Assembly (NCBI GenBank): GCA_030696045.1
Contig: JAUYNO010000048.1
Location: 62,001-126,000, forward strand
Direction: 5' to 3'
DNA from: Stagnimonas sp.
Lineage (GTDB): Bacteria; Pseudomonadota; Gammaproteobacteria; Nevskiales; Nevskiaceae
DNA: 64,000 nt
This document shows, in pieces, positions 1-64,000 of the stretch. Within the stretch, counting starts at the first letter, position 1. Every line of letters starts with the position of its first letter. The translations under genes were made by a program, and so were the position numbers. Below the pieces are notes generated by a model. It worked only from the letters and a program-made list of their open reading frames with translations, made no database searches and was not told the origin of the DNA.

Positions 1-1
1 G

Positions 2-676
2 TATGCTACGGACATTTGCGGGCGCGATTTTGCGGCTGTCACAAAGCGCGGAGATGCTGCAATTGCATCGGAGATTGCCTCCAACGCGACCGTGAGCGCA
101 TCTCGCCTCAAGATGATGTCTGATTTGCCTCAACGATGCTCCGCCTTTATACCGGGCGAAACCACTCAAATGCTGAACGATCTCAAATCGCGGGTGCGCA
201 GTAGCAGCGACCCTCTAATAGCTGCTGAGCAAAACCTGATCACCGCTTGGAAGTCTGGTCGATCCGATTCGATGCGTGCAGCTGTTGGACGATTGATGCA
301 GTTGGACGATCCTTTGCTGTGGACTCGGCACCGTCTGTACGACTATGTCGCGCAGTTTGACCCCGAAGCAAAGAAAGCGACTGGAATTTTCTTAAATGGA
401 AAGGTATATCCTGCGAATGACGGCCTGAGGCATTTGGAGGTGAGTATTGCTCTCGACCTCGGCTTCTGCAAGCGAGATCTTCCGTGTGCACTCGATGACG
501 AACTTAAGATTGTCTGTGCGTCAGGCGGGGAGTGCGCGCAAGATCGCTACGAAAAGGCGAGAAATTACGTCTTGGCCAATCGCGGAACAGAAGCGAATTG
601 GAAGGCTGTGCTGACGCTAGTGCCTCAAATCCAGGAGGCTCTGTCGACCAAGAATGTCTCGTTTTTCGTGAGGTGA
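2..676 (+). CDS. hypothetical Cys-patterned protein, 5' end outside window
   Basis: The frame stays open to the left edge, reading upstream of the GTG at 92, so the gene almost certainly begins before the window and the GTG is probably not the real start. The visible 224 codons show no recognised domain. The C-terminal half has the pattern C-x5-C-x9-C-x5-C (residues FCKRDLPC and VCASGGEC), which resembles C-x6-C-x10-C-x5-C in the hypothetical protein at 50294-51220. Both are followed by a Tyr-containing helix-like stretch. This suggests one loosely conserved, possibly periplasmic disulfide-bearing family. Function unknown. Confidence 0.6.
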   Translation, partial: YATDICGRDFAAVTKRGDAAIASEIASNATVSASRLKMMSDLPQRCSAFIPGETTQMLNDLKSRVRSSSDPLIAAEQNLITAWKSGRSDSMRAAVGRLMQLDDPLLWTRHRLYDYVAQFDPEAKKATGIFLNGKVYPANDGLRHLEVSIALDLGFCKRDLPCALDDELKIVCASGGECAQDRYEKARNYVLANRGTEANWKAVLTLVPQIQEALSTKNVSFFVR

Positions 677-969
677 AATTGATCCATTCTCTGTGTCTAT
701 TGGTGGAGAACTGGATTGGTGCGCAGGTAGTGCCTGCAGAGCCAGCAAGTTAACTGCACGCAGGTGCGTGTCCTGAGTCGTCACCAGTCCGGATAAGGGG
801 CACTGGTCCGACGAATTTTCATGCGCCGCAGCACCCCGCTCGGCCGCCGCTCTGTACGGGTGGACATGGCACTGACCCGAACGAGCAATAGACGCAGCAG
901 TCACCAGGTTTGGGCGCAGCAGGGGTGTGGTAATGTAAGCACGAGGTGATTCCGTCTTGATGACGGCGG

Positions 970-1685
970 ACGTCAGGTAGTCACGAGTGTGGCGCCACCG
1001 GTGCGGCAGCAGTTCTTCGACGCGGCTGGCCGGCTGCGTGGGAAGCCGCTCCAGGATGTCCTTCAGATATGCGTAGGGATTCGTGTCAGTTGAGCCGCGC
1101 CGAATGCACCAGGCTCTTCACCGCGGCGGCGCGCTTACCAGCACGCAGTGATCCGGCGAACAGCCAGTTCGAGCACCCCAGCGCGATCGGCCGAATCTGG
1201 TTCTCTACCCAGTTGTTGTCGGCGGGCAGATCGCCGTCGTCGATGTAGCGCGTCAGAGCCGTCCAGCGGTTCCGGCTTTCCTGGCCGATGCGCTTTAACT
1301 GACAGCCGCAGGCGCAAGTGGTGTTCTCGGGTTCGTGGTTGATCTCCCGGCGCGACCGGTTCGCAGGCAGTGCCTGGCGGTTGGGCTTTTGTGTGTCGTC
1401 CTGCTCATGGGGTGAGGGCTCTGTTTGCTCGATCTCGGCGGCCAGGGTGGCCAGATCGGTGTCAATAGTTTCGTCCAGCAGGCTCCTTTGTTCGGCGTTG
1501 AAGACCTCGGGCTGGGCCGCGAACTTCAGGCGCTTCAAGACCGCCATCTCGTGGGTGAGCTTGTCGATCGTGGCCTGCTTGAAGGAGATCTGGGCATCCT
1601 TGCCGGCCACGTCGGCGATCAGGGTGCGCACCATCTGGCGCAGTTGCTGCGCGCCAAGGTCTTGGATTCGTGCTTCGTCGATCAC
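970..1685 (-). pseudogene. tnpC: IS66 TnpC transposase, internally deleted
   Basis: The N-terminal part has the IS66 leucine-zipper-like helix and zinc-finger region (CACGCQLKRIGQESR). It then jumps straight to the C-terminal part of the family (ALTRYIDDGDLPADNNWVEN followed by IRPIALGCSNWLFAGS), so most of the catalytic DDE core is missing. The family usually has about 500 residues and this ORF has 199. After ...HSARLN the expected Gly codon is TGA, and one extra A follows at the next Asp codon. Beyond that, the normal C-terminus (YAYLKDILERLPTQPA, then EELLPHRW) can still be read in a shifted frame down to about 970. Confidence 0.8.
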
Positions 1686-1748
1686 GAGAAGCGATGATGC
1701 CCATGGATGGGCGCGGCGGCATCGGCATTTGCGCCAATTGCCTCAGCT

Positions 1749-2050
1749 CTACAGAACTGTGATGACGCCCGCCTTGCCGACGCGCTGCCAGGGCAGGCCC
1801 AGCACGAGGGCATCAAGCTGCGCACGGCTCAATGCCAGCGTGCCTGAAGCGTCCTTGGGCCAGACGAACTTGCCCGTCGTGAACGAGGCACCTTCATCCG
1901 GTTGGCCCGCCGGTTGGCGAACAGGTACGCATGGTGTGGGCGGGCTGAGCTAAAGACATGGACCACGCGGGCCAGTGCCGCTTCGGTGCCCGAGCGCATG
2001 TCCAGCGGATCGATGGCAAGCCACACGGCTTCGGCTTCGAGCCGGATCAC
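1749..2050 (-). pseudogene. tnpB: IS66 TnpB accessory protein, internal deletion
   Basis: The frame starts at GTG 2050 and overlaps the tnpA stop as GTGA. It reads IRLEAEAVWLAIDPLDMRSG and then a segment ending FANRRANRMKV, the N-terminal half of the IS66 Orf2 family. The central segment is missing and the frame shifts. The sequence resumes as GKFVWPKDASGTLALS, then LVLGLPWQRVGKAGVITVL, and stops at 1749. The span is not a multiple of three. Non-functional. Confidence 0.75.
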
Positions 2051-2388
2051 CGCAGCAGCTCGCGCATCCAGGCCGCGCAGTCGACGGCAGCAGAGGCCGG
2101 CCAGGTGATGGTCATGGTCGTTGCGCCTCGGCGCAGTTCCATGCGGATGTCCGCCGGCGCTGCGCAAGTCGGCGCAGGCAATGCCACGGGAACGAACGAG
2201 GTAATAGGCAAGGCTGCGACGGCTGCGAGGCGGCGCCACTTGTGCACGACGTTGGCGTTGATCCCGTGCGACAGCGCCACGCTCGCCACGGACGCTCCGG
2301 GCCGTGCGCATTCCCTTAGAACCTGCGCCTTGAGCTCGGCACTGTGACGTCGGCGGATGATCTTCTTGGAGTCTTTCATGGTGTCCAC
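2047..2388 (-). CDS. tnpA: IS66 TnpA (helix-turn-helix accessory protein)
   Basis: This 113-residue protein has the IS66 Orf1 organisation: a basic N-terminus (KKIIRRRHSAELKAQVLREC), a Trp-containing helix-turn-helix (NVVHKWRR), and the conserved C-terminal block IRMELRRGATTMTITWPASA with WMRELLR. Length is normal for the family. The start is GTG at 2388 (SD-like AAGGAAG upstream) or ATG at 2379. It is the only IS66 gene here that looks intact. Alone it should not mobilise anything, but it could still bind DNA. Confidence 0.75.
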   Translation of the reverse strand: MDTMKDSKKIIRRRHSAELKAQVLRECARPGASVASVALSHGINANVVHKWRRLAAVAALPITSFVPVALPAPTCAAPADIRMELRRGATTMTITWPASAAVDCAAWMRELLR

Positions 2389-2411
2389 TTAACTTCCTTG
2401 GTGGACACCAT
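2378..2411. repeat. 11-bp perfect inverted repeat at the tnpA start
   Basis: ATGGTGTCCAC (2378-2388) and GTGGACACCAT (2401-2411) are perfect inverted copies separated by 12 bases. The left arm contains the IS66 tnpA start codons. In tnpA mRNA the hairpin would fold at the ribosome-binding site, which could damp translation or protect against read-in. The structure is visible; the role is inferred. Confidence 0.5.
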
Positions 2412-2613
2412 CGTTGCCGCTTAGGCGGCCGGATTCAAGAATGGGATGGCCGGACGCTTACGACGGCAGAGCAGCAGCACACCTCATGGATGACATTGAG
2501 CCAGTCCTTCTGTCGGGCCGAGCACGACGAGTCGGCATCCTCGTGGACCCCCGCAAAGTGTGCAGACAACGTGGCCCAGAAGTGGCTCGCGCAATAGGGT
2601 AGCTGCTATTTGG

Positions 2614-3147
2614 CTACTGCACGCTGGCTGGCAAAGCCTGCGCGACCAACGGTTGCCGCGACTCGAAGAGCCCCTCGCAGGTTTTGAGCGAAACCTTGTA
2701 CACGCGCCCGGTTGCGACCGCTTCCTCGAACTTCGCCATATGCTTGTTCACGCAATCGGTTTCCGTCGGGATCGACTTCACCTTGTCATATCCGAAGGCG
2801 AAGCCACCCGCGAAACACAGAACGGCGATGGCGGGGTTACCGATCGCGAGGGTGCAAATGTTGGCCGCGGCGGCGCCGTACTGCACGCCGGTGAACTGCG
2901 CGGTCGCTTCGCGGCGCTGATTGTCTCCAGGGATCTTGTCGATCTGCGCCTTCACGATGAATTTGAGCGGGACCACCGCGAGACCCAGCGGGTTGGCTTC
3001 CGTCGCGCCCATGGACAGCCCAATAGCCGTGGTTCCCAGATCCGCCGCAATTCCGGCATGGGCGGCATCGCTCAGTGGGTCGGTGGATTGTGCATATACG
3101 GAGCCTGCAAGCAGCAAGGCCGAAATCAGTGTGAGGTGGTTACGCAT
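2614..3147 (-). CDS. hypothetical secreted/membrane protein (DUF5658-like)
   Basis: 177 residues with a clear signal peptide (MRNHLTLISALLLAGSVYAQS, cleavage expected near Ala19). A motif of the type D-x-G-T-T-A-I-G-x-x-x-G-A-T-E-A-N-P-L-G-L at residues about 37-56 recalls small integral-membrane proteins of the DUF5658 type. Two further hydrophobic stretches follow, around residues 89-105 and 108-120. A Cys pair occurs in the C-terminal third (TDCVNKHM and KTCEGLF). It stands alone between IS debris and a kinase. Family assignment is tentative; function unknown. Confidence 0.6.
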   Translation of the reverse strand: MRNHLTLISALLLAGSVYAQSTDPLSDAAHAGIAADLGTTAIGLSMGATEANPLGLAVVPLKFIVKAQIDKIPGDNQRREATAQFTGVQYGAAAANICTLAIGNPAIAVLCFAGGFAFGYDKVKSIPTETDCVNKHMAKFEEAVATGRVYKVSLKTCEGLFESRQPLVAQALPASVQ

Positions 3148-3447
3148 GATGGAAAGGTAGTCCCCGGTTCATCACTCGCGCTAAGGCAAATGCCTAGCGC
3201 GTTGCAGTGTTTTGCCTACGTAACCGCCGATGGCACCGGCGTCAGGGGCCCCACCTTCCCATTTCTCGCGACAGTGATTTCGTTCCCGAACTTTCCTCGT
3301 TTGGTTGGCAAGAATCCTCTTGGGCAGATTGGGTCTGGATCATCCGGCTTGTGACTTGCTTGTCGCCGCGAGTTCCTCGTCAACCAAGGTGCGAAGCTCG
3401 AATACAAGTGAAGGTAATGATCCGAGCCGGGCCAGCTGACGCAAAGC

Positions 3448-3590
3448 GGCTACTTCGATCGCTTCAACGGTAAGTTCAGGATCGAGCACTTGAACGAGGC
3501 ATGGTTCGAGACCCTGCAACAGGCCAGAAACGCCGCCGCGATCCGGCGGAAGAACTACAACAAGGTGGTCAGACTCGATTCATCTCATCC
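3448..3590 (+). pseudogene. IS3-family transposase OrfB C-terminal fragment
   Basis: The translation FDRFNGKFRIEHLNEAW followed by FETLQQARNAAAIRRKNYN matches the C-terminal end of IS3-type OrfB, where the usual form is SFNGxLRDExLNxHWFxxL...W(R)xDYN. The catalytic DDE residues, the upstream orfA and the IS ends are absent. A short relic, probably left by an old insertion or deletion. Confidence 0.6.
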
Positions 3591-3747
3591 GATAGGTGGC
3601 AGGTCAAACCGGCCGCAAGAGAAGGCGCCGAGGGCAACGCATAGCGTTGCCCTCGCAGGCAAAAGCGGCCGAACTGGCCGCACTGCATCTCGGGCGCGCT
3701 AGGCTCCGAAAGTATGAGGCGCTTGCTAATCGCAGGTTAGCTCCAAC

Positions 3748-6375
3748 TCAGCTCGGCTCCCGTACCGGAGCCATTGTGCCGCTGCCAGCCAACAAGGACA
3801 CCGCAGAGCGATTTGGCATCCAGCGCACAAGAACCTGCCACAGGTCATCCGGCAGGAAGGGCTTGCTGACAAAGTCGTTCATCCCAACGGAGAGGCACCG
3901 CTGCCGGTCTTGGTCCATCGCATTCGCCGTCATGGCAACGATGGGCAGCGAGTCAAAGCAGCTCATCCGGCGAATCTCCGTGGTCGCCTGAATGCCGTCC
4001 ATCACTGGCATTTGCATGTCCATCAGCACGATGTCGTACACCTTCTCCTGCACCATGCGCAGGGCAATCTGCCCATCTTCGGCCACGTCCACCTGCAATC
4101 CGGCCTCAGCAAGAATCTCAGTGGCGATGATCTGGTTGATATCGTTGTCCTCTACCAGTAGCACTCGGGCACCGCGAATGCCATCGAGGCCGACAATACT
4201 CCCGCGTACCGGCTCAGCGGTTTCGGCAGGGGGGGTCAGGTCGACACTCAGGGCGGCCAATGTTTTGCTTAGCAAGTCGAACTGGTCGATAGGTTTTAGC
4301 AGCAGGTCGTGAGCCCCAGCGGCCCTGGCCTCCACTTGCAGTTCCTCGCTATCTGAGAGGGCCATCAGAACCAACAATGGGCGCCGTGTCGGATTAAGCG
4401 CGCGAATTCGCCGGATCGTCTCCGTCCCATCGAGGTCCGACGTGTGCGAGTTCACGTAGACCATGTCGAATGGTTGGCCATCTTGAGCGGCACGCTCGAT
4501 GACGGCCACCGCGTTCTCGCCTGAAGAGACACCCGCGGGCTCCAGGCTGTCGCATTGGAGCATACCCAGAGTGACAGTGCGCGACAAGTCGTTTGTGTCA
4601 ACAACCAGTACGCGACGGGCCGGCGCATTGAAGTTGACAAGCTTAGGCGCAACTGTCTGCGCCTCGACTTTGGTGCTGGCGCCGGCCATCGCCGTAAACC
4701 AGAACGTGCTGCCCTGGCCGGGTACGCTCTCAACGCCCACTTGGCCGCCCATAAGCTCCGCAAGCTTCTTGGATATCGCTAGGCCCAGGCCCGTGCCGCC
4801 GTAGCGACGGGAGGTCGAACTGTCGGCTTGATGAAAGCTCTGGAAGAGTCGCCCGAGCTCTTCGCGGGTCATCCCAATTCCGGTATCCCGGACTGAAAAG
4901 CGTATCAGCATCTTCTCACCCACGAACTCCTGAATGCCAATCGAGATAGCGACCGCACCGTGCTCGGTGAATTTGACTGCGTTGTTGAGGAAGTTGATGA
5001 GAATCTGGCTCAAACGAAGGCTGTCGCCGACCAAGCTCCTGGGCACATCCGGCGCGACATCGAGCACCACTTCCAGTCCCTTTGCGCTGATTCTTGTGGA
5101 CATTAGGCCCGTGACTTCTCTCAACAAAGACTCGACCTCGAATTCGCGGTTCTCGATGTCCAGCTTGCCAGCCTCGATCTTCGAAAAGTCCAGCACCTGA
5201 TTGATGATGCCAAGCAGGTGCTGGCCCGAGCTTTCGATCTTTTGGACATAGTCACGTTGGCGGGCGGACATCTCGGTCTTGAGAACCAGTTGCGACAGCC
5301 CCAGGATCGCGTTCATAGGGGTCCGGATCTCGTGGCTCATGTTTGCCAGGAAGTCCGATTTCATCTGCGTGGCTGTCTCGGCAAGTTCCTTGGCTTGCCT
5401 GGTCGCTTCTTCGACGTGCTTGCGCTCCGTGATGTCTCGGCCGATGCCCATCAGCCCGATCAGGCGCCCGTTCGCATCCAGAAGCGGCCGATTAGTGACC
5501 TCCAGCAGCACCGGCTGGCCCTTGAAGTCGATCCATACCTCACGCGTCAGGGCCGTCGCGCCGTCGAGCAATTTTCGGTTCGCCTCGTGCACCACTGCCG
5601 CCTCAGGCGCTGTCAAAACAGCATCCACTGTGCTGCCTCGCACGCTTTCGGCGCTCTTGCCCAGCCATGTCGCGAATGCAGCATTGCAACCGAGATACAC
5701 GCCGGACGCATCGGTGTAATAGATCAGGTCGGGAATCGAATTAATGAGGGAATTTAGGGTGGCCTGCTGCTCGGCCTTCTCGTCAGCGGCCTTCTTCAGC
5801 TCCGCGGCTTCCCTGACCGCGGCGGCGTCCAGAGTGGTTTCCATCACCCGGTTGCGCTCGCGAGCAAGCACTAGCAATTCGATGGCTCTTCTCAGCCGGC
5901 GCAAAGGAAGAGTGCGAAGGCACCAGAATGCCGCTGCAGCGATGGCAGTGAACACAGCGATGAGGAAGGCCGTGAATTCAATGGCGGGCCGCAGCGATCT
6001 TGAAATGGTGATCGCTCCGACTCGGCCATCCGCGACATCGATGGCGTGAGTCGCTGTAATGAGAGGCCATTGCAATGCCAGCGGTGCCTCGGCGACCACT
6101 TCGCTGCGCGAGTTGCGAATGACCTTGCTTTCCGGCCTCATGTCCGAGGACTGCTGGAACACCAGCGCGCTCAGCTTTCCCCGTTCGGTCTCCCAGCGGA
6201 GGGGGTTGGCGCTGGCGATCTCACCGATCAGGCGCGCATTGATGTGTGTTGCCGTTTTCAGGGCAGCCAAGTCGGCCATGCGGACGCAGGTCAAATAGGC
6301 AAGGGGTGGGATTAGCGCGATGAATAGCGCGACGATTGCGGCAATGCTCGTGAGCACACGTTCCATTTTTGTCAT
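3748..6375 (-). CDS. hybrid sensor histidine kinase / dual receiver
   Basis: Start chosen at ATG 6375, which has GGAGGG eight bases upstream; the Arg-rich upstream extension to 6507 looks non-coding. The 875-residue protein has TM1 (about 6-30), a periplasmic loop, TM2 (about 133-152), a PAS domain (about 205-320) and HisKA with [14 protein letters not shown] (phospho-His near 348). HATPase_c follows with N box FLNNAVKF, G1 DTGIGM and G2 [11 protein letters not shown]. Then come two receiver domains. The second is canonical (VVLMD-type Asp near 786, Lys in VSKPF). In the first, the phospho-acceptor is Asn ([13 protein letters not shown]) and the acidic pair is D-T, so it should not be phosphorylated. 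No Hpt domain or partner regulator lies next to it, so the output is unknown. Confidence 0.9.
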
Positions 6376-7202
6376 CTGCCCTCCGGCAGTCTCGTTTGAC
6401 CCGTCCGGGCAGCAGGTGCGCCACGGCCGGTAATACCTGTGAGTAACAAGGCGCCGTGTACGAGGTCGTCCTACGCCATGCCGATGACGGGTCGTCTGTC
6501 GGTCCATCCACTATCGACGCCGCTATCCCAGCAGGGTTAGGTCAATTTCGTAGGGGGACTTAGTGCTTTTCCTCAGCTTGGAGGGCGAAGCCCACCCGAG
6601 GCCACCGACGGGAGCGGAGCATGGCGAGGAAGGACACTGAGGTGTTCATGGCCGATGTCAGAGTGAGCCGGTTTCTTGGACTGTGCCGACTTTCGAGGGA
6701 CGGAGCCGCATTGGAAGCGCGGAGAAGGGGAAACTCAGCGCTTTCGCGTCCTTACTCGAAAGTCGGCAGGGTGGCTCAATCCCGAGCCGGCGCCAACAAA
6801 CATGGAAACAGAAGCGAACCTAAATCCAACACCCGCAGTTGCGCAGCGCACAGCTTTTGAGGTAACCAAGAACTCGTCTTGCACTGATGAAAGTCAAAGA
6901 AGCTTCGTAGCCGAATGTCTGCCGGAGCCTGAGGCGAGGCTGGTTCGGCTTGACGCGCTTCACGTGCGCGAGCCCGGTATGGTGCCCGAACAGGCGCGGA
7001 CGTGGCCATCAATTCCGCGCACGTCACGCTAGTCAAAGGCGACCTGCGAGCCATCGGGCGGTCTCGCCTGCTAGGATCTGCTGAAGAGGCGGGGGACTCG
7101 GCGGCGCGGTGTTGGTTGAGGGGTAGCGCTCCTGTTCGCGGAGTGGCTGCGGCCATACGCGCTGCGGGCGGTTGCCATTGGGGTCTCCGCGCATGATGGG
7201 CG
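6376..7202. other. non-coding stretch before the Tn3 region
   Basis: No ORF here shows a recognisable protein. Base composition is less biased than in the flanking genes. The only clear structure is the 14-bp inverted repeat at 6684-6768, listed separately. The stretch probably combines the kinase promoter with the left part of the Tn3-type element, but no 38-bp Tn3 terminal repeat could be recognised. Confidence 0.4.
6684..6768. repeat. 14-bp perfect inverted repeat with 57-bp loop
   Basis: TGCCGACTTTCGAG (6684-6697) is repeated inverted as CTCGAAAGTCGGCA (6755-6768). The arms are perfect over 14 bp. It lies about 0.7 kb upstream of tnpA, where Tn3-family elements often carry resolution sites, but no resolvase gene is adjacent. 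It could be part of a recombination or regulatory site, or an unrelated palindrome. Confidence 0.45.
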
Positions 7203-7355
7203 ATGTTCCAGAACCACAGAATTGAGGGTGCGGGGGGCAACGTCAAGCCGCCAGCTTGGGAAACTGCTGCTTACTGGGCGTGCTGGCTGCTGATTGGAGC
7301 GGTGGCGCTGCACATAGGGGTGATCTTGTTTTCCATGCCAATCAACGCGCTTTGA
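7203..7355 (+). CDS. possible 50-residue small membrane protein
   Basis: The ATG at 7203 opens a 50-codon frame ending TGA at 7355. The protein begins MFQNHRIEGAGGNVKPPAWE and continues TAAYWACWLLIGAVALHIGV, giving one strong transmembrane helix (about residues 21-45). A convincing ribosome-binding site is lacking. It sits about 95 bp before the transposase gene, in the same direction. No family was recognised. The hydrophobic pattern is the only support. Confidence 0.35.
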   Translation: MFQNHRIEGAGGNVKPPAWETAAYWACWLLIGAVALHIGVILFSMPINAL

Positions 7356-7448
7356 CGCCCGGGTAAACCCTCTCATTGCAGCCTGACGTGGCACGCCCTG
7401 GAGCTTGCCACCGTGACCATCGTTTGCCGGCCGATATAGTGCTCACGA

Positions 7449-10415
7449 GTGGCACGGCCGAGGGGGAATAAATTGCGTCCTATTCATCTGCGATTCGTCG
7501 GAGCCACCGAGCTTCCCAAGTCCCTGTCGGATTTCGACGTCGACCAATCGTTTCGAGTCAGCAATACCGACGTCGCGGCCATTCGAGAACGGTTTCGCGC
7601 GGACCGTCGGCTGGGAGTTGCGCTCCAGTTGGTCTTCCTTCGCGCTACAGGACGTCCCCTGGATCGAACGGCAAGTGTGCCTCGCGCGCTCTTGCGCTCC
7701 CTGTGTGCAGCGTTGGGCGTGACCGAGACGACCATCGCTTCGCTCAAGACGATCTACCAGCGCGTGGCCACGCTCTACGAGCATCAACAATGGGCGCGCG
7801 ATCACGCCGGCATTGCGCCTGCAGATGACGCGGTCATGACTGAACTTGGCCAGGCTTTGGAGAGCCTGGCCACGACAGCCACTTCGGTCGATGAACTCGT
7901 CCAAGAGGCAGAGCTGTGGTTGTTCGGGCGCCAGCAACTTCTGCCGGCGGATCGCGCTCTTCGAGATCTCGCGCGCAAGGCCTTTGCATCGATCGAGGCA
8001 ACTGCGTTGGAAGCCGTCAACGACGAGATCCCCGCGGACAAACAGGCCAAGGTACTGGCGGCGGTCCATTCCTCGCGGCGCGGCCGCGTTGGGGGAACTG
8101 TTCTGGAGTGGCTCAAGGTGCCCGCGGGCAAGCACAGTCCGACGAGCATCACGGAGGTCACGGACAAGATTTCCTACCTGAAGGAGCTTGGCGTCGACGC
8201 TTGGTCGTTGAGCTCGATTTCCAATGCGCGGCTACGAGCCTATGCCCAGGCGATCGCCAACCGGCCGCCAGCCGAATCAAGGCGCCGAGTCGAGGAAACG
8301 CAGGTGCTGGAGACGATCTGCTTCCTGCGCGTCACGCTGCTGGAGCTGACGGACACGCTGATGTACATGACCGGGCGGCGCGTGAACGACCTGCTGCGCC
8401 ATGCGTCCAATCGCGTGACGGCCAAACAGGCGCGCAGCGCAGTCGAGTACCGCCAGCAGGCAGAGGCGATGCGCCAGATCATTCACGACGACGACCGCTC
8501 GGCCGAGGCGCGAATCGCCGCTCTGAAAGAGCTTCTGCCGAAGGACGAGAAGTCGCAGCCCAACAGCCATGCCGCCCTGGTTCGGCAGTCGCTCGCCGAC
8601 GATGCGACGCGCGTCACAGCCCTGCTCAACTCGTTCTCGGACCTTGAACTGAAGGGGCATGCCGATCAGCGGCCGATGAAGCAAGTCGTCGCGCTACGCG
8701 AATTGCTCGGGCAAGGTGCCAAGGAACTGCCGGTGGGCTTCGACGCCGGCATTGCGGGTCCTGTCTGGCACGACCTGCTCAGCGATGCCGATCGTACGAA
8801 GGCATTTGCAGCCTTGAAGGCCGCCACGATGCTGGCGGTGCGTCAGGGGTTGCGGGGTGGACGGCTCTGGGTCGACCACAGTTGGGAATTTCGCAATCGG
8901 GAAGACCTTTTGATCTCGTCAGCCGAATGGAAGAAGGAGCGCCAACGCTTGATCAGTGCGCTCAGCCTGACGACTGATCCCCAGAAGTTCCTCGCGCGCC
9001 TGCACGCGCACTTGGACGTGGGATTGCGCGCGCTCTCGGAAGCCGTCACGGACGGCAAGCTGGAAATCGATGCTGAAGGAATGGTGCGCTTCCACAAACT
9101 GGAGGCCATGCCCGTGGACGCCGCGATTCAGCGCAGCCGGGACGCGATGTTCTCGATCATCGGCCAGGTCCAATTCGGCGACATGATCGTCGAGATGGAC
9201 GCCTGCACCGGCTTCAGCGAGATCCTGTTGGGGCGCCGCGCCAAGAACACCCAGGAACTCGTCGCATGCTATGCGGCGCTGCTGGCCCACGGCACCGAAA
9301 ACGATGCCAAGGGCGTGGCCGCGATGATTCCCGGCATCGAAGTGGCGCACATTTCGGCGGCCATGCGATCGCTGGAGGCTCGAGACCGCCTGCGCAAGGC
9401 AAACGAGCGCGTGGTCGAATTTCAGCGCAAGAACCCCATCGCCGAACTCTGGGGAAGCGGCGACAAAGCCTCCGCAGACATGATGGCCCTGGACGCCTCG
9501 CGGCACCTCTACAACGCCCGTGTCGATCCCCGGCGGCGAACCTTCGCCGTCGGCTTGTACACCCACGTCCTTGAGTCCTACGGCGTCATCTACGACCAGC
9601 CGATCGTGCACAACGAGCGCCAAAGCTCCGCCGCCCTGGAAGGCGTCGAGCAGTACAACGCCCGCATCGAGGAAAGCATGCGGCTGTCGCTGCTGGCCGT
9701 GGACACCCACGGCTACACCTACGTCGGCATGACGGTGGCCAAGCTGCTGGGATTCGACCTGTGCCCCCAGCTGCGGAACATGGCCGAACGCAGGCTGTAC
9801 TTGCCGCGCTCGATAGCGCTGCCGGAGAACCTGGAACGCATCGCCGTCACCAACGTCTCCGAACCGGCCATCGTCAAGGGATGAGACGAGCTGTTGCGCT
9901 TAATCGCGTCGATTCGGGGCGGTCGGGTGTCACCCAAGATCGCCATGGAGAAATTGGGCAGTGCCGCGCAGGGAGACCCGATGCACAAGGCGGCGGACCA
10001 GCTCGGCCGGCTGCTGCGCACGCTATTCCTCTGCGACTACTTCAGCAACGAGGAATTCCGCCGGGAGATTCACACGCTGCTGAATCGGGGCGAATCCGTG
10101 CATCAATTGCAAAGGGCGATCTACTATGGCCGCCTGGCCGTCGAGCGCGGTCGGCGCCGCGACGAGATCCGGGCCATCTCGGGTTCCCACGCACTTCTGA
10201 CGAACATCGTCATCGCCTGGAACACGCTGAAGATGCAGGCGGTCGTGGACGGTTGGCGCAAGGCCAAGCACCCGATCGAGGATGCCTGGATCCGCCGCAT
10301 GGGGCCGGTGCACTTCGCCAACGTGAACTTCCGGGGACTGATTTCTTTTGGCGTGGAACGCTACGCGGGTGCGCTGTTGCAGCCGGCGGCGAAGCGGCGC
10401 GCGGCAGGCGGCTGA
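7449..10415 (+). pseudogene. tnpA: Tn3-family transposase interrupted by one TGA
   Basis: The frame runs from GTG 7449 for 989 codons and is broken only by TGA at 9882-9884 (codon 812). The sequence ...NVSEPAIVKG-stop-DELLRLIASIRGGR is where the family has GWDELLR, so a TGG Trp codon became TGA. Before the stop lie the DDE features: FGDMIVEMDACTGFSE, then ADMMALDASRHL and a Glu in VHNERQSSAALEGV. After the stop the frame continues with GSAAQGDP, FLCDYFSNEEFRREI, LNRGESVHQLQRAI and NIVIAWNT, all typical of the Tn3 C-terminus. Size (about 990) is normal for the family. Without readthrough the enzyme lacks its last 177 residues and is probably inactive. No resolvase is adjacent. Confidence 0.85.
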
Positions 10416-10517
10416 GCTGGAAAGCAGAGGCCCCATGAGGCATACAGACTGCCTGCGTACGGTTGGCCGGACCTCGCGCGGGGAGCTGTAGCTGAGGGGT
10501 CCAGAGAATTGCTGAAA

Positions 10518-10642
10518 TTTTAGGCGGCGCCGCTTCTCGTGTCATTTGTAGCGGTTAGGAGGTGTCGCCTCCATAAAAATCAACAACTTACGAGTTGCCC
10601 AATTTTTAGGCGGCGTTGTTTTCGGTGCTGTTTGTAGCGGTT
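10518..10642 (+). repeat. duplicated 39-bp two-box module, 86-bp period
   Basis: Copy A (10518-10556) and copy B (10604-10642) each carry box TTTTAGGCGGCG, then 15 variable bases, then box TTTGTAGCGGTT. Box identity is perfect and the internal spacing identical, while the 15-bp centres differ. Between the copies is a small GGAGG/CCTCC hairpin. The arrangement, conserved outer boxes with a free centre, is typical of protein-binding or recombination sites. It lies between the Tn3 transposase and the tyrosine recombinase region. Apart from this, 10416-10874 shows no gene. Confidence 0.6.
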
Positions 10643-10874
10643 TGCCATTCCAGTCCGAGTCGGCCTGCAACGCCACCCTCGGCGAACTGCTCGGGATTCG
10701 AATCAGGTTCTGCCGTTGTCGGCTTGCGACCGCCCAGGAACCTGAAGGGACTGTCGTCCCTGCCGGCTCGAGCTTTGAGGGGCCTCGCTTTCGGTCGGCG
10801 GCTGAGGCCTTTCAGTGGCGTTGTCGTGGGGGCCGACGCGCTTATCATCTTCAAAATACAAACGGCAAACTTCA

Positions 10875-11150
10875 ATGGCCCCTACGGACGAGAAAATCAA
10901 AGCAGCGCAGGCGCTCTGGGAACTGCAGCTCGCCATTCTTCAAGAAGAGGAAAGACGGCTTGTGAGCGCGCTTGAAGAGCCTTCGCGCGCGGGCGCGCAA
11001 ATTCCCCAAGAGCTGCGGCTACTCGCCCGCCTGAAGGCGGCGCGGACGCAATGTAACGAAGCTTTCCAATCGCTCATGACTGCCGTTGAAGAGCGCGTCG
11101 CTCGGGACACTGGCGCGGCGATTCTCCGAGAAGGACAAGGCAACGTCTAG
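10875..11150 (+). CDS. small helical protein near the recombinase
   Basis: ATG at 10875 gives 91 residues (MAPTDEKIKAAQALWELQLA...), rich in Ala, Glu, Leu and Gln, with predicted helix-loop-helix character and no signal peptide. It is convergent with the tyrosine recombinase gene ending at 11312. Proteins of this size often accompany this recombinase type as accessory factors, but that role is a guess. No domain recognised. Confidence 0.45.
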   Translation: MAPTDEKIKAAQALWELQLAILQEEERRLVSALEEPSRAGAQIPQELRLLARLKAARTQCNEAFQSLMTAVEERVARDTGAAILREGQGNV

Positions 11151-11311
11151 GTCTGTGCCGGCAAGAACGCGGTTCACTTCCCCATCGGAGCCGCAGATAT
11201 CGGGGTTGGCCCGAGTTGGAAGCAAACTTTTGCCGAGCTCAACTCACGTTGACGGTCTATGCGGCGCCGTGCCGGCAAGATCGAGATGCTGTTCTCGTGA
11301 CGCCGCCAACT

Positions 11312-13012
11312 TCAAGATGGCCGGGCCGCGAATGCCGTGCCCATCTGGCGCGCCCGCTTGACCTCATCGCCGTGCAGGTGGATCGAGGTCGTCGAAATCG
11401 ACGCATGCCGCAGGTTGTCGCGCACGGTGGTGAGTTCGGCCCCGCGCGCAAGCGCATGGGTGGCATGGGTGTGGCGCATCCAGTGCGGGCTAGCACGGCG
11501 CAGTTTCTCGGCCGTGGCCGGGCTGTCCTTCTCAATGACTGCGGCGACCTTCGTGAAAAAGCGTCGCATCACGCTCCACAGCCGCGTCGCGGTGATGCCC
11601 GCTGAACTCTCCTGATCGAGGCTGCCAATGAGCGGTGTCAGCGGATCCCATCGCGTGGGCGTGATCGGCAGCTTGCGCTGCATCAGGTACCGGTCCAGCG
11701 CCGCACAAGCCAGTGGCGGCAGCGCCACCTTGCCGGCCTTACTGCCCTTGCCCACCAGGTGCAGCCAGCGATCACCATGCGTATCGGTCTCGATCTGTCT
11801 CAGCGTGGCGCCGACCAGCTCCCCGATGCGCAGGCCCGTGGCGTAGGCGAAGTCCAGCACGAAGCGCAGGCGCTGCGCCGCTGGTGCCTGCCATCCATGT
11901 CCCCATTCCAGGCCTTCGGCGACCGCCTGAATCACTGACCATTCGCCTTCCCCGAAAACCCGGGTGACGGCCAGCGACTCGGAGCGCGAAGCACCGCGCA
12001 CCTTGATGCCGGCGAACGGGTTGGCCAGCAGGTAGCGCTGCTGGATCAGCCAGCGGAACATGGCGCCCACCACCGACAGTGCGTAGGCCACTGATCGGGC
12101 TGACAGTCCACCGGTGAACGGCCGCCACTCCGGCGATGAACGCGGCCGAGCAGGCCCGATCCAGCGACCCCTGGGCGCCGGGTGCCGCAAGAAGGCGCGA
12201 TAGGCAACAGCGTCCTCGGTGGTGAGCGAGGACAGCGCCCGGCCGCGCTCGACAACTGCCCAGAGAATCAGCCGCTCGGCCTCCTTGCGGTACGCCCGTT
12301 GGGTTGCAACCGACTCGTGCAGCGCCAGCCAGGCCTGCGCTGCCTCGTAGTCGTTGTCCGCGTCCAGCGTGCAGGTCGCCTTGGGTGCGCGAAACGCGCC
12401 GCGCGAGCCATTGACCTCATCGGGCACACGCAGCCGTTCCCAGGGCACCACGTCATCCTGAGCGCCGATGGGCACCAGCGCGCGGGCTTGCTGCGTGAGG
12501 TGCGGGTGCGTGGCGAAGAAGGCTTCAATCCCCTTGGCGCCGGCCGCACCCAAGCCGGGAATGGCCGTCCACCAGCGACTGCGCCGCGGAATTCGCACCG
12601 TCAGATCGGCCAGTGTCTTGAAGCCATGGGCTTTCATTGCGCCGGCGGCACGCGCCGGCAGCCAGCGCTCGACGTCGTCCGTCACCATCGGCTCGGGCAC
12701 CGGCAGATGCCGCAGCGTCTCGATCGCATCCAGGACCGCGCGGGCATGCTGCGCGCGCTCGGCCGCCGGGTGGCTGAGCAAGCTGGCCAGATCTTCCCGA
12801 TGCCGGGCCTGCGCATAGCTGGCCAGTTGGCGCCGGATGTCGCCCAGCATCGCGCGCGAGGATTGGCCGGTCGCCTTGTCATGTCCGAGATACTGCGCGA
12901 CGGCCTCTCGCGCGCTCAGGCCCGCATACCAGGCGCGCAGCGCCGCCAGGGCAGCGGTGCCGGGGAAATCCCTCTCCTCAATCGCCGGCTTGGGGACTCG
13001 GGTACTCTTCAC
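11312..13012 (-). CDS. tyrosine recombinase with His replacing catalytic Tyr
   Basis: 566 residues. An N-terminal helical extension (about 1-180) is followed by a SAM-like core-binding domain (TQRAYRKEAERLILW, about 245-330) and the catalytic domain. Arg box ATGLRIGELVGA, Lys hairpin LVGKGSKAGKVAL, H510-x-x-R513 (HWMRH) and H536 (NLRHASIST) are all present. At the nucleophile position, where the family reads STTSIYLH, this protein has STTSIHLH. The codon at 11378-11380 reads CAC on the coding strand, so residue 545 is His. Cleavage chemistry should be abolished while DNA binding may remain. A 28-bp palindrome lies 28 bp upstream of the start. Confidence 0.85.
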   Translation of the reverse strand: MKSTRVPKPAIEERDFPGTAALAALRAWYAGLSAREAVAQYLGHDKATGQSSRAMLGDIRRQLASYAQARHREDLASLLSHPAAERAQHARAVLDAIETLRHLPVPEPMVTDDVERWLPARAAGAMKAHGFKTLADLTVRIPRRSRWWTAIPGLGAAGAKGIEAFFATHPHLTQQARALVPIGAQDDVVPWERLRVPDEVNGSRGAFRAPKATCTLDADNDYEAAQAWLALHESVATQRAYRKEAERLILWAVVERGRALSSLTTEDAVAYRAFLRHPAPRGRWIGPARPRSSPEWRPFTGGLSARSVAYALSVVGAMFRWLIQQRYLLANPFAGIKVRGASRSESLAVTRVFGEGEWSVIQAVAEGLEWGHGWQAPAAQRLRFVLDFAYATGLRIGELVGATLRQIETDTHGDRWLHLVGKGSKAGKVALPPLACAALDRYLMQRKLPITPTRWDPLTPLIGSLDQESSAGITATRLWSVMRRFFTKVAAVIEKDSPATAEKLRRASPHWMRHTHATHALARGAELTTVRDNLRHASISTTSIHLHGDEVKRARQMGTAFAARPS

Positions 13013-13040
13013 GATCGCCAGTTTAGCGGATCAACACGAC

Positions 13041-13068
13041 TATTGCGATAAGAAAGATTATCTCAATA
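13041..13068. other. 28-bp dif-like palindrome (11-6-11)
   Basis: Left arm TATTGCGATAA, six-base centre GAAAGA, right arm TTATCTCAATA. The arms are inverted copies with one mismatch. The total length, the 6-bp centre and the inner ATAA/TTAT ends match the architecture of XerC/XerD dif-type core sites. It lies just upstream of the tyrosine recombinase gene, so it may be the recombination core, an operator for that gene, or both. Confidence 0.55.
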
Positions 13069-13272
13069 GCGTCAAGCTGACATCCCCTGACTCGGCCGCG
13101 TTGCTGCCTTGGGTGCTCGGTGTTGATGTGTCACGGCGAATGGCCGTCGCGCTCGCGCGCTGTCCCTGCCGATGCGTATGTGTGGCCTAAACTCATCTGC
13201 GCGTGACCGGGGAAGCGGGCCCGCCGGCAGCGCCGTTGACGCTCCAGCAGGTGGAGGCTTTACTCTTGCCGC

Positions 13273-14646
13273 ATGGACGATCCCCAATCCCTGCTTGGTC
13301 TGATGCTCGGCGTGCGGCAGGCGCGCCGAATAGACGGCGCCGCGCTGGCCCGCCTCCAATCGCGCCGACTCCAGGAGCTAGTGGCCCACGCGCGGGCGCA
13401 TTCGCCCTACTACCGAGAACTCTACCGGGACCTGCCGCAAGGGGCCGCTGATCCTTCACAGCTGCCGACCACCAGCAAGAATGCCCTGATGGCGCGATTC
13501 GACGAATGGGTGACGGATCCTCGCCTCAGGTATGAACACGTGAGGGCCTTCAGCCGCGATCCGCAACGCATCGGTGAGCACTTTCTTGACCGATATACGG
13601 TCGCGACCACGTCCGGCACTACCGGAATGCCCGGCCTCTTCGTTCTGGACGAACGAACGATGGACGTTTCCAAGGCCATCGCAACGCGCATGCTGGGAGA
13701 CTGGCTGTCTTGGCGGGACATCCTCGACATCGTCCGGCAGGGCGGTCGCACGTCCATGGTGATGGCCATCGGCGGGCATTTCGCCTCCGCCGTTGCTGCC
13801 GCACGCATGCACCGGCCCGGCCGCAGCCGACGGGTCCAGGTGCTGTCCGTGCACATGCCGCTGGCTGACATCGTGCAGGCCCTCAACGACTTCCAGCCGG
13901 CGGTCATCGCCCCCTATGCGAGCATGGCGGCGCAGCTGGCGGACGAACAGGAGTCGGGGCGCCTGCGCATTCGCCCGATCCTGCTTGCGTTGGCGGCCGA
14001 GGGACTACAGCAGGGCGAATATGAGCGGGTCGCGCGAGCCTTCGGCGCCAAGGTCGGCAACAGCTATGCCTGCACCGAATGCACATTCCTCAGTCACAGC
14101 TGCGCCCATGGCTGGCTGCATGTCAACAGCGATTGGGCGCTGCTGGAGCCGGTGGACGCGCAGCTGCGACCCGTCGCGCCCGGCACGCGATCGCACACGG
14201 TCTTGCTAAGCAACTTTGCCAACCGGGTCCAGCCCATTTTGCGGTACGACCTGGGCGATCGCGTGACGCAGCGTCCCGATCCCTGCGAATGCGGCAGCCC
14301 GTTCCCCGCCATCCGAGTGGAAGGGCGTACAGCGGACGTCCTGAAGCTGGGACCTGCCGACGGCCCTCGCGTATCGATCCCCTTTCTCAGCTTCGCCGCG
14401 CTGGAAGATCGCGTGGACGGATTGGAGACTTATCAGGTGGTACAAACCTCCGCCGTCGCTCTATCCGTCCGGGTCACCGCCGCAGAGGAGGCCGACGTAG
14501 GTGCTGTACTCAACGCAGCGCGGGCCCAGGTCGAGCAGCTGCTCGCCAAGCACGGTATTCAAGCGGTTCGCGTATCCGTGGATGAGCGTCCCCCGGAGAG
14601 GACCAGCGGCGGCAAACTGCGCCCCGTGATTCCTCTCACAAACTGA
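13273..14646 (+). CDS. PaaK-like adenylate-forming enzyme
   Basis: 457 residues of the phenylacetate-CoA ligase/coenzyme F390 synthetase-like branch of the ANL superfamily. Seen: an N-terminal helical region (HARAHSPYYRELYR), the ATP-binding Ser/Thr/Gly loop TTSGTTGMPG (about residue 113), acceptor region YACTEC (about 262) and the hinge-like RYDLGDR. A C-terminal subdomain ends GGKLRPVIP, which corresponds to the catalytic-Lys region. Cys residues cluster at ACTEC, HSCAHG and PCECG. It would activate a carboxylate as an acyl-adenylate; the substrate is unknown. It stands alone, 7 bp before a small membrane protein gene. Confidence 0.75.
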   Translation: MDDPQSLLGLMLGVRQARRIDGAALARLQSRRLQELVAHARAHSPYYRELYRDLPQGAADPSQLPTTSKNALMARFDEWVTDPRLRYEHVRAFSRDPQRIGEHFLDRYTVATTSGTTGMPGLFVLDERTMDVSKAIATRMLGDWLSWRDILDIVRQGGRTSMVMAIGGHFASAVAAARMHRPGRSRRVQVLSVHMPLADIVQALNDFQPAVIAPYASMAAQLADEQESGRLRIRPILLALAAEGLQQGEYERVARAFGAKVGNSYACTECTFLSHSCAHGWLHVNSDWALLEPVDAQLRPVAPGTRSHTVLLSNFANRVQPILRYDLGDRVTQRPDPCECGSPFPAIRVEGRTADVLKLGPADGPRVSIPFLSFAALEDRVDGLETYQVVQTSAVALSVRVTAAEEADVGAVLNAARAQVEQLLAKHGIQAVRVSVDERPPERTSGGKLRPVIPLTN

Positions 14647-14653
14647 GTGCCAG

Positions 14654-14821
14654 ATGCTGAATGAGGAACAGTTGAAGTGGGTGTTCATCGGCGCAGGCTT
14701 GCCGGCAATAATCTTGATCGTGGGCGGGCTGTTGCTGCGCTGGCGCGACAAGCGCCGGCAGCTACGGGATAAGCAACCGCGAAGAGTCCCGCGGAAAAAG
14801 AAGGCCTCTCGCCGGCGGTAG
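14654..14821 (+). CDS. 55-residue single-span membrane protein
   Basis: The ATG at 14654 follows the PaaK-like stop by 7 bp, so the two are probably translationally coupled. The protein has an acidic start (MLNEEQLK), one transmembrane helix (WVFIGAGLPAIILIVGGLLL) and a strongly basic tail (RWRDKRRQLRDK, then RRVPRKKKASRRR). It stops with TAG at 14819-14821. Charge distribution predicts N-out/C-in topology. No family recognised. Confidence 0.55.
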   Translation: MLNEEQLKWVFIGAGLPAIILIVGGLLLRWRDKRRQLRDKQPRRVPRKKKASRRR

Positions 14822-14898
14822 GCGAGTCGTCCGATACGCTAAGCAGTAGGGCTCCGGCTGTTCGAGAGTTCAGGTGGGTCGGCTAGTCCTCATTTCTC

Positions 14899-15537
14899 TC
14901 AAGTGGAGCTTCCAGCCGTCTCTGTACGCCGCGCGGTCTCCGACGCCTCCCGCAAGATCTCGCGCCCGCCATTTGCTGCGATCCCCGCCACGACAACGCC
15001 GAGCACGAGGTCCGGAACATTCGATCCCAGCCACATGACCAGTGCTCCGGACAGCACAATGGCTCCGTTGACGATGGAATCGTTGCTGGTGAAGATCGCC
15101 GAGGCCTTGAAGTTCACGTCCTCCCCGCGATGGCGGCGCAATAGCCTCAGGCACACCAGGTTCAAAGCCGCATTCGCGGCAGCCATGGCCATCATGGCCG
15201 GCCCGACAGGCTCCTCCCCTCCAACGAAGCGGCGCAGGACCTCCACCAGCAGCAGCAGGGCAAGCCCGATGAGCAAGAAACCCGACAGGCGCGCTGCCCG
15301 CACCTTGACCATGGCCGCCCGGCCGACTGCGAACAGGCTGACCGCATAGACCGACGCATCGGCAAGGTTGTCCAGGCCGGCGCCCATGAGGGCGGTAGAC
15401 GCGGCCCACATGCCAAGGCCAATGCCGGCGGCGGACTGTCCCAGGTTGATCAGCAACACAGTCCGCAGAATCTTGCGGTCGGCCGCGTTGCTGGCATCCA
15501 ATCCGCCGAGCTCGTCGTCTTCGTCTTTTTCAGGCAT
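14899..15537 (-). CDS. CDF-type cation transporter, membrane domain only
   Basis: 212 residues with six hydrophobic segments. TM2 carries the CDF-type acidic pair in LDNLADASVYAV and TM5 has SAIFTSNDSIVNG, with Asn-Asp where zinc CDFs usually have His-Asp. The C-terminal cytoplasmic metal-binding domain of full CDF proteins (about 300 residues) is absent, as in several short family members. ATG 15537 is preferred over GTG 15540 because AAGGA lies seven bases upstream. It is driven by its own MerR-type promoter (15562-15592), so it is likely an exporter in the lead/cadmium response. Confidence 0.75.
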   Translation of the reverse strand: MPEKDEDDELGGLDASNAADRKILRTVLLINLGQSAAGIGLGMWAASTALMGAGLDNLADASVYAVSLFAVGRAAMVKVRAARLSGFLLIGLALLLLVEVLRRFVGGEEPVGPAMMAMAAANAALNLVCLRLLRRHRGEDVNFKASAIFTSNDSIVNGAIVLSGALVMWLGSNVPDLVLGVVVAGIAANGGREILREASETARRTETAGSST

Positions 15538-15561
15538 CACTCGTTCCTTCCACGAACCCGC

Positions 15562-15592
15562 ATCCTGAAGCCTGTAGCGGCTGGAGAGTCAA
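15562..15592 (-). promoter_or_regulatory. MerR-type (PbrR-like) promoter of the CDF gene
   Basis: Reading on the minus strand, TTGACT (15587-15592) and CAGGAT (15562-15567) are separated by 19 bp carrying the dyad-like CTCCAGCCGCTACAGG. The overlong spacer is the hallmark of promoters that MerR-family activators twist into shape. The ATG at 15537 lies about 20 nt past the predicted transcript start. The -10 is the least conserved of the five sites of this type. Confidence 0.65.
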
Positions 15593-15609
15593 GCTCGTTG
15601 GCAACGCTG

Positions 15610-17805
15610 CTACGGCGCGATCGCGGGGCGGAGCATGGGCGGCCGCTGGGCTGCCGGCGAAGACGCCAGCGGCACGGCCGAGAGTGCCGCCCGCAGTTCG
15701 GACGTGCTCAGTATCTCTGAAAGGATTCGCGGAGCAGCGTCCCGGGTGTAGATCACGTACAGCGGGACGCCGCTGCGGCCAAGCGCCCCCAGTGCGGCTG
15801 TAATCGCGGGGTCGCGCAGCGTCCAGTCGGCGCGCAACAGCGCCACGTCCCTGGCGGCGAGATCGGCCAGGACCTCAGGCTTCTGCAGCACCGTCTTCTT
15901 GTTGTACTGGCATGTGACGCACCAGGCAGCGGTGAAATCGACAAACACCGGGCGCCCGCTGGCCAGCAGCTGCTCGACCCGGCCCGACTCCCAAGGTTGC
16001 CAAACGGCATCACTCGCTGCCACAACCCGCTGCGGCAGAGCGACAGCGACCTGGCCGGCCAGCAGCCAAGCGAACCCGGCCGTCCACGCTACCGCGATCG
16101 TGCCGATGATCACCCGCGCGCGGCCCGGCAAGCCCAGGCTCCAGGCCAGCATGCTGACGGCGACCAGGACCACCAGCAGGGCGCTGGCGGCATTGATCCC
16201 GCTTTGCTGCCCCAACACCCACAAGAGCCACACCACTGCGGCGAACATCGGGTAGGCCATCAGCTTGCGGAAGGTCACCATCCACTCACCGGGGCGGGGC
16301 AGCAGGCGCGCAACGGCCGGGACCCAGCTGGCGACCAGATACGGCAATGCCATGCCGGCGCCCAGCGCCGCGAAGATCAACAGGGCCTGAGCGGCTGGCA
16401 GCCCTACGGCAAATCCCAGCGCGGCGCCCATGAATGGTGCCGTGCAGGGGGACGCCACCACCACCGCCAGGACTCCGGACAGAAAGGCGTTCAACACTGG
16501 ATGACTGCTCTGCAGCGGAGCCAAGCGACTGGGAACGAGCTGGCGGACCTCGAACACGCCTGCAAGGTTCAGGCCGATCAGCGTGAATAACACGGCCAGC
16601 GCGGCGACCACGCCGGGCATCTGCAACTGGAACCCCCAACCGAGCTGCTGCCCGACACCGCGCAGCGCCACGACGAGCAATCCAAGCGCCGCAAACGCCG
16701 CGACCACCCCGGCCGAGTACGCCGCCCCGTCGAGACGCCGGGCCCGCTGGTCGCTGGCATGCTGGGTGAAGCCGACCACCTTGATCGCCAGTACGGGGAA
16801 AACACAGGGCATCAGGTTCAGGATCAGTCCGCCGAGCAGCGCGCCCAGCAAGGCGGCCGCGAACGTCATCCTCGCGCCCGATTCGGCCGCCGCGGCGTTG
16901 TTGCGCAGCGCTTCTTGCAGGGCTGGCGACACAGCCACCGGCGCGGCGGTCGCAGGCCATGTGCCTTGCACCCGAGCGTCGATGCTCCAGCCCTGGTTCC
17001 CCTGTGTCAGCACGATCGGCATCACGTCTGGACTTTGGCTGCGTTGCGGCGAAAGCGGGACCTGCGCGGTCCAGACCTGGCCGTCCCAGGACTGGCTCCA
17101 TTTTGCGGAAGTCTCAATCACTTCCGCGGTCTCGGGAAAGAACTCCAGTGGCTTGCCCCGAAGGCCCGCAGGCAGACCGCTGACCCGAAGCCGCAAGGCA
17201 TTCCTATTGAGCGTGGCGGTTGCCTGACCCGCCAGCGGCTTGGGTTGCGCGGCGAAACTCGCCTGGAAGACGGGGCCGTGCAGCGCCGTCGCGCTCTTGG
17301 CCGGAATCGCGAGCGAGAATTCGCCCTCCTCGGGGATGCACTCCCTGCGGCACACCAGCCAAGACGCCTTGAGCTTGACCTCCAGCGCGCCACCCAGGAC
17401 CGAGGGCTTGAATTCCGGCGCGATGGTCAGGGGCACCGGCAACAGCACGGTGTGCTCGTAGCCGTAGTTGATCAGCGTGCCGATCGGATGCTTGCTGGGC
17501 GTTGGCCACGCGATCTCGCCCGCCAGTACGCCGGCGGGCAGCTTCCATTCAAGCTTCGTGGGAAGTCCGGAGTCACCGGAATTTTTCCAATACGAATGCC
17601 ACTCCGGCTGATGCGCGAGTTGCAGGCCGACCCAGACCGGCTTACCGGGCTCGACGCCCTCGGGCGCATGGGCCAGAAGTTCTGCGCGCGTCCGCTCGGT
17701 CACCACCACGCTTTTACCGCCGGACTGGGCCGATGCCGCGCCGCCCCATAGCAGGAAAAGCAGCATGAGGAGGCGGGCGGTGAGGGACGTAGGTGGCGTG
17801 AACAT
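15610..17805 (-). CDS. DsbD/ScsB-type protein-disulfide reductase
   Basis: 731 residues. A signal peptide (about 1-26) precedes a periplasmic DsbD-alpha/ScsB-like domain (about 30-300) with the pair LVCRRECIPEEG. A membrane core of about eight helices follows (310-600; cytochrome c biogenesis DsbD family; PCVFPVLAIK and SPCTAPFMGAALG carry the transmembrane Cys). A C-terminal thioredoxin domain has FVDFTAAWCVTCQYNKK (CVTC near 631-634). It would carry electrons from cytoplasmic thioredoxin to periplasmic disulfide proteins. The start at 17805 lacks a good SD. It is divergent from the sterol desaturase operon. Partners are probably the thioredoxin-fold proteins at 27-31 kb. Confidence 0.85.
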   Translation of the reverse strand: MFTPPTSLTARLLMLLFLLWGGAASAQSGGKSVVVTERTRAELLAHAPEGVEPGKPVWVGLQLAHQPEWHSYWKNSGDSGLPTKLEWKLPAGVLAGEIAWPTPSKHPIGTLINYGYEHTVLLPVPLTIAPEFKPSVLGGALEVKLKASWLVCRRECIPEEGEFSLAIPAKSATALHGPVFQASFAAQPKPLAGQATATLNRNALRLRVSGLPAGLRGKPLEFFPETAEVIETSAKWSQSWDGQVWTAQVPLSPQRSQSPDVMPIVLTQGNQGWSIDARVQGTWPATAAPVAVSPALQEALRNNAAAAESGARMTFAAALLGALLGGLILNLMPCVFPVLAIKVVGFTQHASDQRARRLDGAAYSAGVVAAFAALGLLVVALRGVGQQLGWGFQLQMPGVVAALAVLFTLIGLNLAGVFEVRQLVPSRLAPLQSSHPVLNAFLSGVLAVVVASPCTAPFMGAALGFAVGLPAAQALLIFAALGAGMALPYLVASWVPAVARLLPRPGEWMVTFRKLMAYPMFAAVVWLLWVLGQQSGINAASALLVVLVAVSMLAWSLGLPGRARVIIGTIAVAWTAGFAWLLAGQVAVALPQRVVAASDAVWQPWESGRVEQLLASGRPVFVDFTAAWCVTCQYNKKTVLQKPEVLADLAARDVALLRADWTLRDPAITAALGALGRSGVPLYVIYTRDAAPRILSEILSTSELRAALSAVPLASSPAAQRPPMLRPAIAP

Positions 17806-17921
17806 GGAAGGGACAGGAATTGCGGGGCGCGCGATGCACGCCGTGGGACGGGACTATAGGTGCATTCCGTGCGCGGATTGCCAGCAGCCTCGGCCCGCCG
17901 GGGGTCTCTACTCAGGGTCAC

Positions 17922-17952
17922 TTGACTCTACCGCAGCTAGAGGGTTTCCAAT
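17922..17952 (+). promoter_or_regulatory. MerR-type (PbrR-like) promoter of desaturase-nadE
   Basis: TTGACT (17922-17927), a 19-bp spacer with CTACCGCAGCTAGAGGG, and TCCAAT (17947-17952). It is closely similar to the promoter of pbrA in spacing and sequence (CTAGAGG, TCCAAT). The downstream start codon is at 17981 with GAGGAAAGAAG as ribosome-binding site. Confidence 0.8.
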
Positions 17953-17980
17953 CCCATCTGAACCCTTGTGAGGAAAGAAG

Positions 17981-19216
17981 ATGAGTACGAAAGAACGTCC
18001 CTTCCTGGAGACTGTCGTCCGGTATGGCAGCTACCCGCTGATACTTGGCGCCACCGCCCTGGTGCTCTTCGGCGGGCTCGCTGCCGGCTGGCCGTATTTC
18101 CCGACGGTGCCGCTGACCGTGGCCGCCGCCCTCGCTTCAGTCGCCCTGCTAGAGCGGCGGCTCCCCTTTCACGCTGCCTGGGCTCGCGACCACCGGGACA
18201 GCATTTGCGACGCGATCCACGCAGTGGTCAACCTCATCGTGCTCCTCGCCGTCCACGGCGTTGTTGCTGCCCTGGCGCCGATGTGGTCGGCCGGGACATG
18301 GTGGTCTGATCAGTGGCCGCTTTGGGCGCAGGCCCTCGCCGTCGGTCTGGTGCTCGATCTGAGCCTCTACAGCGTACATTGGCTGAGTCATCGGGCAGCC
18401 TGGCTCTGGCAGTTCCACGCAATTCACCACAGCTCGGAACGCCTCTACTGGCTCAACGGGGAGCGCCGACACCCCTTGCATGCCGGGATGATGGCCGCGC
18501 CCGGCTTGATCGCCGTGGTGTTGATGGGGGCACCCGCACTGGCCGTCGGAGCATGGCTCGGCCTGCTGGCGGTGCACCTGGCCTTCCAGCACTCCAACCT
18601 GGACTACCGGGTCGGGCCGCTGCGCTTCGTGATCGGCGCCGCTGAAGTCCACCGCTGGCATCACAAGCGCGAGTACGAAGACGCGCAGGTCAACTACGGC
18701 GAGTTCTGGATGTTCTGGGACCATTTATTCGGCACCTTCCGGCTGCCCAAGCACAAGCTGGCCGCCGACGAAGTGGGGCTGAAGGACAGGGACTTTCCGA
18801 TGGACTACGGACCGCAGCTGGTCTACCCCTTCCGTAGCCCGCCAGTGGCGACAGACGCTTCCGCCGGGGACTACGCGCTTGCCCGCGCCGCATTCGTGCG
18901 CGAGACGAGCCTCGCGGCCTCTCGCGAGGCCGCCGGCGATCTGCGTGCTGCATGGCGTGCGCATGAGCTTGGACACATCATGTCCCAGCCCTACCTTGGC
19001 CTGCACCTGCGCAGTCACGCGGCGATGCTCGGCCTGGCGTGCAGGACTCGCGATTATTCGGAGGTGGTGGCGCAGGTCGTCCGTCTCGCGCTGGCGCCCG
19101 TGGGCCACGCGCTGGGCCGCACCCCGCCCCAGAATGTCGGCACCGGGCGCTTTGGCGTGATGGAGCACGGCACGTGGCCGTCGGAGCTGGACCCGATCAC
19201 CTTCCAGCGCCGATAA
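17981..19216 (+). CDS. sterol desaturase/fatty acid hydroxylase fused to DUF3703
   Basis: 411 residues. Residues about 20-255 form a fatty-acid-hydroxylase-superfamily membrane enzyme. It has TM helices and the three His clusters that bind a di-iron centre: HWLSH near 131, HAIHH near 146 and HRWHH near 224, followed by FWDHLFGTFR. The last about 105 residues (HELGHIMSQPYLGLHLRSH, then LGRTPPQNVGTGRFG) match DUF3703, found as a separate gene at 58420. The enzyme presumably oxidises a membrane lipid or related substrate. Control by a PbrR-type promoter ties it to metal stress. nadE follows after 10 bp. Confidence 0.8.
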   Translation: MSTKERPFLETVVRYGSYPLILGATALVLFGGLAAGWPYFPTVPLTVAAALASVALLERRLPFHAAWARDHRDSICDAIHAVVNLIVLLAVHGVVAALAPMWSAGTWWSDQWPLWAQALAVGLVLDLSLYSVHWLSHRAAWLWQFHAIHHSSERLYWLNGERRHPLHAGMMAAPGLIAVVLMGAPALAVGAWLGLLAVHLAFQHSNLDYRVGPLRFVIGAAEVHRWHHKREYEDAQVNYGEFWMFWDHLFGTFRLPKHKLAADEVGLKDRDFPMDYGPQLVYPFRSPPVATDASAGDYALARAAFVRETSLAASREAAGDLRAAWRAHELGHIMSQPYLGLHLRSHAAMLGLACRTRDYSEVVAQVVRLALAPVGHALGRTPPQNVGTGRFGVMEHGTWPSELDPITFQRR

Positions 19217-19226
19217 CATCTGCGTC

Positions 19227-20060
19227 ATGACGAAAGAACAGAGCCGCATTGCCGCCGAGCTGGGCGTCTACCCGCACTTCGATGCGTCAGCGGAGATCGT
19301 CAGGCGCACGCAGTTCCTCGTGGAGTACGCGCGAGCCGCCACCGCAGGGTCGCTTGTGCTTGGGATCAGCGGTGGAGTGGATTCGAGCGTCGCCGGGCGC
19401 CTTTGCCAACTCGCGGCAGAGCAGCTGCGCTCATCGGGGATGCCGATTCGCTTCATCGCGATGCGGCTGCCGTATGGGGTGCAGGTCGACCAGGCTGACG
19501 CGCAGCGGGCGGTATCCTTCATCGATCCGGACGAGACACTGGACGTAGACATCAAGCCTGCCGCCGACGCGATGCTCGCGCAGTTGAGAGCCAGCGGACT
19601 CAAGTTCAATGACCACTGGCAGGAAGACTTCGTGCTCGGCAACATCAAGGCGCGGCAGCGCATGATCGCGCAGTACGCAGTTGCGGGCGCAACGGGCGGG
19701 CTCGTGGTCGGAACAGACCATGCCGCCGAGGCGGTGATGGGCTTCTTCACCAAATTCGGCGACGGCGGGTTCGATCTGAGCCCGCTGGGCGGTCTCACCA
19801 AACGACGCGTCCGCGCCTTGGCTTTGGCGCTCGGCGGCGACGAGCAGTTGGCCCAAAAGGTCCCCACGGCAGATTTGGAGTCCATGCAGCCACTCCGCCC
19901 CGATGAGGCCGCTTTGGGCGTCAGCTACGACACGATCGACGACTTCCTGGAAGACAAAGAGGTGGACTTGGCAAGCGCCGATGTCATCGTGCAGACCTTC
20001 CGCCGCACGGCCCACAAACGCGCCTTGCCCGCCGTCCCGGCGCCTCAGCGCGCCGCTTGA
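19227..20060 (+). CDS. nadE: NH3-dependent NAD+ synthetase
   Basis: 277 residues, the usual size of the ammonia-dependent NadE without a glutaminase domain. Seen: the PP-loop SGGVDSSVAGRL (about 47-58), [32 protein letters not shown] and KVPTADLE. It converts deamido-NAD to NAD with ATP and ammonia in the cytosol. It lies 10 bp after the desaturase gene, so it is likely on the same metal-induced transcript. A broken relative is found at 45106-45555. It may raise NAD(P) supply for the desaturase or for thiol reduction; that is inference. Confidence 0.9.
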   Translation: MTKEQSRIAAELGVYPHFDASAEIVRRTQFLVEYARAATAGSLVLGISGGVDSSVAGRLCQLAAEQLRSSGMPIRFIAMRLPYGVQVDQADAQRAVSFIDPDETLDVDIKPAADAMLAQLRASGLKFNDHWQEDFVLGNIKARQRMIAQYAVAGATGGLVVGTDHAAEAVMGFFTKFGDGGFDLSPLGGLTKRRVRALALALGGDEQLAQKVPTADLESMQPLRPDEAALGVSYDTIDDFLEDKEVDLASADVIVQTFRRTAHKRALPAVPAPQRAA

Positions 20061-20063
20061 CCT

Positions 20064-20462
20064 TCAGGCGGGCTCGCCCAAGCTGCTGAGAATGCCGCAA
20101 TCGCGCGCGGTCCGAGCGGTATCGCAGGAGCGGCGCAGCTCAATCAACTCGCGCTCCAGCTCCCGCAGTTCCTTGATCTTGGCTCGCACCTGGGCGATAT
20201 GGGAGTCCACAAGGGCATTCACCTCGCCGCAGTCCAGCTCCGGCCGATCCCGGAAGCACAGCAGCTGCCGGATTTCGTCCAGGGTCATGTCCTTGGCCCG
20301 GCAGCGGCGGATGAACAGCAGGCGCTGCAGCTGGGCATCGTCGTACAGCCTGAAATTGCCCTCGCTGCGCGCCGGCTCGAGAAGCAGGCCCTCGGACTCG
20401 TAAAAGCGCACCGTCTGCACCAGGCAGTCCGCTTTTTTGGCCAGTTCACCGATCCGCAGCAT
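20064..20462 (-). CDS. pbrR: PbrR-like MerR-family lead regulator
   Basis: 132 residues. A winged helix-turn-helix at the N-terminus (LRIGELAKKADCLVQTVRFYESEG, given here in family form) is followed by a coiled dimer helix (about 80-112) and a metal loop. Cys78 (LDCGEV), Cys113 (RSCDTA) and Cys122 (RDCGIL) occupy the positions used by PbrR691 to bind Pb(II); Cys13 matches Cys14 of PbrR. It is divergent from pbrA, and the MerR-type promoter lies between them. Expected to activate promoters with 19-bp spacers, probably all four of that type around this island. Confidence 0.9.
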   Translation of the reverse strand: MLRIGELAKKADCLVQTVRFYESEGLLLEPARSEGNFRLYDDAQLQRLLFIRRCRAKDMTLDEIRQLLCFRDRPELDCGEVNALVDSHIAQVRAKIKELRELERELIELRRSCDTARTARDCGILSSLGEPA

Positions 20463-20480
20463 GGTTCTTCTCCGTAAAGC

Positions 20481-20511
20481 TTGACTCTATATCAACTAGA
20501 GGTTGTCCAAT
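20481..20511 (+). promoter_or_regulatory. MerR-type promoter of pbrA operon
   Basis: TTGACT (20481-20486), a 19-bp spacer with CTATATCAACTAGAGG, and TCCAAT (20506-20511). The layout matches the classic pbrA promoter. It lies between pbrR and pbrA. The predicted transcript start is about 40 nt before the ATG at 20557. Confidence 0.85.
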
Positions 20512-20556
20512 CACGGCATGCGGGGAAAGCCCCTGCCAACGGAGAGTGAGCGATTT

Positions 20557-23472
20557 ATGAACAAAGACCCTTCCAATTCATGCGGCTGCTCGGGCGGAAA
20601 TGGCCAACAGGCGCGCTGCGCCAAGGAATCGGCCAGCACCGAGACCACTGTTTTCCATGTGAGCAACATGGATTGCCGCAACGCGGAAGCACTGGTGCGG
20701 CGCACGCTAGAGGCCATGCCCGGTGTCGAGCGGCTGGACTTCGATCTTCCGCAGCGCAAGGTGACCGTTTCGCACAGCGTGGCCACGATCGATGCCCTGG
20801 AGCAGGCACTGAACTCAGTGGGCATGAAGGCGCAGGCCGTCCGTGATGCCGCGGTGCTGACGACGTACCGCGTCGAGAACATGGACTGCCCGAGTGAGGA
20901 GAAACTCATTCGCTCGCACCTGGGCGCGGTCGAGGGAGTCCAGTACTTGGACTTTGACCTGGCCGAACGCACCTTGTCGGTAAGGCACTTGGCCGAGGCG
21001 CGCGCGCAGATGGAGCAGGTGCTGGCCTCGATTGGCATGCGTGCCAAGGAGCAGGCCGTGAGCCCCGGCGGCCCGGTGGCGACTGCGGCTACGGCGGTGG
21101 TCAACTCCCGGCCGCAAGCCCAGCCGACCATACCGGTGTCCGTGACGCCCGGCGGAGAGCGCGTGACGTACCGGATCGAGAACATGGACTGCCCGACGGA
21201 AGAAGCGCTGATCCGCGACCGCTTGGGCAAAGAGCCAGGCGTGACTGGGCTGGACTTCAACCTGATGCAACGGGTGCTGGGCGTGCAGCACACGCTGCCC
21301 TCGACGCAGCCGATCGAGAAGGCGCTGGCTTCCATCGGGATGCGGGCCGAGCGGCAGGGCCTTCAGACGGTCACCACGCTGCTGCGCATTGCCAAGATGG
21401 ATTGCCCGACCGAAGAGGGTTTGATCCGCGGCAAACTCCAAGGCATGCCGGGCGTGCAGAGCCTGGACTTCAACCTGATGCAGCGCACCCTCACCGTCCG
21501 GCACGCGCCTGAAGCGATCAAGCTGGCGGTCGAAGCGATCGAATCGCTGGGGATGGAGGCCGAGGTGCAGAAGACCGACGAGCCGCGCGATCCTCAGGCG
21601 CCCGTGCAGCAGACCCACTGGTGGCCGATGGCGGTTTCCGGCATTGCGGCCGTGATGGCCGAAGGCGTGTACTGGGTCAACGACGGCAACCACTGGGCCG
21701 TGATCGTGCTGGCCCTGGTTTCGATCTTCACCGGCGGCCTGAGCACCTACAAGAAGGGCTGGATCGCGCTGAAGAACCGCAACCTGAACATGAACGCCCT
21801 GATGTCCATCGCTGTCACGGGCGGCATGGCGATCGGCCACTGGCCCGAGGCGGCCATGGTCATGTTCCTCTTCGCGCTGGCCGAGGTGATCGAGGCGAAG
21901 TCGCTGGACCGCGCCCGCAATGCCATTCGCGGGCTGATGGACTTGGCGCCAGAGACCGCCACCGTGCGGCAGGCCGACGGCTCGTGGAAGGAACTGCCGG
22001 CCAAGGAGGTGGCCAAAGGCGCGGTGGTCCGCGTACGTCCTGGCGAGCGAATCGCACTGGACGGCCTGATCACGGCTGGCCGCTCGGCCATCAACCAGGC
22101 CCCCATCACCGGCGAAAGCCTTCCGGTCGAGAAGGCCGAGGGCGACCAGGTGTTCGCCGGCACCATTAACGAGACTGGCTCCTTTGAGTACAAGGTGACC
22201 GCGGGCGCGAGCGACTCGACGCTCGCCCGCATCATCCATGCGGTGGAGTCCGCGCAGGGCAGCCGCGCGCCCACGCAGCGCTTCGTCGACCAGTTCGCGC
22301 GGGTCTATACCCCGGCTGTGTTCGCTGTGGCCGTTCTGGTTGCGGTCGTTCCGCCGCTCGTTTTCGGCGGCGCCTGGTTTGACTGGATCTACAAGGCGCT
22401 GGTGCTGCTGGTGATCGCCTGTCCCTGCGCCCTGGTCATCTCGACGCCCGTGACGATCGTCAGCGGCCTGGCCGCTGCCGCCCGGCGCGGCATCCTGATC
22501 AAGGGCGGCGTCTACTTGGAGGGCGGGCGCAAGCTCAAGGCGCTGGCCTTGGACAAAACCGGCACGCTCACCCACGGCAAGCCCGAGCAGACCGACTTTC
22601 TGCCGCTGGTCGGCGATGCGAACGAGGTTGCCACATGGGCAGCAAGCCTCGCTGCACGCTCGGACCATCCGGTATCCCAGGCCATCGCCCGCAAGGCGAA
22701 CCGCGACGGCGTCGCTCTGCACGAAGTCGATGACTTCACTGCCTTGCCCGGGCGTGGCGTGCTCGGCCGCATTGCCGGCCGCACGCTGCACATGGGCAAT
22801 CACCGGCTCGCCCAGGAGCTCGGCCTGAGCGAAGCCGCCCTTCAGTCGCAGTTGGAGGCCCTTGAGCGCCAAGGCAAGACGGCAATCCTGCTAATGGACG
22901 ATGCCACCGTGCTCGGTATCTTCGCCGTGGCCGACACAGTGAAGGAAACCAGCCGCGAAGCCGTGGCCGACCTGCAGGCTCTGGGCGTGCGCACGCTGAT
23001 GCTGACCGGGGACAACCAGCACACGGCCGCCGCCATCGCCTCCCAGGTCGGGATCTCCGAAGCCCGCGGCGACCAGCTCCCCGAGGACAAGCTCAAGACC
23101 ATCGAGAGTCTGGTCGGCGGTAAGGGCCAGGTGGGCATGGTAGGCGACGGCATCAACGATTCGCCCGCGCTCGCGCGCGCTGACATTGGTTTCGCCATGG
23201 GCGCGGCCGGCACCGACACGGCGATCGAAACCGCGGACGTCGCCCTGATGGACGACGATCTGCGCAAGATTCCGGCCTTCATCCGGCTGTCGCGCACCAC
23301 TGCGTCGATCCTCACACAGAACATCGTGCTGGCCCTCGGGATCAAGGCGGTGTTCCTCGCCCTGACGTTCACCGGGCATGCCACGATGTGGATGGCGGTC
23401 TTTGCCGACATGGGGGCGAGCCTGCTGGTTGTCTTCAATGGCCTGCGCCTGTTGAAACTCAAGACGGCCTGA
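20557..23472 (+). CDS. pbrA: PbrA/CadA-type P1B ATPase with four HMA domains
   Basis: Start taken at ATG 20557 (GGAGAGTGAGCGATTT upstream), because the longer frame would begin inside the promoter. The 971-residue protein has a Cys-rich N-terminus (SCGCSGG) and four tandem HMA domains with NMDCRNAE, NMDCPSEE, NMDCPTEE and KMDCPTEE. Eight TM helices, the CPC motif in VIACPCALVIS (about 620), phosphorylation motif DKTGTLTHG (about 666), HP locus SDHPVSQA and hinge GDGINDSPALA follow. It exports Pb/Cd/Zn divalent ions from the cytosol. CadA/ZntA relatives normally have one or two HMA domains, so four is unusual. Confidence 0.9.
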   Translation: MNKDPSNSCGCSGGNGQQARCAKESASTETTVFHVSNMDCRNAEALVRRTLEAMPGVERLDFDLPQRKVTVSHSVATIDALEQALNSVGMKAQAVRDAAVLTTYRVENMDCPSEEKLIRSHLGAVEGVQYLDFDLAERTLSVRHLAEARAQMEQVLASIGMRAKEQAVSPGGPVATAATAVVNSRPQAQPTIPVSVTPGGERVTYRIENMDCPTEEALIRDRLGKEPGVTGLDFNLMQRVLGVQHTLPSTQPIEKALASIGMRAERQGLQTVTTLLRIAKMDCPTEEGLIRGKLQGMPGVQSLDFNLMQRTLTVRHAPEAIKLAVEAIESLGMEAEVQKTDEPRDPQAPVQQTHWWPMAVSGIAAVMAEGVYWVNDGNHWAVIVLALVSIFTGGLSTYKKGWIALKNRNLNMNALMSIAVTGGMAIGHWPEAAMVMFLFALAEVIEAKSLDRARNAIRGLMDLAPETATVRQADGSWKELPAKEVAKGAVVRVRPGERIALDGLITAGRSAINQAPITGESLPVEKAEGDQVFAGTINETGSFEYKVTAGASDSTLARIIHAVESAQGSRAPTQRFVDQFARVYTPAVFAVAVLVAVVPPLVFGGAWFDWIYKALVLLVIACPCALVISTPVTIVSGLAAAARRGILIKGGVYLEGGRKLKALALDKTGTLTHGKPEQTDFLPLVGDANEVATWAASLAARSDHPVSQAIARKANRDGVALHEVDDFTALPGRGVLGRIAGRTLHMGNHRLAQELGLSEAALQSQLEALERQGKTAILLMDDATVLGIFAVADTVKETSREAVADLQALGVRTLMLTGDNQHTAAAIASQVGISEARGDQLPEDKLKTIESLVGGKGQVGMVGDGINDSPALARADIGFAMGAAGTDTAIETADVALMDDDLRKIPAFIRLSRTTASILTQNIVLALGIKAVFLALTFTGHATMWMAVFADMGASLLVVFNGLRLLKLKTA

Positions 23473-23477
23473 CGGAC

Positions 23478-24101
23478 ATGCAGGCGCCGGACACCGCGAC
23501 GCAGTGGACGAGACACTGGCTGTATGACTGGGGCGGCGCCAACGTGGATCTCTTCCTGGCTATCCAGCGCACCCTGCCTGACGGCTGGATCTGGCTGCCC
23601 GAAGTCCTGAGCGCAATCGGCAGCTACTGGGGCGCGCCGGCGATCGTGGTCCTGCTGCTGGTTTGGCGGCGAATTCAGGGTCGGCAAGGGGCGACTACGC
23701 TCACGGTGCCGTTGTGCAGATTTGTTTTGGGGTTGACGCTTGCCCTCACCACCGCCGCTTTCGCCAAGGCCCTGTTCGCGCTGCCGCGCCCGTTCGCGGT
23801 GCTCGGTCACGCGGTCTACCGGGCCGCCTCCGCACCGGACACCCGCTACACCATGCCCAGCGGCCACTCGGTCTACATCGGCGTCCTGGTGGCGGCGCTC
23901 TGGCCCGTGTTGGGTTGGTCCGGCAGGATCGGCCTGCTGCTGCTCGCCGCGGCCGTGGGCTGGTCGCGCATCGTTCTGGGCGCGCACTTTCCGGTGGACG
24001 TCGTCGCTGGCCTGGCGCTTGGCGGGGCGTGCGTCGCCGCGGCGGGTCCGTGGGCTTACCGCGTCGCGCGGAATTCGCGACTCGCAGGAGCCAGCCGGTG
24101 A
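23478..24101 (+). CDS. pbrB: PAP2-family phosphatase (PbrB-like)
   Basis: 207 residues with about five TM helices and the lipid phosphatase signature: KALFALPRP, PSGHS and SRIVLGAHFPVD (catalytic His residues in the second and third motifs). ATG 23478 lies six bases after pbrA. PbrB-type enzymes are undecaprenyl-pyrophosphate phosphatases thought to supply phosphate that traps exported lead as phosphate outside the membrane. Gene order pbrR-pbrA-pbrB supports this. The downstream gene starts inside its stop (GTGA). Confidence 0.85.
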   Translation: MQAPDTATQWTRHWLYDWGGANVDLFLAIQRTLPDGWIWLPEVLSAIGSYWGAPAIVVLLLVWRRIQGRQGATTLTVPLCRFVLGLTLALTTAAFAKALFALPRPFAVLGHAVYRAASAPDTRYTMPSGHSVYIGVLVAALWPVLGWSGRIGLLLLAAAVGWSRIVLGAHFPVDVVAGLALGGACVAAAGPWAYRVARNSRLAGASR

Positions 24102-24670
24102 AGGTCGGCTTCCAGGCCGCACTGCGCGCCGCCGACGGCATCGACTGGGCGAATCGTCGGCTCGCTTTTGTCGTTCGCTGGGGCTTGCTGGCCAACGCCG
24201 TGCTGATCGCGGGCAACGCCATCAGCCGCAAACTCTTCGGTGTCGCGTCCTCCACCATGTACGACGTGCAACCGCACTTCTTCGCGGCGGCGGTGCTGCT
24301 GATGGCGGCATACACCTTCAAGCGCGACGAGCACGTGCGCATCGATGTGTTCTCCGGGTTCCTCGGGCAGCGCGGCTTGGCGTGGCTCGATCTTGCGGGC
24401 ATCGCGGTGGTACTGCTGCCGCTGTGCCTGGCTGCGGTCTGGGTGACCTGGCCTGACTTCGTCACCTCGGTTGTCACCGGCGAAACACGCGCCAGCCGCG
24501 AAAGTCTCAGCAGGTTCCCGGCCTGGATCATGAAAGGCATGATCCCGCTCGGCTTCCTGAGCCTGGCAGCGCAAGGCGCCGCCGAGGCGGTGCGCTGCCT
24601 CGCCTTCCTGGCTGGTGTCGCGCCGAGGCCACTGGCGGCCGAGCATCCAGACCGGCGGGGATTCGCATGA
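24098..24670 (+). CDS. TRAP transporter small membrane subunit (DctQ-like)
   Basis: 190 residues from GTG 24098, overlapping the pbrB stop. Four TM helices; motif KRDEHVRIDVFSGFL matches the DctQ signature K(R)(K/D)EH(I/V)xxD. It pairs with the large subunit that starts inside its own stop (ATGA at 24667). No periplasmic substrate-binding DctP gene is found in the window, so either the binding protein is encoded elsewhere or this transporter works differently here. Confidence 0.85.
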   Translation: MKVGFQAALRAADGIDWANRRLAFVVRWGLLANAVLIAGNAISRKLFGVASSTMYDVQPHFFAAAVLLMAAYTFKRDEHVRIDVFSGFLGQRGLAWLDLAGIAVVLLPLCLAAVWVTWPDFVTSVVTGETRASRESLSRFPAWIMKGMIPLGFLSLAAQGAAEAVRCLAFLAGVAPRPLAAEHPDRRGFA

Positions 24671-26082
24671 GCCCGGACCTGCTTGCGCCGCTGATGTTCA
24701 CGACGCTGGTCGCCGTGCTGCTGGCCGGGTTCCCGGTGGCTTTCTCGCTGGCCGCCGTGGCGGCGGCATTCGGCGTGCTCGGTGTGGCGCTCGGGCATTT
24801 CAACGCGTCCTTCCTGCTCGCGATGCCGCTGCGCCTGCAGGGTGTCTTCAACAGCGACAACTTCCTGGCGGTGCCTCTGTTCGTCCTCATGGGCCTGATC
24901 TTGGAACGCACGGGCGTCGCCGAAGACACGCTGGTTGCGCTCGGCCGGCTGTTCGGACGAGCGCCGGGCGGACTGCTCTACGCCACCATCATCGTCGGCG
25001 CGGTGCTGTCAGCAATCACAGGCTTCGTCTCGGCTTCTGTCATCGCCATGGGCCTGATCGCGCTGCCGGCGATGCTCAAGGCGGGCTACGACGCACGGCT
25101 GGCGACCGGATCAATTGCCGCCGCCGGCACGCTGGCCCAGATGCTGCCTCCCAGCCTGGTACTGATCGTGCTGGCCGAGCAGGTCGAAGTGCCGCTGATC
25201 GACATCTTCCATGCCGCGCTGCTGCCCAGCGCCACCCTGGTCGGGCTCTACCTGCTTTTCATACTGTTCGCGACAGGATTGCGGTCGTCGCTGGCTCCGC
25301 CGATCGCCGCCGTGGCGGACGTGTCCCGCAAGCAGGTGTGGCTCGAAGCGGCCGTCGCTGCCGGCGTGCCCCTTGGCCTCATTCTCGCCATCCTCGCTTC
25401 GATCTACTTCGGAGTCGCGACGCCCACCGAGGGCGGGGCCATCGGCGTCTGCGGGGCGCTGGCGATTGGCGCAGTGCGCCGGCGGCTTTCCGGAGGCCGT
25501 CTCAGCCAGGCCCTGACAAGCACGGGCGTGCTGTGTTCCAGCGTGATCTTCCTGCTGCTCGGCGCTTCGTTCTTCACGCTCGTCTTCCGGGGATTCGACG
25601 GCCAGGTGTGGATCGAGGGCATCTTCAAACACTTGCCGGAAGGACAAGCACCGTTCCTCTTCGCCGTCACGTTCGGTATCTTCCTGCTCGGCTTCTTCCT
25701 CGACTTCTTCGAGATCGCGTTTATCGTCGTCCCCCTGATCACACCCGTTGCACGCAAACTCGGAGTTGACATGGTGTGGCTGACTGTGATGATCGCGGTC
25801 GTCCTGCAGACTTCCTTCATGCATCCGCCATTCGGCATCGCGCTGTACAACCTACGCAGCGTCGCCCCCGCCGCGGTACGCACCACGCAAATCTACGTGG
25901 GTGCAATCCCGTTCCTGGCGATCCAACTGCTGATGGTAGGTATTCTCGTGGCCTTCCCGAGTCTCGCGACCACACAGCAGGTCCAGGTGCGGGCGACCGA
26001 CCAGGAAATCGAGGATGCCCTGCGACCTCCACCCGCCGAACCTGCGACTGAGCCGGAAGTCCCTCAAGCCGAAAAGAAGTAG
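24667..26082 (+). CDS. TRAP transporter large permease (DctM-like)
   Basis: 471 residues, about 12 TM helices. Family features: FPVAFSLA near the start, GLILERTGVAEDTL, a long stretch of Gly/Ala-rich helices with LPPSLVLIVLAEQ, and MHPPFGIALYNLRSVAP near the end. TRAP transporters normally take up organic acids with Na+ or H+. In a metal operon it may import a carboxylate chelator or counter-ion, or have been recruited for another role; no sequence evidence decides this. The C-terminal tail (PPPAEPATEPEVPQAEKK) is Pro/Glu-rich. Confidence 0.85.
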   Translation: MSPDLLAPLMFTTLVAVLLAGFPVAFSLAAVAAAFGVLGVALGHFNASFLLAMPLRLQGVFNSDNFLAVPLFVLMGLILERTGVAEDTLVALGRLFGRAPGGLLYATIIVGAVLSAITGFVSASVIAMGLIALPAMLKAGYDARLATGSIAAAGTLAQMLPPSLVLIVLAEQVEVPLIDIFHAALLPSATLVGLYLLFILFATGLRSSLAPPIAAVADVSRKQVWLEAAVAAGVPLGLILAILASIYFGVATPTEGGAIGVCGALAIGAVRRRLSGGRLSQALTSTGVLCSSVIFLLLGASFFTLVFRGFDGQVWIEGIFKHLPEGQAPFLFAVTFGIFLLGFFLDFFEIAFIVVPLITPVARKLGVDMVWLTVMIAVVLQTSFMHPPFGIALYNLRSVAPAAVRTTQIYVGAIPFLAIQLLMVGILVAFPSLATTQQVQVRATDQEIEDALRPPPAEPATEPEVPQAEKK

Positions 26083-26580
26083 ATGAACCATCCTGTCCGA
26101 AAAGCGCAGTGGTATGCACTCGCGATCATTGCATTCGTCGGCGACCAGGCTTCCAAGACCTACATCGACATGACGACCCCCTTGGGGTGGTCGCATGAAG
26201 TCACGTCCTTTTTCAACTTGGTTCACGTTCTCAATCCCGGCGCGGCGTTCAGCTTCCTCGCTGGCGCGGGTGGCTGGCAGCGGTGGTTCTTCCTGGTGAT
26301 CGCTCTCGCGGCGTCGGTGTGGCTGGCATGGCTGCTGTCCCGCCCGCTGCGAAGACTGGAGGGCCTTTCGTACAGCCTCATCTTGGGCGGCGCCCTGGGC
26401 AACGCGTTCGACCGCGCCGTGCGCGGCCAAGTCATCGACTACCTCGACTTCCACCTGCGCGGCTTGCACTGGCCGGCCTTCAACATCGCCGACATGGCCA
26501 TCACTGCCGGGGCGATCGCGCTGGTGGCTCATTCGCTGATGAGCGTCGAGAACCCCGCCGCAGCAAAAGAGTCCCAGTGA
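26083..26580 (+). CDS. lspA: lipoprotein signal peptidase (PbrC-like LspA)
   Basis: 165 residues, starting at the base right after the DctM stop. Four TM helices, with the catalytic Asp pair in GNAFDRAVRGQVIDYLDF and FNIADMAI, and the conserved LNPGAAFSFLAG. LspA cleaves prolipoprotein signal peptides. In the known pbr operon the LspA-like protein PbrC accompanies PbrA/B. Here a lipoprotein-type thioredoxin (27196) is encoded just downstream as a possible substrate. Confidence 0.9.
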   Translation: MNHPVRKAQWYALAIIAFVGDQASKTYIDMTTPLGWSHEVTSFFNLVHVLNPGAAFSFLAGAGGWQRWFFLVIALAASVWLAWLLSRPLRRLEGLSYSLILGGALGNAFDRAVRGQVIDYLDFHLRGLHWPAFNIADMAITAGAIALVAHSLMSVENPAAAKESQ

Positions 26581-26605
26581 ATTGGGGCACCCTGGAAATT
26601 TCAAC

Positions 26606-27154
26606 ATGGGCACGACGCAAGACATCGATCTGAAGAAAGAGGTTCATGGCATTCGCACGGCTGCGGTGAAGGCGTTGCTGCTCACGGCTGCCTGCTTCGC
26701 GGCCGGATACCTGATGCTTCCCAAGTACGTGCTCTTTCCGACGACAACGTTTGATGCCCTGGTCTTCACCCTGCGTGTTGATCTCTTTGTCTTGCTGTGG
26801 GTTGTAGTGGCCGTTGGGCTCGTTTCGCATGCCCGAAGGCAGTCGACCGCCGACATCCGCGGGGCGGCTTTTGGGGTTCCCAGCGATTCCATAAGAGTCA
26901 AGATCGCCTTCCTGCAGAACACGCTCGAACAGGCCTTCGTCGCCATCGGCACGCATCTCGTGTTCAGCACCCTCTTGGCCGGGGCCGCCTTGTCGCTGGT
27001 GGTCGTGGCAACGGCGCTGTTCGCGGTCGGCCGCGTCACCTTCTACCGTGGCTATCCGCATGGTGCGGCGGCGCGCGCGTTTGGCATGGTCACCACGGTC
27101 ATCCCCACCATAGTCATCCTGGCCCTCAGCTTGGTGTCGCTTGCCTGGCTTTGA
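26606..27154 (+). CDS. MAPEG-family membrane protein
   Basis: 182 residues, four TM helices. Family traits: LRVDLFVLLWVV in the first half, FLQNTLEQAFVAIGTHLV (the MAPEG N-x-x-E-Q-type helix) and RVTFYRGYPHGAAARAFGM before the last helix. MAPEG proteins act in eicosanoid and glutathione metabolism in eukaryotes; bacterial members often have glutathione-linked activity. A thiol link would fit this operon but is not shown. ATG 26606 is preferred; the preceding gene ends at 26580. Confidence 0.75.
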   Translation: MGTTQDIDLKKEVHGIRTAAVKALLLTAACFAAGYLMLPKYVLFPTTTFDALVFTLRVDLFVLLWVVVAVGLVSHARRQSTADIRGAAFGVPSDSIRVKIAFLQNTLEQAFVAIGTHLVFSTLLAGAALSLVVVATALFAVGRVTFYRGYPHGAAARAFGMVTTVIPTIVILALSLVSLAWL

Positions 27155-27195
27155 CCGTGATGGCGCCGTGAGACGCTGATAGAACTGGAGTGCAT

Positions 27196-27684
27196 ATGTC
27201 GATCTTGCGAAAATTCTTGGCGGCGATCGCAGTTGTCCTGACACTTGCAGGTTGCCTGAACTCGTCGGCTGCCCCGCAAAGTTCATTCACACTGCTGGAC
27301 GGCTCGACCAGGACCACGGCCGACCTCAAAGGGGAGGTCGCCCTCATCAACTTCTGGGCGACAAGTTGCACCACGTGCGTGGCGGAGATGCCCATGCTGG
27401 TGGCCACCTACGAGAAGTTCCGCGGCCTCGGATACGAAACTGTTGCTGTGGCCATGAGCTACGACCCGCCGACCTATGTCGTCAACTTCGCTCAAACGCG
27501 CAAGCTCCCGTTCCCGGTCGCCATCGACAACACCGGCGTGGTTGCGAAGGCGTGGGGCGACGTCAACGTCACCCCCACAACGTTCCTCGTGAACAAGCGA
27601 GGGGAGATCGTCAAACGCTTCGTGGGAAAGCCAGACTTCGCCGAGCTCCATCAACTCATCGACCGGCTGCTCTCCGAAAGCTGA
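27196..27684 (+). CDS. TlpA/ResA-like thioredoxin lipoprotein
   Basis: 162 residues. Lipobox LTLAGC (Cys about 20) predicts an outer-leaflet, periplasm-facing lipoprotein. The thioredoxin fold has active site WATSCTTCVAEMP (CTTC) and cis-Pro in NVTPTTFLV. Start at ATG 27196 with CTGGAG five bases upstream; the GTG at 27190 is less likely. A reducing role in the periplasm, fed by the DsbD-like protein at 15610, is plausible. It lies in the pbr operon direction, 41 bp after the MAPEG gene. Confidence 0.85.
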   Translation: MSILRKFLAAIAVVLTLAGCLNSSAAPQSSFTLLDGSTRTTADLKGEVALINFWATSCTTCVAEMPMLVATYEKFRGLGYETVAVAMSYDPPTYVVNFAQTRKLPFPVAIDNTGVVAKAWGDVNVTPTTFLVNKRGEIVKRFVGKPDFAELHQLIDRLLSES

Positions 27685-27715
27685 GCAGGATCATTTTCTT
27701 CATCCACTTTTCATC

Positions 27716-28354
27716 ATGATCAAAAGACGTGCTTTCTGCAGCCTTGTGCTCCCCTTGACCCTCACCGTACATACCGCCTCGCGTGCCCAGGAACAGTTCG
27801 TCCCGGGCAAGCACTACTTGGAGGTTTCTCCACGACAAACCACCAAAGACCCGAACCAGGTTGAAGTGCTGGAGTTCTTCGCCTACAGCTGCTCGCACTG
27901 CAGTGCGTTCGAGCCTGCGCTGGAGGCATGGCTGAAGAAATTACCGCGGGACATCCTGTTCCGCCGCATCCCGGTCGCCTTCCGTGACGACCTGGTGGTC
28001 CATCAGCAGCTCTACTTCGCCCTGGAGGCACTGGGTCTTGTCGAGCAGTTGCATGGGAAGGTGTTCCAGGCAATCCACGCTGAGAAGCAACGGCTTGCAA
28101 CGCCCGCGGATATCGCCGCCTTCGCCGCAAAAAACGGCGGCTATGGCAAGCGCCTCGTGGAGACCATGAGCTCGTTCAGCGTGGCCAGCAAGGTCCGACA
28201 GGCGACGGCCCTGGCCGCTGGCTACAAGATCGAAGGCACACCGTCCCTCGGCGTTGACGGCAGATGGCTGACCTCCGGCTCTCTGGCCGGCTCTAACGCG
28301 CGCTCGCTGGCCGTCGCCGACCACCTGATCGCGCTGGCCAAGAAAGCTCGCTGA
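27716..28354 (+). CDS. dsbA: DsbA-type thiol:disulfide interchange protein
   Basis: 212 residues with signal peptide (MIKRRAFCSLVLPLTLTVHTASRAQ). DsbA fold: FFAYSCSHCSAFEPALE (CSHC active site near 61-64), an inserted helical domain, and cis-Pro loop KIEGTPSLGVDG. It would oxidise cysteine pairs in periplasmic proteins and be re-oxidised by DsbB, encoded by the converging operon (29727). Last gene of the plus-strand pbr operon. Confidence 0.9.
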   Translation: MIKRRAFCSLVLPLTLTVHTASRAQEQFVPGKHYLEVSPRQTTKDPNQVEVLEFFAYSCSHCSAFEPALEAWLKKLPRDILFRRIPVAFRDDLVVHQQLYFALEALGLVEQLHGKVFQAIHAEKQRLATPADIAAFAAKNGGYGKRLVETMSSFSVASKVRQATALAAGYKIEGTPSLGVDGRWLTSGSLAGSNARSLAVADHLIALAKKAR

Positions 28355-28362
28355 TCGAGCCA

Positions 28363-28415
28363 GCTACCTGAGCGTTGCCCGCAACGCCCGCGGTGCCACT
28401 GCCGCCACAGGTAGC
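28363..28415. terminator. possible bidirectional terminator between convergent operons
   Basis: GCTACCTG (28363-28370) and CAGGTAGC (28408-28415) form a perfect 8-bp inverted repeat with a GC-rich loop that can itself fold. It lies between the converging dsbA and sco1 ends. No T-run follows, so it is at best a weak or Rho-assisted terminator. Confidence 0.4.
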
Positions 28416-28441
28416 AGTCCGGTGATCATGAGCGGCTGGTC

Positions 28442-29062
28442 TCACACCTCCTTCAGCAGCCTGCGCACGTCGGAAGCCAGCGCCTCGGGCTCCAAGCCGT
28501 AGCTTGCGTAAAGACGAACGCGCCCCCGCGCGTCGAAAACGTAGGTGACTGCCGAGTGCTCCATCACATAGGCGCTCGGTGTCTTGCCTTCTAGCTTCTT
28601 GTAGTGGATCTTGAATTCCTTCGCGATCTCGGCAAGCTGCTGCTCGGTCGGCACGAGGGCAAGGTGCTGCGAATCGAAGTTGCGCATGTACGCTTGAAGT
28701 ACTTGCTGCGTATCACGCTGGGGATCGACCGTTATGAAGATCACCTGAAGCCTGTCGCCATCGCTCCCAAGCAGTTGCTTCACCCGCCCCATCTCTGTCA
28801 GCGTGGTGGGACATACATCGGGGCACCGAGTGAATCCGAAGAACACCGCGACGACGCGGCCCCGGAAATCCTTCAGCGTGCGCAACTGCCCTGTCTGGTC
28901 CGGTAGCGAGAAGTCACGGGCATAGTCCGCTCCTGTGATGTCGACGCTCTTGAACTCGCGATTCGGCTCGGGCAGCCAGAATGCCAAGCCCCCGGCTGCG
29001 AGCGCGGAGCCCCCAGCGATCAGCAGCGCGCGGCGCGGGATGGGCGATGCAGCCTCGCTCAC
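28442..29062 (-). CDS. Sco1/SenC-type copper chaperone / thiol protein
   Basis: 206 residues from GTG 29062, which overlaps the upstream stop as GTGA. N-terminal membrane anchor or Tat-like signal (IPRRALLIAGGSALAAGG). Sco motif FFGFTRCPDVCPTTLTEMG (C-x3-C) and the conserved His in VMEHSAVTYVFD. Sco proteins bind Cu and help assemble the CuA site of cytochrome oxidase, or act as thiol-disulfide reductants. Last gene of the minus-strand operon. A much longer upstream ORF in this frame is a shadow. Confidence 0.9.
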   Translation of the reverse strand: MSEAASPIPRRALLIAGGSALAAGGLAFWLPEPNREFKSVDITGADYARDFSLPDQTGQLRTLKDFRGRVVAVFFGFTRCPDVCPTTLTEMGRVKQLLGSDGDRLQVIFITVDPQRDTQQVLQAYMRNFDSQHLALVPTEQQLAEIAKEFKIHYKKLEGKTPSAYVMEHSAVTYVFDARGRVRLYASYGLEPEALASDVRRLLKEV

Positions 29063-29730
29063 GGCGCGACCCCAGCTTTGCCGTAGGCGCGATCGACCTC
29101 TTCGCTCACCAGCTCCTTCAGCTCGTCCGCCCCAAACTGTTTGAGCGGCCGGCCGTTGACGAAGAAGCCCGGGGTGCGTGTCACGGCGAGCGCCTTGGCG
29201 TCCGCCAGGTCCTGCTCCACCCGAGCGCGCACGGGTGCAGAAGCTGCATCCTCGCGCGCCTTGCGCAAGTTCAGGCCAGTTCCGTCGACGACGTCCCAGA
29301 TCAGATCCGGCCGCGGATTGTGGTCCGCGCCCCAGGTACTTTGCTCGCGCAGCAGTCTTTGCGTCACTGGCCAGAACAGGCCCTGCAGGCGAGCTGCTTC
29401 CATCACGGCCACGGCCGTATCGGCGCCGGCGTGGAAGGGCGTGTAGCGGACGACCAGCTGGACACGGCCTCGGTGCGAGTCGACGATGTCCTTGACCAGT
29501 GAATAGAACGCGCGACAGGTTTCGCACGCAGGATCCAGGAACTCGACGATCCGAACCTTGGCGTCGGCGGGGCCGTAGATCGGCGAATGTGGGCGGTTGA
29601 ACACCGAGTCGGGCTTTGCCGCCAGCTCCACCAGGCGTTGCTCTTCCAGCCACGAGTAGGCAAACACCGCCACCACGAAGGCCAGCAAGAGCACAACAGC
29701 GCTGCCGACCATGACGCGCCGCCGCTTCAT
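29059..29730 (-). CDS. membrane-anchored DsbA-family thioredoxin
   Basis: 223 residues with an N-terminal TM anchor (VMVGSAVVLLLAFVVAVFAY). DsbA-like active site EFLDPACETCRAFY (CETC) and cis-Pro loop VTRTPGFFVNGRPL. It resembles the disulfide oxidoreductases often encoded with a dedicated DsbB. Its start ATG overlaps the dsbB stop (ATGA), so the pair is probably a matched oxidase couple. Confidence 0.85.
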   Translation of the reverse strand: MKRRRVMVGSAVVLLLAFVVAVFAYSWLEEQRLVELAAKPDSVFNRPHSPIYGPADAKVRIVEFLDPACETCRAFYSLVKDIVDSHRGRVQLVVRYTPFHAGADTAVAVMEAARLQGLFWPVTQRLLREQSTWGADHNPRPDLIWDVVDGTGLNLRKAREDAASAPVRARVEQDLADAKALAVTRTPGFFVNGRPLKQFGADELKELVSEEVDRAYGKAGVAP

Positions 29731-30164
29731 GCGCGTACTCCTTGCCGACGCGCGGCTTCAAGCAATCCGATGATCACGGTGAACGCGAGCAGCGACATGA
29801 GAGGGATGGTGAGGAATCCGACCAGGCGCAAATCGACCTCGGCACATGACAAGCCCGTGCTGCATGGCTGCAGGTTTTCCGGAATCCAGCCGGTGTACAG
29901 GAGGAAGTGATACCCCGCCACCAGCCACCCGGCGGCGGCCAGTCCCAGTCCATAGAGAACGCTGCCGACGTCTTCACGGTACAGCGCGATGCCCAAGACA
30001 AGGACCAAAGGGAACATCGCGACGCGCTGGTACCAGCACAGCAGGCACGGCTGCAGCAGCATCACCTCGCTGAAGAAGAGGCTGCCGAGTGTGCCGGCGA
30101 GGCTGGCAAGCCACGCAACCAACAGCAGGGTCCAAGCCCGGCGAGGCATGTCATGCGCCGCCAC
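29727..30164 (-). CDS. dsbB: DsbB-type disulfide bond formation protein
   Basis: 145 residues, four TM helices. First Cys pair LQPCLLCWYQR (CLLC, about 39-42) and second pair in LQPCSTGLSCAEVDLR. It re-oxidises DsbA proteins using quinones. Start GTG 30164 has no strong SD; ATG a few codons downstream is an alternative. It sits between a reducing TlpA-like gene and an oxidising DsbA-like gene in one operon. Confidence 0.9.
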   Translation of the reverse strand: MAAHDMPRRAWTLLLVAWLASLAGTLGSLFFSEVMLLQPCLLCWYQRVAMFPLVLVLGIALYREDVGSVLYGLGLAAAGWLVAGYHFLLYTGWIPENLQPCSTGLSCAEVDLRLVGFLTIPLMSLLAFTVIIGLLEAARRQGVRA

Positions 30165-30190
30165 GGATGCGGCGATGGCGTATGGGGTGT

Positions 30191-30799
30191 TCAGGTCGAT
30201 TCCTTCAGGTAAGACTGGATCAGATCAAGTGCCGGATTCTCGTCCCACGCGGCGGCGCCGGAGAGCCGGCCGATCTCCCGACCCCGGGCATCGATCAGAA
30301 GCGTTGTCGGAACCGTGGTCACTCCCAGCGTGCTCAACGCCAGCCCCTGAGTATCCACATACCCCCGCAGCGTGGTGGCCTTGATCTGCCGCAGGAAGGC
30401 TTCGGCCTTGGCGGGCGAGTCGAGCGCCAGTGTCACCACGACAAATTTGTCGCCGCCCAAGCGCGCGTTCAGCCGGTCAAGGGCGGGCATTTCTTCCAGG
30501 CAAGGTGGGCACCAGGTGGCCCAGAGATTCAGCAGGACCACCCGGCCGCGGAACTCGCGCAGGCTCGTCGGTCCGCGAGCGGGGTCCGAGAAACGCAAGT
30601 CGGGAACCTCACGCGGCGCGGCCCATCGCTGGAACTTCTGGCCGCTGAGCTCAATCACCTGCGCGGCCGCTGGCTGGCTGTCCCGGGCGCGTTGTCCGGG
30701 GCCGCCTGCGCGGTCCATAGCGTCGCGGGCCAGGAAACCCAAGACAGCAACGGCTGCCAAGCCTAAGGCAACAACAGAGACTCGCAGAACCTTGAACAT
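30191..30799 (-). CDS. TlpA-like periplasmic thioredoxin, first gene of PbrR-type operon
   Basis: 202 residues from ATG 30799. N-terminal anchor (VLRVSVVALGLAAVAVLGFLA), then a thioredoxin fold with LNLWATWCPPCLEEMPALDRL (CPPC) and cis-Pro VTTVPTTLLIDARG. The -10 element of its MerR-type promoter ends only 15 bp upstream of the ATG and no SD is present, so the mRNA may be nearly leaderless. The upstream extension of the ORF to 31009 would run through the promoter and is rejected. Confidence 0.85.
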   Translation of the reverse strand: MFKVLRVSVVALGLAAVAVLGFLARDAMDRAGGPGQRARDSQPAAAQVIELSGQKFQRWAAPREVPDLRFSDPARGPTSLREFRGRVVLLNLWATWCPPCLEEMPALDRLNARLGGDKFVVVTLALDSPAKAEAFLRQIKATTLRGYVDTQGLALSTLGVTTVPTTLLIDARGREIGRLSGAAAWDENPALDLIQSYLKEST

Positions 30800-30813
30800 G
30801 ATAAATCCGCACG

Positions 30814-30844
30814 ATTGGACGGCCTCTAGCGGGTAGAGAGTCAA
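30814..30844 (-). promoter_or_regulatory. MerR-type (PbrR-like) promoter of the tlpA-dsbB-dsbA-sco operon
   Basis: On the minus strand: TTGACT (30839-30844), a 19-bp spacer with CTCTACCCGCTAGAGG, then TCCAAT (30814-30819). Both hexamers and the CTAGAGG half match the pbrA promoter. It drives four genes that encode only redox/chaperone proteins. Confidence 0.85.
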
Positions 30845-30993
30845 GTGCCGTGCTGGGGCAGCAGATGGCGGCAGCCTGGACGGCAGGATTGCAGCGCGCG
30901 AGCACGGCAATCCGCGTGCACTTCCGATCCGCATCCCAGAGCCGCCGGGGAGCCGCCCGAAAGTCGCAGCAAACAGCGCGCGGTAAAACTCCC

Positions 30994-31011
30994 TACAATT
31001 ATCTCCCAATG
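30994..31011 (+). promoter_or_regulatory. -10-like element just before a start codon
   Basis: TACAAT at 30994-30999 lies nine bases before the ATG at 31009. A transcript from it would start at or within a few bases of the ATG, so this gene may be translated from a leaderless or very short-leader mRNA. No SD is present. The czcI gene at 58857 has the same arrangement. Confidence 0.45.
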
Positions 31012-31401
31012 TTCGTTCGCTGCCGCCATCGCCTGATCACAGTGCTCTTCGCGCTGTTCAGCCTGCTGTCCATGCAACTGGCTGTCGCGGGCTATGCGTG
31101 TCCGGTTGATTCCAAGGTCAGCCAGATCGCGGCAATGGCTGAAGCCGGAATGCCCTGCGCCGGCGACATGTCCAGCGTAGACGCCGAACAGCCCGGCTTG
31201 TGTCACGCGCATTGCCAGTCCGCGCAGCAGAGCGTGGAAAAGGTCCAGGCGCCTACGCCCATGGCGGCCATCTCGACCGGATTCGCCTACACGGTAGAAC
31301 CTAGCCACGTTTCCGCGCCGCGTTCGCCGGCGCAGCCGCCCACCCTGTTGCGAAGTTCGGCGCCGCCGATCACCGTTCGCAACTGTTGCTTCCGAATCTG
31401 A
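31009..31401 (+). CDS. small Cys/His periplasmic protein ahead of cusC
   Basis: 130 residues. Signal peptide FVRCRHRLITVLFALFSLLS with cleavage near VAG-YACP. Mature part has several Cys and His (YACPVD, MPCAGDM, LCHAHCQSA and the terminal NCCF). Its position directly before the outer-membrane factor gene mirrors CzcI before CzcC. It may be a small metal-binding or regulatory periplasmic protein of the copper system. No named family recognised with confidence. Confidence 0.6.
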   Translation: MFVRCRHRLITVLFALFSLLSMQLAVAGYACPVDSKVSQIAAMAEAGMPCAGDMSSVDAEQPGLCHAHCQSAQQSVEKVQAPTPMAAISTGFAYTVEPSHVSAPRSPAQPPTLLRSSAPPITVRNCCFRI

Positions 31402-31475
31402 CACTCCAGAGCGTGTGACCGCTGCCCGTTCGCCTTGCGCGTGCGGGCGGATTGATCGTCGTCTCTGGAGTTGTA

Positions 31476-32762
31476 ATGTCTGTTCCCCTTTTAAGGCGCC
31501 CATGCGCTGCGGCCCTGATGGCCGCCTTCCTCAGCTTGCCCGCCTGGGCCGTCGAACCGCTGACCTTGCCGCGGGCGCAGGCCCTCGCGGTCGCTCGTTC
31601 GCAGCAGCTGGCCGCCAACAATGCGTCTATCGCAGCGTCCCGTGAGATGGCCGTGGCTGCGGGCCAGCTACCCGACCCCGTCCTGAAGCTCGGCATCGAC
31701 AACCTGCCCATCAACGGACCCGACCGCTTGAGCCTCTCGCGGGACTTCATGACGATGCGGCGCATCGGGCTGTCCCAGGAGCTGCCCCGCGCGCAGAAGC
31801 GCCAGTTGCGGGCCGAACGCTTCGAGCGGGAAGCCGAGCGCACCCGCGCCGAGAAGCAACTGAACATCGCCAGCATCGAGCGCGACACCGCCCTCGCCTG
31901 GATCGAGAGCTACTACACGGAGCAGATGCGAGAGCTCGTGCTGCGACAGATCGACGAGAACAAGCTTCAGGCGCAGACCGCGGAGTCGGGCTACGGGATC
32001 GGCCGCAACAGCCAGGCCGATGTATTCGCGGCGCGCGCGGCGCTCGTCATGCTGGAGGACCGCCTCACCCAGATCGACAAACAGGGCAGGAACGCTTCGT
32101 GGACGCTGGCACGCTGGATCGGCGATGACGCGAAACGCCCGGTCTCCGGGCCCCCGCCGGCTTGGCAGACAAGCCGACTCGACGCCGCCCCGGTTGAAGA
32201 GCACATCCAGTATCACCCCGACCTGATCATGCTTCGGGCGCAGATCGAGGCCGCACAGACCGAAGCACGTCTGGCCGAGGCCAACAAGAAGGCCGACTGG
32301 AGCGTGGAGGCCATGTACAGCCAACGCGGCTCGGCGTACTCGAACATGGTTTCCATCGGCGTTTCCGTTCCCCTGCAGTGGGATCAGAAGAACCGCCAGG
32401 ATCGCGAGGTCTCAGCCAGGCTGGCCATGGTCGAGGAGGCGCGCGCCAAATACGAAGAGATGCTGCGCCAGCGTGATGCGGAGCTGCGCAACCTGCTCAA
32501 CGACTGGCGCACCGGCAAGAGCCGTGTCGCACGTTATCGCGAAGAGCTGGTCCCGTTGGCGAAGCAGCGATCGGATGCCTCCCTCACGGCTTATCGCACC
32601 GGCAAAGGCGATCTCGCCGCTACGTTGTTGGCGCGCCGCGAAGAGGTCGATGCCCGGATGCAGGCACTGACCGTTGAAATGGAAGCCGTCCGCGCCTGGG
32701 CTCAACTCAACTTCCTCGTCCCCGAGCACACCTCCGCCACGCCGCGCCAGGAGAAACCATGA
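31476..32762 (+). CDS. cusC: outer membrane efflux factor (CusC-like)
   Basis: 428 residues of the TolC/OEP superfamily. Signal peptide (to about PAWA-VEP), then two repeated OEP domains with long coiled-coil helices (QKRQLRAERFEREAERTRAEK around 105-125 is one). Start ATG 31476 with GGAG eight bases upstream; a TTG at 31452 is less likely. It forms the outer-membrane channel of the CusCBA copper/silver RND pump. The cusB start overlaps its stop (ATGA). Confidence 0.85.
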   Translation: MSVPLLRRPCAAALMAAFLSLPAWAVEPLTLPRAQALAVARSQQLAANNASIAASREMAVAAGQLPDPVLKLGIDNLPINGPDRLSLSRDFMTMRRIGLSQELPRAQKRQLRAERFEREAERTRAEKQLNIASIERDTALAWIESYYTEQMRELVLRQIDENKLQAQTAESGYGIGRNSQADVFAARAALVMLEDRLTQIDKQGRNASWTLARWIGDDAKRPVSGPPPAWQTSRLDAAPVEEHIQYHPDLIMLRAQIEAAQTEARLAEANKKADWSVEAMYSQRGSAYSNMVSIGVSVPLQWDQKNRQDREVSARLAMVEEARAKYEEMLRQRDAELRNLLNDWRTGKSRVARYREELVPLAKQRSDASLTAYRTGKGDLAATLLARREEVDARMQALTVEMEAVRAWAQLNFLVPEHTSATPRQEKP

Positions 32763-34399
32763 ACAAGAAATACGTTTTCGCAGCAGTCGCATTGGCCGCA
32801 GTTGTCGCAGCCGGCGGCTACGGAATCTACGAGATGGGCATGCGTCGGGGCGGCAGCATGGCCGCCACGCCCGGCGGCGCGCCGGCACCGCAGTCTGCAG
32901 GTTCGGTCGCGCCCGCGGCTCAAGGCGCTATGCCGCAAAGCATCGCCGAGGGGGAGGAAGCGACGCGGCGGCATATGTCCTCCGGCGTCAAGGCCGGTGA
33001 CACAGACCCGGCCAACGGCCGCAAGATCCTCTACTACCACGACCCGATGGTGCCCGGCAACAAGTTCGACAAACCGGCCAAGTCACCGTTCATGGACATG
33101 ATGCTGGTGCCGGTCTATGCGGATGGCGACACGGACCAGGGGAAGGTCACGGTCAGCCCGCGCATCCAGCAGAACCTGGGTGTGCGCACTGCGGTGGTCA
33201 CGCAGGGCAAGCTGACGCCTCAGGTCGCGGCTGTGGGCAGCATTTCCTTCAACGAACGCGACCAGGTCGTCGTGCAGGCGCGCGCCACGGGCTACGTGGA
33301 GCGCTTGTACGTACGTGCAACGCTGGATCGGGTCAGCAAGGGCCAGCCGCTGGTCGACCTGTACGTGCCGGATTGGGTTGCCGCACAGGAAGAATTTCTC
33401 TCGCTCAAGCGAATGCAAAGCGACGACTTGGCCGCCCTGGTCGACGGCGCGCGCCAGCGGATGCGGCAGGCTGGCATGAGCGAGGATCAGATTCGTCTGG
33501 TGGAGCGTACCGGCAAGACGCAGGCGCGCACGACCATCTCGGCGCCCATCGGCGGCGTGGTTGTCGAGCTGTCGGCCCGCGAAGGCATGACCGTGATGGC
33601 CGGAGCACCGCTGTTCAAGATCAACGGCCTTTCCACGGTGTGGGCTAATGCTGAAGTCCCGGAGAGCCAGGCCGCTTTGGTGCGCCCGGGCGCGATGGTG
33701 CGCGCCCAAAGCCCGGCGGCACCCGGCGTGGCATTCGAGGGCCGGGTTCAGGCGATCCTGCCGGACGTCAATGCCTCAACGCGCACGCTCAAGGCCCGCC
33801 TGGAGCTCAACAACCCCGGATCGCGACTCGTGCCGGGCATGTTCGTGTCCATGCAGTTCATGGACACGCGCGGGGACAACGTCTTGCTGATTCCGACGGA
33901 AGCCGTAATCCAGACCGGCAAGCGCACGGTGGTGATGGTCGCGGAGGACAGCGGCAAATTCAGGCCCGTGGAGGTTCAGGCGGGGATCGAGTCGGGCGGG
34001 CAGACCGAGATCAAGCGCGGACTGCAGGCCGGCCAGAAGGTGGTCGTGTCGTCGCAGTTCCTGATCGATTCGGAAGCCAGCCTGAAGGGGGTCGAGGCGA
34101 GATTGAACGATGCGCCCAAACCCACCGCGGCCAACACGGCGCCGCGGCATGAAGGGGAGGCGAAGATCGAGGCGATCGGACCCGATACCCTCACGCTGTC
34201 ACACGGCCCCATCCCATCCCTCAAGTGGGGGCCGATGACCATGGACTTCAAGCGGCCGCCGCCCAGCGCATTGCCGCGCAACCTCGAAGTCGGAGACCGG
34301 ATCACCTTCGAGTTCTACATGGGAACCGAAGGCCCTCCGCAGCTTACCCGCGTGTCTCCGATGCCGGCGCAGCAACAAGTCCAAGGGGCCAAGAAATGA
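32759..34399 (+). CDS. cusB: RND adaptor CusB with C-terminal CusF domain
   Basis: 546 residues. N-terminal anchor, then a heavy-metal-binding segment with YYHDPMVPG and [14 protein letters not shown] (about 90-118). Membrane-fusion-protein core follows with barrel-sandwich and beta-barrel parts (about 130-450). The last about 85 residues ([20 protein letters not shown], then WGPMTMDF) form a CusF-like OB-fold with the Trp and Met residues that bind Cu(I)/Ag(I). So the usually separate chaperone CusF is fused to the adaptor. Three more CusF-type genes follow cusA. Confidence 0.9.
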
Positions 34400-37300
34400 T
34401 CGCCCGGCTGATCCGCTGGTCCATCAACAACCGCTTCCTGGTCCTTCTGGCCACGATCATGGTTTCGGCCTGGGGCGTCTTCTCACTGCTGAAGACGCCG
34501 TTGGACGCGCTTCCCGATCTGTCCGACGTGCAGGTGATCATCCGCACCACCTACCCCGGCCAGGCGCCGCGCATCGTCGAAAACCAGATCACGTACCCGC
34601 TGACGACGACGATGCTTTCCGTGCCCGGGGCGAAGACCGTGCGTGGCTACTCGTTCTTCGGCGATTCGTTCGTGTATGTGTTGTTCGACGATGGCACGGA
34701 CCTGTATTGGGCCCGTTCCCGGGTTCTCGAGTACCTGAACCAGGTCCAGTCCCGCCTGCCCGCAGGCGCCAAGGCCTCGCTGGGCCCCGACGCGACCGGC
34801 GTGGGCTGGATCTACCAATACTCGCTGATCGATCGCACGGGGACCCAGGACGCGGGACAGCTGCGTGCGCTGCAGGACTGGTTCCTGAAGTACGAACTCA
34901 AGAGCGTTCCGAATGTTGCCGAAGTGGCTTCCATCGGCGGCATGGTGCGCCAGTACCAGATCGTGCTCGACCCCGACAAACTGGCCGCGTACGCCATACC
35001 CCACACGAAAGTGATCGAGGCGGTGCAGAAGGCCAACCAGGAAAGCGGGGGTTCCGTCCTGGAGTTGGGCGAAGCCGAATACATGGTGCGTGCCTCGGGC
35101 TACCTGCAGTCGCTCGATGACTTCCGGCAAATTCCGCTGACGACTTCGGCGGCGGGCGTGTCGGTCCGCCTCGGCGACGTGGCCCGCATCCAGCTGGGCC
35201 CGGAAATGCGGCGCGGCATCGGCGAACTGGATGGCGAGGGCGAGGCGGCCGGCGGCGTGATCGTCATGCGCTCCGGCAAGAACGCGCTGGCGACCATCGA
35301 GGCGGTCAAGACCAAACTCAAGTCGCTGCAGGCGAGCTTGCCCAAAGGCGTCGAGATCGTTCCGGTCTACGACCGCTCCAGCCTCATCGAACGAGCGGTG
35401 GAAAACCTCTCGCACAAGTTGCTCGAGGAGTTCCTGGTCGTCGCCGTGGTGTGCTTCATCTTCCTGTTCCATCTGCGCTCGGCGTTCGTGGCCATCATCT
35501 CGCTGCCGCTTGGCATCCTGGCGGCCTTTATCGTCATGTACTACCAGGGCGTCAACGCCAACATCATGTCCCTGGGTGGCATCGCGATCGCGATCGGCGC
35601 TATGGTGGACGCCGCCGTGGTGATGATCGAGAACGCCCACAAGCACCTGGAAAACTGGAAGCACGATTACCCGGACAAGAAGCTGGAAGGTGAAGCCCGC
35701 TGGAAGGTGATCGGAGATTCGGCGGCCGAGGTCGGGCCCGCGCTCTTCTTTTCGCTGCTGATCATCACTTTGTCGTTCATCCCGGTCTTCACGCTGGAGG
35801 CGCAGGAAGGACGGCTGTTCTCGCCGCTGGCCTTCACCAAAACCTACGCCATGGCGGCGGCCGCCGGCTTGTCAGTCACGCTGATCCCGGTGTTGATGGG
35901 CTACCTGATCCGCGGCCGCATTCCGGATGAGAAAACCAATCCGCTGAACCGCTTCCTGATCGCGGTGTACCAGCCGCTGCTCAACCTGGTGCTGCGTGGG
36001 CCGAAAGTCACCCTGGCACTTGCGGCGGTCGCGCTGGTCGTCAGCCTGTGGCCGCTGCAGCACATCGGCGGCGAGTTCATGCCGAAGTTGGACGAAGGAG
36101 ACCTGCTGTACATGCCGTCGGCGTTGCCGGGTCTTTCCGCCGGCAAGGCCTCCGAGCTGCTGCAACAGACCGACCGCTTGATCAAGACGGTGCCCGAAGT
36201 CGCCAGCGTGTACGGCAAAGCGGGCCGCGCCGAAACGGCGACCGACCCGGCGCCGCTGGAGATGTTCGAGACCACCATCCAGTTCAAGCCCAAGGACCAG
36301 TGGCGCGCCGGCATGACTGCCGACAAGCTGGTCGAGGAGCTGGACAAGATCGTCAAGGTGCCGGGTCTGGCCAACATCTGGGTGCCGCCGATCCGAAACC
36401 GCATCGACATGCTGGCCACCGGCATCAAGAGCCCGGTCGGCGTCAAGATCGCGGGGACGGACCTGGCGGAAATCGATCGTGCCACCTCCGAGATCGAACG
36501 GGTCCTCAAGGACGTTCCCGGCGTCAGCAGCGCCCTGGCCGAACGCCTGACGGGCGGCCGCTACGTCGACGTCAACATCCGAAGAGATGCCGCCGCGCGC
36601 TTCGGCCTGAACATCGCCGATGTCCAGTCGGTCATCACGTCGGCAGTGGGTGGCGAGAACATCGGCGAAACCGTGGAAGGCCTGCAGCGCTTCCCGATCA
36701 ACATGCGCTACCCGCGCGAGATCCGGGACTCCCTGGAAAAGCTGCGCAGCCTGCCCATCGTCACCGAGCGCGGGGCCAGACTGGTGCTGTCCGACGTGGC
36801 GGACGTGCGCATCACCGACGGGCCTCCTATGCTGCGCAGCGAAAACGCTCGCCTGTCCGGCTGGGTCTATGTCGACATCCGCGGTCGCGACCTGAGATCG
36901 GCGGTGCAGGATATGCAGAAGGCCGTCGCCGAAAAGGTCAAGCTGCCGCCCGGCTACTCGATCTCCTGGTCGGGCCAGTTCGAGTTTCTGGAGCGCGCCA
37001 CCGCCAAGCTCAAGATCGTGGTGCCGTTCACGCTGATGATCATCTTCGTGCTGCTGTACCTCACCTTCACGCGGTTCGAGGAGGCGGCGCTGATCATGGC
37101 CACACTTCCTTTCGCCCTGGTGGGCGGCATCTGGCTGCTCTATTTGCTCAGCTACAACCTGTCTGTGGCCGGAGCGGTGGGATTCATCGCCTTGGCCGGG
37201 GTCTCGGCGGAGTTCGGGGTCATCATGCTGCTGTACCTCAAACACGCCTGGCAAGAGCGCCTGGACCAGGGCAAGACCGACGAGGACAGCCTGCTGGACG

Positions 37301-37566
37301 CGATCCGTGAAGGCGCTGTGCTGCGGGTGCGGCCCAAGGCCATGACCGTCGCCGTGATCCTGGCCGGCCTGTTTCCCATCATGTGGGGAACCGGTACCGG
37401 CTCGGAGGTCATGCAGCGCATCGCCGCGCCCATGGTGGGTGGGATGATCACCGCGCCACTGCTGTCGATGTTCGTCATCCCTGCGGCCTATCTGCTGATT
37501 CGGCGGCCGCGCAAGGCGCGCACAAGCCCCGCGCGATTCTGGAGGTGGCGTCGTGCAGCCGCTTAG
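34396..37566 (+). CDS. cusA: HME-RND copper/silver efflux pump (CusA-like)
   Basis: 1056 residues from ATG 34396, overlapping the cusB stop. RND layout: TM1 ([20 protein letters not shown]), a large periplasmic loop, TM2-6 (about 340-550), a second loop, and TM7-12. The TM4 motif [20 protein letters not shown] is of the monovalent-metal (Cu/Ag) type rather than the D-F-G type of CzcA. It pumps Cu(I)/Ag(I) from periplasm or cytosol through CusC using proton flow. Confidence 0.95.
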
Positions 37567-37915
37567 TTGGACTCGGCGGGCGGCCGCGCCAGCGATTGTC
37601 CTGATGGGCCTGTGGTTGCATAGCGGCGCCTGGGCCATGGCAGGGATGGCCCCAAAGGACGCCCCCCAGGTCGCTGTTGCATCGGACGCGCTGCGTTCAA
37701 CGCCCGATGAGGCAGAGCCCTGCCATCCCTGCATGACCTGCCCGGTCGCACCCGCACCCGCCGCGAACTCCTGCAACCACCCCGACGCGCGGCAAGAAAC
37801 CGGCCGTTGGCCTGAGATTGGCTGGCACATCGACCACGACGCAGGCTGGAATCGTGCGGCAGAGAGTCCTTCTGCTCAGCCGCTGCGGATCGCCTACTGC
37901 CGGTGGCTGAATTGA
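37553..37915 (+). CDS. small Cys-rich secreted protein overlapping cusA
   Basis: 120 residues from GTG 37553, overlapping the cusA end by 14 bp. Signal-like hydrophobic N-terminus ([19 protein letters not shown]). Mature region has [11 protein letters not shown] and NSCNHPD, a Cys/His cluster that could bind Cu or Zn. Conserved family not recognised. The overlap suggests coupled translation with the pump. Confidence 0.55.
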
Positions 37916-37973
37916 CGGCGATCGCGAAGCAAAGCCCAGTCCCCAATCCCTCCCATTTTCCAAAGGAGTCTTT

Positions 37974-38420
37974 ATGGAAACCCGCAAACTGTTCGTTGCT
38001 TGTGCGCTGGCCAGCTCTTTCCTCACGGCCGCCTACGCACAGACCCCAAGCACGCCCACCCAGGCCATGGCCAGCGCATCGGCTGGTCATCTGGCCGTCG
38101 GCGTAGTAAAGGCCGTCAACGTCCAGAACCGGTCGCTGACTATCTCGCACCAGGCGATCGCATCGATGGGGATGCCCGCCATGACGATGGCCTTCAAGGC
38201 TGATGCATCGGTCAATATCGCCTCGGTCAAGCCGGGCGACTCGATCGCGTTCGTGTTGTCTGAAGGAGGCTCGAATGGCCCGGCCATCACGTCGCTGCAG
38301 GCGATGCCCGGCGGCGCCGTGATCAGCCAGGCACCGATGGAGGGCATGCAGGGCATGCCTCACCCCTCCGGCAAAAGCATGATGGAGCAATGCCACGAAA
38401 TGATGATGCAGCGCAAATGA
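37974..38420 (+). CDS. cusF: CusF-type periplasmic protein with Met-rich tail
   Basis: 148 residues with signal peptide (to AYA-QTP) and AAAGGAG as RBS. CusF OB-fold: AVGVVKAVNVQNRSLTISHQ with the metal segment MGMPAMTMAFK. The usual Trp of CusF (W-P-S-M-T-M) is replaced by Gly-Met, so the cation-pi site is altered. An extra tail (PMEGMQGMPHPSGKSMMEQ and CHEMMMQRK) adds many Met, His and Cys ligands. A periplasmic Cu/Ag carrier. Confidence 0.8.
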   Translation: METRKLFVACALASSFLTAAYAQTPSTPTQAMASASAGHLAVGVVKAVNVQNRSLTISHQAIASMGMPAMTMAFKADASVNIASVKPGDSIAFVLSEGGSNGPAITSLQAMPGGAVISQAPMEGMQGMPHPSGKSMMEQCHEMMMQRK

Positions 38421-38467
38421 GCGCGGCTTCAAACGTTCAATCACTCACCACAGCAATCAGGACTCAC

Positions 38468-38815
38468 ATGAAATTTAGCACCTACACCTTCGTCGCAGCC
38501 GCAGCATTCACTGCTGCGGGAGCTTTCGCGCAACAAAAGATGGACGACATGAAAAGCATGGACATGGCCAAGAAGCCTGCGGCCGATGCCAAGCAGGCGA
38601 CCCACAAGGCCAAGGCCATGGTCAAGAAAGTCGACAGCAAGGCCGGCACCGTGACGTTGGCGCACGAGCCGGTGGCCAGCCTCAACTGGCCGTCCATGAC
38701 GATGAACTTCAAGGTCAAGGACAAGATGCTTTGGAGCAAGCTCGGAGACGGCAAGAAGGTCGATGTCGAGTTCGTCAAGGACGGCGACGACTACGTTGTC
38801 ACCAAGGTGAAGTGA
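38468..38815 (+). CDS. cusF: CusF-type periplasmic copper chaperone
   Basis: 115 residues from ATG 38468, with signal peptide to about AFA-QQK. A Met/Asp/Lys-rich linker (MDDMKSMDMAKK) precedes a canonical CusF domain: MVKKVDSKAGTVTLAHEPVA, then LNWPSMTMNFKVKD with the Cu(I)-binding Trp and Met pair. It follows the first CusF gene by 47 bp. Likely delivers Cu(I)/Ag(I) to CusB/CusC. Confidence 0.85.
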   Translation: MKFSTYTFVAAAAFTAAGAFAQQKMDDMKSMDMAKKPAADAKQATHKAKAMVKKVDSKAGTVTLAHEPVASLNWPSMTMNFKVKDKMLWSKLGDGKKVDVEFVKDGDDYVVTKVK

Positions 38816-38824
38816 CCCTCAGGT

Positions 38825-38848
38825 AAGGGGCGGTCTACGCCGCTCCTT
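38825..38848 (+). terminator. stem-loop terminator after the cus operon
   Basis: A 9-bp stem with one G-T pair (AAGGGGCGG pairing with CCGCTCCTT) and a 6-base loop lies 10 bp after the cusF stop and before the convergent CusF-like gene. Only a short pyrimidine run follows, so Rho-independent strength is moderate. Confidence 0.5.
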
Positions 38849-38888
38849 CTCGTCGATCATGCAAGGAAGATCAATTCGCAGCCGGGCA

Positions 38889-39248
38889 TCAGAGTCTGGC
38901 GACCTCTGTGATGACGAGCATGCCGTTGCGTTTTTCGGCGTGGAAGCGCACCACGTCGCCAGACCGCAGCGAGCTGGCTCGTGCCTGGTCGACCAGGCGA
39001 AACCGCATGGTCATGTCCGGCATCCCGAGGTGTCGGATGGGCCCGTGTTTCACGATCACGGCGCCGCGTTCCCGGTCGACGCTCTTGATCTCTCCCAGCG
39101 TGTACTCGGGCAGCGGCGCGGGAGCGCTTGCCTGCCCGGGCGCTTGGACAGACCCGATCGCACCCGCCGCACCCGCCGCACCCGCCGCACCGGCACTCAG
39201 GGCCACGGCTGCGGCCGCCAAGACGCCAAGGAGATTCAGTCGGTTCAT
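38889..39248 (-). CDS. third CusF-domain protein
   Basis: 119 residues from ATG 39248. Signal peptide followed by a low-complexity (Ala-Gly-Ala)n stretch encoded by a 9-bp tandem repeat near 39167-39195. The C-terminal CusF-like domain is GEIKSVDRERGAVIVKHGPI then HLGMPDMTMRFRLVD, again with Gly-Met where canonical CusF has Trp. Opposite in direction to the cus operon and probably a separate transcript with the genes at 39321. Confidence 0.7.
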   Translation of the reverse strand: MNRLNLLGVLAAAAVALSAGAAGAAGAAGAIGSVQAPGQASAPAPLPEYTLGEIKSVDRERGAVIVKHGPIRHLGMPDMTMRFRLVDQARASSLRSGDVVRFHAEKRNGMLVITEVARL

Positions 39249-39320
39249 CGCGCGAGAATCCTCATGCCAGAAATACGCGGACCGCGAGCTTGCGCTGCGC
39301 GCCCGCGCCGCGTCCTGCAA

Positions 39321-39713
39321 TCAGTTGGTGCCGCGAGGTCCCACATAGATGTAGCCCATCTCGCCGCCGACGAAACGGTAGCCGTCGGCGTTCACGTCGC
39401 TGCCGCGCGCCGCACCCATCTGGGTCGGCGTCGCCCCGCGGTCCAGGTTCGGCGCGGCTTGCGCGGTGTACGGCGCCGCTGCGCGCGGGTAGTCACCGAC
39501 GTAGTTCAGCGATCCATTCTGACGTGCCTGCTGAACCTCCCGCTGCACGTCTGCGCGGCTGCGCGTGCTGTGTTGCTGCACCTGGCCTGGGAACGGACCG
39601 CTGTAGATCGCCTCGCCGCGCTCGCCGGCGAAAGCCGCATCGTTGGTGGCGAACGCCGGGGCGGCGAAGGCGCTCAAGACGGCTATCGAAAGAAGCATTT
39701 TGCGGATGAACAT
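39321..39713 (-). CDS. DUF4148-like periplasmic protein
   Basis: 130 residues from ATG 39713 (AAAGGAATCATC before it). Signal peptide to AFA-TND. The helix with SRADVQREVQQARQNGSLNY matches the DUF4148 repeat style (T/S-R-x-x-V-x-x-E-L-x-x-A). C-terminal Gly/Tyr-rich end (GYRFVGGEMGYIYVGPRG). Upstream, at 39828-39843, is a response-regulator-type box. The czc island has a similar gene at 55865 in the same setting. Function unknown, probably metal stress related. Confidence 0.65.
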   Translation of the reverse strand: MFIRKMLLSIAVLSAFAAPAFATNDAAFAGERGEAIYSGPFPGQVQQHSTRSRADVQREVQQARQNGSLNYVGDYPRAAAPYTAQAAPNLDRGATPTQMGAARGSDVNADGYRFVGGEMGYIYVGPRGTN

Positions 39714-39827
39714 GATGATTCCTTTGGAAAGAAGAACACTACGCACCGGGTCACTCGCCGGGCGATGCCGCACATGCGGCATGGAAGAACTTTAGAAATT
39801 GCCCCTCGACAGCATGCTGACCGGGCG

Positions 39828-39843
39828 ATTACGAATTGGTCAC
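39828..39843. promoter_or_regulatory. response-regulator box (ATTACGAAT type)
   Basis: ATTACGAATTGGTCAC resembles the boxes in front of cusR (40470) and czcR (56320): ATTACnAAT followed by a G-T-C/T-A half. It lies upstream of the DUF4148-like gene, so that gene is likely under CusR- or CzcR-type control. Confidence 0.45.
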
Positions 39844-39865
39844 ACGCGTCGCGTCATTCGGCGCA

Positions 39866-40114
39866 TCACCGTGGGGCCGCGTCATCCCTTGCTTGGGACG
39901 ACTTGTCGTTGCGGCACATGAAGAGGTGCATGGCGGGGCACGCCAGGATCAGGGCGTACGGCAGCGCCTTGGCCATTCCGCCCCAGCCGAGGAAAGAGAC
40001 GGCGGCAGCCAGCAGCGTGGCCACCGCGAGGGCGATCCACAAACCCCTGCACCGCCAAAAGCTTTGCTGCCGGCAGGACGGTTGGTTATGGACCGCAACA
40101 GGAGATGTGTTCAT
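39866..40114 (-). CDS. DUF2933 small membrane protein
   Basis: 82 residues. One or two TM helices (LWIALAVATLLAAAVSFLGW and LPYALILACPAMHLFM). The ending ALILACPAMHLFMCR is the DUF2933 signature, in which Cys, His and Met may bind copper. DUF2933 genes often lie in copper resistance clusters. Function unknown. Confidence 0.7.
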   Translation of the reverse strand: MNTSPVAVHNQPSCRQQSFWRCRGLWIALAVATLLAAAVSFLGWGGMAKALPYALILACPAMHLFMCRNDKSSQARDDAAPR

Positions 40115-40136
40115 GGATTCGTACTGCCTTCTCTCG

Positions 40137-40358
40137 TTAACGCGACGGCGTGGCGGCGGACGCTGCGGCGCGTTCCTTGTCGCGCTTGGTCACGACCATG
40201 GCATTGGTCGCCCGATCGACCTTGACCATGCCCAGCTTGGGGTGCAGCCAGTAGTAGGTGCCGCTCTTGGACGCCGGGTCGGCGCGGGTGTCGGTGGCGG
40301 CGGTGGCAGCGCCCGCGAAGAGGGCGGCGCCCAGAAGGGTGACTGCGAGCTTGTTCAC
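40137..40358 (-). CDS. small exported protein next to cusR
   Basis: 73 residues from GTG 40358, with AAAGGAACCCAC upstream. Signal peptide (LAVTLLGAALFAGAATAA), then a short mature part (GTYYWLHPKLGMVKVDRATN). Stops at TAA next to the DUF2933 gene, 22 bp away, so both are likely on one transcript that is divergent from cusR. No family recognised. Confidence 0.5.
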   Translation of the reverse strand: MNKLAVTLLGAALFAGAATAATDTRADPASKSGTYYWLHPKLGMVKVDRATNAMVVTKRDKERAAASAATPSR

Positions 40359-40469
40359 GTGGGTTCCTTTCACCAGGGGCCGCGAGCCGAACACCGTGCA
40401 CGGCTTTGATTGCAACCTCTGATGACATGAATTCTGAAAAACCATCCTTGACCCGCCACTGACCGAACC

Positions 40470-40485
40470 ATTACAAATTTGTTAT
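40470..40485. promoter_or_regulatory. near-palindromic CusR/CzcR-type operator
   Basis: ATTACAAATTTGTTAT is palindromic at 14 of 16 positions. It lies in the 155-bp gap between cusR and the divergent small exported protein, where an autoregulatory OmpR-family site is expected. Confidence 0.6.
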
Positions 40486-40513
40486 GCGGCGCGCGCAGGC
40501 CTGCCGAAATTCT

Positions 40514-41188
40514 ATGAAGATCCTCCTTGTCGAAGACGAAAAGCGCGCCGCCGACTACCTGGCGCAGGGCTTGGCCGAGAGCGGTTTCGCCGTCGAGGTG
40601 GCTCACAACGGCATGGACGGGCTTCATGCCGCGATCAATGGCGACCACGATCTGGTCATCCTGGATGTGATGCTGCCCGACCTGGACGGTTTCGCCGTCC
40701 TGACGGCGTTGCGAACGTCCCGGCAGGTTCCCGTTCTGATGCTTACCGCGCGCGACCAGACCGACGACAAAGTGAAGGGCTTCGAACTCGGCGCCGACGA
40801 CTACCTGGTCAAACCCTTTCAATATCCCGAGTTGCTGGCGCGCGTACGTGCACTGCTCAAGCGCGGCCATGCGGCGCCGTCCGAGGAGGTGCTGCGAATG
40901 GGCGACCTCGAGCTCGACCCCGTCAAGCATCGCGCGACCCGTGCCGGGCAGCCGATCGACCTCTCGGCCAAGGAGTTTGCTCTGCTCGCCCTGCTGGTGC
41001 GCAAGGCGGGGCAGGTTCTTTCCCGCACACAGATCGCCTCGCAGGTCTGGGACATCAATTTCGACTCGGATACCAATGTGATCGAGGTTGCGATCCGGCG
41101 GCTGCGCGCCAAGATCGATGAGCCCTTCCCGACCAAGCTCATTCACACCGTTCGGGGCGTCGGCTACGTGCTGGAGCAGCGCGGATGA
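40514..41188 (+). CDS. cusR: OmpR-family response regulator (CusR/CopR-like)
   Basis: 224 residues. Receiver domain with VEDEKRA (acidic pair), phospho-Asp in LVILDVMLP (about 51) and Lys in LVKPF. Winged-helix DNA-binding domain from about 125 ([32 protein letters not shown]). It should activate the cus genes and divergent small genes in response to periplasmic Cu/Ag sensed by CusS, whose start overlaps its stop (ATGA). Confidence 0.9.
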
Positions 41189-42582
41189 GGCGCGGCAGCC
41201 TGAAACTGCGCCTGGCGCTTCTGGTCGGCGTGCTGGGCTTGGCGCAGGCGGCGGCGGTTCTGTTCTTTTCCTATCTCACGTTCGAGCGTGAACTGGACGC
41301 GCAGCGCCGCGCCGTGCTCGTGGACAAGGCCAGGCAGGCGCGGCAACTCATCGATGAAATGCGGGACGGTGCGATGGTCAAAGCGAGCGCGTTCAAGCTT
41401 GTTGACCTGGTGACAGGGCGGGCCGAGCTGCACATGGCGGTGGCGGGGCCGGCCGGCGGCGAAACCTATGTGGCGTTCAGTCCGGAGGCCGCCGAATCCC
41501 TGGAGCGGCTAAGGAACGACGTCTGGCAGACCAATGGCCTCCTCAACTGGCGGACGCGCGAGGGGCGACGGGCCTTGCTCTCCCTGGCTACCGCAGGCAA
41601 GACCGCCAACGGCCAGCCCTACGAGGTCGTGCTGAGCATCGACCGCAGCGAGGACATGCGCCTGTTGCGCCAGCTGCTCCTGACCGCCGGCACCGCAGCG
41701 CCCTTCGCCCTGGCCATCGTCTTCTTCAGCGCGCTGGTGATCGTGGCCATAGGCCTGAAGCCACTGGAAGGCTTCCGCTCGACGGTGGAAGGCGTCACGG
41801 CCCACTCGCTGGCACGGCGAATCCATACCCAGACCCTACCGGACGAGTTGCGCCGCCTTGGGGAGGCCTTCAACCTGATGCTCGACCGGCTGGACGACGG
41901 TGTCACCCGGCTGTCGCAGTTCTCCGCCGACCTGGCGCACGAGATGCGTACACCACTATCGACCCTGCTGGGCAGAACGCAGGTGGCACTATCGCAAACG
42001 CGCACCCAGGAACAGCTGATTGACGTGATGGAGCGAAACATCGACGAACTCCAACGGCTGTCGCGCCTGGTGGGGGACATGCTGTTCCTGGCCCAGGCCG
42101 ATCATGCGAAACAAGCGCTCGACTTGCAGTGGCTGGACCTTGCGGGTGAAGCGCGAAACGTTGCCGAATTCCTCGACCTGGATGCTCAAGAGCGGGGAAT
42201 GAACATCATGGTCGAAGGCCAAGCGCGGATCATGGCCGATCGAAGCTTGGTGCAACGAGCCGTCATCAACTTGGCGACCAACGCCATTCGACATGGGTCG
42301 GCCGGCTCTGAAGTTCGGATCGCGATCTCGTCGAGAGGAGAGCAGGTTGTGCTGGAGGTGGTGAACCAAGGAACTCCCATCGACACCGCGCACCTGGCAC
42401 GCCTGTTCGACCGCTTCTACAGGATCGACAGCTCGCGCGGCCGCGAACACGGCGGGACGGGCCTGGGCCTGGCCATCGTGAAGGCCATCATGAAGCTTCA
42501 CTCGGGGACGGCGGAAGCCGCGAACGAGCCGGGGGGCAAGGTGCGGTTCTGGCTGTCATTCCCGGCTTCGCACCCGGTCTAG
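41185..42582 (+). CDS. cusS: heavy-metal sensor histidine kinase (CusS-like)
   Basis: 465 residues: TM1 (about 8-30), periplasmic sensor (about 31-170), TM2 ([20 protein letters not shown]), HAMP, HisKA with [18 protein letters not shown] (phospho-His near 254) and HATPase_c ([23 protein letters not shown]). Senses periplasmic copper or silver and phosphorylates CusR. Convergent with the gene ending at 42610. Confidence 0.9.
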
Positions 42583-42609
42583 CATCACCCCGGGGCACGG
42601 GCGGTGGCG

Positions 42610-45036
42610 CTACAGTACAAGGCGATCCCAGCTGCCGTAGTGCTCCGTGCTTCGTCGGCCGCGCGGCAAGCTTAAGCCAACCACGGCGATGCCCACAACG
42701 ATGCCGGCGGCGGAAGCGGCCATGGATGCGCCCGACAAGATCCACGGCGAGGCGATCAGCCACAGTCCCAGCACGACGTTGATGAATCGCAGTAAGCGAC
42801 CAACCTCCGCCATTGCCGAAATGGCGACCGTGACGATCAATGCCCCGACCAGGTGGTCACTGTCGGCCATCGGTGGTTCGGTGCCAAAAGCAAGGCGCGT
42901 GAACATCAGAGCCGCGCCAAGCAAGGTGCACGCTGCAAGCGTCCAGGGAATCTGCACACCGCGCAGTGCCGAGCTGATGGCCTTGCCCGGCGGTGCGTCG
43001 AAATCGGGATGCTCATCGCGGCCGCTGCCTGGCGATGCGCCGCCCATGAAGAATGTTCGCCAGAACGGCTCGCCGCGGCGATGGCCCTGGACCAGAAACT
43101 GGCTCATGGCGACCAGTTCATCCAGCGTGTAGGGAATCATCACGATCATCGCAAGGGCGGCGAGTAGGCACAAGGAGCACCAGGTGCCAATCACGATCGG
43201 CTGGATGATGATGAAATAGATGCTGACGACGCCCAACGGGACGACCACGACGCCGAAGGCGGCCACCATCCACGGCATGGTCCTCCAGCGTTGGCGCCCG
43301 CCCATGAGGCCCATCAAGACTTCGAGCATGTAGCTCACCGCGCCCAGGCCGCCATCGGCGATAGGCCAGGCTTTGGAGACACTGGAGGTAATGATGGTCT
43401 CGGTGCCGTTGCGCCCGCCCTCGCCGGCAAAGAACGGTTCCCACACGCCACTGACGTGTCCGAGCTGATAGGCGGCCAGTTGCCGCGCGATGACGAAACC
43501 GATGAACGCCAGCGCCACGATGGGGAGTCGCTGCAGGTAGGTCGACGGCGAATACGTCCAGCCGACCGGAACATTCGACTCGTCCATCATCGATTCCATG
43601 CTCATGCCCGGCATCATGGGCACCAGGACGGCGAAAGCGATGACCAGCGCGCCGACCAACGTATCGTTGTTATAGACGGCCGCGCTGGGCGCCCAGAATA
43701 CCAGCGGCGCGAACAGCAGCCAGAAGCCCACGGCGGCATTGCCCCACTGGGCCCAGGAGAAACGCGGCGACAACGACAAGGCGCCGAACAGCATGATCAG
43801 GGTGCCACTGGCGACGTCGCTCCACCCCAGCCACGCCATGCGCTGCGCGGGCTCCGCCAAGCCGCGCTCGGCGGTGACCTGGCGCACGGTCTCACCGAAG
43901 GATTGGGCGTCGAATGCCCCGAAGGCAAAGGCGCTGCTGACGAGCCAGGCGCCCAGCAGGATGTTGAGGTAGTGGACCCACAGCATGTCGAAGTGCATTC
44001 CGCGCATCTGCTTGCGGTGCTCCTGCATGCCGGACTCCGCATGGCTTTCGGGATGATCGCTTGACATCTCCGGCTCGAGCACTTCGGCCGCGCGGTCCGC
44101 GACCACGGCCGCATCGAGCTTGTTGTCGCGGTACCAAGCGGGCGGATCGGCCTTCAGAGCCTCGATGATCTTGGGCAGTGTCGCCATCACTGTGTGACGG
44201 GGACGCCAGCCCAGCAACGCCTTCGCACGGGAGATGTCGACCTCGTAGTGGTCACTCGATATGTCGATCATCCAGGGCCGGGTGAACGGGTCCTCGTCCA
44301 GCACCTGGTCTTCCAGCATCGCTCCCGCGCGGGCGAGCCCTTCGGGGATTTCCCGGGTTTCCCACTCCTGCCCATGAACGAGGCATCCGATCGCGTGCTG
44401 CAGCGCGGCAAAAGTCGGCGTCTTGGGTTCCGCCAGCAGCAGCGGCAGTTCCGGCGGCAGATCGCGCCGGTGGTCGACGATCCGCTTGAAGGCGTCAGTC
44501 AGGTCATTCAAGTGCAGGAATGGCTGGCCCGTGTCCACATTCCCGGGATAGACGCGGCTGTTGAGCTTGCGCTGGTAGATGCGGGCGATCTGGTGGGCCA
44601 GGAAGACCGCATGACCCCGATCATCGTAAACGCCGGCGGGCCGAACGAACACCGCCGGTATCCTGCCGCGCTCCTCGCGAATCAACTTCTCGGTCTTGAT
44701 CTTCGATTCGCGGTATGGCAACTTGGGGTCGAGCGGCCTGTCCTCGTTGATCGGCTCGCCAGGTCGCCCTGGCGCGTGAACCAGCATGCTGCTGGCGAAT
44801 ACAAACTGATGGACCTCGAACGATTGCAATTCACGCAAGAGCCGGCGCGTGCCGGCCACCGTCACCCGCTCATAGTCCGGATGAGGTGTTCCCTCCAGGT
44901 CGAAGTAGGCCGCCAGATGGATCACCCAGCCCTGCTGCCCGTCACCGAGAAAAAACAACTCATGGGCAGCTTCGATGAACTGGGGCACGCATCGCGGGGT
45001 CACGGTTGAGCGCGTACGCAGGGCCGGATCAGCCAC
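42610..45036 (-). CDS. SDR-SPW-VKOR fusion, N-terminally truncated
   Basis: 808 codons. Residues about 35-330 are an extended SDR (NAD-dependent epimerase) with [12 protein letters not shown], the YRESK catalytic Tyr-x-x-x-Lys and [11 protein letters not shown]. The N-terminal Rossmann Gly motif is missing: the first about 35 residues are unrelated and abut the nadE debris at 45 kb. After that come SPW-type helices ([40 protein letters not shown]) around a VKOR-like domain with [12 protein letters not shown] (CSLC). Probably a membrane quinone/thiol oxidoreductase fused to an SDR whose 5' end was lost; the SDR part should be inactive. Confidence 0.7.
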
Positions 45037-45105
45037 GCCCGGCTGTGTACGAGGCGCTGCGCGAAGCCTCGCTGGCCATTGGTACCGGAGCGCTCAACTG
45101 TGAAA

Positions 45106-45555
45106 TCAGGTGTTTGCAGGTTCAAGGGGGAATGGCGCGGGATGCGCGGGAAGGGCGCGCTTCTGGCGACTGGCCAGGTAGAAGCGCTCGATGACCGCCG
45201 TGCTGCCCGCGGCCACGGACTGGCCCTCCAGGAACGCATCGCGATCTCGTCGTAGGCGATGCCGAACGCGGTCTCGTCGGGCAGTTGGGGGCGCAACGCC
45301 TCCAGGTCGGCCGTCGGTACTTTGCGCACAAGGTCGCCGGCGCGCTCAGGTGCGCGGCGATCGCTCGCATGCGTCCCTTCGTCAATGCCCAAAGCGGCGC
45401 CAGATCGCACACACACACCATACCCGAGCTTCGTGAAAAAGCCCATGACGCCTTCTGCCGCATGGTCCGTGCCGACGACCAAGCCGCGCCGCGCCCCCGC
45501 AACGGCGTACTGGGCAATCATGCGCTGGCGCGCCTTGACGTTGCCAAGAGCGGTA
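45106..45555 (-). pseudogene. nadE: nadE remnant with frameshifts
   Basis: The C-terminal half of NAD synthetase can be read in pieces: [20 protein letters not shown], then [17 protein letters not shown]; shifted, [15 protein letters not shown]; shifted back, [17 protein letters not shown]; shifted again, [20 protein letters not shown], to a stop at 45106. The PP-loop half is missing. It matches the intact nadE at 19227 but is too diverged to be a recent copy. The flanks 45037-45105 and 45556-45694 hold no intact gene. Confidence 0.75.
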
Positions 45556-45694
45556 GCGAAGCATAATTGACCGCCGCGTTGACCAAGATGAACACCAGAA
45601 CCGCGCCAGTGAGGACAGGCTCGCGACGCGGACTTGTGGCACCAGGGCACGGAGCAACCCATAGGGTGGCAACCCCGAGGAGCTGATACGCGGG

Positions 45695-46171
45695 TCAGCT
45701 GACTTCAGTCATTTGCGACTGCAGGTAGTTCTGTAAACCGACCTTGGCCAGGACATCGAGCTGCGTTTCGAGAAAGTCGATGTGTTCCTCGGTATCCTCC
45801 AGGATGTCCTCGAGGATTTCGCGCGAGACGTAGTCGCGCACCGTCTCGCAATAGGCTATGCCGTCCTTGACGGTGTCCTGCGCAGCGCGCTCCAGACGCA
45901 GGTCGCTCTCGAGGATCTCCGGAACGTTCTCGCCGACCATCAGCTTGCCAAGTTCCTGCAGATTGGGCAGCCCTTCCAGCCCCCGGATGCGTTCCATCAG
46001 CCGGTCGGCAAGCTTCAACTCGCCGATCGACTCCTCGTATTCCTTCTTTGCAAGCTTTCCGAATCCCCAGTGTTTCAGGATCCGGTAATGCAGGAAATAC
46101 TGGTTGGTGGCCGTGAGCTCGTTTTTGAGTTGAGCCTGCAGATGCTGGATGACCTGTGGATCGCCTTGCAT
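45695..46171 (-). CDS. bfr: bacterioferritin variant lacking heme Met and His54
   Basis: 158 residues from ATG 46171 (GGAGGCACC before it), four-helix ferritin fold. Ferroxidase ligands Glu18 ([12 protein letters not shown]), Glu51 and the Glu/His of TEEHIDFLE are kept. In the helix where E. coli Bfr reads EMKHADR, this protein reads ELKLADR, so heme-ligand Met52 and iron-ligand His54 are both Leu. It may not bind heme and may have altered iron oxidation. It is divergent from the ftr iron-uptake operon. Confidence 0.85.
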
Positions 46172-46296
46172 GGTGCCTCCAGTGAACGTGGGGCACCCAT
46201 TGTGGCCCAAAGTCCACGGACCTTGGATCAGGCGAGCGACGATGCAATCACGCCGGTGTTCTGGCGCAGTCGTGCTGGTTTGCGCCCGTGCGTTGT

Positions 46297-46310
46297 TTGA
46301 TCAAGATCAA
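46297..46310. promoter_or_regulatory. FNR/ANR-type box
   Basis: TTGATCAAGATCAA is a perfect match to TTGAT-N4-ATCAA. It is centred about 80 bp upstream of the predicted ftr transcript start and about 130 bp upstream of bfr. Oxygen-responsive control of ferrous iron uptake would fit, since Fe(II) prevails without oxygen. Confidence 0.6.
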
Positions 46311-46348
46311 CGCACTTGAATCAAGCGCTGGGATCTTGTTCGATTCCG

Positions 46349-46390
46349 TTGACCCTTGGCAGGGCGTTACTGATAATGCGACTCGTTATC
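46349..46390 (+). promoter_or_regulatory. ftr promoter overlapped by a Fur box
   Basis: TTGACC (46349-46354) and GATAAT (46372-46377) with a 17-bp spacer form a good sigma-70 promoter. The -10 is part of a 19-bp sequence (46372-46390) matching the Fur consensus at 15 of 19 positions. The wider dyad ACTGATAA (46369-46376) and TTATCAGT (46386-46393) is perfect. Fur-Fe would block RNA polymerase here. Confidence 0.75.
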
Positions 46391-46418
46391 AGTGGCACTA
46401 ACAAGAGAAGTCTTCTAC

Positions 46419-46970
46419 ATGAATCCGAACACGCGCTTCACCGCCGGCCTTGCTGCCGCATGCTTCACTTTGGCCGCTCAAGCTCTCGAATATCCGATTG
46501 GCACGCCGCAAAACGTGGCCGGGATGGAAGTGGCTGCCGTCTACTTGCAACCCCTCGAGATGGAACCTGACGGACACATGCGCAAGGCGGCCGACTCCGA
46601 CATCCACCTCGAAGCCGATATCCACGCCCTGGCCAGTAATCCGAATGGTTTTGCGGAGGGCATGTGGGTTCCCTACCTGCTGGTCAAGTACGAGCTGACC
46701 AAGCTGCCGGGTGGTGAAGTGATCAAGGGCGACATGATGCCGATGGTCGCTTCGGACGGCCCTCATTACGGCGACAACGTCAAGCTCAAAGGGCCGGGGA
46801 AATACAAGCTGAAGTTCACCATCTATCCGCCCAATGCCAAGGAAAACGTGATGGGCGCCCATTTTGGACGCCATACGGATCGCGACACCGGCGTGCGTCC
46901 CTGGTTCAAGCCGGTCGAAACCGTATGGGAGTTCAGCTACACCGGTGTTGGCAAGAAGGGCGGGTACTGA
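46419..46970 (+). CDS. ftrA: periplasmic iron/copper-binding protein FtrA/P19
   Basis: 183 residues from ATG 46419, signal peptide to AQA-LEY. P19/FetP family: YLQPLEMEPDG, DIHLEADIHA, GMWVPYLLVKYEL and the PHYGDNVKL region carry the His, Met and Glu that bind copper and iron at the dimer interface. First gene of the ferrous-iron uptake operon ftrABCD, needed to present iron to the permease FtrC. Confidence 0.85.
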   Translation: MNPNTRFTAGLAAACFTLAAQALEYPIGTPQNVAGMEVAAVYLQPLEMEPDGHMRKAADSDIHLEADIHALASNPNGFAEGMWVPYLLVKYELTKLPGGEVIKGDMMPMVASDGPHYGDNVKLKGPGKYKLKFTIYPPNAKENVMGAHFGRHTDRDTGVRPWFKPVETVWEFSYTGVGKKGGY

Positions 46971-46971
46971 G

Positions 46972-47325
46972 GTGAAGGCCGGCACGCTGCACGCGGCGCT
47001 GGCTTTGGCCGCCGGGCTGACCTTCGGCTGGCCCGGGCAGGCGTCTGCCCAAGCGTCTGAATTGTTGACCTTCCACATCGTGGCCAAGGAAGGCCGCTTG
47101 TTGCCGGACCGTCTTGAAGTGCCCGCGGGCAAGAAAATCAAGTTGACGCTGGCCAACGAAGGACGTTCCCCGGTGGAGTTCGAGAACCTCGATCTGCGGG
47201 TCGAGAAAGTGCTCGCGCCGGGAGGCGTGTCCTTTGTCGTCATTCATCCGCTCAAACCCGGCAGCTATCGCTTTGTCGACGAGTTCCACCCCGACACGGC
47301 GCACATGCTGCTCATAGCCAAGTGA
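46972..47325 (+). CDS. ftrB: cupredoxin-like FtrB
   Basis: 117 residues from GTG 46972, two bases after the ftrA stop. Signal peptide to ASA-QAS. The fold LTFHIVAKEGRLLPDRLEVP, FENLDLRVEKVLAPGG and the end FHPDTAHMLLIAK are of the cupredoxin type found in EfeO/FtrB. It probably helps oxidise or deliver Fe(II) to the FTR1 permease. Confidence 0.75.
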   Translation: MKAGTLHAALALAAGLTFGWPGQASAQASELLTFHIVAKEGRLLPDRLEVPAGKKIKLTLANEGRSPVEFENLDLRVEKVLAPGGVSFVVIHPLKPGSYRFVDEFHPDTAHMLLIAK

Positions 47326-47332
47326 GATTCTG

Positions 47333-48166
47333 ATGCTCAATGCACTTGTCATCGTCTGGCGCGAAAGTCTGGAAGCCATGCTGGTCATCGGCGTGCTGCT
47401 TTCCTGGATCGCGCGCCAGCCTGAGCCGCTCCAGCTGCGACGCGGGTTGTGGCTGGGGGCCTGGGCCGGCTTGGCGCTGGCCATGCTGCTCGGGTTCGCG
47501 ACTTACGCGGCCCAGAGCCAGTTCGCCGGCCACTCGCTGGAGATCTTCCAGCTAGCGATGGTCCTGGTCGCCGCGGCCCTGATCGTGCAAATGGTCCTGT
47601 GGATGCATCGTCACGGACGGACGATGAAGCGCGAACTCGAGGCACAGGCCGGGCGCGCGGCGGGCGCCCTCGGCATCGGCGCAATTACGGCCTTGGCAGT
47701 GGCGCGCGAGGGGGCCGAAACCGTCGTGTTCCTCTACGGGCTGGGTATCGAAGCCGGTGGTGGGCAACTGGCGCGCTTGGTCACTGCGGCAATCGCCGGC
47801 TTCATGCTGGCTGCTGCGACGAGCTGGATCGTGGCGCGGGGTGCCCGCTTCCTCAATTACCGCACGTTCTTTCGGGTCAGTGAGATCCTGCTTCTGCTCA
47901 TCGCCAACGCGCTGCTTGCCAACGGCATCGACCGCATGATCGCCATGGACTGGCTGCCGCCGCTGCTCGATCCGGTGTGGGATATCTCCGGGATGCTGGA
48001 CGACGGCCGCGGTGTCGGTCGCTTGCTGGCCGATTTTGTCGGCTATCGCGCGCGACCGGCGGGCGTCCTGCTCGCAGCGACAGTGGCCTTCTGGACCTTG
48101 ATTCTGTGGCGCCTGGCGCGTCTCGATCGAAGTTCGCAGCAGCCGTTGGTAAGGAGTACAGCTTGA
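47333..48166 (+). CDS. ftrC: FTR1-family iron permease
   Basis: 277 residues, seven TM helices, with two iron-binding R-E-x-x-E motifs: WRESLEAML (TM1) and AREGAETVVFL (TM4). Moves Fe(III) formed from Fe(II) across the inner membrane. Last bases overlap the ftrD start (TTGA). Confidence 0.9.
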   Translation: MLNALVIVWRESLEAMLVIGVLLSWIARQPEPLQLRRGLWLGAWAGLALAMLLGFATYAAQSQFAGHSLEIFQLAMVLVAAALIVQMVLWMHRHGRTMKRELEAQAGRAAGALGIGAITALAVAREGAETVVFLYGLGIEAGGGQLARLVTAAIAGFMLAAATSWIVARGARFLNYRTFFRVSEILLLLIANALLANGIDRMIAMDWLPPLLDPVWDISGMLDDGRGVGRLLADFVGYRARPAGVLLAATVAFWTLILWRLARLDRSSQQPLVRSTA

Positions 48167-49614
48167 CCGTCACGATTTCCGCCGAGGGGCGTCGGATGAG
48201 CCCCTGCGCCGATAGCCAGGAAAGCCGGGCACCGGGACTCGGCCGCCGATTCGCCGGGGCCATTGAATCCTTCTTCGTGCGCTTTCGCCCTTACCTGCCG
48301 TGGGTGCACGCCGCCATGTGCGTGGTATTCGTCGCCATCATGGTCGTGCCCTTGCTGCTGCCCGACCCGCCCGAAAGTGCGACGCCGCTGACCCACTTCA
48401 CCACGTTTGCCAACTACGCCGTGTGGGGATTGTGGTTCCCGCTGCTGTTCCTGTCGGTCATTTTCACCGGGCGTTCATGGTGCGGCCTGCTCTGCCCGAT
48501 GGGCGCGGCCTCCGAGTGGGTGAACAAGATTGGCCTGCAACGCCCGATTCCCGGCTGGCTGCGCTGGGAAGGCACGCCGGTCATCAGTTTTGTCCTCACC
48601 ACCGTGCTGGGCCAGACGCTCGGCGTACGCGATCATGCCGAGGCGGCAGCCGGGATATTCGGCGGCACCATGGCGGCCGCACTGCTGATCGGCTTTCTCT
48701 ACGGACGGAAGAAGCGCGCCTGGTGCCGCCATGCGTGCCCGATCGGCCGTGTCCTGGGTCTCTACTCGCGCATGGGCGCCGTGCAGTTCGCCCCGAAAGT
48801 CCGGCTTCCCGGCCAGGACAGCTATACCGAAAAAGGCGTGTGCCCGACCCTGATCGATCTTTCGCGCAAGAAGGAATCGCGCCATTGCATCGAATGCTTC
48901 CGCTGCGTCAATCCACAGGCCAAAGGCAGCGTGCGAATGGAATTGCGCCGGCCGGGCGTGGAGATCGAACAGATCCGGGACCACCGCGCCAATCCGGTCG
49001 AGGCGTGGTTCCTCTTCCTCGATACCGGTGTCGCGCTGGGCGCTTTTCTGTGGCTGGTGCTGCCGCAATACCAGAAGTGGCGTCAAGCGCTCGGCGCCTG
49101 GGCCATCGACCGGCAATGGGACTGGTTGCTGCAAATCGGCTCTCCTTTGTTGGTGAGCGTCCATCCAGAGCGAGCCGAAGTCTTCCTGTGGCTCGATTTC
49201 GTGATGATCGTCGGCTTCATGCTGGCCTGCATGGTGGCCCTGACGGTGCTGCTTGCCGCCACGACCAGCGCGTCGGCGCGCCTGGCCGGCTTGGTGGGAG
49301 GTGACGGCACCTTCGGCCAGCGATTCGCCGAGCTTGGCTATCAATACGCGCCCGTGGCCATGATGTCCCTGGTCATCGGGCTCGGCGGCATGCTATTCGA
49401 ACCCATCAAGCACACGCCCCTGGGAGTGCCGGGTATGCACGCGATCAAGGGGGGCTTGTTCCTGCTGGGCGTGATCTGGAGCATTTGGCTGGCCGATCGC
49501 ATTCTGGTTCGCCAAGGGGTTGCACCGGCGCGGCGCTGGATTCCGCTGATGCCCGCAGCGGCGGGAAGCATCGCCGTCGGGATTGCGTGGTGGCCGGCGA
49601 TTTTTGGGCTGTGA
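48163..49614 (+). CDS. ftrD: polyferredoxin-like FtrD
   Basis: 483 residues. TTG 48163 is preferred because AAGGAG sits seven bases upstream and the start overlaps the ftrC stop; the ATG at 48196 is an alternative. About ten TM helices and Fe-S/Cys motifs CGLLCPMG, CRHACPIGRV and CIECFRCVNPQ. NapH/CcoG-like ferredoxin membrane protein that likely passes electrons from the Ftr oxidase step into the membrane pool. Confidence 0.8.
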   Translation: MTVTISAEGRRMSPCADSQESRAPGLGRRFAGAIESFFVRFRPYLPWVHAAMCVVFVAIMVVPLLLPDPPESATPLTHFTTFANYAVWGLWFPLLFLSVIFTGRSWCGLLCPMGAASEWVNKIGLQRPIPGWLRWEGTPVISFVLTTVLGQTLGVRDHAEAAAGIFGGTMAAALLIGFLYGRKKRAWCRHACPIGRVLGLYSRMGAVQFAPKVRLPGQDSYTEKGVCPTLIDLSRKKESRHCIECFRCVNPQAKGSVRMELRRPGVEIEQIRDHRANPVEAWFLFLDTGVALGAFLWLVLPQYQKWRQALGAWAIDRQWDWLLQIGSPLLVSVHPERAEVFLWLDFVMIVGFMLACMVALTVLLAATTSASARLAGLVGGDGTFGQRFAELGYQYAPVAMMSLVIGLGGMLFEPIKHTPLGVPGMHAIKGGLFLLGVIWSIWLADRILVRQGVAPARRWIPLMPAAAGSIAVGIAWWPAIFGL

Positions 49615-50293
49615 TGGGGTGAGAAAAAGAAAGGCCATGCCGGACACCAACTCGCCTTTCCTCGTTCGCTGGGCCCCCAGCGACTGCCTGCGCCACCGCC
49701 GCCGCGATCCCGGCGATGGCGACTGATGCAGCGGTTCAGGCGGAGCCGGTTTGGCACGCTCAGCCTGAGCCTGAGGTTAGCGCTTTCAGCCCTGGCGGCA
49801 TGCATTTGATCGCACCGTCCTCATGCCGCAATCTGTAGCGGCTCTGTTGCGCAGTTGCGCAAGCTGAACCGGTATTGGCGTCAACGTGGTGCTGTTCCAC
49901 TACGCCAGGCTGGGCCTTGCACGCCGGCCTATTGCGCCGCGTCATTGAAGTGGTTGTGCCGTTGGAAGTCCTAAGTCAAGGGACGACGTCAAACAGGCTG
50001 ACGCTCTTCACACAACTGTTGAACGACCCGCTTCTTCTCTTGATGTCGGCGCAATGAGCGCCAACGCCTCGTTCAGCGTGAGACGGAAGCCCGGCTTGGA
50101 ATCGTGGGTTGCGCACACCTTCAGGGTTTACATGCGTCTCAAGCCGCTACGATTTGCACCGAAACCGAGATCGCCCCACATAGGGTTGGGCTTCCTGTAG
50201 AGAGACTGCGACAACTGTCTGCAGGTCGGCTTCCGCGCGGACCCGCAGCAGCGAACGGAGGAGCATGCGAGCACGGCAGGCCCGGGGATGCCG
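49615..50293. other. non-coding gap with no clear gene
   Basis: About 680 bp after ftrD. Short ORFs exist (for example a 60-codon TTG-start frame at 49875-50057) but none shows a family, signal peptide or convincing RBS. The region separates the iron operon from the hypothetical protein at 50294. Seen only: TTGCGCAG and TTGCGCAA repeats near 49850. Confidence 0.4.
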
Positions 50294-51220
50294 TCAGAAC
50301 AGGGACTGACAATCGCCGACCCTGACCGCTGCGACAAGCTTCCCCCGGATGCCTTGTGCACCATCCCACACGTGTGACGAGGTCTCGCCCTTCCAATAGT
50401 CGACCTCGTTCAGGTAGTCACACTTTCCGGACTGGATGCAAGCGCCACCGAGGAAGTTGGAGCCAGGGCCGCATCCCTGCGGGTCCAGATCGCACAACGC
50501 CAGGTTTATGCCAATCGTTCGCGCCTGGACAGAGGCACCATTCAGAAAGTGAGAAGGCCGCGCTCGCGCGGCGGTGCCCAGGGCGGGCGTTATTCGTCTG
50601 ATGCCCTCAGGGTGCCCCTCGACATACTGCTTCACCTGATCGCACGAAACGGCGACGAGGCTGGGCGCGGGTGCGGGCGCGGAAGTGGTGGCGTGTTGGA
50701 CAATCGCAACGAGCAGCGCTTCGGACACGCTACCGAGTTCTACCGCCTTGCGACTGAGAGCCTCGGCTTGCTCATGCAACCCGCCTTGGCGAGCAAAACC
50801 GGCGCAGCGCGCGGCAAAGGCTCGGGCGTACTGCGCTCGGCGGCCCCATTCCTCTCGGGACAGGCTGGTCGGCATCACCGTGGTAACCCAATCCTCGATC
50901 TCCCCCTCGCCCATGGCAACGAAGCCCGCGCACTTTCGCCAAGCGACTAGACCTGCCTCGACCGTCCTTTTGTCGGATGATCCAATTGCAGCCTGGAAGT
51001 CCGCAAAGAGGTTGCGCTGATCGAACGGAAGATTGGCGTCCGGCCTTGTAGGAACACGGCCAGGCTCTACCGAAAAAGACGGCGGATTCACTCGCCCCGG
51101 GGTCATTTCACGTCCGAGTGAGGAGGGAATAGCCGCAGGCGTTGGCTCGCCTTCCGGTCGCGCGATCAAGATCGTCGCGGTGACTGCGGCAACGCCGACA
51201 GCTAGGAGAGTGAGACGCAT
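50294..51220 (-). CDS. hypothetical Cys-patterned secreted protein
   Basis: 308 residues from ATG 51220. N-terminal hydrophobic signal or anchor (LTLLAVGVAAVTATILIA), then a Pro-rich linker and a helical region. The C-terminal part has C-x6-C-x10-C-x5-C (LCDLDPQGC, GGACIQSGKC) followed by a Tyr/Trp-rich end. It resembles the partial gene at the left edge, so both may be one uncharacterised family. No function assigned. Confidence 0.6.
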   Translation of the reverse strand: MRLTLLAVGVAAVTATILIARPEGEPTPAAIPSSLGREMTPGRVNPPSFSVEPGRVPTRPDANLPFDQRNLFADFQAAIGSSDKRTVEAGLVAWRKCAGFVAMGEGEIEDWVTTVMPTSLSREEWGRRAQYARAFAARCAGFARQGGLHEQAEALSRKAVELGSVSEALLVAIVQHATTSAPAPAPSLVAVSCDQVKQYVEGHPEGIRRITPALGTAARARPSHFLNGASVQARTIGINLALCDLDPQGCGPGSNFLGGACIQSGKCDYLNEVDYWKGETSSHVWDGAQGIRGKLVAAVRVGDCQSLF

Positions 51221-51241
51221 TCTTGGTGGACTCCACGGCAA

Positions 51242-51619
51242 GTGGCGAGTGGGTCATAGCAAGCGAAAGTTTGCAGTTAGGCGCCGTTAAGAGTGTAAGA
51301 GTGTAAGAGTGCTTCGGACCTTTTTCGCGAAAAACTGCGAACCGCCACCCGCCCCCGCGATCGCCCTTGCACATGGGCGCTCCATGCGATCATGCGAAGG
51401 CAGGACCTCCTGGCCGGCCGGATGGTCGGCGCACCGCGGACGGCTCCGTTCGGCTGCCTCGTCGGCGACGAAGCTTGAAAAACGCTCGGCGCTTGGAGAT
51501 GCCGTCCAATATGCCACAGCCCGAGCACCGCGAATTGACCCGTCAAGGCCTGTTCCGTAGCCACCTCATGGCGGCAGCCGAAGCAGCTTGCATCGCCGAG
51601 GTCGGAAGCGAGCCCACAT
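51242..51619. repeat. gene-free gap with an 8-bp triple repeat
   Basis: TAAGAGTG occurs three times in tandem at 51288-51311, 68 bp upstream of the hypothetical protein start. The repeat could act as a phase-variable or binding element; three copies are too few to judge. The rest up to cadR shows no recognisable gene. Confidence 0.45.
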
Positions 51620-52123
51620 TTACGGTCGCCGGGACTTGCGGCTCAGGGTCGCCGCGGCGCCTACTTCTTTGTGGGCACCGTGCACATGGACATCCTGCTC
51701 GCTACCTGCGCGCGCGTGATCGTGCACTCGCGCCGCTTCCTCGAGCCCGTGCAATATGCCGCAATCCCGAACCACATGGTGATCGGCACATCGTTCTCGC
51801 AGACCGCGCAGTTCCTTCTCAAGGATTCTCAATTCGCGGATGCGGGACACGACGTGTCCGATGTGTCTGTCCAAAAGCCGATCGACTCCCCCGCAGCTTT
51901 CCGCCGGCGCATCCTTGAATTGCAGAAGTGTTCTGATCTCCTCGAGCGTCATATCCAGGCAACGGCAATGACGGATGAAGGCTAGCCGCTCGATATGGTC
52001 CTGGCCGTACACCCGGTAGTTCGCTTCCGTGCGCGTTGGGCACGGCAACAAGCCCAACCGCTCGTAGTAGCGGATGGTTTCGGCCTGGGTTCCGGTGGCT
52101 TGCGCGATTTGTCCGATTTTCAT
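51620..52123 (-). CDS. cadR: CadR-type MerR-family cadmium regulator
   Basis: 167 residues: helix-turn-helix MKIGQIAQATGTQAETIRYY, linker helix, metal site with Cys in ESCGGVD and RDCGILHG, and a His-rich tail (ARVHDHARAGSEQDVHVHGA) typical of CadR, extended by about 20 residues. Divergent from cadA with the MerR-type promoter between. Activates the cadA promoter on Cd/Zn binding. Confidence 0.85.
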   Translation of the reverse strand: MKIGQIAQATGTQAETIRYYERLGLLPCPTRTEANYRVYGQDHIERLAFIRHCRCLDMTLEEIRTLLQFKDAPAESCGGVDRLLDRHIGHVVSRIRELRILEKELRGLRERCADHHVVRDCGILHGLEEAARVHDHARAGSEQDVHVHGAHKEVGAAATLSRKSRRP

Positions 52124-52197
52124 TGCTGCTCGATCAGGATTAAGCCTGCTCTTTGCGAAACTCGGGGCCCCATCCCAGCTCAGTTGTTCGGGGTCCC

Positions 52198-52228
52198 TTG
52201 ACCTTAAGGTCGCTACAGGGTTTCCAAT
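52198..52228 (+). promoter_or_regulatory. MerR-type promoter of cadA
   Basis: TTGACC (52198-52203), a 19-bp spacer with CTTAAGGTCGCTACAGGG, and TCCAAT (52223-52228). It shares the layout of the four PbrR-type promoters but has a different dyad, as expected for CadR. The cadA ATG follows only 6 bp after the -10, so the mRNA would have almost no leader. Confidence 0.8.
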
Positions 52229-52234
52229 TCAAAC

Positions 52235-54808
52235 ATGAAACAAGAAGACCACTGGGACCCTGTTGCCGCCCTGCCCGCCGACGGCTGCGGCTCCGCCGCC
52301 TGTGCCATTTCCACTTCCGCCACACCGGCCGCTGCCACAAGCCACTCGTTCGGCATTGCGACAATGGACTGTAGCGCCGAAGAGGCGGAGATCCGAAGAG
52401 CTCTGGAGCCGATACCCGGAATCCGTTCTCTCGGCTTCCAGCTGGGAGCAAGGACACTGAAGATCGCCGCCTCCGAGGAGGCGTTGCCCTTGGCGTTGGC
52501 GGCCATTCGCGCAGCGGGGTTCGATCCCAGGCCGCTTCAGGGACAGCAGCGCCCGCAGATCAAACCAAATGCCGCAACCGGCACTGGTTCGGCTCGGAGC
52601 TACAGGATCGCCACGATGGACTGCAGTGCCGAGGAGGCGGAAATCCGTAGGGCCCTGGAGCCGCTTCCGGGCATCCGGTCGCTTGGATTTCAGCTGGGCG
52701 CCCGGACGCTCAAAATCGACGCGGCCGAGGACGCCTACGAGCTGGCGCTCGCGGCAATCCGCAAGGCCGGGTTTGATCCCGTCCCAATACAGGCGGAAGC
52801 GATTGTGCAGGCCAATTCGGGCGATGCGGCCGGGCACGCCGATGATCATGCGCACGACCACGACCACGACCACGACCACGGCTTCGGCGGCGGCATTTCG
52901 CGGCTGGTGATTGCCTTGGGGCTGGCCACGGGCGCGGAAGTCATTTCCTTCTTCGCACCGGATCAGCTGGCGTGGAAGGTGGCCAGCATGGTCTTGGCGG
53001 GTATCGCCATCTGGCTGTCCGGTATCGACATCTACAAGAAAGGAATGAGTTCGCTTTTCCGCGGCAAGCTGAACATCAACGCCCTGATGTCGGTCGCGGT
53101 CACGGGTGCATTTCTGATTGGGCAATGGCCCGAGGCGGCGATGGTCATGGCGCTCTACGCGATCGCGGAACTGATCGAAGCCAAGGCGGTGGACAGGGCG
53201 CGCAATGCCATCAAGAGCCTTCTGGCGCTGGCACCGGAAGAAGCGCTGGTGCTTGCCGAGGACGGTGCCTGGGTGGTCACCCCGGTGGCAGACGTGGCGC
53301 TGAATTCGACGGTCAGGATCAAGCCGGGAGAGCGCGTACCCCTGGACGGAACGGTGATCAAGGGAAATGGCGCCATCAACCAGGCGCCTGTCACAGGCGA
53401 GAGCATTCCAGTGGACAAGGGCCCCGGGGATCCGGTGTTCGCCGGCACGATCAATGAAACCGGGGAACTGGAGTTCCGGGTGACGGCGGCCGCCAGCAAC
53501 ACAACGCTGGCGCGGATCATTCAGGCCGTCGAACAAGCGCAGGGAACACGCGCTCCGACCCAGCGCTTTGTGGACCGCTTTGCGGCGATCTACACACCCG
53601 TTGTCTTCGCGATCGCCGTCGCGGTGGCAGCGTTCATGCCCTTCCTCATGGACTTGACCTGGCTGGAGGCGATTTACAAGGCCCTGGTTCTGCTGGTGAT
53701 TGCATGCCCTTGCGCTTTGGTGATATCGACACCCGTCACCGTGGTCAGCGGCTTGGCCGCGGGCGCGCGCAGGGGAATCCTGATCAAGGGCGGCACATAC
53801 CTCGAAGATGCCCGCTTGCTGAAGGCGGTCGCCCTGGACAAGACCGGGACGATCACAGAGGGCAAACCCAAGCTGGTCGAATGGAAGGTTTGGGACGGCG
53901 CCGACGAAGATCTTGCCAAGCGAGCAGCCGCCAGCCTCGCGTCGCGGTCGGACCACCCCGTTTCCAGGGCGATCGGGCAGGGGCTGGGCGGGCAGCCCGG
54001 CGAAGTCGATGATTTCAAGGCGCTTCCGGGGCGAGGCGTTGAGGGCGTGGTGGACGGCCTGCACCTGGTCCTGGGCAATCACCGGCTCATCCATGAGCGC
54101 GGGCAGTGCGGGGAGGCGCTGGAGGCCGAGCTGGCCAAGCATGAACAGCAAGGGCATACCGTCACGCTGCTGGCGCAGGACACCCGGGTCCTGGCGATAT
54201 TCGCGGTGGCCGACACCATCCGCGAGACCTCCAGGCAAGCAATTGCCGACCTCAAGGCTTTGGGCGTTACCCCAGTGATGCTGACCGGGGACAACATGGC
54301 GACAGCGAAAGCGATCGCGGCGCACGCAGGCATTTCCGATGCACGTGGCGACTTGCTTCCGGAAGCGAAGCTCGATGCGATCAGGGAGATGCAAGAGCGC
54401 TATGGCGCTACAGGCATGATCGGGGACGGCATCAATGACGCGCCGGCGCTGGCGCAGTCCGACATTGGTTTTGCGATGGGCGGCGCCGGCACCGACACGG
54501 CCATGGAAGCCGCCGACGTCGTCATCATGAATGACAACCTGGAGCGGGTGGCGGAGACCGTGCGCCTGTCCATGCGCACGCACGCAGTGCTCTGGCAGAA
54601 CATTGCGGTGGCCTTGGGGATCAAAAGTGTCTTCCTGGTGATGGCCATATTCGGCAGCGCGACCATGTGGATGGCGGTCTTCGCCGACATGGGCGCGAGC
54701 CTGCTGGTGGTGGGCAATGGGCTGCGGTTGCTGCGCGGAACCAGGCACACAAGCTCCGTGGCCAACCCGGAGAGTGCGCGCAAGCCACAGCATTCCCATG
54801 CCCACTGA
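52235..54808 (+). CDS. cadA: Cd/Zn/Pb P1B ATPase with twin HMA domains and His tract
   Basis: 857 residues. Two nearly identical HMA domains (each IATMDCSAEEAEIRRALEP..., about 40-100 and 125-185). A His/Asp tract HADDHAHDHDHDHDHG (about 204-219), encoded by 4-5 CACGAC repeats, follows. Then eight TM helices, CPC in VIACPCALVIS (about 490), DKTGTITEG (about 535), SDHPVS and GDGINDAPALA. Exports Cd, Zn and Pb. Its codons differ between HMA copies although the proteins are almost the same (see findings). Confidence 0.9.
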   Translation: MKQEDHWDPVAALPADGCGSAACAISTSATPAAATSHSFGIATMDCSAEEAEIRRALEPIPGIRSLGFQLGARTLKIAASEEALPLALAAIRAAGFDPRPLQGQQRPQIKPNAATGTGSARSYRIATMDCSAEEAEIRRALEPLPGIRSLGFQLGARTLKIDAAEDAYELALAAIRKAGFDPVPIQAEAIVQANSGDAAGHADDHAHDHDHDHDHGFGGGISRLVIALGLATGAEVISFFAPDQLAWKVASMVLAGIAIWLSGIDIYKKGMSSLFRGKLNINALMSVAVTGAFLIGQWPEAAMVMALYAIAELIEAKAVDRARNAIKSLLALAPEEALVLAEDGAWVVTPVADVALNSTVRIKPGERVPLDGTVIKGNGAINQAPVTGESIPVDKGPGDPVFAGTINETGELEFRVTAAASNTTLARIIQAVEQAQGTRAPTQRFVDRFAAIYTPVVFAIAVAVAAFMPFLMDLTWLEAIYKALVLLVIACPCALVISTPVTVVSGLAAGARRGILIKGGTYLEDARLLKAVALDKTGTITEGKPKLVEWKVWDGADEDLAKRAAASLASRSDHPVSRAIGQGLGGQPGEVDDFKALPGRGVEGVVDGLHLVLGNHRLIHERGQCGEALEAELAKHEQQGHTVTLLAQDTRVLAIFAVADTIRETSRQAIADLKALGVTPVMLTGDNMATAKAIAAHAGISDARGDLLPEAKLDAIREMQERYGATGMIGDGINDAPALAQSDIGFAMGGAGTDTAMEAADVVIMNDNLERVAETVRLSMRTHAVLWQNIAVALGIKSVFLVMAIFGSATMWMAVFADMGASLLVVGNGLRLLRGTRHTSSVANPESARKPQHSHAH

Positions 54809-54882
54809 AACTTCCCGCCAGAGCGGCGGTTCTTTCTCGGAAACTACGAATCCCCGCAGGCAACTGCATCAGGGCCGCAGCC

Positions 54883-55824
54883 ATGAGCTCGTCGCATAAC
54901 CACGCCCTGCCCACCGCTGGCAACGAGAAGGTGCTCTGGATAGCCCTGGGCCTGACCTCCGCGTTCATGGTCGCGGAGGTCATCGGCGGCCTGCTGACCG
55001 GCAGCTTGGCGCTGATCTCCGATGCGGCGCATATGTTCACGGACACCGCGGCTCTGGCCATCGCACTGGCCGCGATTCGGGTGGCCAGGCGCCCGGCCGA
55101 TGCTCGCAGGACGTATGGCTACCACCGCTTCGAGATTCTCTCGGCAGCATTCAACGCCCTGCTGTTGTTCGGGGTGGCCATCTACATCATGGTGGAAGCC
55201 TACGACCGGCTGCGAAACCCGCCGCAGATAGAAACAGGCGGCATGATTGCCATCGCGGCATTTGGTCTGGTGGTGAACCTGATCAGCATGCGTCTTCTGG
55301 CCGGCGGCAAAGACGCCAGCCTCAACGTCAAGGGCGCCTACCTGGAAGTTTGGAGCGACATGCTCGGATCGGCGGGCGTGATTGGCGGCGCCTTGGTAAT
55401 TCGCTACACGGGATGGGCGTGGGTCGACCCGGTGATCGCGGTCGGCATCGGACTTTGGGTGTTGCCCCGAACCTGGATCTTGCTGAAAGAGAGCCTCAAC
55501 ATCCTGCTCGAGGGCGTTCCGCAGGGTGTGGAGCTCGAAAAGGTCACCCAGGCGATGACGGCTGTGCCCGGCGTCCAGAGCGTTCATGACCTGCACGTGT
55601 GGGCGTTGACCAGCGGAAAGGCGAGCCTGACCGCCCATGTGGTCTATGCGCCGGGGGTGCAGCCCGAAACCTTGCTACTGCCCCTGAAGGAAGTGCTCGC
55701 CGAGCAGTTCTCCGTCTTTCACACCACTTTGCAGCTTGAGGCCCGGCCCTGCGCCCACACTCAGGACGGATGCAACTACGTCGGCGCGCAATCCGGAAGT
55801 GGACCCGATGAACACGCCCACTGA
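54883..55824 (+). CDS. czcD: CDF zinc/cadmium/cobalt exporter CzcD
   Basis: 313 residues, six TM helices. CDF sites ISDAAHMFTD (TM2) and LEVWSDMLGS (TM5), both as in Cupriavidus CzcD. C-terminal cytoplasmic domain with VHDLHVWALTSGK and an end rich in His (DEHAH). Start ATG 54883; 74 bp after cadA, so it may share the cadA transcript. Proton-coupled export of Zn, Cd and Co. Confidence 0.9.
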   Translation: MSSSHNHALPTAGNEKVLWIALGLTSAFMVAEVIGGLLTGSLALISDAAHMFTDTAALAIALAAIRVARRPADARRTYGYHRFEILSAAFNALLLFGVAIYIMVEAYDRLRNPPQIETGGMIAIAAFGLVVNLISMRLLAGGKDASLNVKGAYLEVWSDMLGSAGVIGGALVIRYTGWAWVDPVIAVGIGLWVLPRTWILLKESLNILLEGVPQGVELEKVTQAMTAVPGVQSVHDLHVWALTSGKASLTAHVVYAPGVQPETLLLPLKEVLAEQFSVFHTTLQLEARPCAHTQDGCNYVGAQSGSGPDEHAH

Positions 55825-55864
55825 GCGTGCCATCGGGCTCTTCACGCACCAACCGAGCGCGCTT

Positions 55865-56200
55865 TCAGGGCATCGTGACCGCAGCCCCCACACGTCGGGC
55901 GGCCCAGGTCGGGTGCTTTTGTGCTCGTTCCAGCTCGGCCAGGACCTGTTCGCGCGTCAGCGCAGGCGTGCTCGACTTCACGGGGAGCGGCACGCCGAGC
56001 CGGTGGAAGTTCCAGCTCCCATCTTTTTTCGATTGCTCGATCTCCGCCAAGACTTCGCTGCGCGACTTGCCGGCTTGCGCATGATTGGGGTGCACCGTGT
56101 AGCCCATTTCCGTCGTAGCCGAATGAATGGTTCCGCTTGCGAAAGCAGGCACCGATGCCATTGCGAGAACGAGGACTGCCATGGGGGTACGAATAAGCAT
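55865..56200 (-). CDS. DUF4148-like periplasmic protein with two repeats
   Basis: 111 residues. Signal peptide to AFA-SGT. Two short helical repeats: [20 protein letters not shown] and [20 protein letters not shown], the DUF4148 style. Divergent from czcR, with a response-regulator box in the gap (56320). It mirrors the gene at 39321 beside cusRS. Unknown role, likely in metal stress. Confidence 0.7.
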
Positions 56201-56319
56201 TGGTCTATCTCCAGAGGATCATTGCGAATGACGCTGTGGCGGGGCCACCGCGGCGACGCGACTGTCGCATCACGGTCGCCAGTCTGCCCACCAAGAACCG
56301 ACACCAATCGAACACCAAG

Positions 56320-56336
56320 ATTACAAATACGTCATG
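56320..56336. promoter_or_regulatory. CzcR-type operator between divergent genes
   Basis: ATTACAAATACGTCATG shares its first nine bases with the cusR box at 40470. It lies 41 bp before czcR and 120 bp before the divergent DUF4148 gene, so it may control both. Confidence 0.55.
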
Positions 56337-56376
56337 TTCCGCTGAGAGGCGCCGCACACCGGCTACGCTCCACGAC

Positions 56377-57054
56377 ATGAGAATTCTTGTTGTTGAAGAC
56401 GAGCGCAAGTTGGCCGACTACCTGCACAAGGGCCTGACCGAGCACAGCTACGTGGTCGATGTCGCGCGCGACGGTATTGATGGCCGTCACTTGGCCATGG
56501 AGGGTCAATACGATCTGATCGTCCTGGATGCCATGCTGCCCGGTATAGACGGATTCTCATTGCTGGGCGACGTGCGCAAACTGAAGAACACGCCGATCCT
56601 GATGCTGACGGCGCGTGACAGTATCGAGGACCGTGTTCGCGGGTTGCAAGAAGGAGCGGATGACTACTTGGTCAAGCCCTTCGCATTTTCCGAATTGCTG
56701 GCACGGGTAAGGGCGTTGCTGCGCCGTGGTGGCCAGTCCCTTGAGGCAACGACGTTGCGACTTGCCGATCTGGAGCTTGACCTCCTGCGGCGCAGGGCAT
56801 CTAGGACCGGTCGGCGTTTGGACCTGACGGCGAAAGAGTTCGCGCTGTTGGCGCTGCTGCTGCAGCGCCGGGGCGAGATCTTGGCACGCACGACGCTGGC
56901 CGAGCAAGTTTGGGACATGAATTTCGACAGCGATACCAATGTGGTAGATGTCGCCGTGCGCAGGCTTCGCAGCAAGCTTGACGATCCCTTCGAGACAAAG
57001 CTGTTGCACACGGTGAGAGGCATGGGCTATGTGCTCGAGGACCGAGCCCTGTGA
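56377..57054 (+). CDS. czcR: OmpR-family response regulator (CzcR-like)
   Basis: 225 residues: receiver with VEDERKL, phospho-Asp in LIVLDAMLP and Lys in LVKPF; winged helix from about 125 ([32 protein letters not shown]). Close in sequence to the CusR-like protein at 40514. Start ATG 56377. Activates czc genes with CzcS, whose GTG start overlaps its stop. Confidence 0.9.
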
Positions 57055-58427
57055 AGCACGCTGAGCCGACGCCCTATTCCCTGGGTCAGCGCCTGTCGTG
57101 GCTTTTTGCCACCCAGACACTCGTGGGGCTCGGGGCCGTCTGCGCGTGCATCTATACCGTCATGGCCTTCAATCTTGCCGGTAAGGCCGACTCAGAGCTC
57201 AGCCGCAAATCCGAACTGATCAGGCATTTGGTGAGCGAGGCTGCGCAAAGCGGAGACCTGCCCGCGATGCGGCACAAGCTGGATGAATTCTTCATGGGGC
57301 ACGAGGATCTGCAGGTGACATTGCTGGACCGCTCCGGAAATGTGACGTATGAAAGCCCGGGTTCGGGCCGGCCGGCACCCCTGCTGCGCTATGCCACCTT
57401 CGACCTGCCGCGTAGCACTGCGCTTCCAAACCTTGCGCAGGCAAGAATCATCATGGACCGGTCCGGCGACGCTCAATTGCTAGCCGGCTTGGCCTTTGCG
57501 CTGCTGGTAGCCACCATCCTGGGGGCGGCTGTGGTTTCGGCCGCCGGATTCTGGGTGGTGCGACGATCCCTGGCGCCGCTGAGAGGTCTCGCGCTGCAGA
57601 CTCGTTCATTGCGCGCCGACCAGTTGGGTCAGCGCCTGTCACTGGAGCGCCCAGTGCGGGAGCTCCAGCCGTGGATCGATCAGTTCAACGAACTCCTGGG
57701 CCGGCTGCACACTTCTTACCGCCAGTTGGAGGGGTTCAATGCCGACGTGGCGCACGAACTGCGCACACCACTTGCCACCTTGATTGGCCAGAGCGAGGTT
57801 GAGCTCACGCGTGATCGCAGCACGGCCGAATTGCGCGAGACCCTGGGCTCCAACTTGGAAGAGCTGCGGCGTTTGTCCTCCATCGTCAATGACATGCTGT
57901 TCCTGTCCCGGGCGGATCGCGGCGCCAGGGCGGCCCCTGGCGCCGCGGCGAGCTTGGCCCAGGAGGTCGCGCAGGTGCTCGAGTTTTACGATCCGATCTT
58001 GGTGGAGAAAAACTTGACCACGCGGCTGGACGGGGATGCCAGGATTTCATTCGACAAGGGGTTGATACGCAGGGCCGTGTCCAATCTGCTGAGCAATGCC
58101 ATCCGTTACGCCGACCCGGGCAGTGAGATCCAGGCCGAAATATGCCAAAGTCCGGCGTCGGCGTCGGCGTCCGTGGTGGTGAAGAATGCCGGGATTCCGA
58201 TATCGGAGGTGGCTTTGCCTCGACTCTTTGATCGCTTCTTCCGCATCCAGACGTCGCGTGAGGGTGGCGACGAAAATCACGGGTTGGGCTTGGCAATCGT
58301 CGCAGCTATCGCTCGCATGCACGGCGGGCACACATTGGCGCGTTCCGAACACGGCATCACGTCCATAGGCTTCACCTTGTCAACAACGACGCTGGCTTCC
58401 GAGCCCAAGAACAATGAGGATGAGTGA
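57051..58427 (+). CDS. czcS: heavy-metal sensor histidine kinase (CzcS-like)
   Basis: 458 residues from GTG 57051. TM1 (about 15-40), short periplasmic sensor (about 41-135), TM2 ([20 protein letters not shown]), HAMP, His[20 protein letters not shown] and HATPase_c ([22 protein letters not shown]). Senses periplasmic Zn/Cd/Co and activates CzcR. The next start lies 8 bp inside its end. Confidence 0.9.
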
Positions 58428-58809
58428 CCGAATCCAGCAGAAACGCATCTATGCGCGGCAGATGCAAGAGTTCGAGCGCAGCGCTGGCCAGGACCAAGAG
58501 CTGCGCTGGCGATGGCTTACGGCGGTGCATTCGTGGGTCGGGCCCATTTCAGGCTGCATCTGCACAACCATACGGCCATGTTGGGTTACGCCGTGCGGAC
58601 GCGAGATTGGAGGAAAGCCGTGGGGGCAGCTGTTCCGGATCGCGTTCGTGCCCCTTGGCCATACTTTCGGAAGGTTGCCGACCGGCAATATCGGCCGCTC
58701 CACGGTCAGCGCGTTCCAGCCCATGTCCTTGGATGCGGGCACCCCGGCCGCAATCTCCCGAGCGCGGCGCCAGGCAATGGATGAGGCTGCACGGAGTCTC
58801 CTGCCATGA
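58420..58809 (+). pseudogene. DUF3703 protein with two compensating frameshifts
   Basis: The 129-codon frame is open, but its middle is scrambled. It starts normally ([20 protein letters not shown], then GQDQELRWRWLTAVH) and ends normally (QLFRIAFVPLGHTFGRLPTG, then NIGRSTVSAFQPM). Between them the DUF3703 core HFRLHLHNHTAMLGYAVRTR is found only in another frame. A 1-bp loss near 58535 and a 1-bp gain in the G-run near 58620 explain this. About 28 core residues, including the conserved His, are replaced. Probably non-functional. The desaturase at 17981 carries an intact DUF3703. Confidence 0.7.
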
Positions 58810-58843
58810 TGTCCTGGTCCCGGGGTCGCAGCGCGTTTTCACT

Positions 58844-58859
58844 TAGAATCCGCCGCATG
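58844..58859 (+). promoter_or_regulatory. -10-like element placing czcI transcript at its ATG
   Basis: TAGAAT (58844-58849) is seven bases before the ATG at 58857, so transcription would begin at the start codon and the mRNA would be leaderless. No SD is present. Same geometry as at 31009. Confidence 0.5.
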
Positions 58860-59222
58860 CGCCGTTGGCTGATCGTATCTTTAATGCTGTTGATGCAAGT
58901 CCAGTTCGTCTGGGCGGCGGCCGCGGCATATTGCGGGCACGAGCCCAATACGGCTGCATCGGCTCACTTTGGGCATCACGAACATCGTCATCAGGGGGCC
59001 GATGTGCAAGGCGCTGAGAAAGCGGGCAAAGGTATTGCCTCCCTGCACCTAGATTGCGAAAGCTGCCACTTCGGCACGTCCGTGAACCTTCCCCCGCCGG
59101 CAATCACGATTGCCGAGCTTCCTGAGTTCGAGTTTCGTTGTGAATGCAGCCCGCGCTACACGTCACACGTAACCTCGGCACCCGAACGTCCAGATCGAGT
59201 CTCCCACCAAGCCGCCGCCTGA
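58857..59222 (+). CDS. czcI: CzcI-like periplasmic regulator
   Basis: 121 residues. Signal peptide MRRWLIVSLMLLMQVQFVWA and the mature start AAAAYCGHEP are typical of CzcI. His-rich middle (HFGHHEHRHQG) and Cys pairs (LDCESCHFG, FRCEC). CzcI lies before czcC in Cupriavidus and modulates czc expression. Probable zinc-binding periplasmic protein. Confidence 0.8.
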   Translation: MRRWLIVSLMLLMQVQFVWAAAAAYCGHEPNTAASAHFGHHEHRHQGADVQGAEKAGKGIASLHLDCESCHFGTSVNLPPPAITIAELPEFEFRCECSPRYTSHVTSAPERPDRVSHQAAA

Positions 59223-59319
59223 TCGGGTGGCAGCCTTGCGTTCCGCCTTGGCCAAGTAGGTCCAAGCGAATGCTGGCGTGCCCGCCCGCCGCTTTAGCTG
59301 AGACAAGAAGGATGATTCG

Positions 59320-60591
59320 ATGCAAATTCCCCCTTTGGCGCTGGCCTTCGTGCTCATCGCCGTGGCCCCCCATGTCGGGGCACAGAATGCCGCCACTGGA
59401 ACACTGACCCTTGCGCAAGCAATGCGGCTAGCTGAGACGGCCAATCCGGCAGTGCGCTCCCGCGAGGCCCAGTTTGCTGCCGCCGAAGGCGAACGCCGAG
59501 GGGCTGCTTCTCATTTTTTTAACAATCCGGAACTCAGGGTCGAGCGCGCCCGCCGACGATCGAGCGCGCCCGATGGGCAAACCAGTGAATGGACCGCCGG
59601 CATTGCTCAACCGTTGGAAATCGCGGGCCAGCAGTCGCGGCGCCGAGAGGCCGCAGCGGCGTCTATCGATGCGGTGCGTGCCGAGGTGGAAGAGGCGCGC
59701 CGGCAGGCACGAGCCGACGCAGCCTCGCGTTTCCACGCGGTGCTGGCGGCACAGCGTCGCCTGCAGATCGAAGAGAGTTCCGTGGACCTCTTTGACCGGA
59801 CCTCCCAGGCGGTCGCCAAGCGCAGGGCCGCGGGCGAGGACACCCGCCTGGATGCGAATGTCGCGCTGATTGAAGTAGAGCGAGCCCGCAACGCCCTGGC
59901 TCGGGCTCGCGAGCAGTTGCTGGAAGCCCGCGGTGAGTTGGGGACCGTGCTCCAGCTGCCGCCCAGTGCGATTCCACAGGTGACCGGCGAACTGGGGGTG
60001 CCCGCTGCCGCCGCGCTGCCGTACACCATCGAGCAGCTGCAGGCCTCGGCACAGGCGATCCCCAAGCATCGAGGCTTGGCGGCACGTCTGGACGCCGCGC
60101 GCGCCCGACTGGGCTTGGCCCGTGCCGGCCGATATCCGGATGTGACGCTCGGCGTCAGCGTGGCCAGGGAAGGCCCCATGGATGCACGCGAGCGGGTGAC
60201 TACGCTCGCCCTTTCGCTGCCGCTGCCGTTGTTCAAGCGCAATGACGCGGCGATCGGCGAGGCCACAACTGCGGCGACGCAAGCCGAAATTGAACGCACC
60301 AGTGCTTCGCGCGAGGCGCTGGCACAGGTGCAGCGGCTGTGGACCAAACTCGACAGCCAGCGCGACCGCGTCCAGCGGCTGCAGCGAACCATGCATCAGG
60401 CGGCAACCGACAACCAGCAACTGGCTGCCAGATCCAGGCAGGCGGGCCAGATCGGCCTGCTCGAGCAGCTCATCGTCAACCGCCAGGCACTGGATGCGGA
60501 ACGCGATCTGGTTGACGCTCTGGCGGATTTCCACGCAACCCGAATCGAACTTGAGAATGCGGCCGGCTGGTCGCAAGAAGGATCCAACTGA
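59320..60591 (+). CDS. czcC: outer membrane efflux factor CzcC
   Basis: 423 residues, signal peptide to VGA-QNA, then the TolC-type OEP repeat pair with long helices (SIDAVRAEVEEARRQARADA). AAGGATGATTCG upstream acts as RBS. Outer-membrane channel of CzcCBA. The last base of its stop is the first of the czcB start. Confidence 0.85.
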   Translation: MQIPPLALAFVLIAVAPHVGAQNAATGTLTLAQAMRLAETANPAVRSREAQFAAAEGERRGAASHFFNNPELRVERARRRSSAPDGQTSEWTAGIAQPLEIAGQQSRRREAAAASIDAVRAEVEEARRQARADAASRFHAVLAAQRRLQIEESSVDLFDRTSQAVAKRRAAGEDTRLDANVALIEVERARNALARAREQLLEARGELGTVLQLPPSAIPQVTGELGVPAAAALPYTIEQLQASAQAIPKHRGLAARLDAARARLGLARAGRYPDVTLGVSVAREGPMDARERVTTLALSLPLPLFKRNDAAIGEATTAATQAEIERTSASREALAQVQRLWTKLDSQRDRVQRLQRTMHQAATDNQQLAARSRQAGQIGLLEQLIVNRQALDAERDLVDALADFHATRIELENAAGWSQEGSN

Positions 60592-61811
60592 TGAAGACGC
60601 TGTACAAGCTTGCCGGCAAATCGCTGCGGCTGACCGCATTTGCGATCGCAATGGCGACCACGCTCGCCATTGCCGGCTGCGGCAAAGGCGCAAAGGACGA
60701 GCATGCCGCCGAGGGTGACAAGCACGCCGAGCACGCCGGCGGCGAGGGCAAGAAGGAAGAACACAAGGAGCCCGAGGAGTTGACGCTGACGACAGAAGAG
60801 GCCCAGCGCGCCGGGGTGAAGGTCGAGGAGATCAAACCGTCCGCGATGGGCGCGACGATAGCCGTAACGGCGACCATCCAGCCCAGTCAGGAGCGCCTTG
60901 CGCGCATCGCGCCTCGCATCGAAGGGCGGATCACGTCGACGCCGGCCAAGCTCGGCGATGCCGTCAAGGCGGGACAGACGCTCGCGACGCTCGACAGCGT
61001 TGCCGTGGGCGAGGCCCATGCGAGCTGGGTGCAGGCGCAGGCCGAGCTTCGGATCGCCGAGTCCGATTTCAAGCGGGCCGAGTCGCTGGTGGCCGACGAG
61101 ATCATTCCGCGCAAGGACTTTTTGCGCGCCCAGGCGGAACGCGAAAAAGCGGCGGCCAACCTGCGCAACGCGGCAGATCGGCTGCGCCTCATGGGGGGCA
61201 CGCCCAACGCACGGGGCTCCGGCGTCTCAGGGTTCGTTGTGACCGCACCGTTTGCCGGGACCGTGATCGAGAAGAAGGCGACCCTTGGCGGCTTGGCCAG
61301 CCCGGCTGAACCGATCTACACAGTTGCCGACCTCAGCCGGGTCTGGATCCTGGCCGACCTGCCGGAGTCTGCTCTTGCGAAGGTGCGGGTCGGCGCGCGT
61401 GCCAGCGTCACCGTTCCGGCCTATCCGCAGCAGACCTTCGAAGGCCGGGTCGGCCATATCGGCGCCGGCGTCGACAAGGAAACCCGCGCGGTCAGCGCTC
61501 GCATCGAAGTAGGCAACCAGGACCGTCGCCTCAAGCCTGAGATGTTCGCCACGGCCAGCATCGAGGTGGCCGGCGATTCGCGCGGCGTGCTCTCGCTGCC
61601 GGACGAAGCCATTGTCCTGATGCAGGGCCAGCCCACCGTCTTCGTCTTCGAACAGGGCGCCTACGCCATGCGCGTGGTCGAGCCTGGCGAGCGCGCCGGG
61701 GGCCGCACCGTGCTCAAGTCCGGCATCAAGCCCGGCGAACAAGTCGTGACGTCCGGGACGTACGCGCTCAAGGCCCGCAAGTTGAAATCGCAACTCGGCC
61801 ACGGCCACTGA
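60591..61811 (+). CDS. czcB: RND adaptor CzcB, lipoprotein-type
   Basis: 406 residues. Lipobox LAIAGC, then a Lys/Glu/His-rich linker (HAAEGDKHAEHAGGEGKKEE). Membrane-fusion core: barrel sandwich around IAPRIEGRITSTPAKLGDAV, coiled hairpin and beta-barrel (YPQQTFEGRVGHIG). Lacks the extra C-terminal zinc domain of some CzcB proteins. Links CzcA to CzcC and may bind Zn. Confidence 0.85.
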   Translation: MKTLYKLAGKSLRLTAFAIAMATTLAIAGCGKGAKDEHAAEGDKHAEHAGGEGKKEEHKEPEELTLTTEEAQRAGVKVEEIKPSAMGATIAVTATIQPSQERLARIAPRIEGRITSTPAKLGDAVKAGQTLATLDSVAVGEAHASWVQAQAELRIAESDFKRAESLVADEIIPRKDFLRAQAEREKAAANLRNAADRLRLMGGTPNARGSGVSGFVVTAPFAGTVIEKKATLGGLASPAEPIYTVADLSRVWILADLPESALAKVRVGARASVTVPAYPQQTFEGRVGHIGAGVDKETRAVSARIEVGNQDRRLKPEMFATASIEVAGDSRGVLSLPDEAIVLMQGQPTVFVFEQGAYAMRVVEPGERAGGRTVLKSGIKPGEQVVTSGTYALKARKLKSQLGHGH

Positions 61812-61826
61812 CAGGAAAGCACATCA

Positions 61827-64000
61827 ATGCTCAATGCAATCGTTGAGGCCGCCCTGCGGTACAAGGTCCTTGTCCTGGTGGGGTTCGCAGTGCTCGTCGG
61901 CCTTGGGGTGATGGCGTTTCGCCAGGTTCCGGTGGACGCCTTCCCGGACGTGACGCCGGCACAGGTCAACATTTATACCGAGTCTCCCGGTGTTGCCGCC
62001 GAGGACATCGAGAAACTGCTGACGGTGCCGATCGAAGGCGCGATGGCGGGTTTGGCGAACGTCGAAGTCGTCCGCTCCGTTTCCTTGTTTGGCCTGTCCT
62101 ACGTGGGCGTGTACTTCTCGGACAACGTCGACATCTATTTCGCGCGCCGCCTCGTCGGCGAAAAATTGCAGGAGGTCAAGGGCCGCCTGCCGGAAGGTTA
62201 TGGCGAACCCGTGCTGGGACCGAATAGCTCCGGCCTGGGCCAAGTGTTCTGGTACACCATCGAGGACGCGGACAAGAAGCTCAGCGCGATGGACTTGCGC
62301 ACGCTGCACGACTGGACCGTGCGCCTGATCCTGCGCACCGCACCCGGCGTGGACGATGTCACGACTTGGGGCGGCCATGAGAAGCAGTTTCAAGTGCAGA
62401 TCGACCCGCAGCGGCTGGTGCGATACGGTCTGTCGTTCAAGGACGTGATGGAACGTTTGGCCGCAAACAACAAGCAGGTCGGCGGCCAGTTTCTGAACAT
62501 CGGCGCCGAGCAGTACCTCGTGCGAGGCCTGGGACTCGTGGAGAACGGCGCGGACATCGGCTCCATCGTCGTCGCGGAACGCAACGGTGCTCCGGTCTAT
62601 GTACGGGACGTGGCGGTGGTCAAGGAGGCGCCTGCGGTGAGATTCGGCGCCGTGACGAGGAACGGCCAAGAGACGGTGCTGGGCATCGCGCTGTCGCGGA
62701 TGAACGAGAACGCTGCGACGGTGGTCGCGGCCGTCAAGGCCAAGCTTGCCATCGCCCAGGCCGCACTGCCCAAGGGGATCGAGCTCAAGGCAGTGTATGA
62801 CCGCACCGAAATCGTGGACAAGGCCATGTCGACGGCCACCAGCGCGCTGGTCGAAGGTTCGATCCTGGTCGCGATCGTGCTGTTTCTTTTTCTGGGTGAG
62901 TTCAGGTCGGCCATCGTGGTGATCGTCACCCTTCCGTTGGCCATGCTCTTCGCCTTCATTTGCATGAACCGCTTCGGCATGTCGGCAAATCTGATGTCGC
63001 TGGCCGGGCTGGCGATCGGCATCGGCATGATGGTCGATGGCGCGGTGGTGATGGTGGAGAACGCTTTTCGCCTTCTTTCGCATGCCCGCGAATCGGGACG
63101 GCCCATCAACCGAACGAACATCGTGCTGGAGGCTGCGCGCGAAGTGGCGAACCCGATTGCCTTCGCCATCATGATCATCATCGTGGTGTTCCTGCCACTG
63201 TTTTCACTGACCGGTCTGGAGGGCAAGCTGTTCAAGCCGATGGCCCTCACCATCACCTTCGCGATGGCCGGTTCGCTGCTGCTGTCTTTGACGCTGGTGC
63301 CGGTGCTGGCGGCCCTGATCCTCAAGCCAAAGGAGGAGAAGGACACCTGGCTCGTGCGTCGCGCCAAAGGCATCTACCTGCCATTGCTTGACAAGGCTCT
63401 GGAGCGCAAGAAGCTGGTGGTCGGGATCGCATTGGCCCTCCTGGTCGGATCGCTGGCCCTGTTTCCGTTCCTCGGCAAGGAGTTCATGCCGACCCTGCAG
63501 GAGGATGCGATCATGTTCCGTGTGGTGGGCATACCGTCGACCTCGCTGGACGAGTCGATCCGTGTTGCTAACGTCATGGATGTCAAGCTGCGACAGAAGT
63601 ACCCGCACGTGCGTTCCGTGCTCGCCACCATCGGGCGCGCGGAAAAAGGCGAGACCGCCGACGTGAACTACATGGAGGTCCTGCTGGACATGAAGCCGCA
63701 GGATGAATGGCCCACCAAGCAGTCGTATGCCGCCTTGGGCAAGGAGATGCAGGAGTACCTGGAAACCGAGGTGCCCACGGCGGTGTTCGGCGCTACCCAG
63801 CCGATCCAGATGCGCGTGGAAGAGCTGATCTCCGGCGTGCGCGCCACGCTGGCCTTGAAGGTCTACGGCGAAAGCCTGGACAAGCTCGAGGACCTCTCGG
63901 CCCAGCTGAAGGGCGTAATCGGCGCCGTGCCGGGTGTGACCGACCTGTCGGCCGAGGCCAACAAGGGCAAGCCGCAGATGGTGATCAAGGTCGATCGCGC
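61827..64000 (+). CDS. czcA: HME-RND efflux pump CzcA, 3' end outside window
   Basis: 724 codons are visible; the family has about 1050. N-terminal TM1 (LRYKVLVLVGFAVLVGLGVM), periplasmic loop 1, TM2-6 and part of loop 2. The TM4 motif is AIGIGMMVDGAVVMVEN: the Asp and Glu matching D408 and E415 are kept, but the position of D402 is Gly. Start ATG 61827, with AGGAAAG before it. Divalent metal efflux (Zn/Co/Cd or Ni), substrate not certain. Confidence 0.85.
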   Translation, partial: MLNAIVEAALRYKVLVLVGFAVLVGLGVMAFRQVPVDAFPDVTPAQVNIYTESPGVAAEDIEKLLTVPIEGAMAGLANVEVVRSVSLFGLSYVGVYFSDNVDIYFARRLVGEKLQEVKGRLPEGYGEPVLGPNSSGLGQVFWYTIEDADKKLSAMDLRTLHDWTVRLILRTAPGVDDVTTWGGHEKQFQVQIDPQRLVRYGLSFKDVMERLAANNKQVGGQFLNIGAEQYLVRGLGLVENGADIGSIVVAERNGAPVYVRDVAVVKEAPAVRFGAVTRNGQETVLGIALSRMNENAATVVAAVKAKLAIAQAALPKGIELKAVYDRTEIVDKAMSTATSALVEGSILVAIVLFLFLGEFRSAIVVIVTLPLAMLFAFICMNRFGMSANLMSLAGLAIGIGMMVDGAVVMVENAFRLLSHARESGRPINRTNIVLEAAREVANPIAFAIMIIIVVFLPLFSLTGLEGKLFKPMALTITFAMAGSLLLSLTLVPVLAALILKPKEEKDTWLVRRAKGIYLPLLDKALERKKLVVGIALALLVGSLALFPFLGKEFMPTLQEDAIMFRVVGIPSTSLDESIRVANVMDVKLRQKYPHVRSVLATIGRAEKGETADVNYMEVLLDMKPQDEWPTKQSYAALGKEMQEYLETEVPTAVFGATQPIQMRVEELISGVRATLALKVYGESLDKLEDLSAQLKGVIGAVPGVTDLSAEANKGKPQMVIKVDR

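Follow-up and report, generated by a model that had tools for sequence, protein, structure and literature searches.

Our results suggest that metal resistance may include protection of the bacterial envelope as well as efflux. The stretch of Stagnimonas sp. DNA that we analysed (64,000 nucleotides, hereafter the window) probably holds a Pb/Cd(/Cu) resistance island, gained by horizontal transfer, in which a PbrR sensor controls several promoters. CadR/PbrR-type control of its accessory set of thiol-disulfide genes is well supported by the operator sequences. Because unrelated bacteria repeatedly carry comparable sets next to their metal pumps, we think that resistance may involve more than pumping.

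All seven thiol-disulfide genes that the initial annotation named around pbrA are open frames of the expected Pfam families, at the coordinates given below and with intact active-site cysteines, and they do include both oxidising and reducing families, as had been claimed. A DsbD/ScsB-like transmembrane thiol reductant carrier (15610..17805, minus strand; Pfam DsbD_N, DsbD_TM and Thioredoxin_7) has six cysteines, at 152, 156, 334, 454, 629 and 632. On the plus strand lie a TlpA/ResA-like lipoprotein (27196..27684; Pfam Redoxin; CTTC), whose translation shows the lipobox LAGC, and a soluble DsbA (27716..28354; Pfam DSBA, E 3.2e-14; CSHC). The minus strand encodes Sco/SenC (28442..29062; Pfam SCO1-SenC, E 3e-43; CPDVC; inferred GTG start), a membrane-anchored DsbA (29059..29730; Pfam Thioredoxin_4; CETC), a BdbC-like DsbB (29727..30164; Pfam DsbB, E 9.8e-14; CLLC and C101/C107) and, as first gene of the predicted operon, TlpA (30191..30799; Pfam Redoxin; CPPC). 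This TlpA matches the PDB TlpA structure 1jfu (E 2e-29) and scores 142 bits with the TlpA model NF047696, under its cut-off of 230. The DsbB scores 110.5 bits, under the cut-off of 124, with NF002849, which we take to be the BdbC type, and 34.2 bits with the DsbB equivalog NF002485. The solved structures nearest to the anchored DsbA are 3gyk and BdbD (E 1.4e-13 for BdbD). This DsbA-fold CxxC protein and the adjacent DsbB, which has both of its cysteine pairs, form a putative oxidase pair, while the CPPC of TlpA and the CPDVC of Sco make these two candidate copper-site assembly proteins. The island dsbB is a second, divergent copy in its genome, and the sole such copy among 85 genomes of the order.

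These genes had been described as a single full module. All seven are there, but they fall into three apparent transcription units, of which only two, the pbrA run and the minus-strand operon, have a recognised operator, so we reject the single module. The dsbD gene stands apart on the minus strand, and operator PWM scans found no recognised operator on its own strand. The lipoprotein and soluble DsbA genes are the final two of the plus-strand pbrA run, a predicted operon with gaps of at most 41 bases. The run begins with PbrA, a P1B-type ATPase of 971 aa (20557..23472, plus strand; Pfam E1-E2_ATPase, Hydrolase and HMA) that carries several N-terminal HMA domains (HMA, three stretches) and matches NCBIfam heavy-metal P-type ATPase models. 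All on the plus strand, it continues with a PbrB-like PAP2 phosphatase (23478..24101; Pfam E 7.6e-19; start inferred), the DctQ and DctM proteins of a TRAP transporter (24110..26082; Pfam DctQ, DctM), a PbrC-like LspA signal peptidase II (26083..26580; Pfam E 8.7e-41) and a MAPEG-family membrane protein (26582..27154; Pfam E 4.9e-6). PbrA is thus accompanied, as in pbr loci, by PAP2 (PbrB) and LspA (PbrC), here as separate genes split by dctQM. DctQ and DctM also occur in a related locus (L017), and a MAPEG gene was looked for there and not found. The island further contains a short CDF metal exporter of 213 aa (14899..15540, minus strand; Pfam Cation_efflux, E 1e-12), which scores 65.3 bits with the NCBIfam CDF model, under the cut-off of 82.35, in a match that covers model positions 2-195 of 285 and stops short of the C-terminal part. 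Between dsbD and the sensor gene, on the plus strand, are a fatty acid hydroxylase + DUF3703 fusion (17981..19216; Pfam) and an NAD synthase (19227..20060; Pfam E 9e-58).

The sensor itself, of the MerR family (20064..20462, minus strand), scores 168 bits with TIGR02047 (NCBIfam CadR-PbrR; cut-off 151.45) and has cysteines at 13, 54, 69, 78, 113 and 122. As in CadR/PbrR loci, a P1B ATPase gene diverges from it behind a MerR-type promoter with a 19-bp spacer (TTGACT-N19-TCCAAT; 20481..20512, plus strand), identified in the sequence and by a genome pattern search. A near copy of the same type precedes the tlpA-dsbB-dsbA-sco operon (30813..30844, minus strand): compared with a template made from just the pbrA promoter, it matches at 26/32 positions, against 21/32 for the best chance match among 4.07 million reversed positions and 20/32 for the best in 20 control loci. 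The PbrR-like promoter attributed to the minus operon was therefore correctly recognised. Two more PbrR-type operators, each with 2 mismatches, precede the CDF gene (15572..15592, minus strand, with a poorer -10; 19.0 bits with a held-out PWM) and the hydroxylase/DUF3703 and NAD synthase pair (17922..17942, plus strand; 23.3 bits, and 26/32 to the pbrA promoter). Allowing at most two mismatches, a search of the 4.28-Mb draft genome returned four operators, every one inside the island, with a pattern derived from two of these four sites; the reversed-pattern control gave 0 matches. The held-out PWM, which was built without the window sites and includes one previously known site, gave the minus-operon promoter 13.5 bits, against 13.8 bits for the best reversed-window position. 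The promoter is weak by this measure, and the case for it is its resemblance to the promoter of pbrA and to L017, where an operator and -10 can be made out ahead of tlpA and the upstream flank aligns poorly. The operon's ATG lies about 8 bases past the expected transcription start, and no ribosome-binding site was seen in the sequence before it. We regard this promoter as a candidate site at which PbrR may bind. At a threshold of 18 bits, PWM scanning gave 64 sites across 86 sequences, none in reversed sequence and none in the 20 control loci, counts that are partly circular for the training loci, because sites of these same loci (L056, L077, L078, L080, L083, L084 and the window) trained the matrix.

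The neighbourhood is not restricted to this strain. Anchored-DsbA relatives had metal-efflux or sensor genes (any PbrR, PbrA, CDF, CusA or CusB match) within 10 kb in 37/80 loci, which were the best 80 when 501 confirmed relatives were ranked by likeness to a five-sequence alignment; they are not a random sample, because four of the five aligned sequences come from plasmids already known to carry metal genes. The same was true of 1/20 control loci with a housekeeping DsbB, hand-picked from the higher-ranked rows of the DsbB listing with a preference for contigs with room. No metal gene was detected in 43 of these best 80 loci, some of which lie on short contigs, with profiles built from window proteins, which distant relatives can escape. 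DsbB was found in 71 of the best 80. Among plasmid records, anchored-DsbA relatives stood beside metal-efflux or sensor genes in 8/8 opened, our own selection among the matches listed. Such sets span the alpha- to gammaproteobacteria and sit both on plasmids and in islands. The initial annotation had proposed a search for recurring neighbourhoods, with uniqueness to this strain as its refutation; the genome loci and plasmid records reject uniqueness, and what recurs is a group of partners (LspA, Sco, PCu(A)C, CDF and CcdA) but not the exact seven-gene set. Among the best 80 of 501 relatives and the controls, LspA was present in 12/35 metal-linked loci versus 2/65 others, Sco in 13/35 versus 2/65 and PCuAC in 9/35 versus 0/65; these counts used different metal queries, by which 35/80 loci were metal-linked instead of 37/80, and their Fisher tests ignore kinship among loci.

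The operators recur with the redox genes. Among 22 non-window loci having an operator, the unit that it heads includes a redox gene in 13, three of these loci being near-identical copies and the gene calling being crude enough to overlook, for instance, the dsbB unit of L084. In seven loci (L016, L056, L074, L078, L080, L083 and L084) dsbB is immediately preceded by a CadR/PbrR-type site. On a quick tree, in which L064 sits on a very long branch, the metal label requires 13 changes, compared with a shuffled mean of 28.7, and at least 7 are forced by starred branches; the metal link is thus clustered and was gained or lost several times. An operator-first scan of the order found 29 sites in 21/85 genomes, with a CDF frame downstream in 22/29 and no recognised Dsb gene downstream within loci of up to 3 kb, using a pattern that also returned none of the sites of the window itself. 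Among the operator-first loci, the frames recognised were exclusively cus-like at L107-L109 and an ATPase at L111, and L112, L127 and L131 had no gene assigned downstream.

On balance, and with moderate confidence, we favour the view that an accessory set of enzymes for envelope thiols and copper centres, under CadR/PbrR control, limits the attack of Pb, Cd and Cu on periplasmic cysteines. One PbrR-controlled promoter would drive the pbrA-PAP2-dctQM-lspA-MAPEG-tlpA-dsbA run, its near copy the tlpA-dsbB-dsbA-sco operon on the opposite strand, and further PbrR-type promoters would precede the short CDF exporter and the hydroxylase/NAD-synthase pair. Upon metal entry, the cell would make pumps plus an additional complement of thiol enzymes for its envelope. 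While the pumps fill the periplasm with thiol-seeking metal, the anchored DsbA and the BdbC-like DsbB may reoxidise exposed cysteines and so leave fewer ligands for Pb and Cd. TlpA, Sco and DsbD would provide the reducing power by which wrong bonds are reopened, and may sustain assembly of the cytochrome oxidase copper centre. Such a sensor-controlled envelope set, if real, would make the protection or replacement of periplasmic targets an inherited part of resistance.

A more tentative reading is that these genes are metal-induced replacement copies of envelope enzymes poisoned by Pb, Cd or Cu, which substitute for the housekeeping ones instead of serving general thiol repair. Its members would be the Dsb oxidases, LspA, the C55-PP phosphatase (PAP2/PbrB), and Sco, TlpA and PCu(A)C, which would assemble the copper site of the oxidase. 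The recurring partners LspA, Sco and PCuAC indeed duplicate envelope enzymes, the genome also encodes a DsbB of housekeeping type and two further Sco matches of nearly full length, and Lnt and L,D-transpeptidases each occur on 2/8 plasmid records. Yet, among the metal-linked genome loci (best 80 of 501), Lnt is found in 0/35 and L,D-transpeptidase in 1/35, so the wider kit does not hold generally, and we consider its extension to these two enzymes unsupported there. PAP2 was matched by a single window query in 2/35 of the same loci, and the TRAP, MAPEG and fatty-acid hydroxylase genes fit poorly. It is conceivable, if doubtful, that CadR/PbrR islands carry a metal-switched maintenance kit of duplicate, possibly metal-tolerant versions of vulnerable envelope enzymes. 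If so, resistance would consist of replacing poisoned targets in addition to efflux, and PbrC, perhaps also PbrB, would gain a role.

Sco and PCu(A)C belong to families of copper-site chaperones, and the tlpA-dsbB-dsbA-sco operon adjoins cusC- and cusB-like genes (31452-34399) and a cusA-like frame reaching 37566. The Dsb pair is likewise found repeatedly with copper efflux genes of the cus type: in six loci (L012, L029, L050, L061, L082 and L086) the DsbA gene is followed by cusC-cusB on the same strand, and by cusA where the contig reaches. These arrangements, and the function of Scs thioredoxin-fold proteins in copper tolerance described in the cited part of PMC3672137, would fit an operon serving the adjoining cus-type efflux and copper handling, with its PbrR-like promoter a case of cross-talk. 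We find this unlikely, because the promoter resembles that of pbrA and CadR/PbrR-type sites stand directly before dsbB in the seven loci above. That the redox genes are generic passengers gathered in a mobile island, with no part in metal resistance, is very improbable: a Tn3-type transposase and a DUF3701 integrase do lie left of the island, and 43 of the best 80 DsbA-relative loci had no detected metal gene, but operators head redox units in 13/22 loci, the metal label is clustered on the tree and the active-site cysteines are intact.

The accessory set that we favour has relatives among known systems. Like BdbC-BdbD of Bacillus subtilis, it includes an adjacent pair with a DsbB nearest to NF002849 and a DsbA matching BdbD, but it belongs to a Gram-negative island, with additional TlpA and Sco and a PbrR-type promoter. 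The B. subtilis pair is presumably located near cadA/copA. Among Scs proteins, ScsB is DsbD-like and ScsD is TlpA-like; we know of no scs gene set with a DsbB, and ScsC is to our knowledge the DsbA-like member. The anchored DsbA matches 4xvw, which we take to be ScsC, at E 1.1e-8, and copper-named DsbA-fold structures at 5.6e-8 or weaker. Scs membership is rejected because DsbB and Sco are present and BdbD is a closer match to the anchored DsbA than the ScsC-type structures are. The copper-linked Scs sets share with the island thioredoxin-fold proteins, tied there to copper tolerance (PMC3672137, PMC8900818, in the parts cited), whereas the island promoter is of the PbrR type.

Our literature search found no paper featuring both pbrR and dsbB. 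Nevertheless, to call this an undescribed system, as was first done, was too strong, since parts of the picture were anticipated by these Scs sets and by two other reports. In the cited part of the Mesorhizobium study, thioredoxin-type genes are induced by Cd/Zn, one of them beside cadA, and CycY-, thioredoxin- and isomerase-like genes by Cd; cadA, DsbD/CcdA, CDF and LspA, which have counterparts in our island, are metal-induced there and near in locus number, and the CcdA/DsbD gene was assigned no definite role (PMC3668242). Unlike that region as described in these excerpts, ours has an operator and a DsbA-DsbB-Sco operon. The dsbA-dsbB genes of Burkholderia cepacia were credited with Zn/Cd resistance (cited in PMC7008767, in the excerpt used). 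Escherichia coli dsbA/dsbB mutants are Cd-sensitive, which the cited portion of PMC7598926 ascribes to metal binding free thiols; the island makes this sensitivity directly testable in a natural setting.

The cad region of Cupriavidus metallidurans, in the sections cited, comprises cadA, cadC/LspA, cadR and CdfX, a short CDF without cytoplasmic domain, and thus resembles the island in having LspA and a short CDF near an ATPase and a sensor (PMC11580412). It differs in that cdfX is mainly under ZntR, and the word 'disulfide' is absent from the paper's main text. The pbr locus of C. metallidurans CH34 shares with the island a PbrR-family sensor, a P1B ATPase, PAP2, LspA, and a promoter with TTGACT and a 19-bp spacer (PMC3431237, in part). 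PbrT and PbrD are not among the genes identified here by general annotation, as opposed to a targeted search. In the portion of PMC3431237 cited, the pbr model combines pumping with phosphate precipitation and gives PbrC no role, and the genes described include no Dsb, TlpA or Sco; in the island, by contrast, the pbrA run ends in two redox genes, and another four make up a predicted second operon whose promoter resembles that of pbrA.

The CadR/PbrR-type island spans 14.9-30.9 kb of the window. Its regulator gene (20064-20462), the product of which exceeds the NCBIfam cut-off for CadR-PbrR, is divergent from pbrA (20557-23472, plus strand). On that strand pbrA is followed, with gaps of at most 41 bases, by genes for PAP2, DctQ, DctM, LspA, MAPEG, a TlpA-like lipoprotein and a soluble DsbA, and this run meets tail to tail an apparent minus-strand operon formed by tlpA (30191-30799), dsbB, an anchored dsbA and sco. 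In the left part of the island, the minus strand carries dsbD and a short CDF gene, and the plus strand carries genes for a fatty-acid hydroxylase and a NAD synthase. The redox genes that the initial annotation had placed in a lead-resistance island are where it claimed, and the expected active-site cysteines are all present in their products (six in DsbD).

Several other features of the region deserve mention. The DctQ-DctM TRAP transporter pair inside the pbr run (24110-26082) is about 91% conserved in the nearest relative, L017, and no binding-protein gene was seen adjoining it; such a pair is not known from described pbr loci. The hydroxylase, a fusion with DUF3703, and the NAD synthase (17981-20060) stand behind a PbrR-type operator, and an operator-like site also lies upstream of hydroxylase relatives in two compared loci (L018, L019). 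Left of the island are a Tn3-type transposase (7449-9884), whose match spans part of the domain only, and a DUF3701 tyrosine integrase (11312-13012). A second metal block (51620-63083) has a MerR regulator, a P1B ATPase, a CDF protein with its dimerisation domain, a two-component system, an RND adaptor with efflux-like neighbours and, at 52198, an operator-like site that scores 23 bits on the operator weight matrix.

The initial annotation also proposed a PbrR-like promoter for the minus operon, and here the sequence speaks in its favour. The pbrA site reads TTGACT-N19-TCCAAT; the minus operon has both hexamers and the spacing identical, and 26 of 32 bases agree. In a non-circular test with the pbrA site as sole template, the best chance match reached 21/32 in 4.07 million reversed positions and 20/32 in 20 control loci. 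A pattern derived from both sites, with two mismatches allowed, found four matches in the 4.28-Mb draft genome, against none for the reversed pattern. All four are in the island, where one each precedes pbrA, the minus operon, the hydroxylase gene and the CDF gene. In L017, the operator and the -10 region are recognisable upstream of tlpA, whereas the upstream flank aligns poorly. Against the claim, a matrix built without the window's sites scored the minus-operon site at only 13.5 bits, level with the best reversed-window position (13.8). This one weak test aside, the predicted regulation is well supported by sequence.

Whether the neighbourhood recurs outside this strain was a check asked for at the outset, and it does recur. 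Metal genes (P1B ATPase, CadR/PbrR, CDF or Cus, within 10 kb on either side, by profiles derived from the window) accompany 37 of 80 anchored-DsbA genome loci, the best 80 of 501 confirmed relatives; of 20 housekeeping DsbB loci in the window's order, one has such genes. That single control (L171, genome G078) has MerR-family and ATPase frames no more than about 3 kb from dsbB. Metal genes also stand beside the DsbB-DsbA pair in all eight plasmid records opened, which were hand-picked from 274 with a DsbB match and 1613 with a (mostly weak) DsbA match, and among which the listed annotation of L013 is incomplete. An Enterobacter cloacae plasmid of human source (L012, 8195-25995) carries CDF, lspA, dsbB, dsbA-like, cus-type efflux and second CDF genes, in a block flanked on both sides by IS26 copies. 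In L017 both the pbr run, which lacks MAPEG there, and the minus operon are found again, with 71-91% protein identity; cus genes lie past the pbr run and minus operon (59-88% identity). Between cus and tlpA, L017 has in addition an ATPase gene and a gene of the MerR family whose product shares 35% identity with PbrR. The pbrR of L017 itself is expected outside the stretch compared. In L078, L080, L083 and L084, loci of four alphaproteobacterial families, ATPase-CDF-Sco-LspA and DsbB-DsbA-CadR arms diverge, with operators on both sides; DsbA is identical in three of these loci, which points to recent transfer. The DsbA tree requires 13 changes between metal-linked and other states, against a shuffled mean of 28.7, and at least 7 are forced by starred branches, so the DsbB-DsbA pair has moved into or out of metal loci on several occasions.

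LspA, Sco, PCu(A)C and CcdA occur in 12, 13, 9 and 8 of 35 metal-linked loci, and in 2, 2, 0 and 0 of 65 others (45 without metal genes and 20 controls), with p-values that ignore relatedness. Lnt (0/35), L,D-transpeptidase (1/35) and DUF411 (0/35) showed no association with the metal-linked loci. The copper chaperone PCu(A)C is on six of the eight plasmid records (L013, L015, L016, L182, L183, L184) and has no match in window 14001-38500. DsbB is present in 81 of the 85 genomes of the window's order, three of which have two matches: fragments in G029, two of the high-scoring type in G078, and, in the window's own genome alone, a divergent second type. An 808-aa minus-strand frame (42610-45036) combines a NAD-dependent epimerase domain, SPW repeats and a domain of VKOR, a quinone-linked disulfide enzyme.

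At a cut-off of 18 bits, 86 sequences yielded 64 operator-like sites, and neither reversed sequence nor the 20 control loci yielded any, on a matrix whose training sites came partly from the same loci. A redox gene lies in an operator-headed unit in 13 of 22 non-window loci with an operator (crude gene calling; three of the 13 are near copies). Strict operators across the 85 genomes gave 29 sites in 21 genomes, with a CDF frame downstream in 22 but a recognised Dsb gene in none, by a pattern that misses the window's own sites too. The redox branch is thus an addition to the CadR/PbrR regulon that recurs without being general.

Metal protection by the redox set is plausible. In the most likely scheme, the pumps would deliver Pb and Cd to the periplasm, where these metals would go for thiols, and a metal-induced additional DsbA-DsbB pair may keep cysteines oxidised. 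TlpA and Sco families reduce and load the copper site of cytochrome oxidase; the TlpA and Sco of the minus operon might do the same, with electrons from DsbD, which is able to supply TlpA/Sco-type proteins. A PDB search with the TlpA of the minus operon ranks TlpA entries first. The TlpA lipoprotein of the pbrA run could be a client of the LspA in that run. Mutation of dsbA or dsbB makes E. coli sensitive to Cd, which the authors ascribe to binding of the metal by free thiols (PMC7598926), and in Burkholderia cepacia resistance to Zn and Cd has been tied to the dsbA-dsbB system (Hayashi 2000, cited in PMC7008767).

Full-text literature searches returned nothing with pbrR and dsbB, or with bdbC, bdbD and cadA, together; subscription papers were mostly outside their reach, so these negatives are no proof of absence from print. 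The main text of a 2006 survey of MerR-type regulons lacks 'disulfide', 'thiol' and 'dsbB' (PMC1526738), the one paper with pbrA, dsbA and 'lead resistance' is a review that has the two genes in separate sections and no common locus (PMC7008767), and dsbA appears in PMC7912247 in the reference list alone. In Mesorhizobium, a CcdA/DsbD-like gene adjoining cadA is upregulated by Zn (log2 4.07 in STM 4661) and by Cd (log2 2.22 in that strain), with a role that, for the authors, 'remains to be addressed', and CycY-, thioredoxin- and isomerase-like genes are upregulated with Cd and less with Zn (PMC3668242). Among CadR/PbrR resistance loci the island represents a new variant, and one that recurs. 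Its pbrA and minus-operon promoters have the same 19-bp spacer and TTGACT -35 as the footprinted pbrA promoter of CH34 (PMC3431237).
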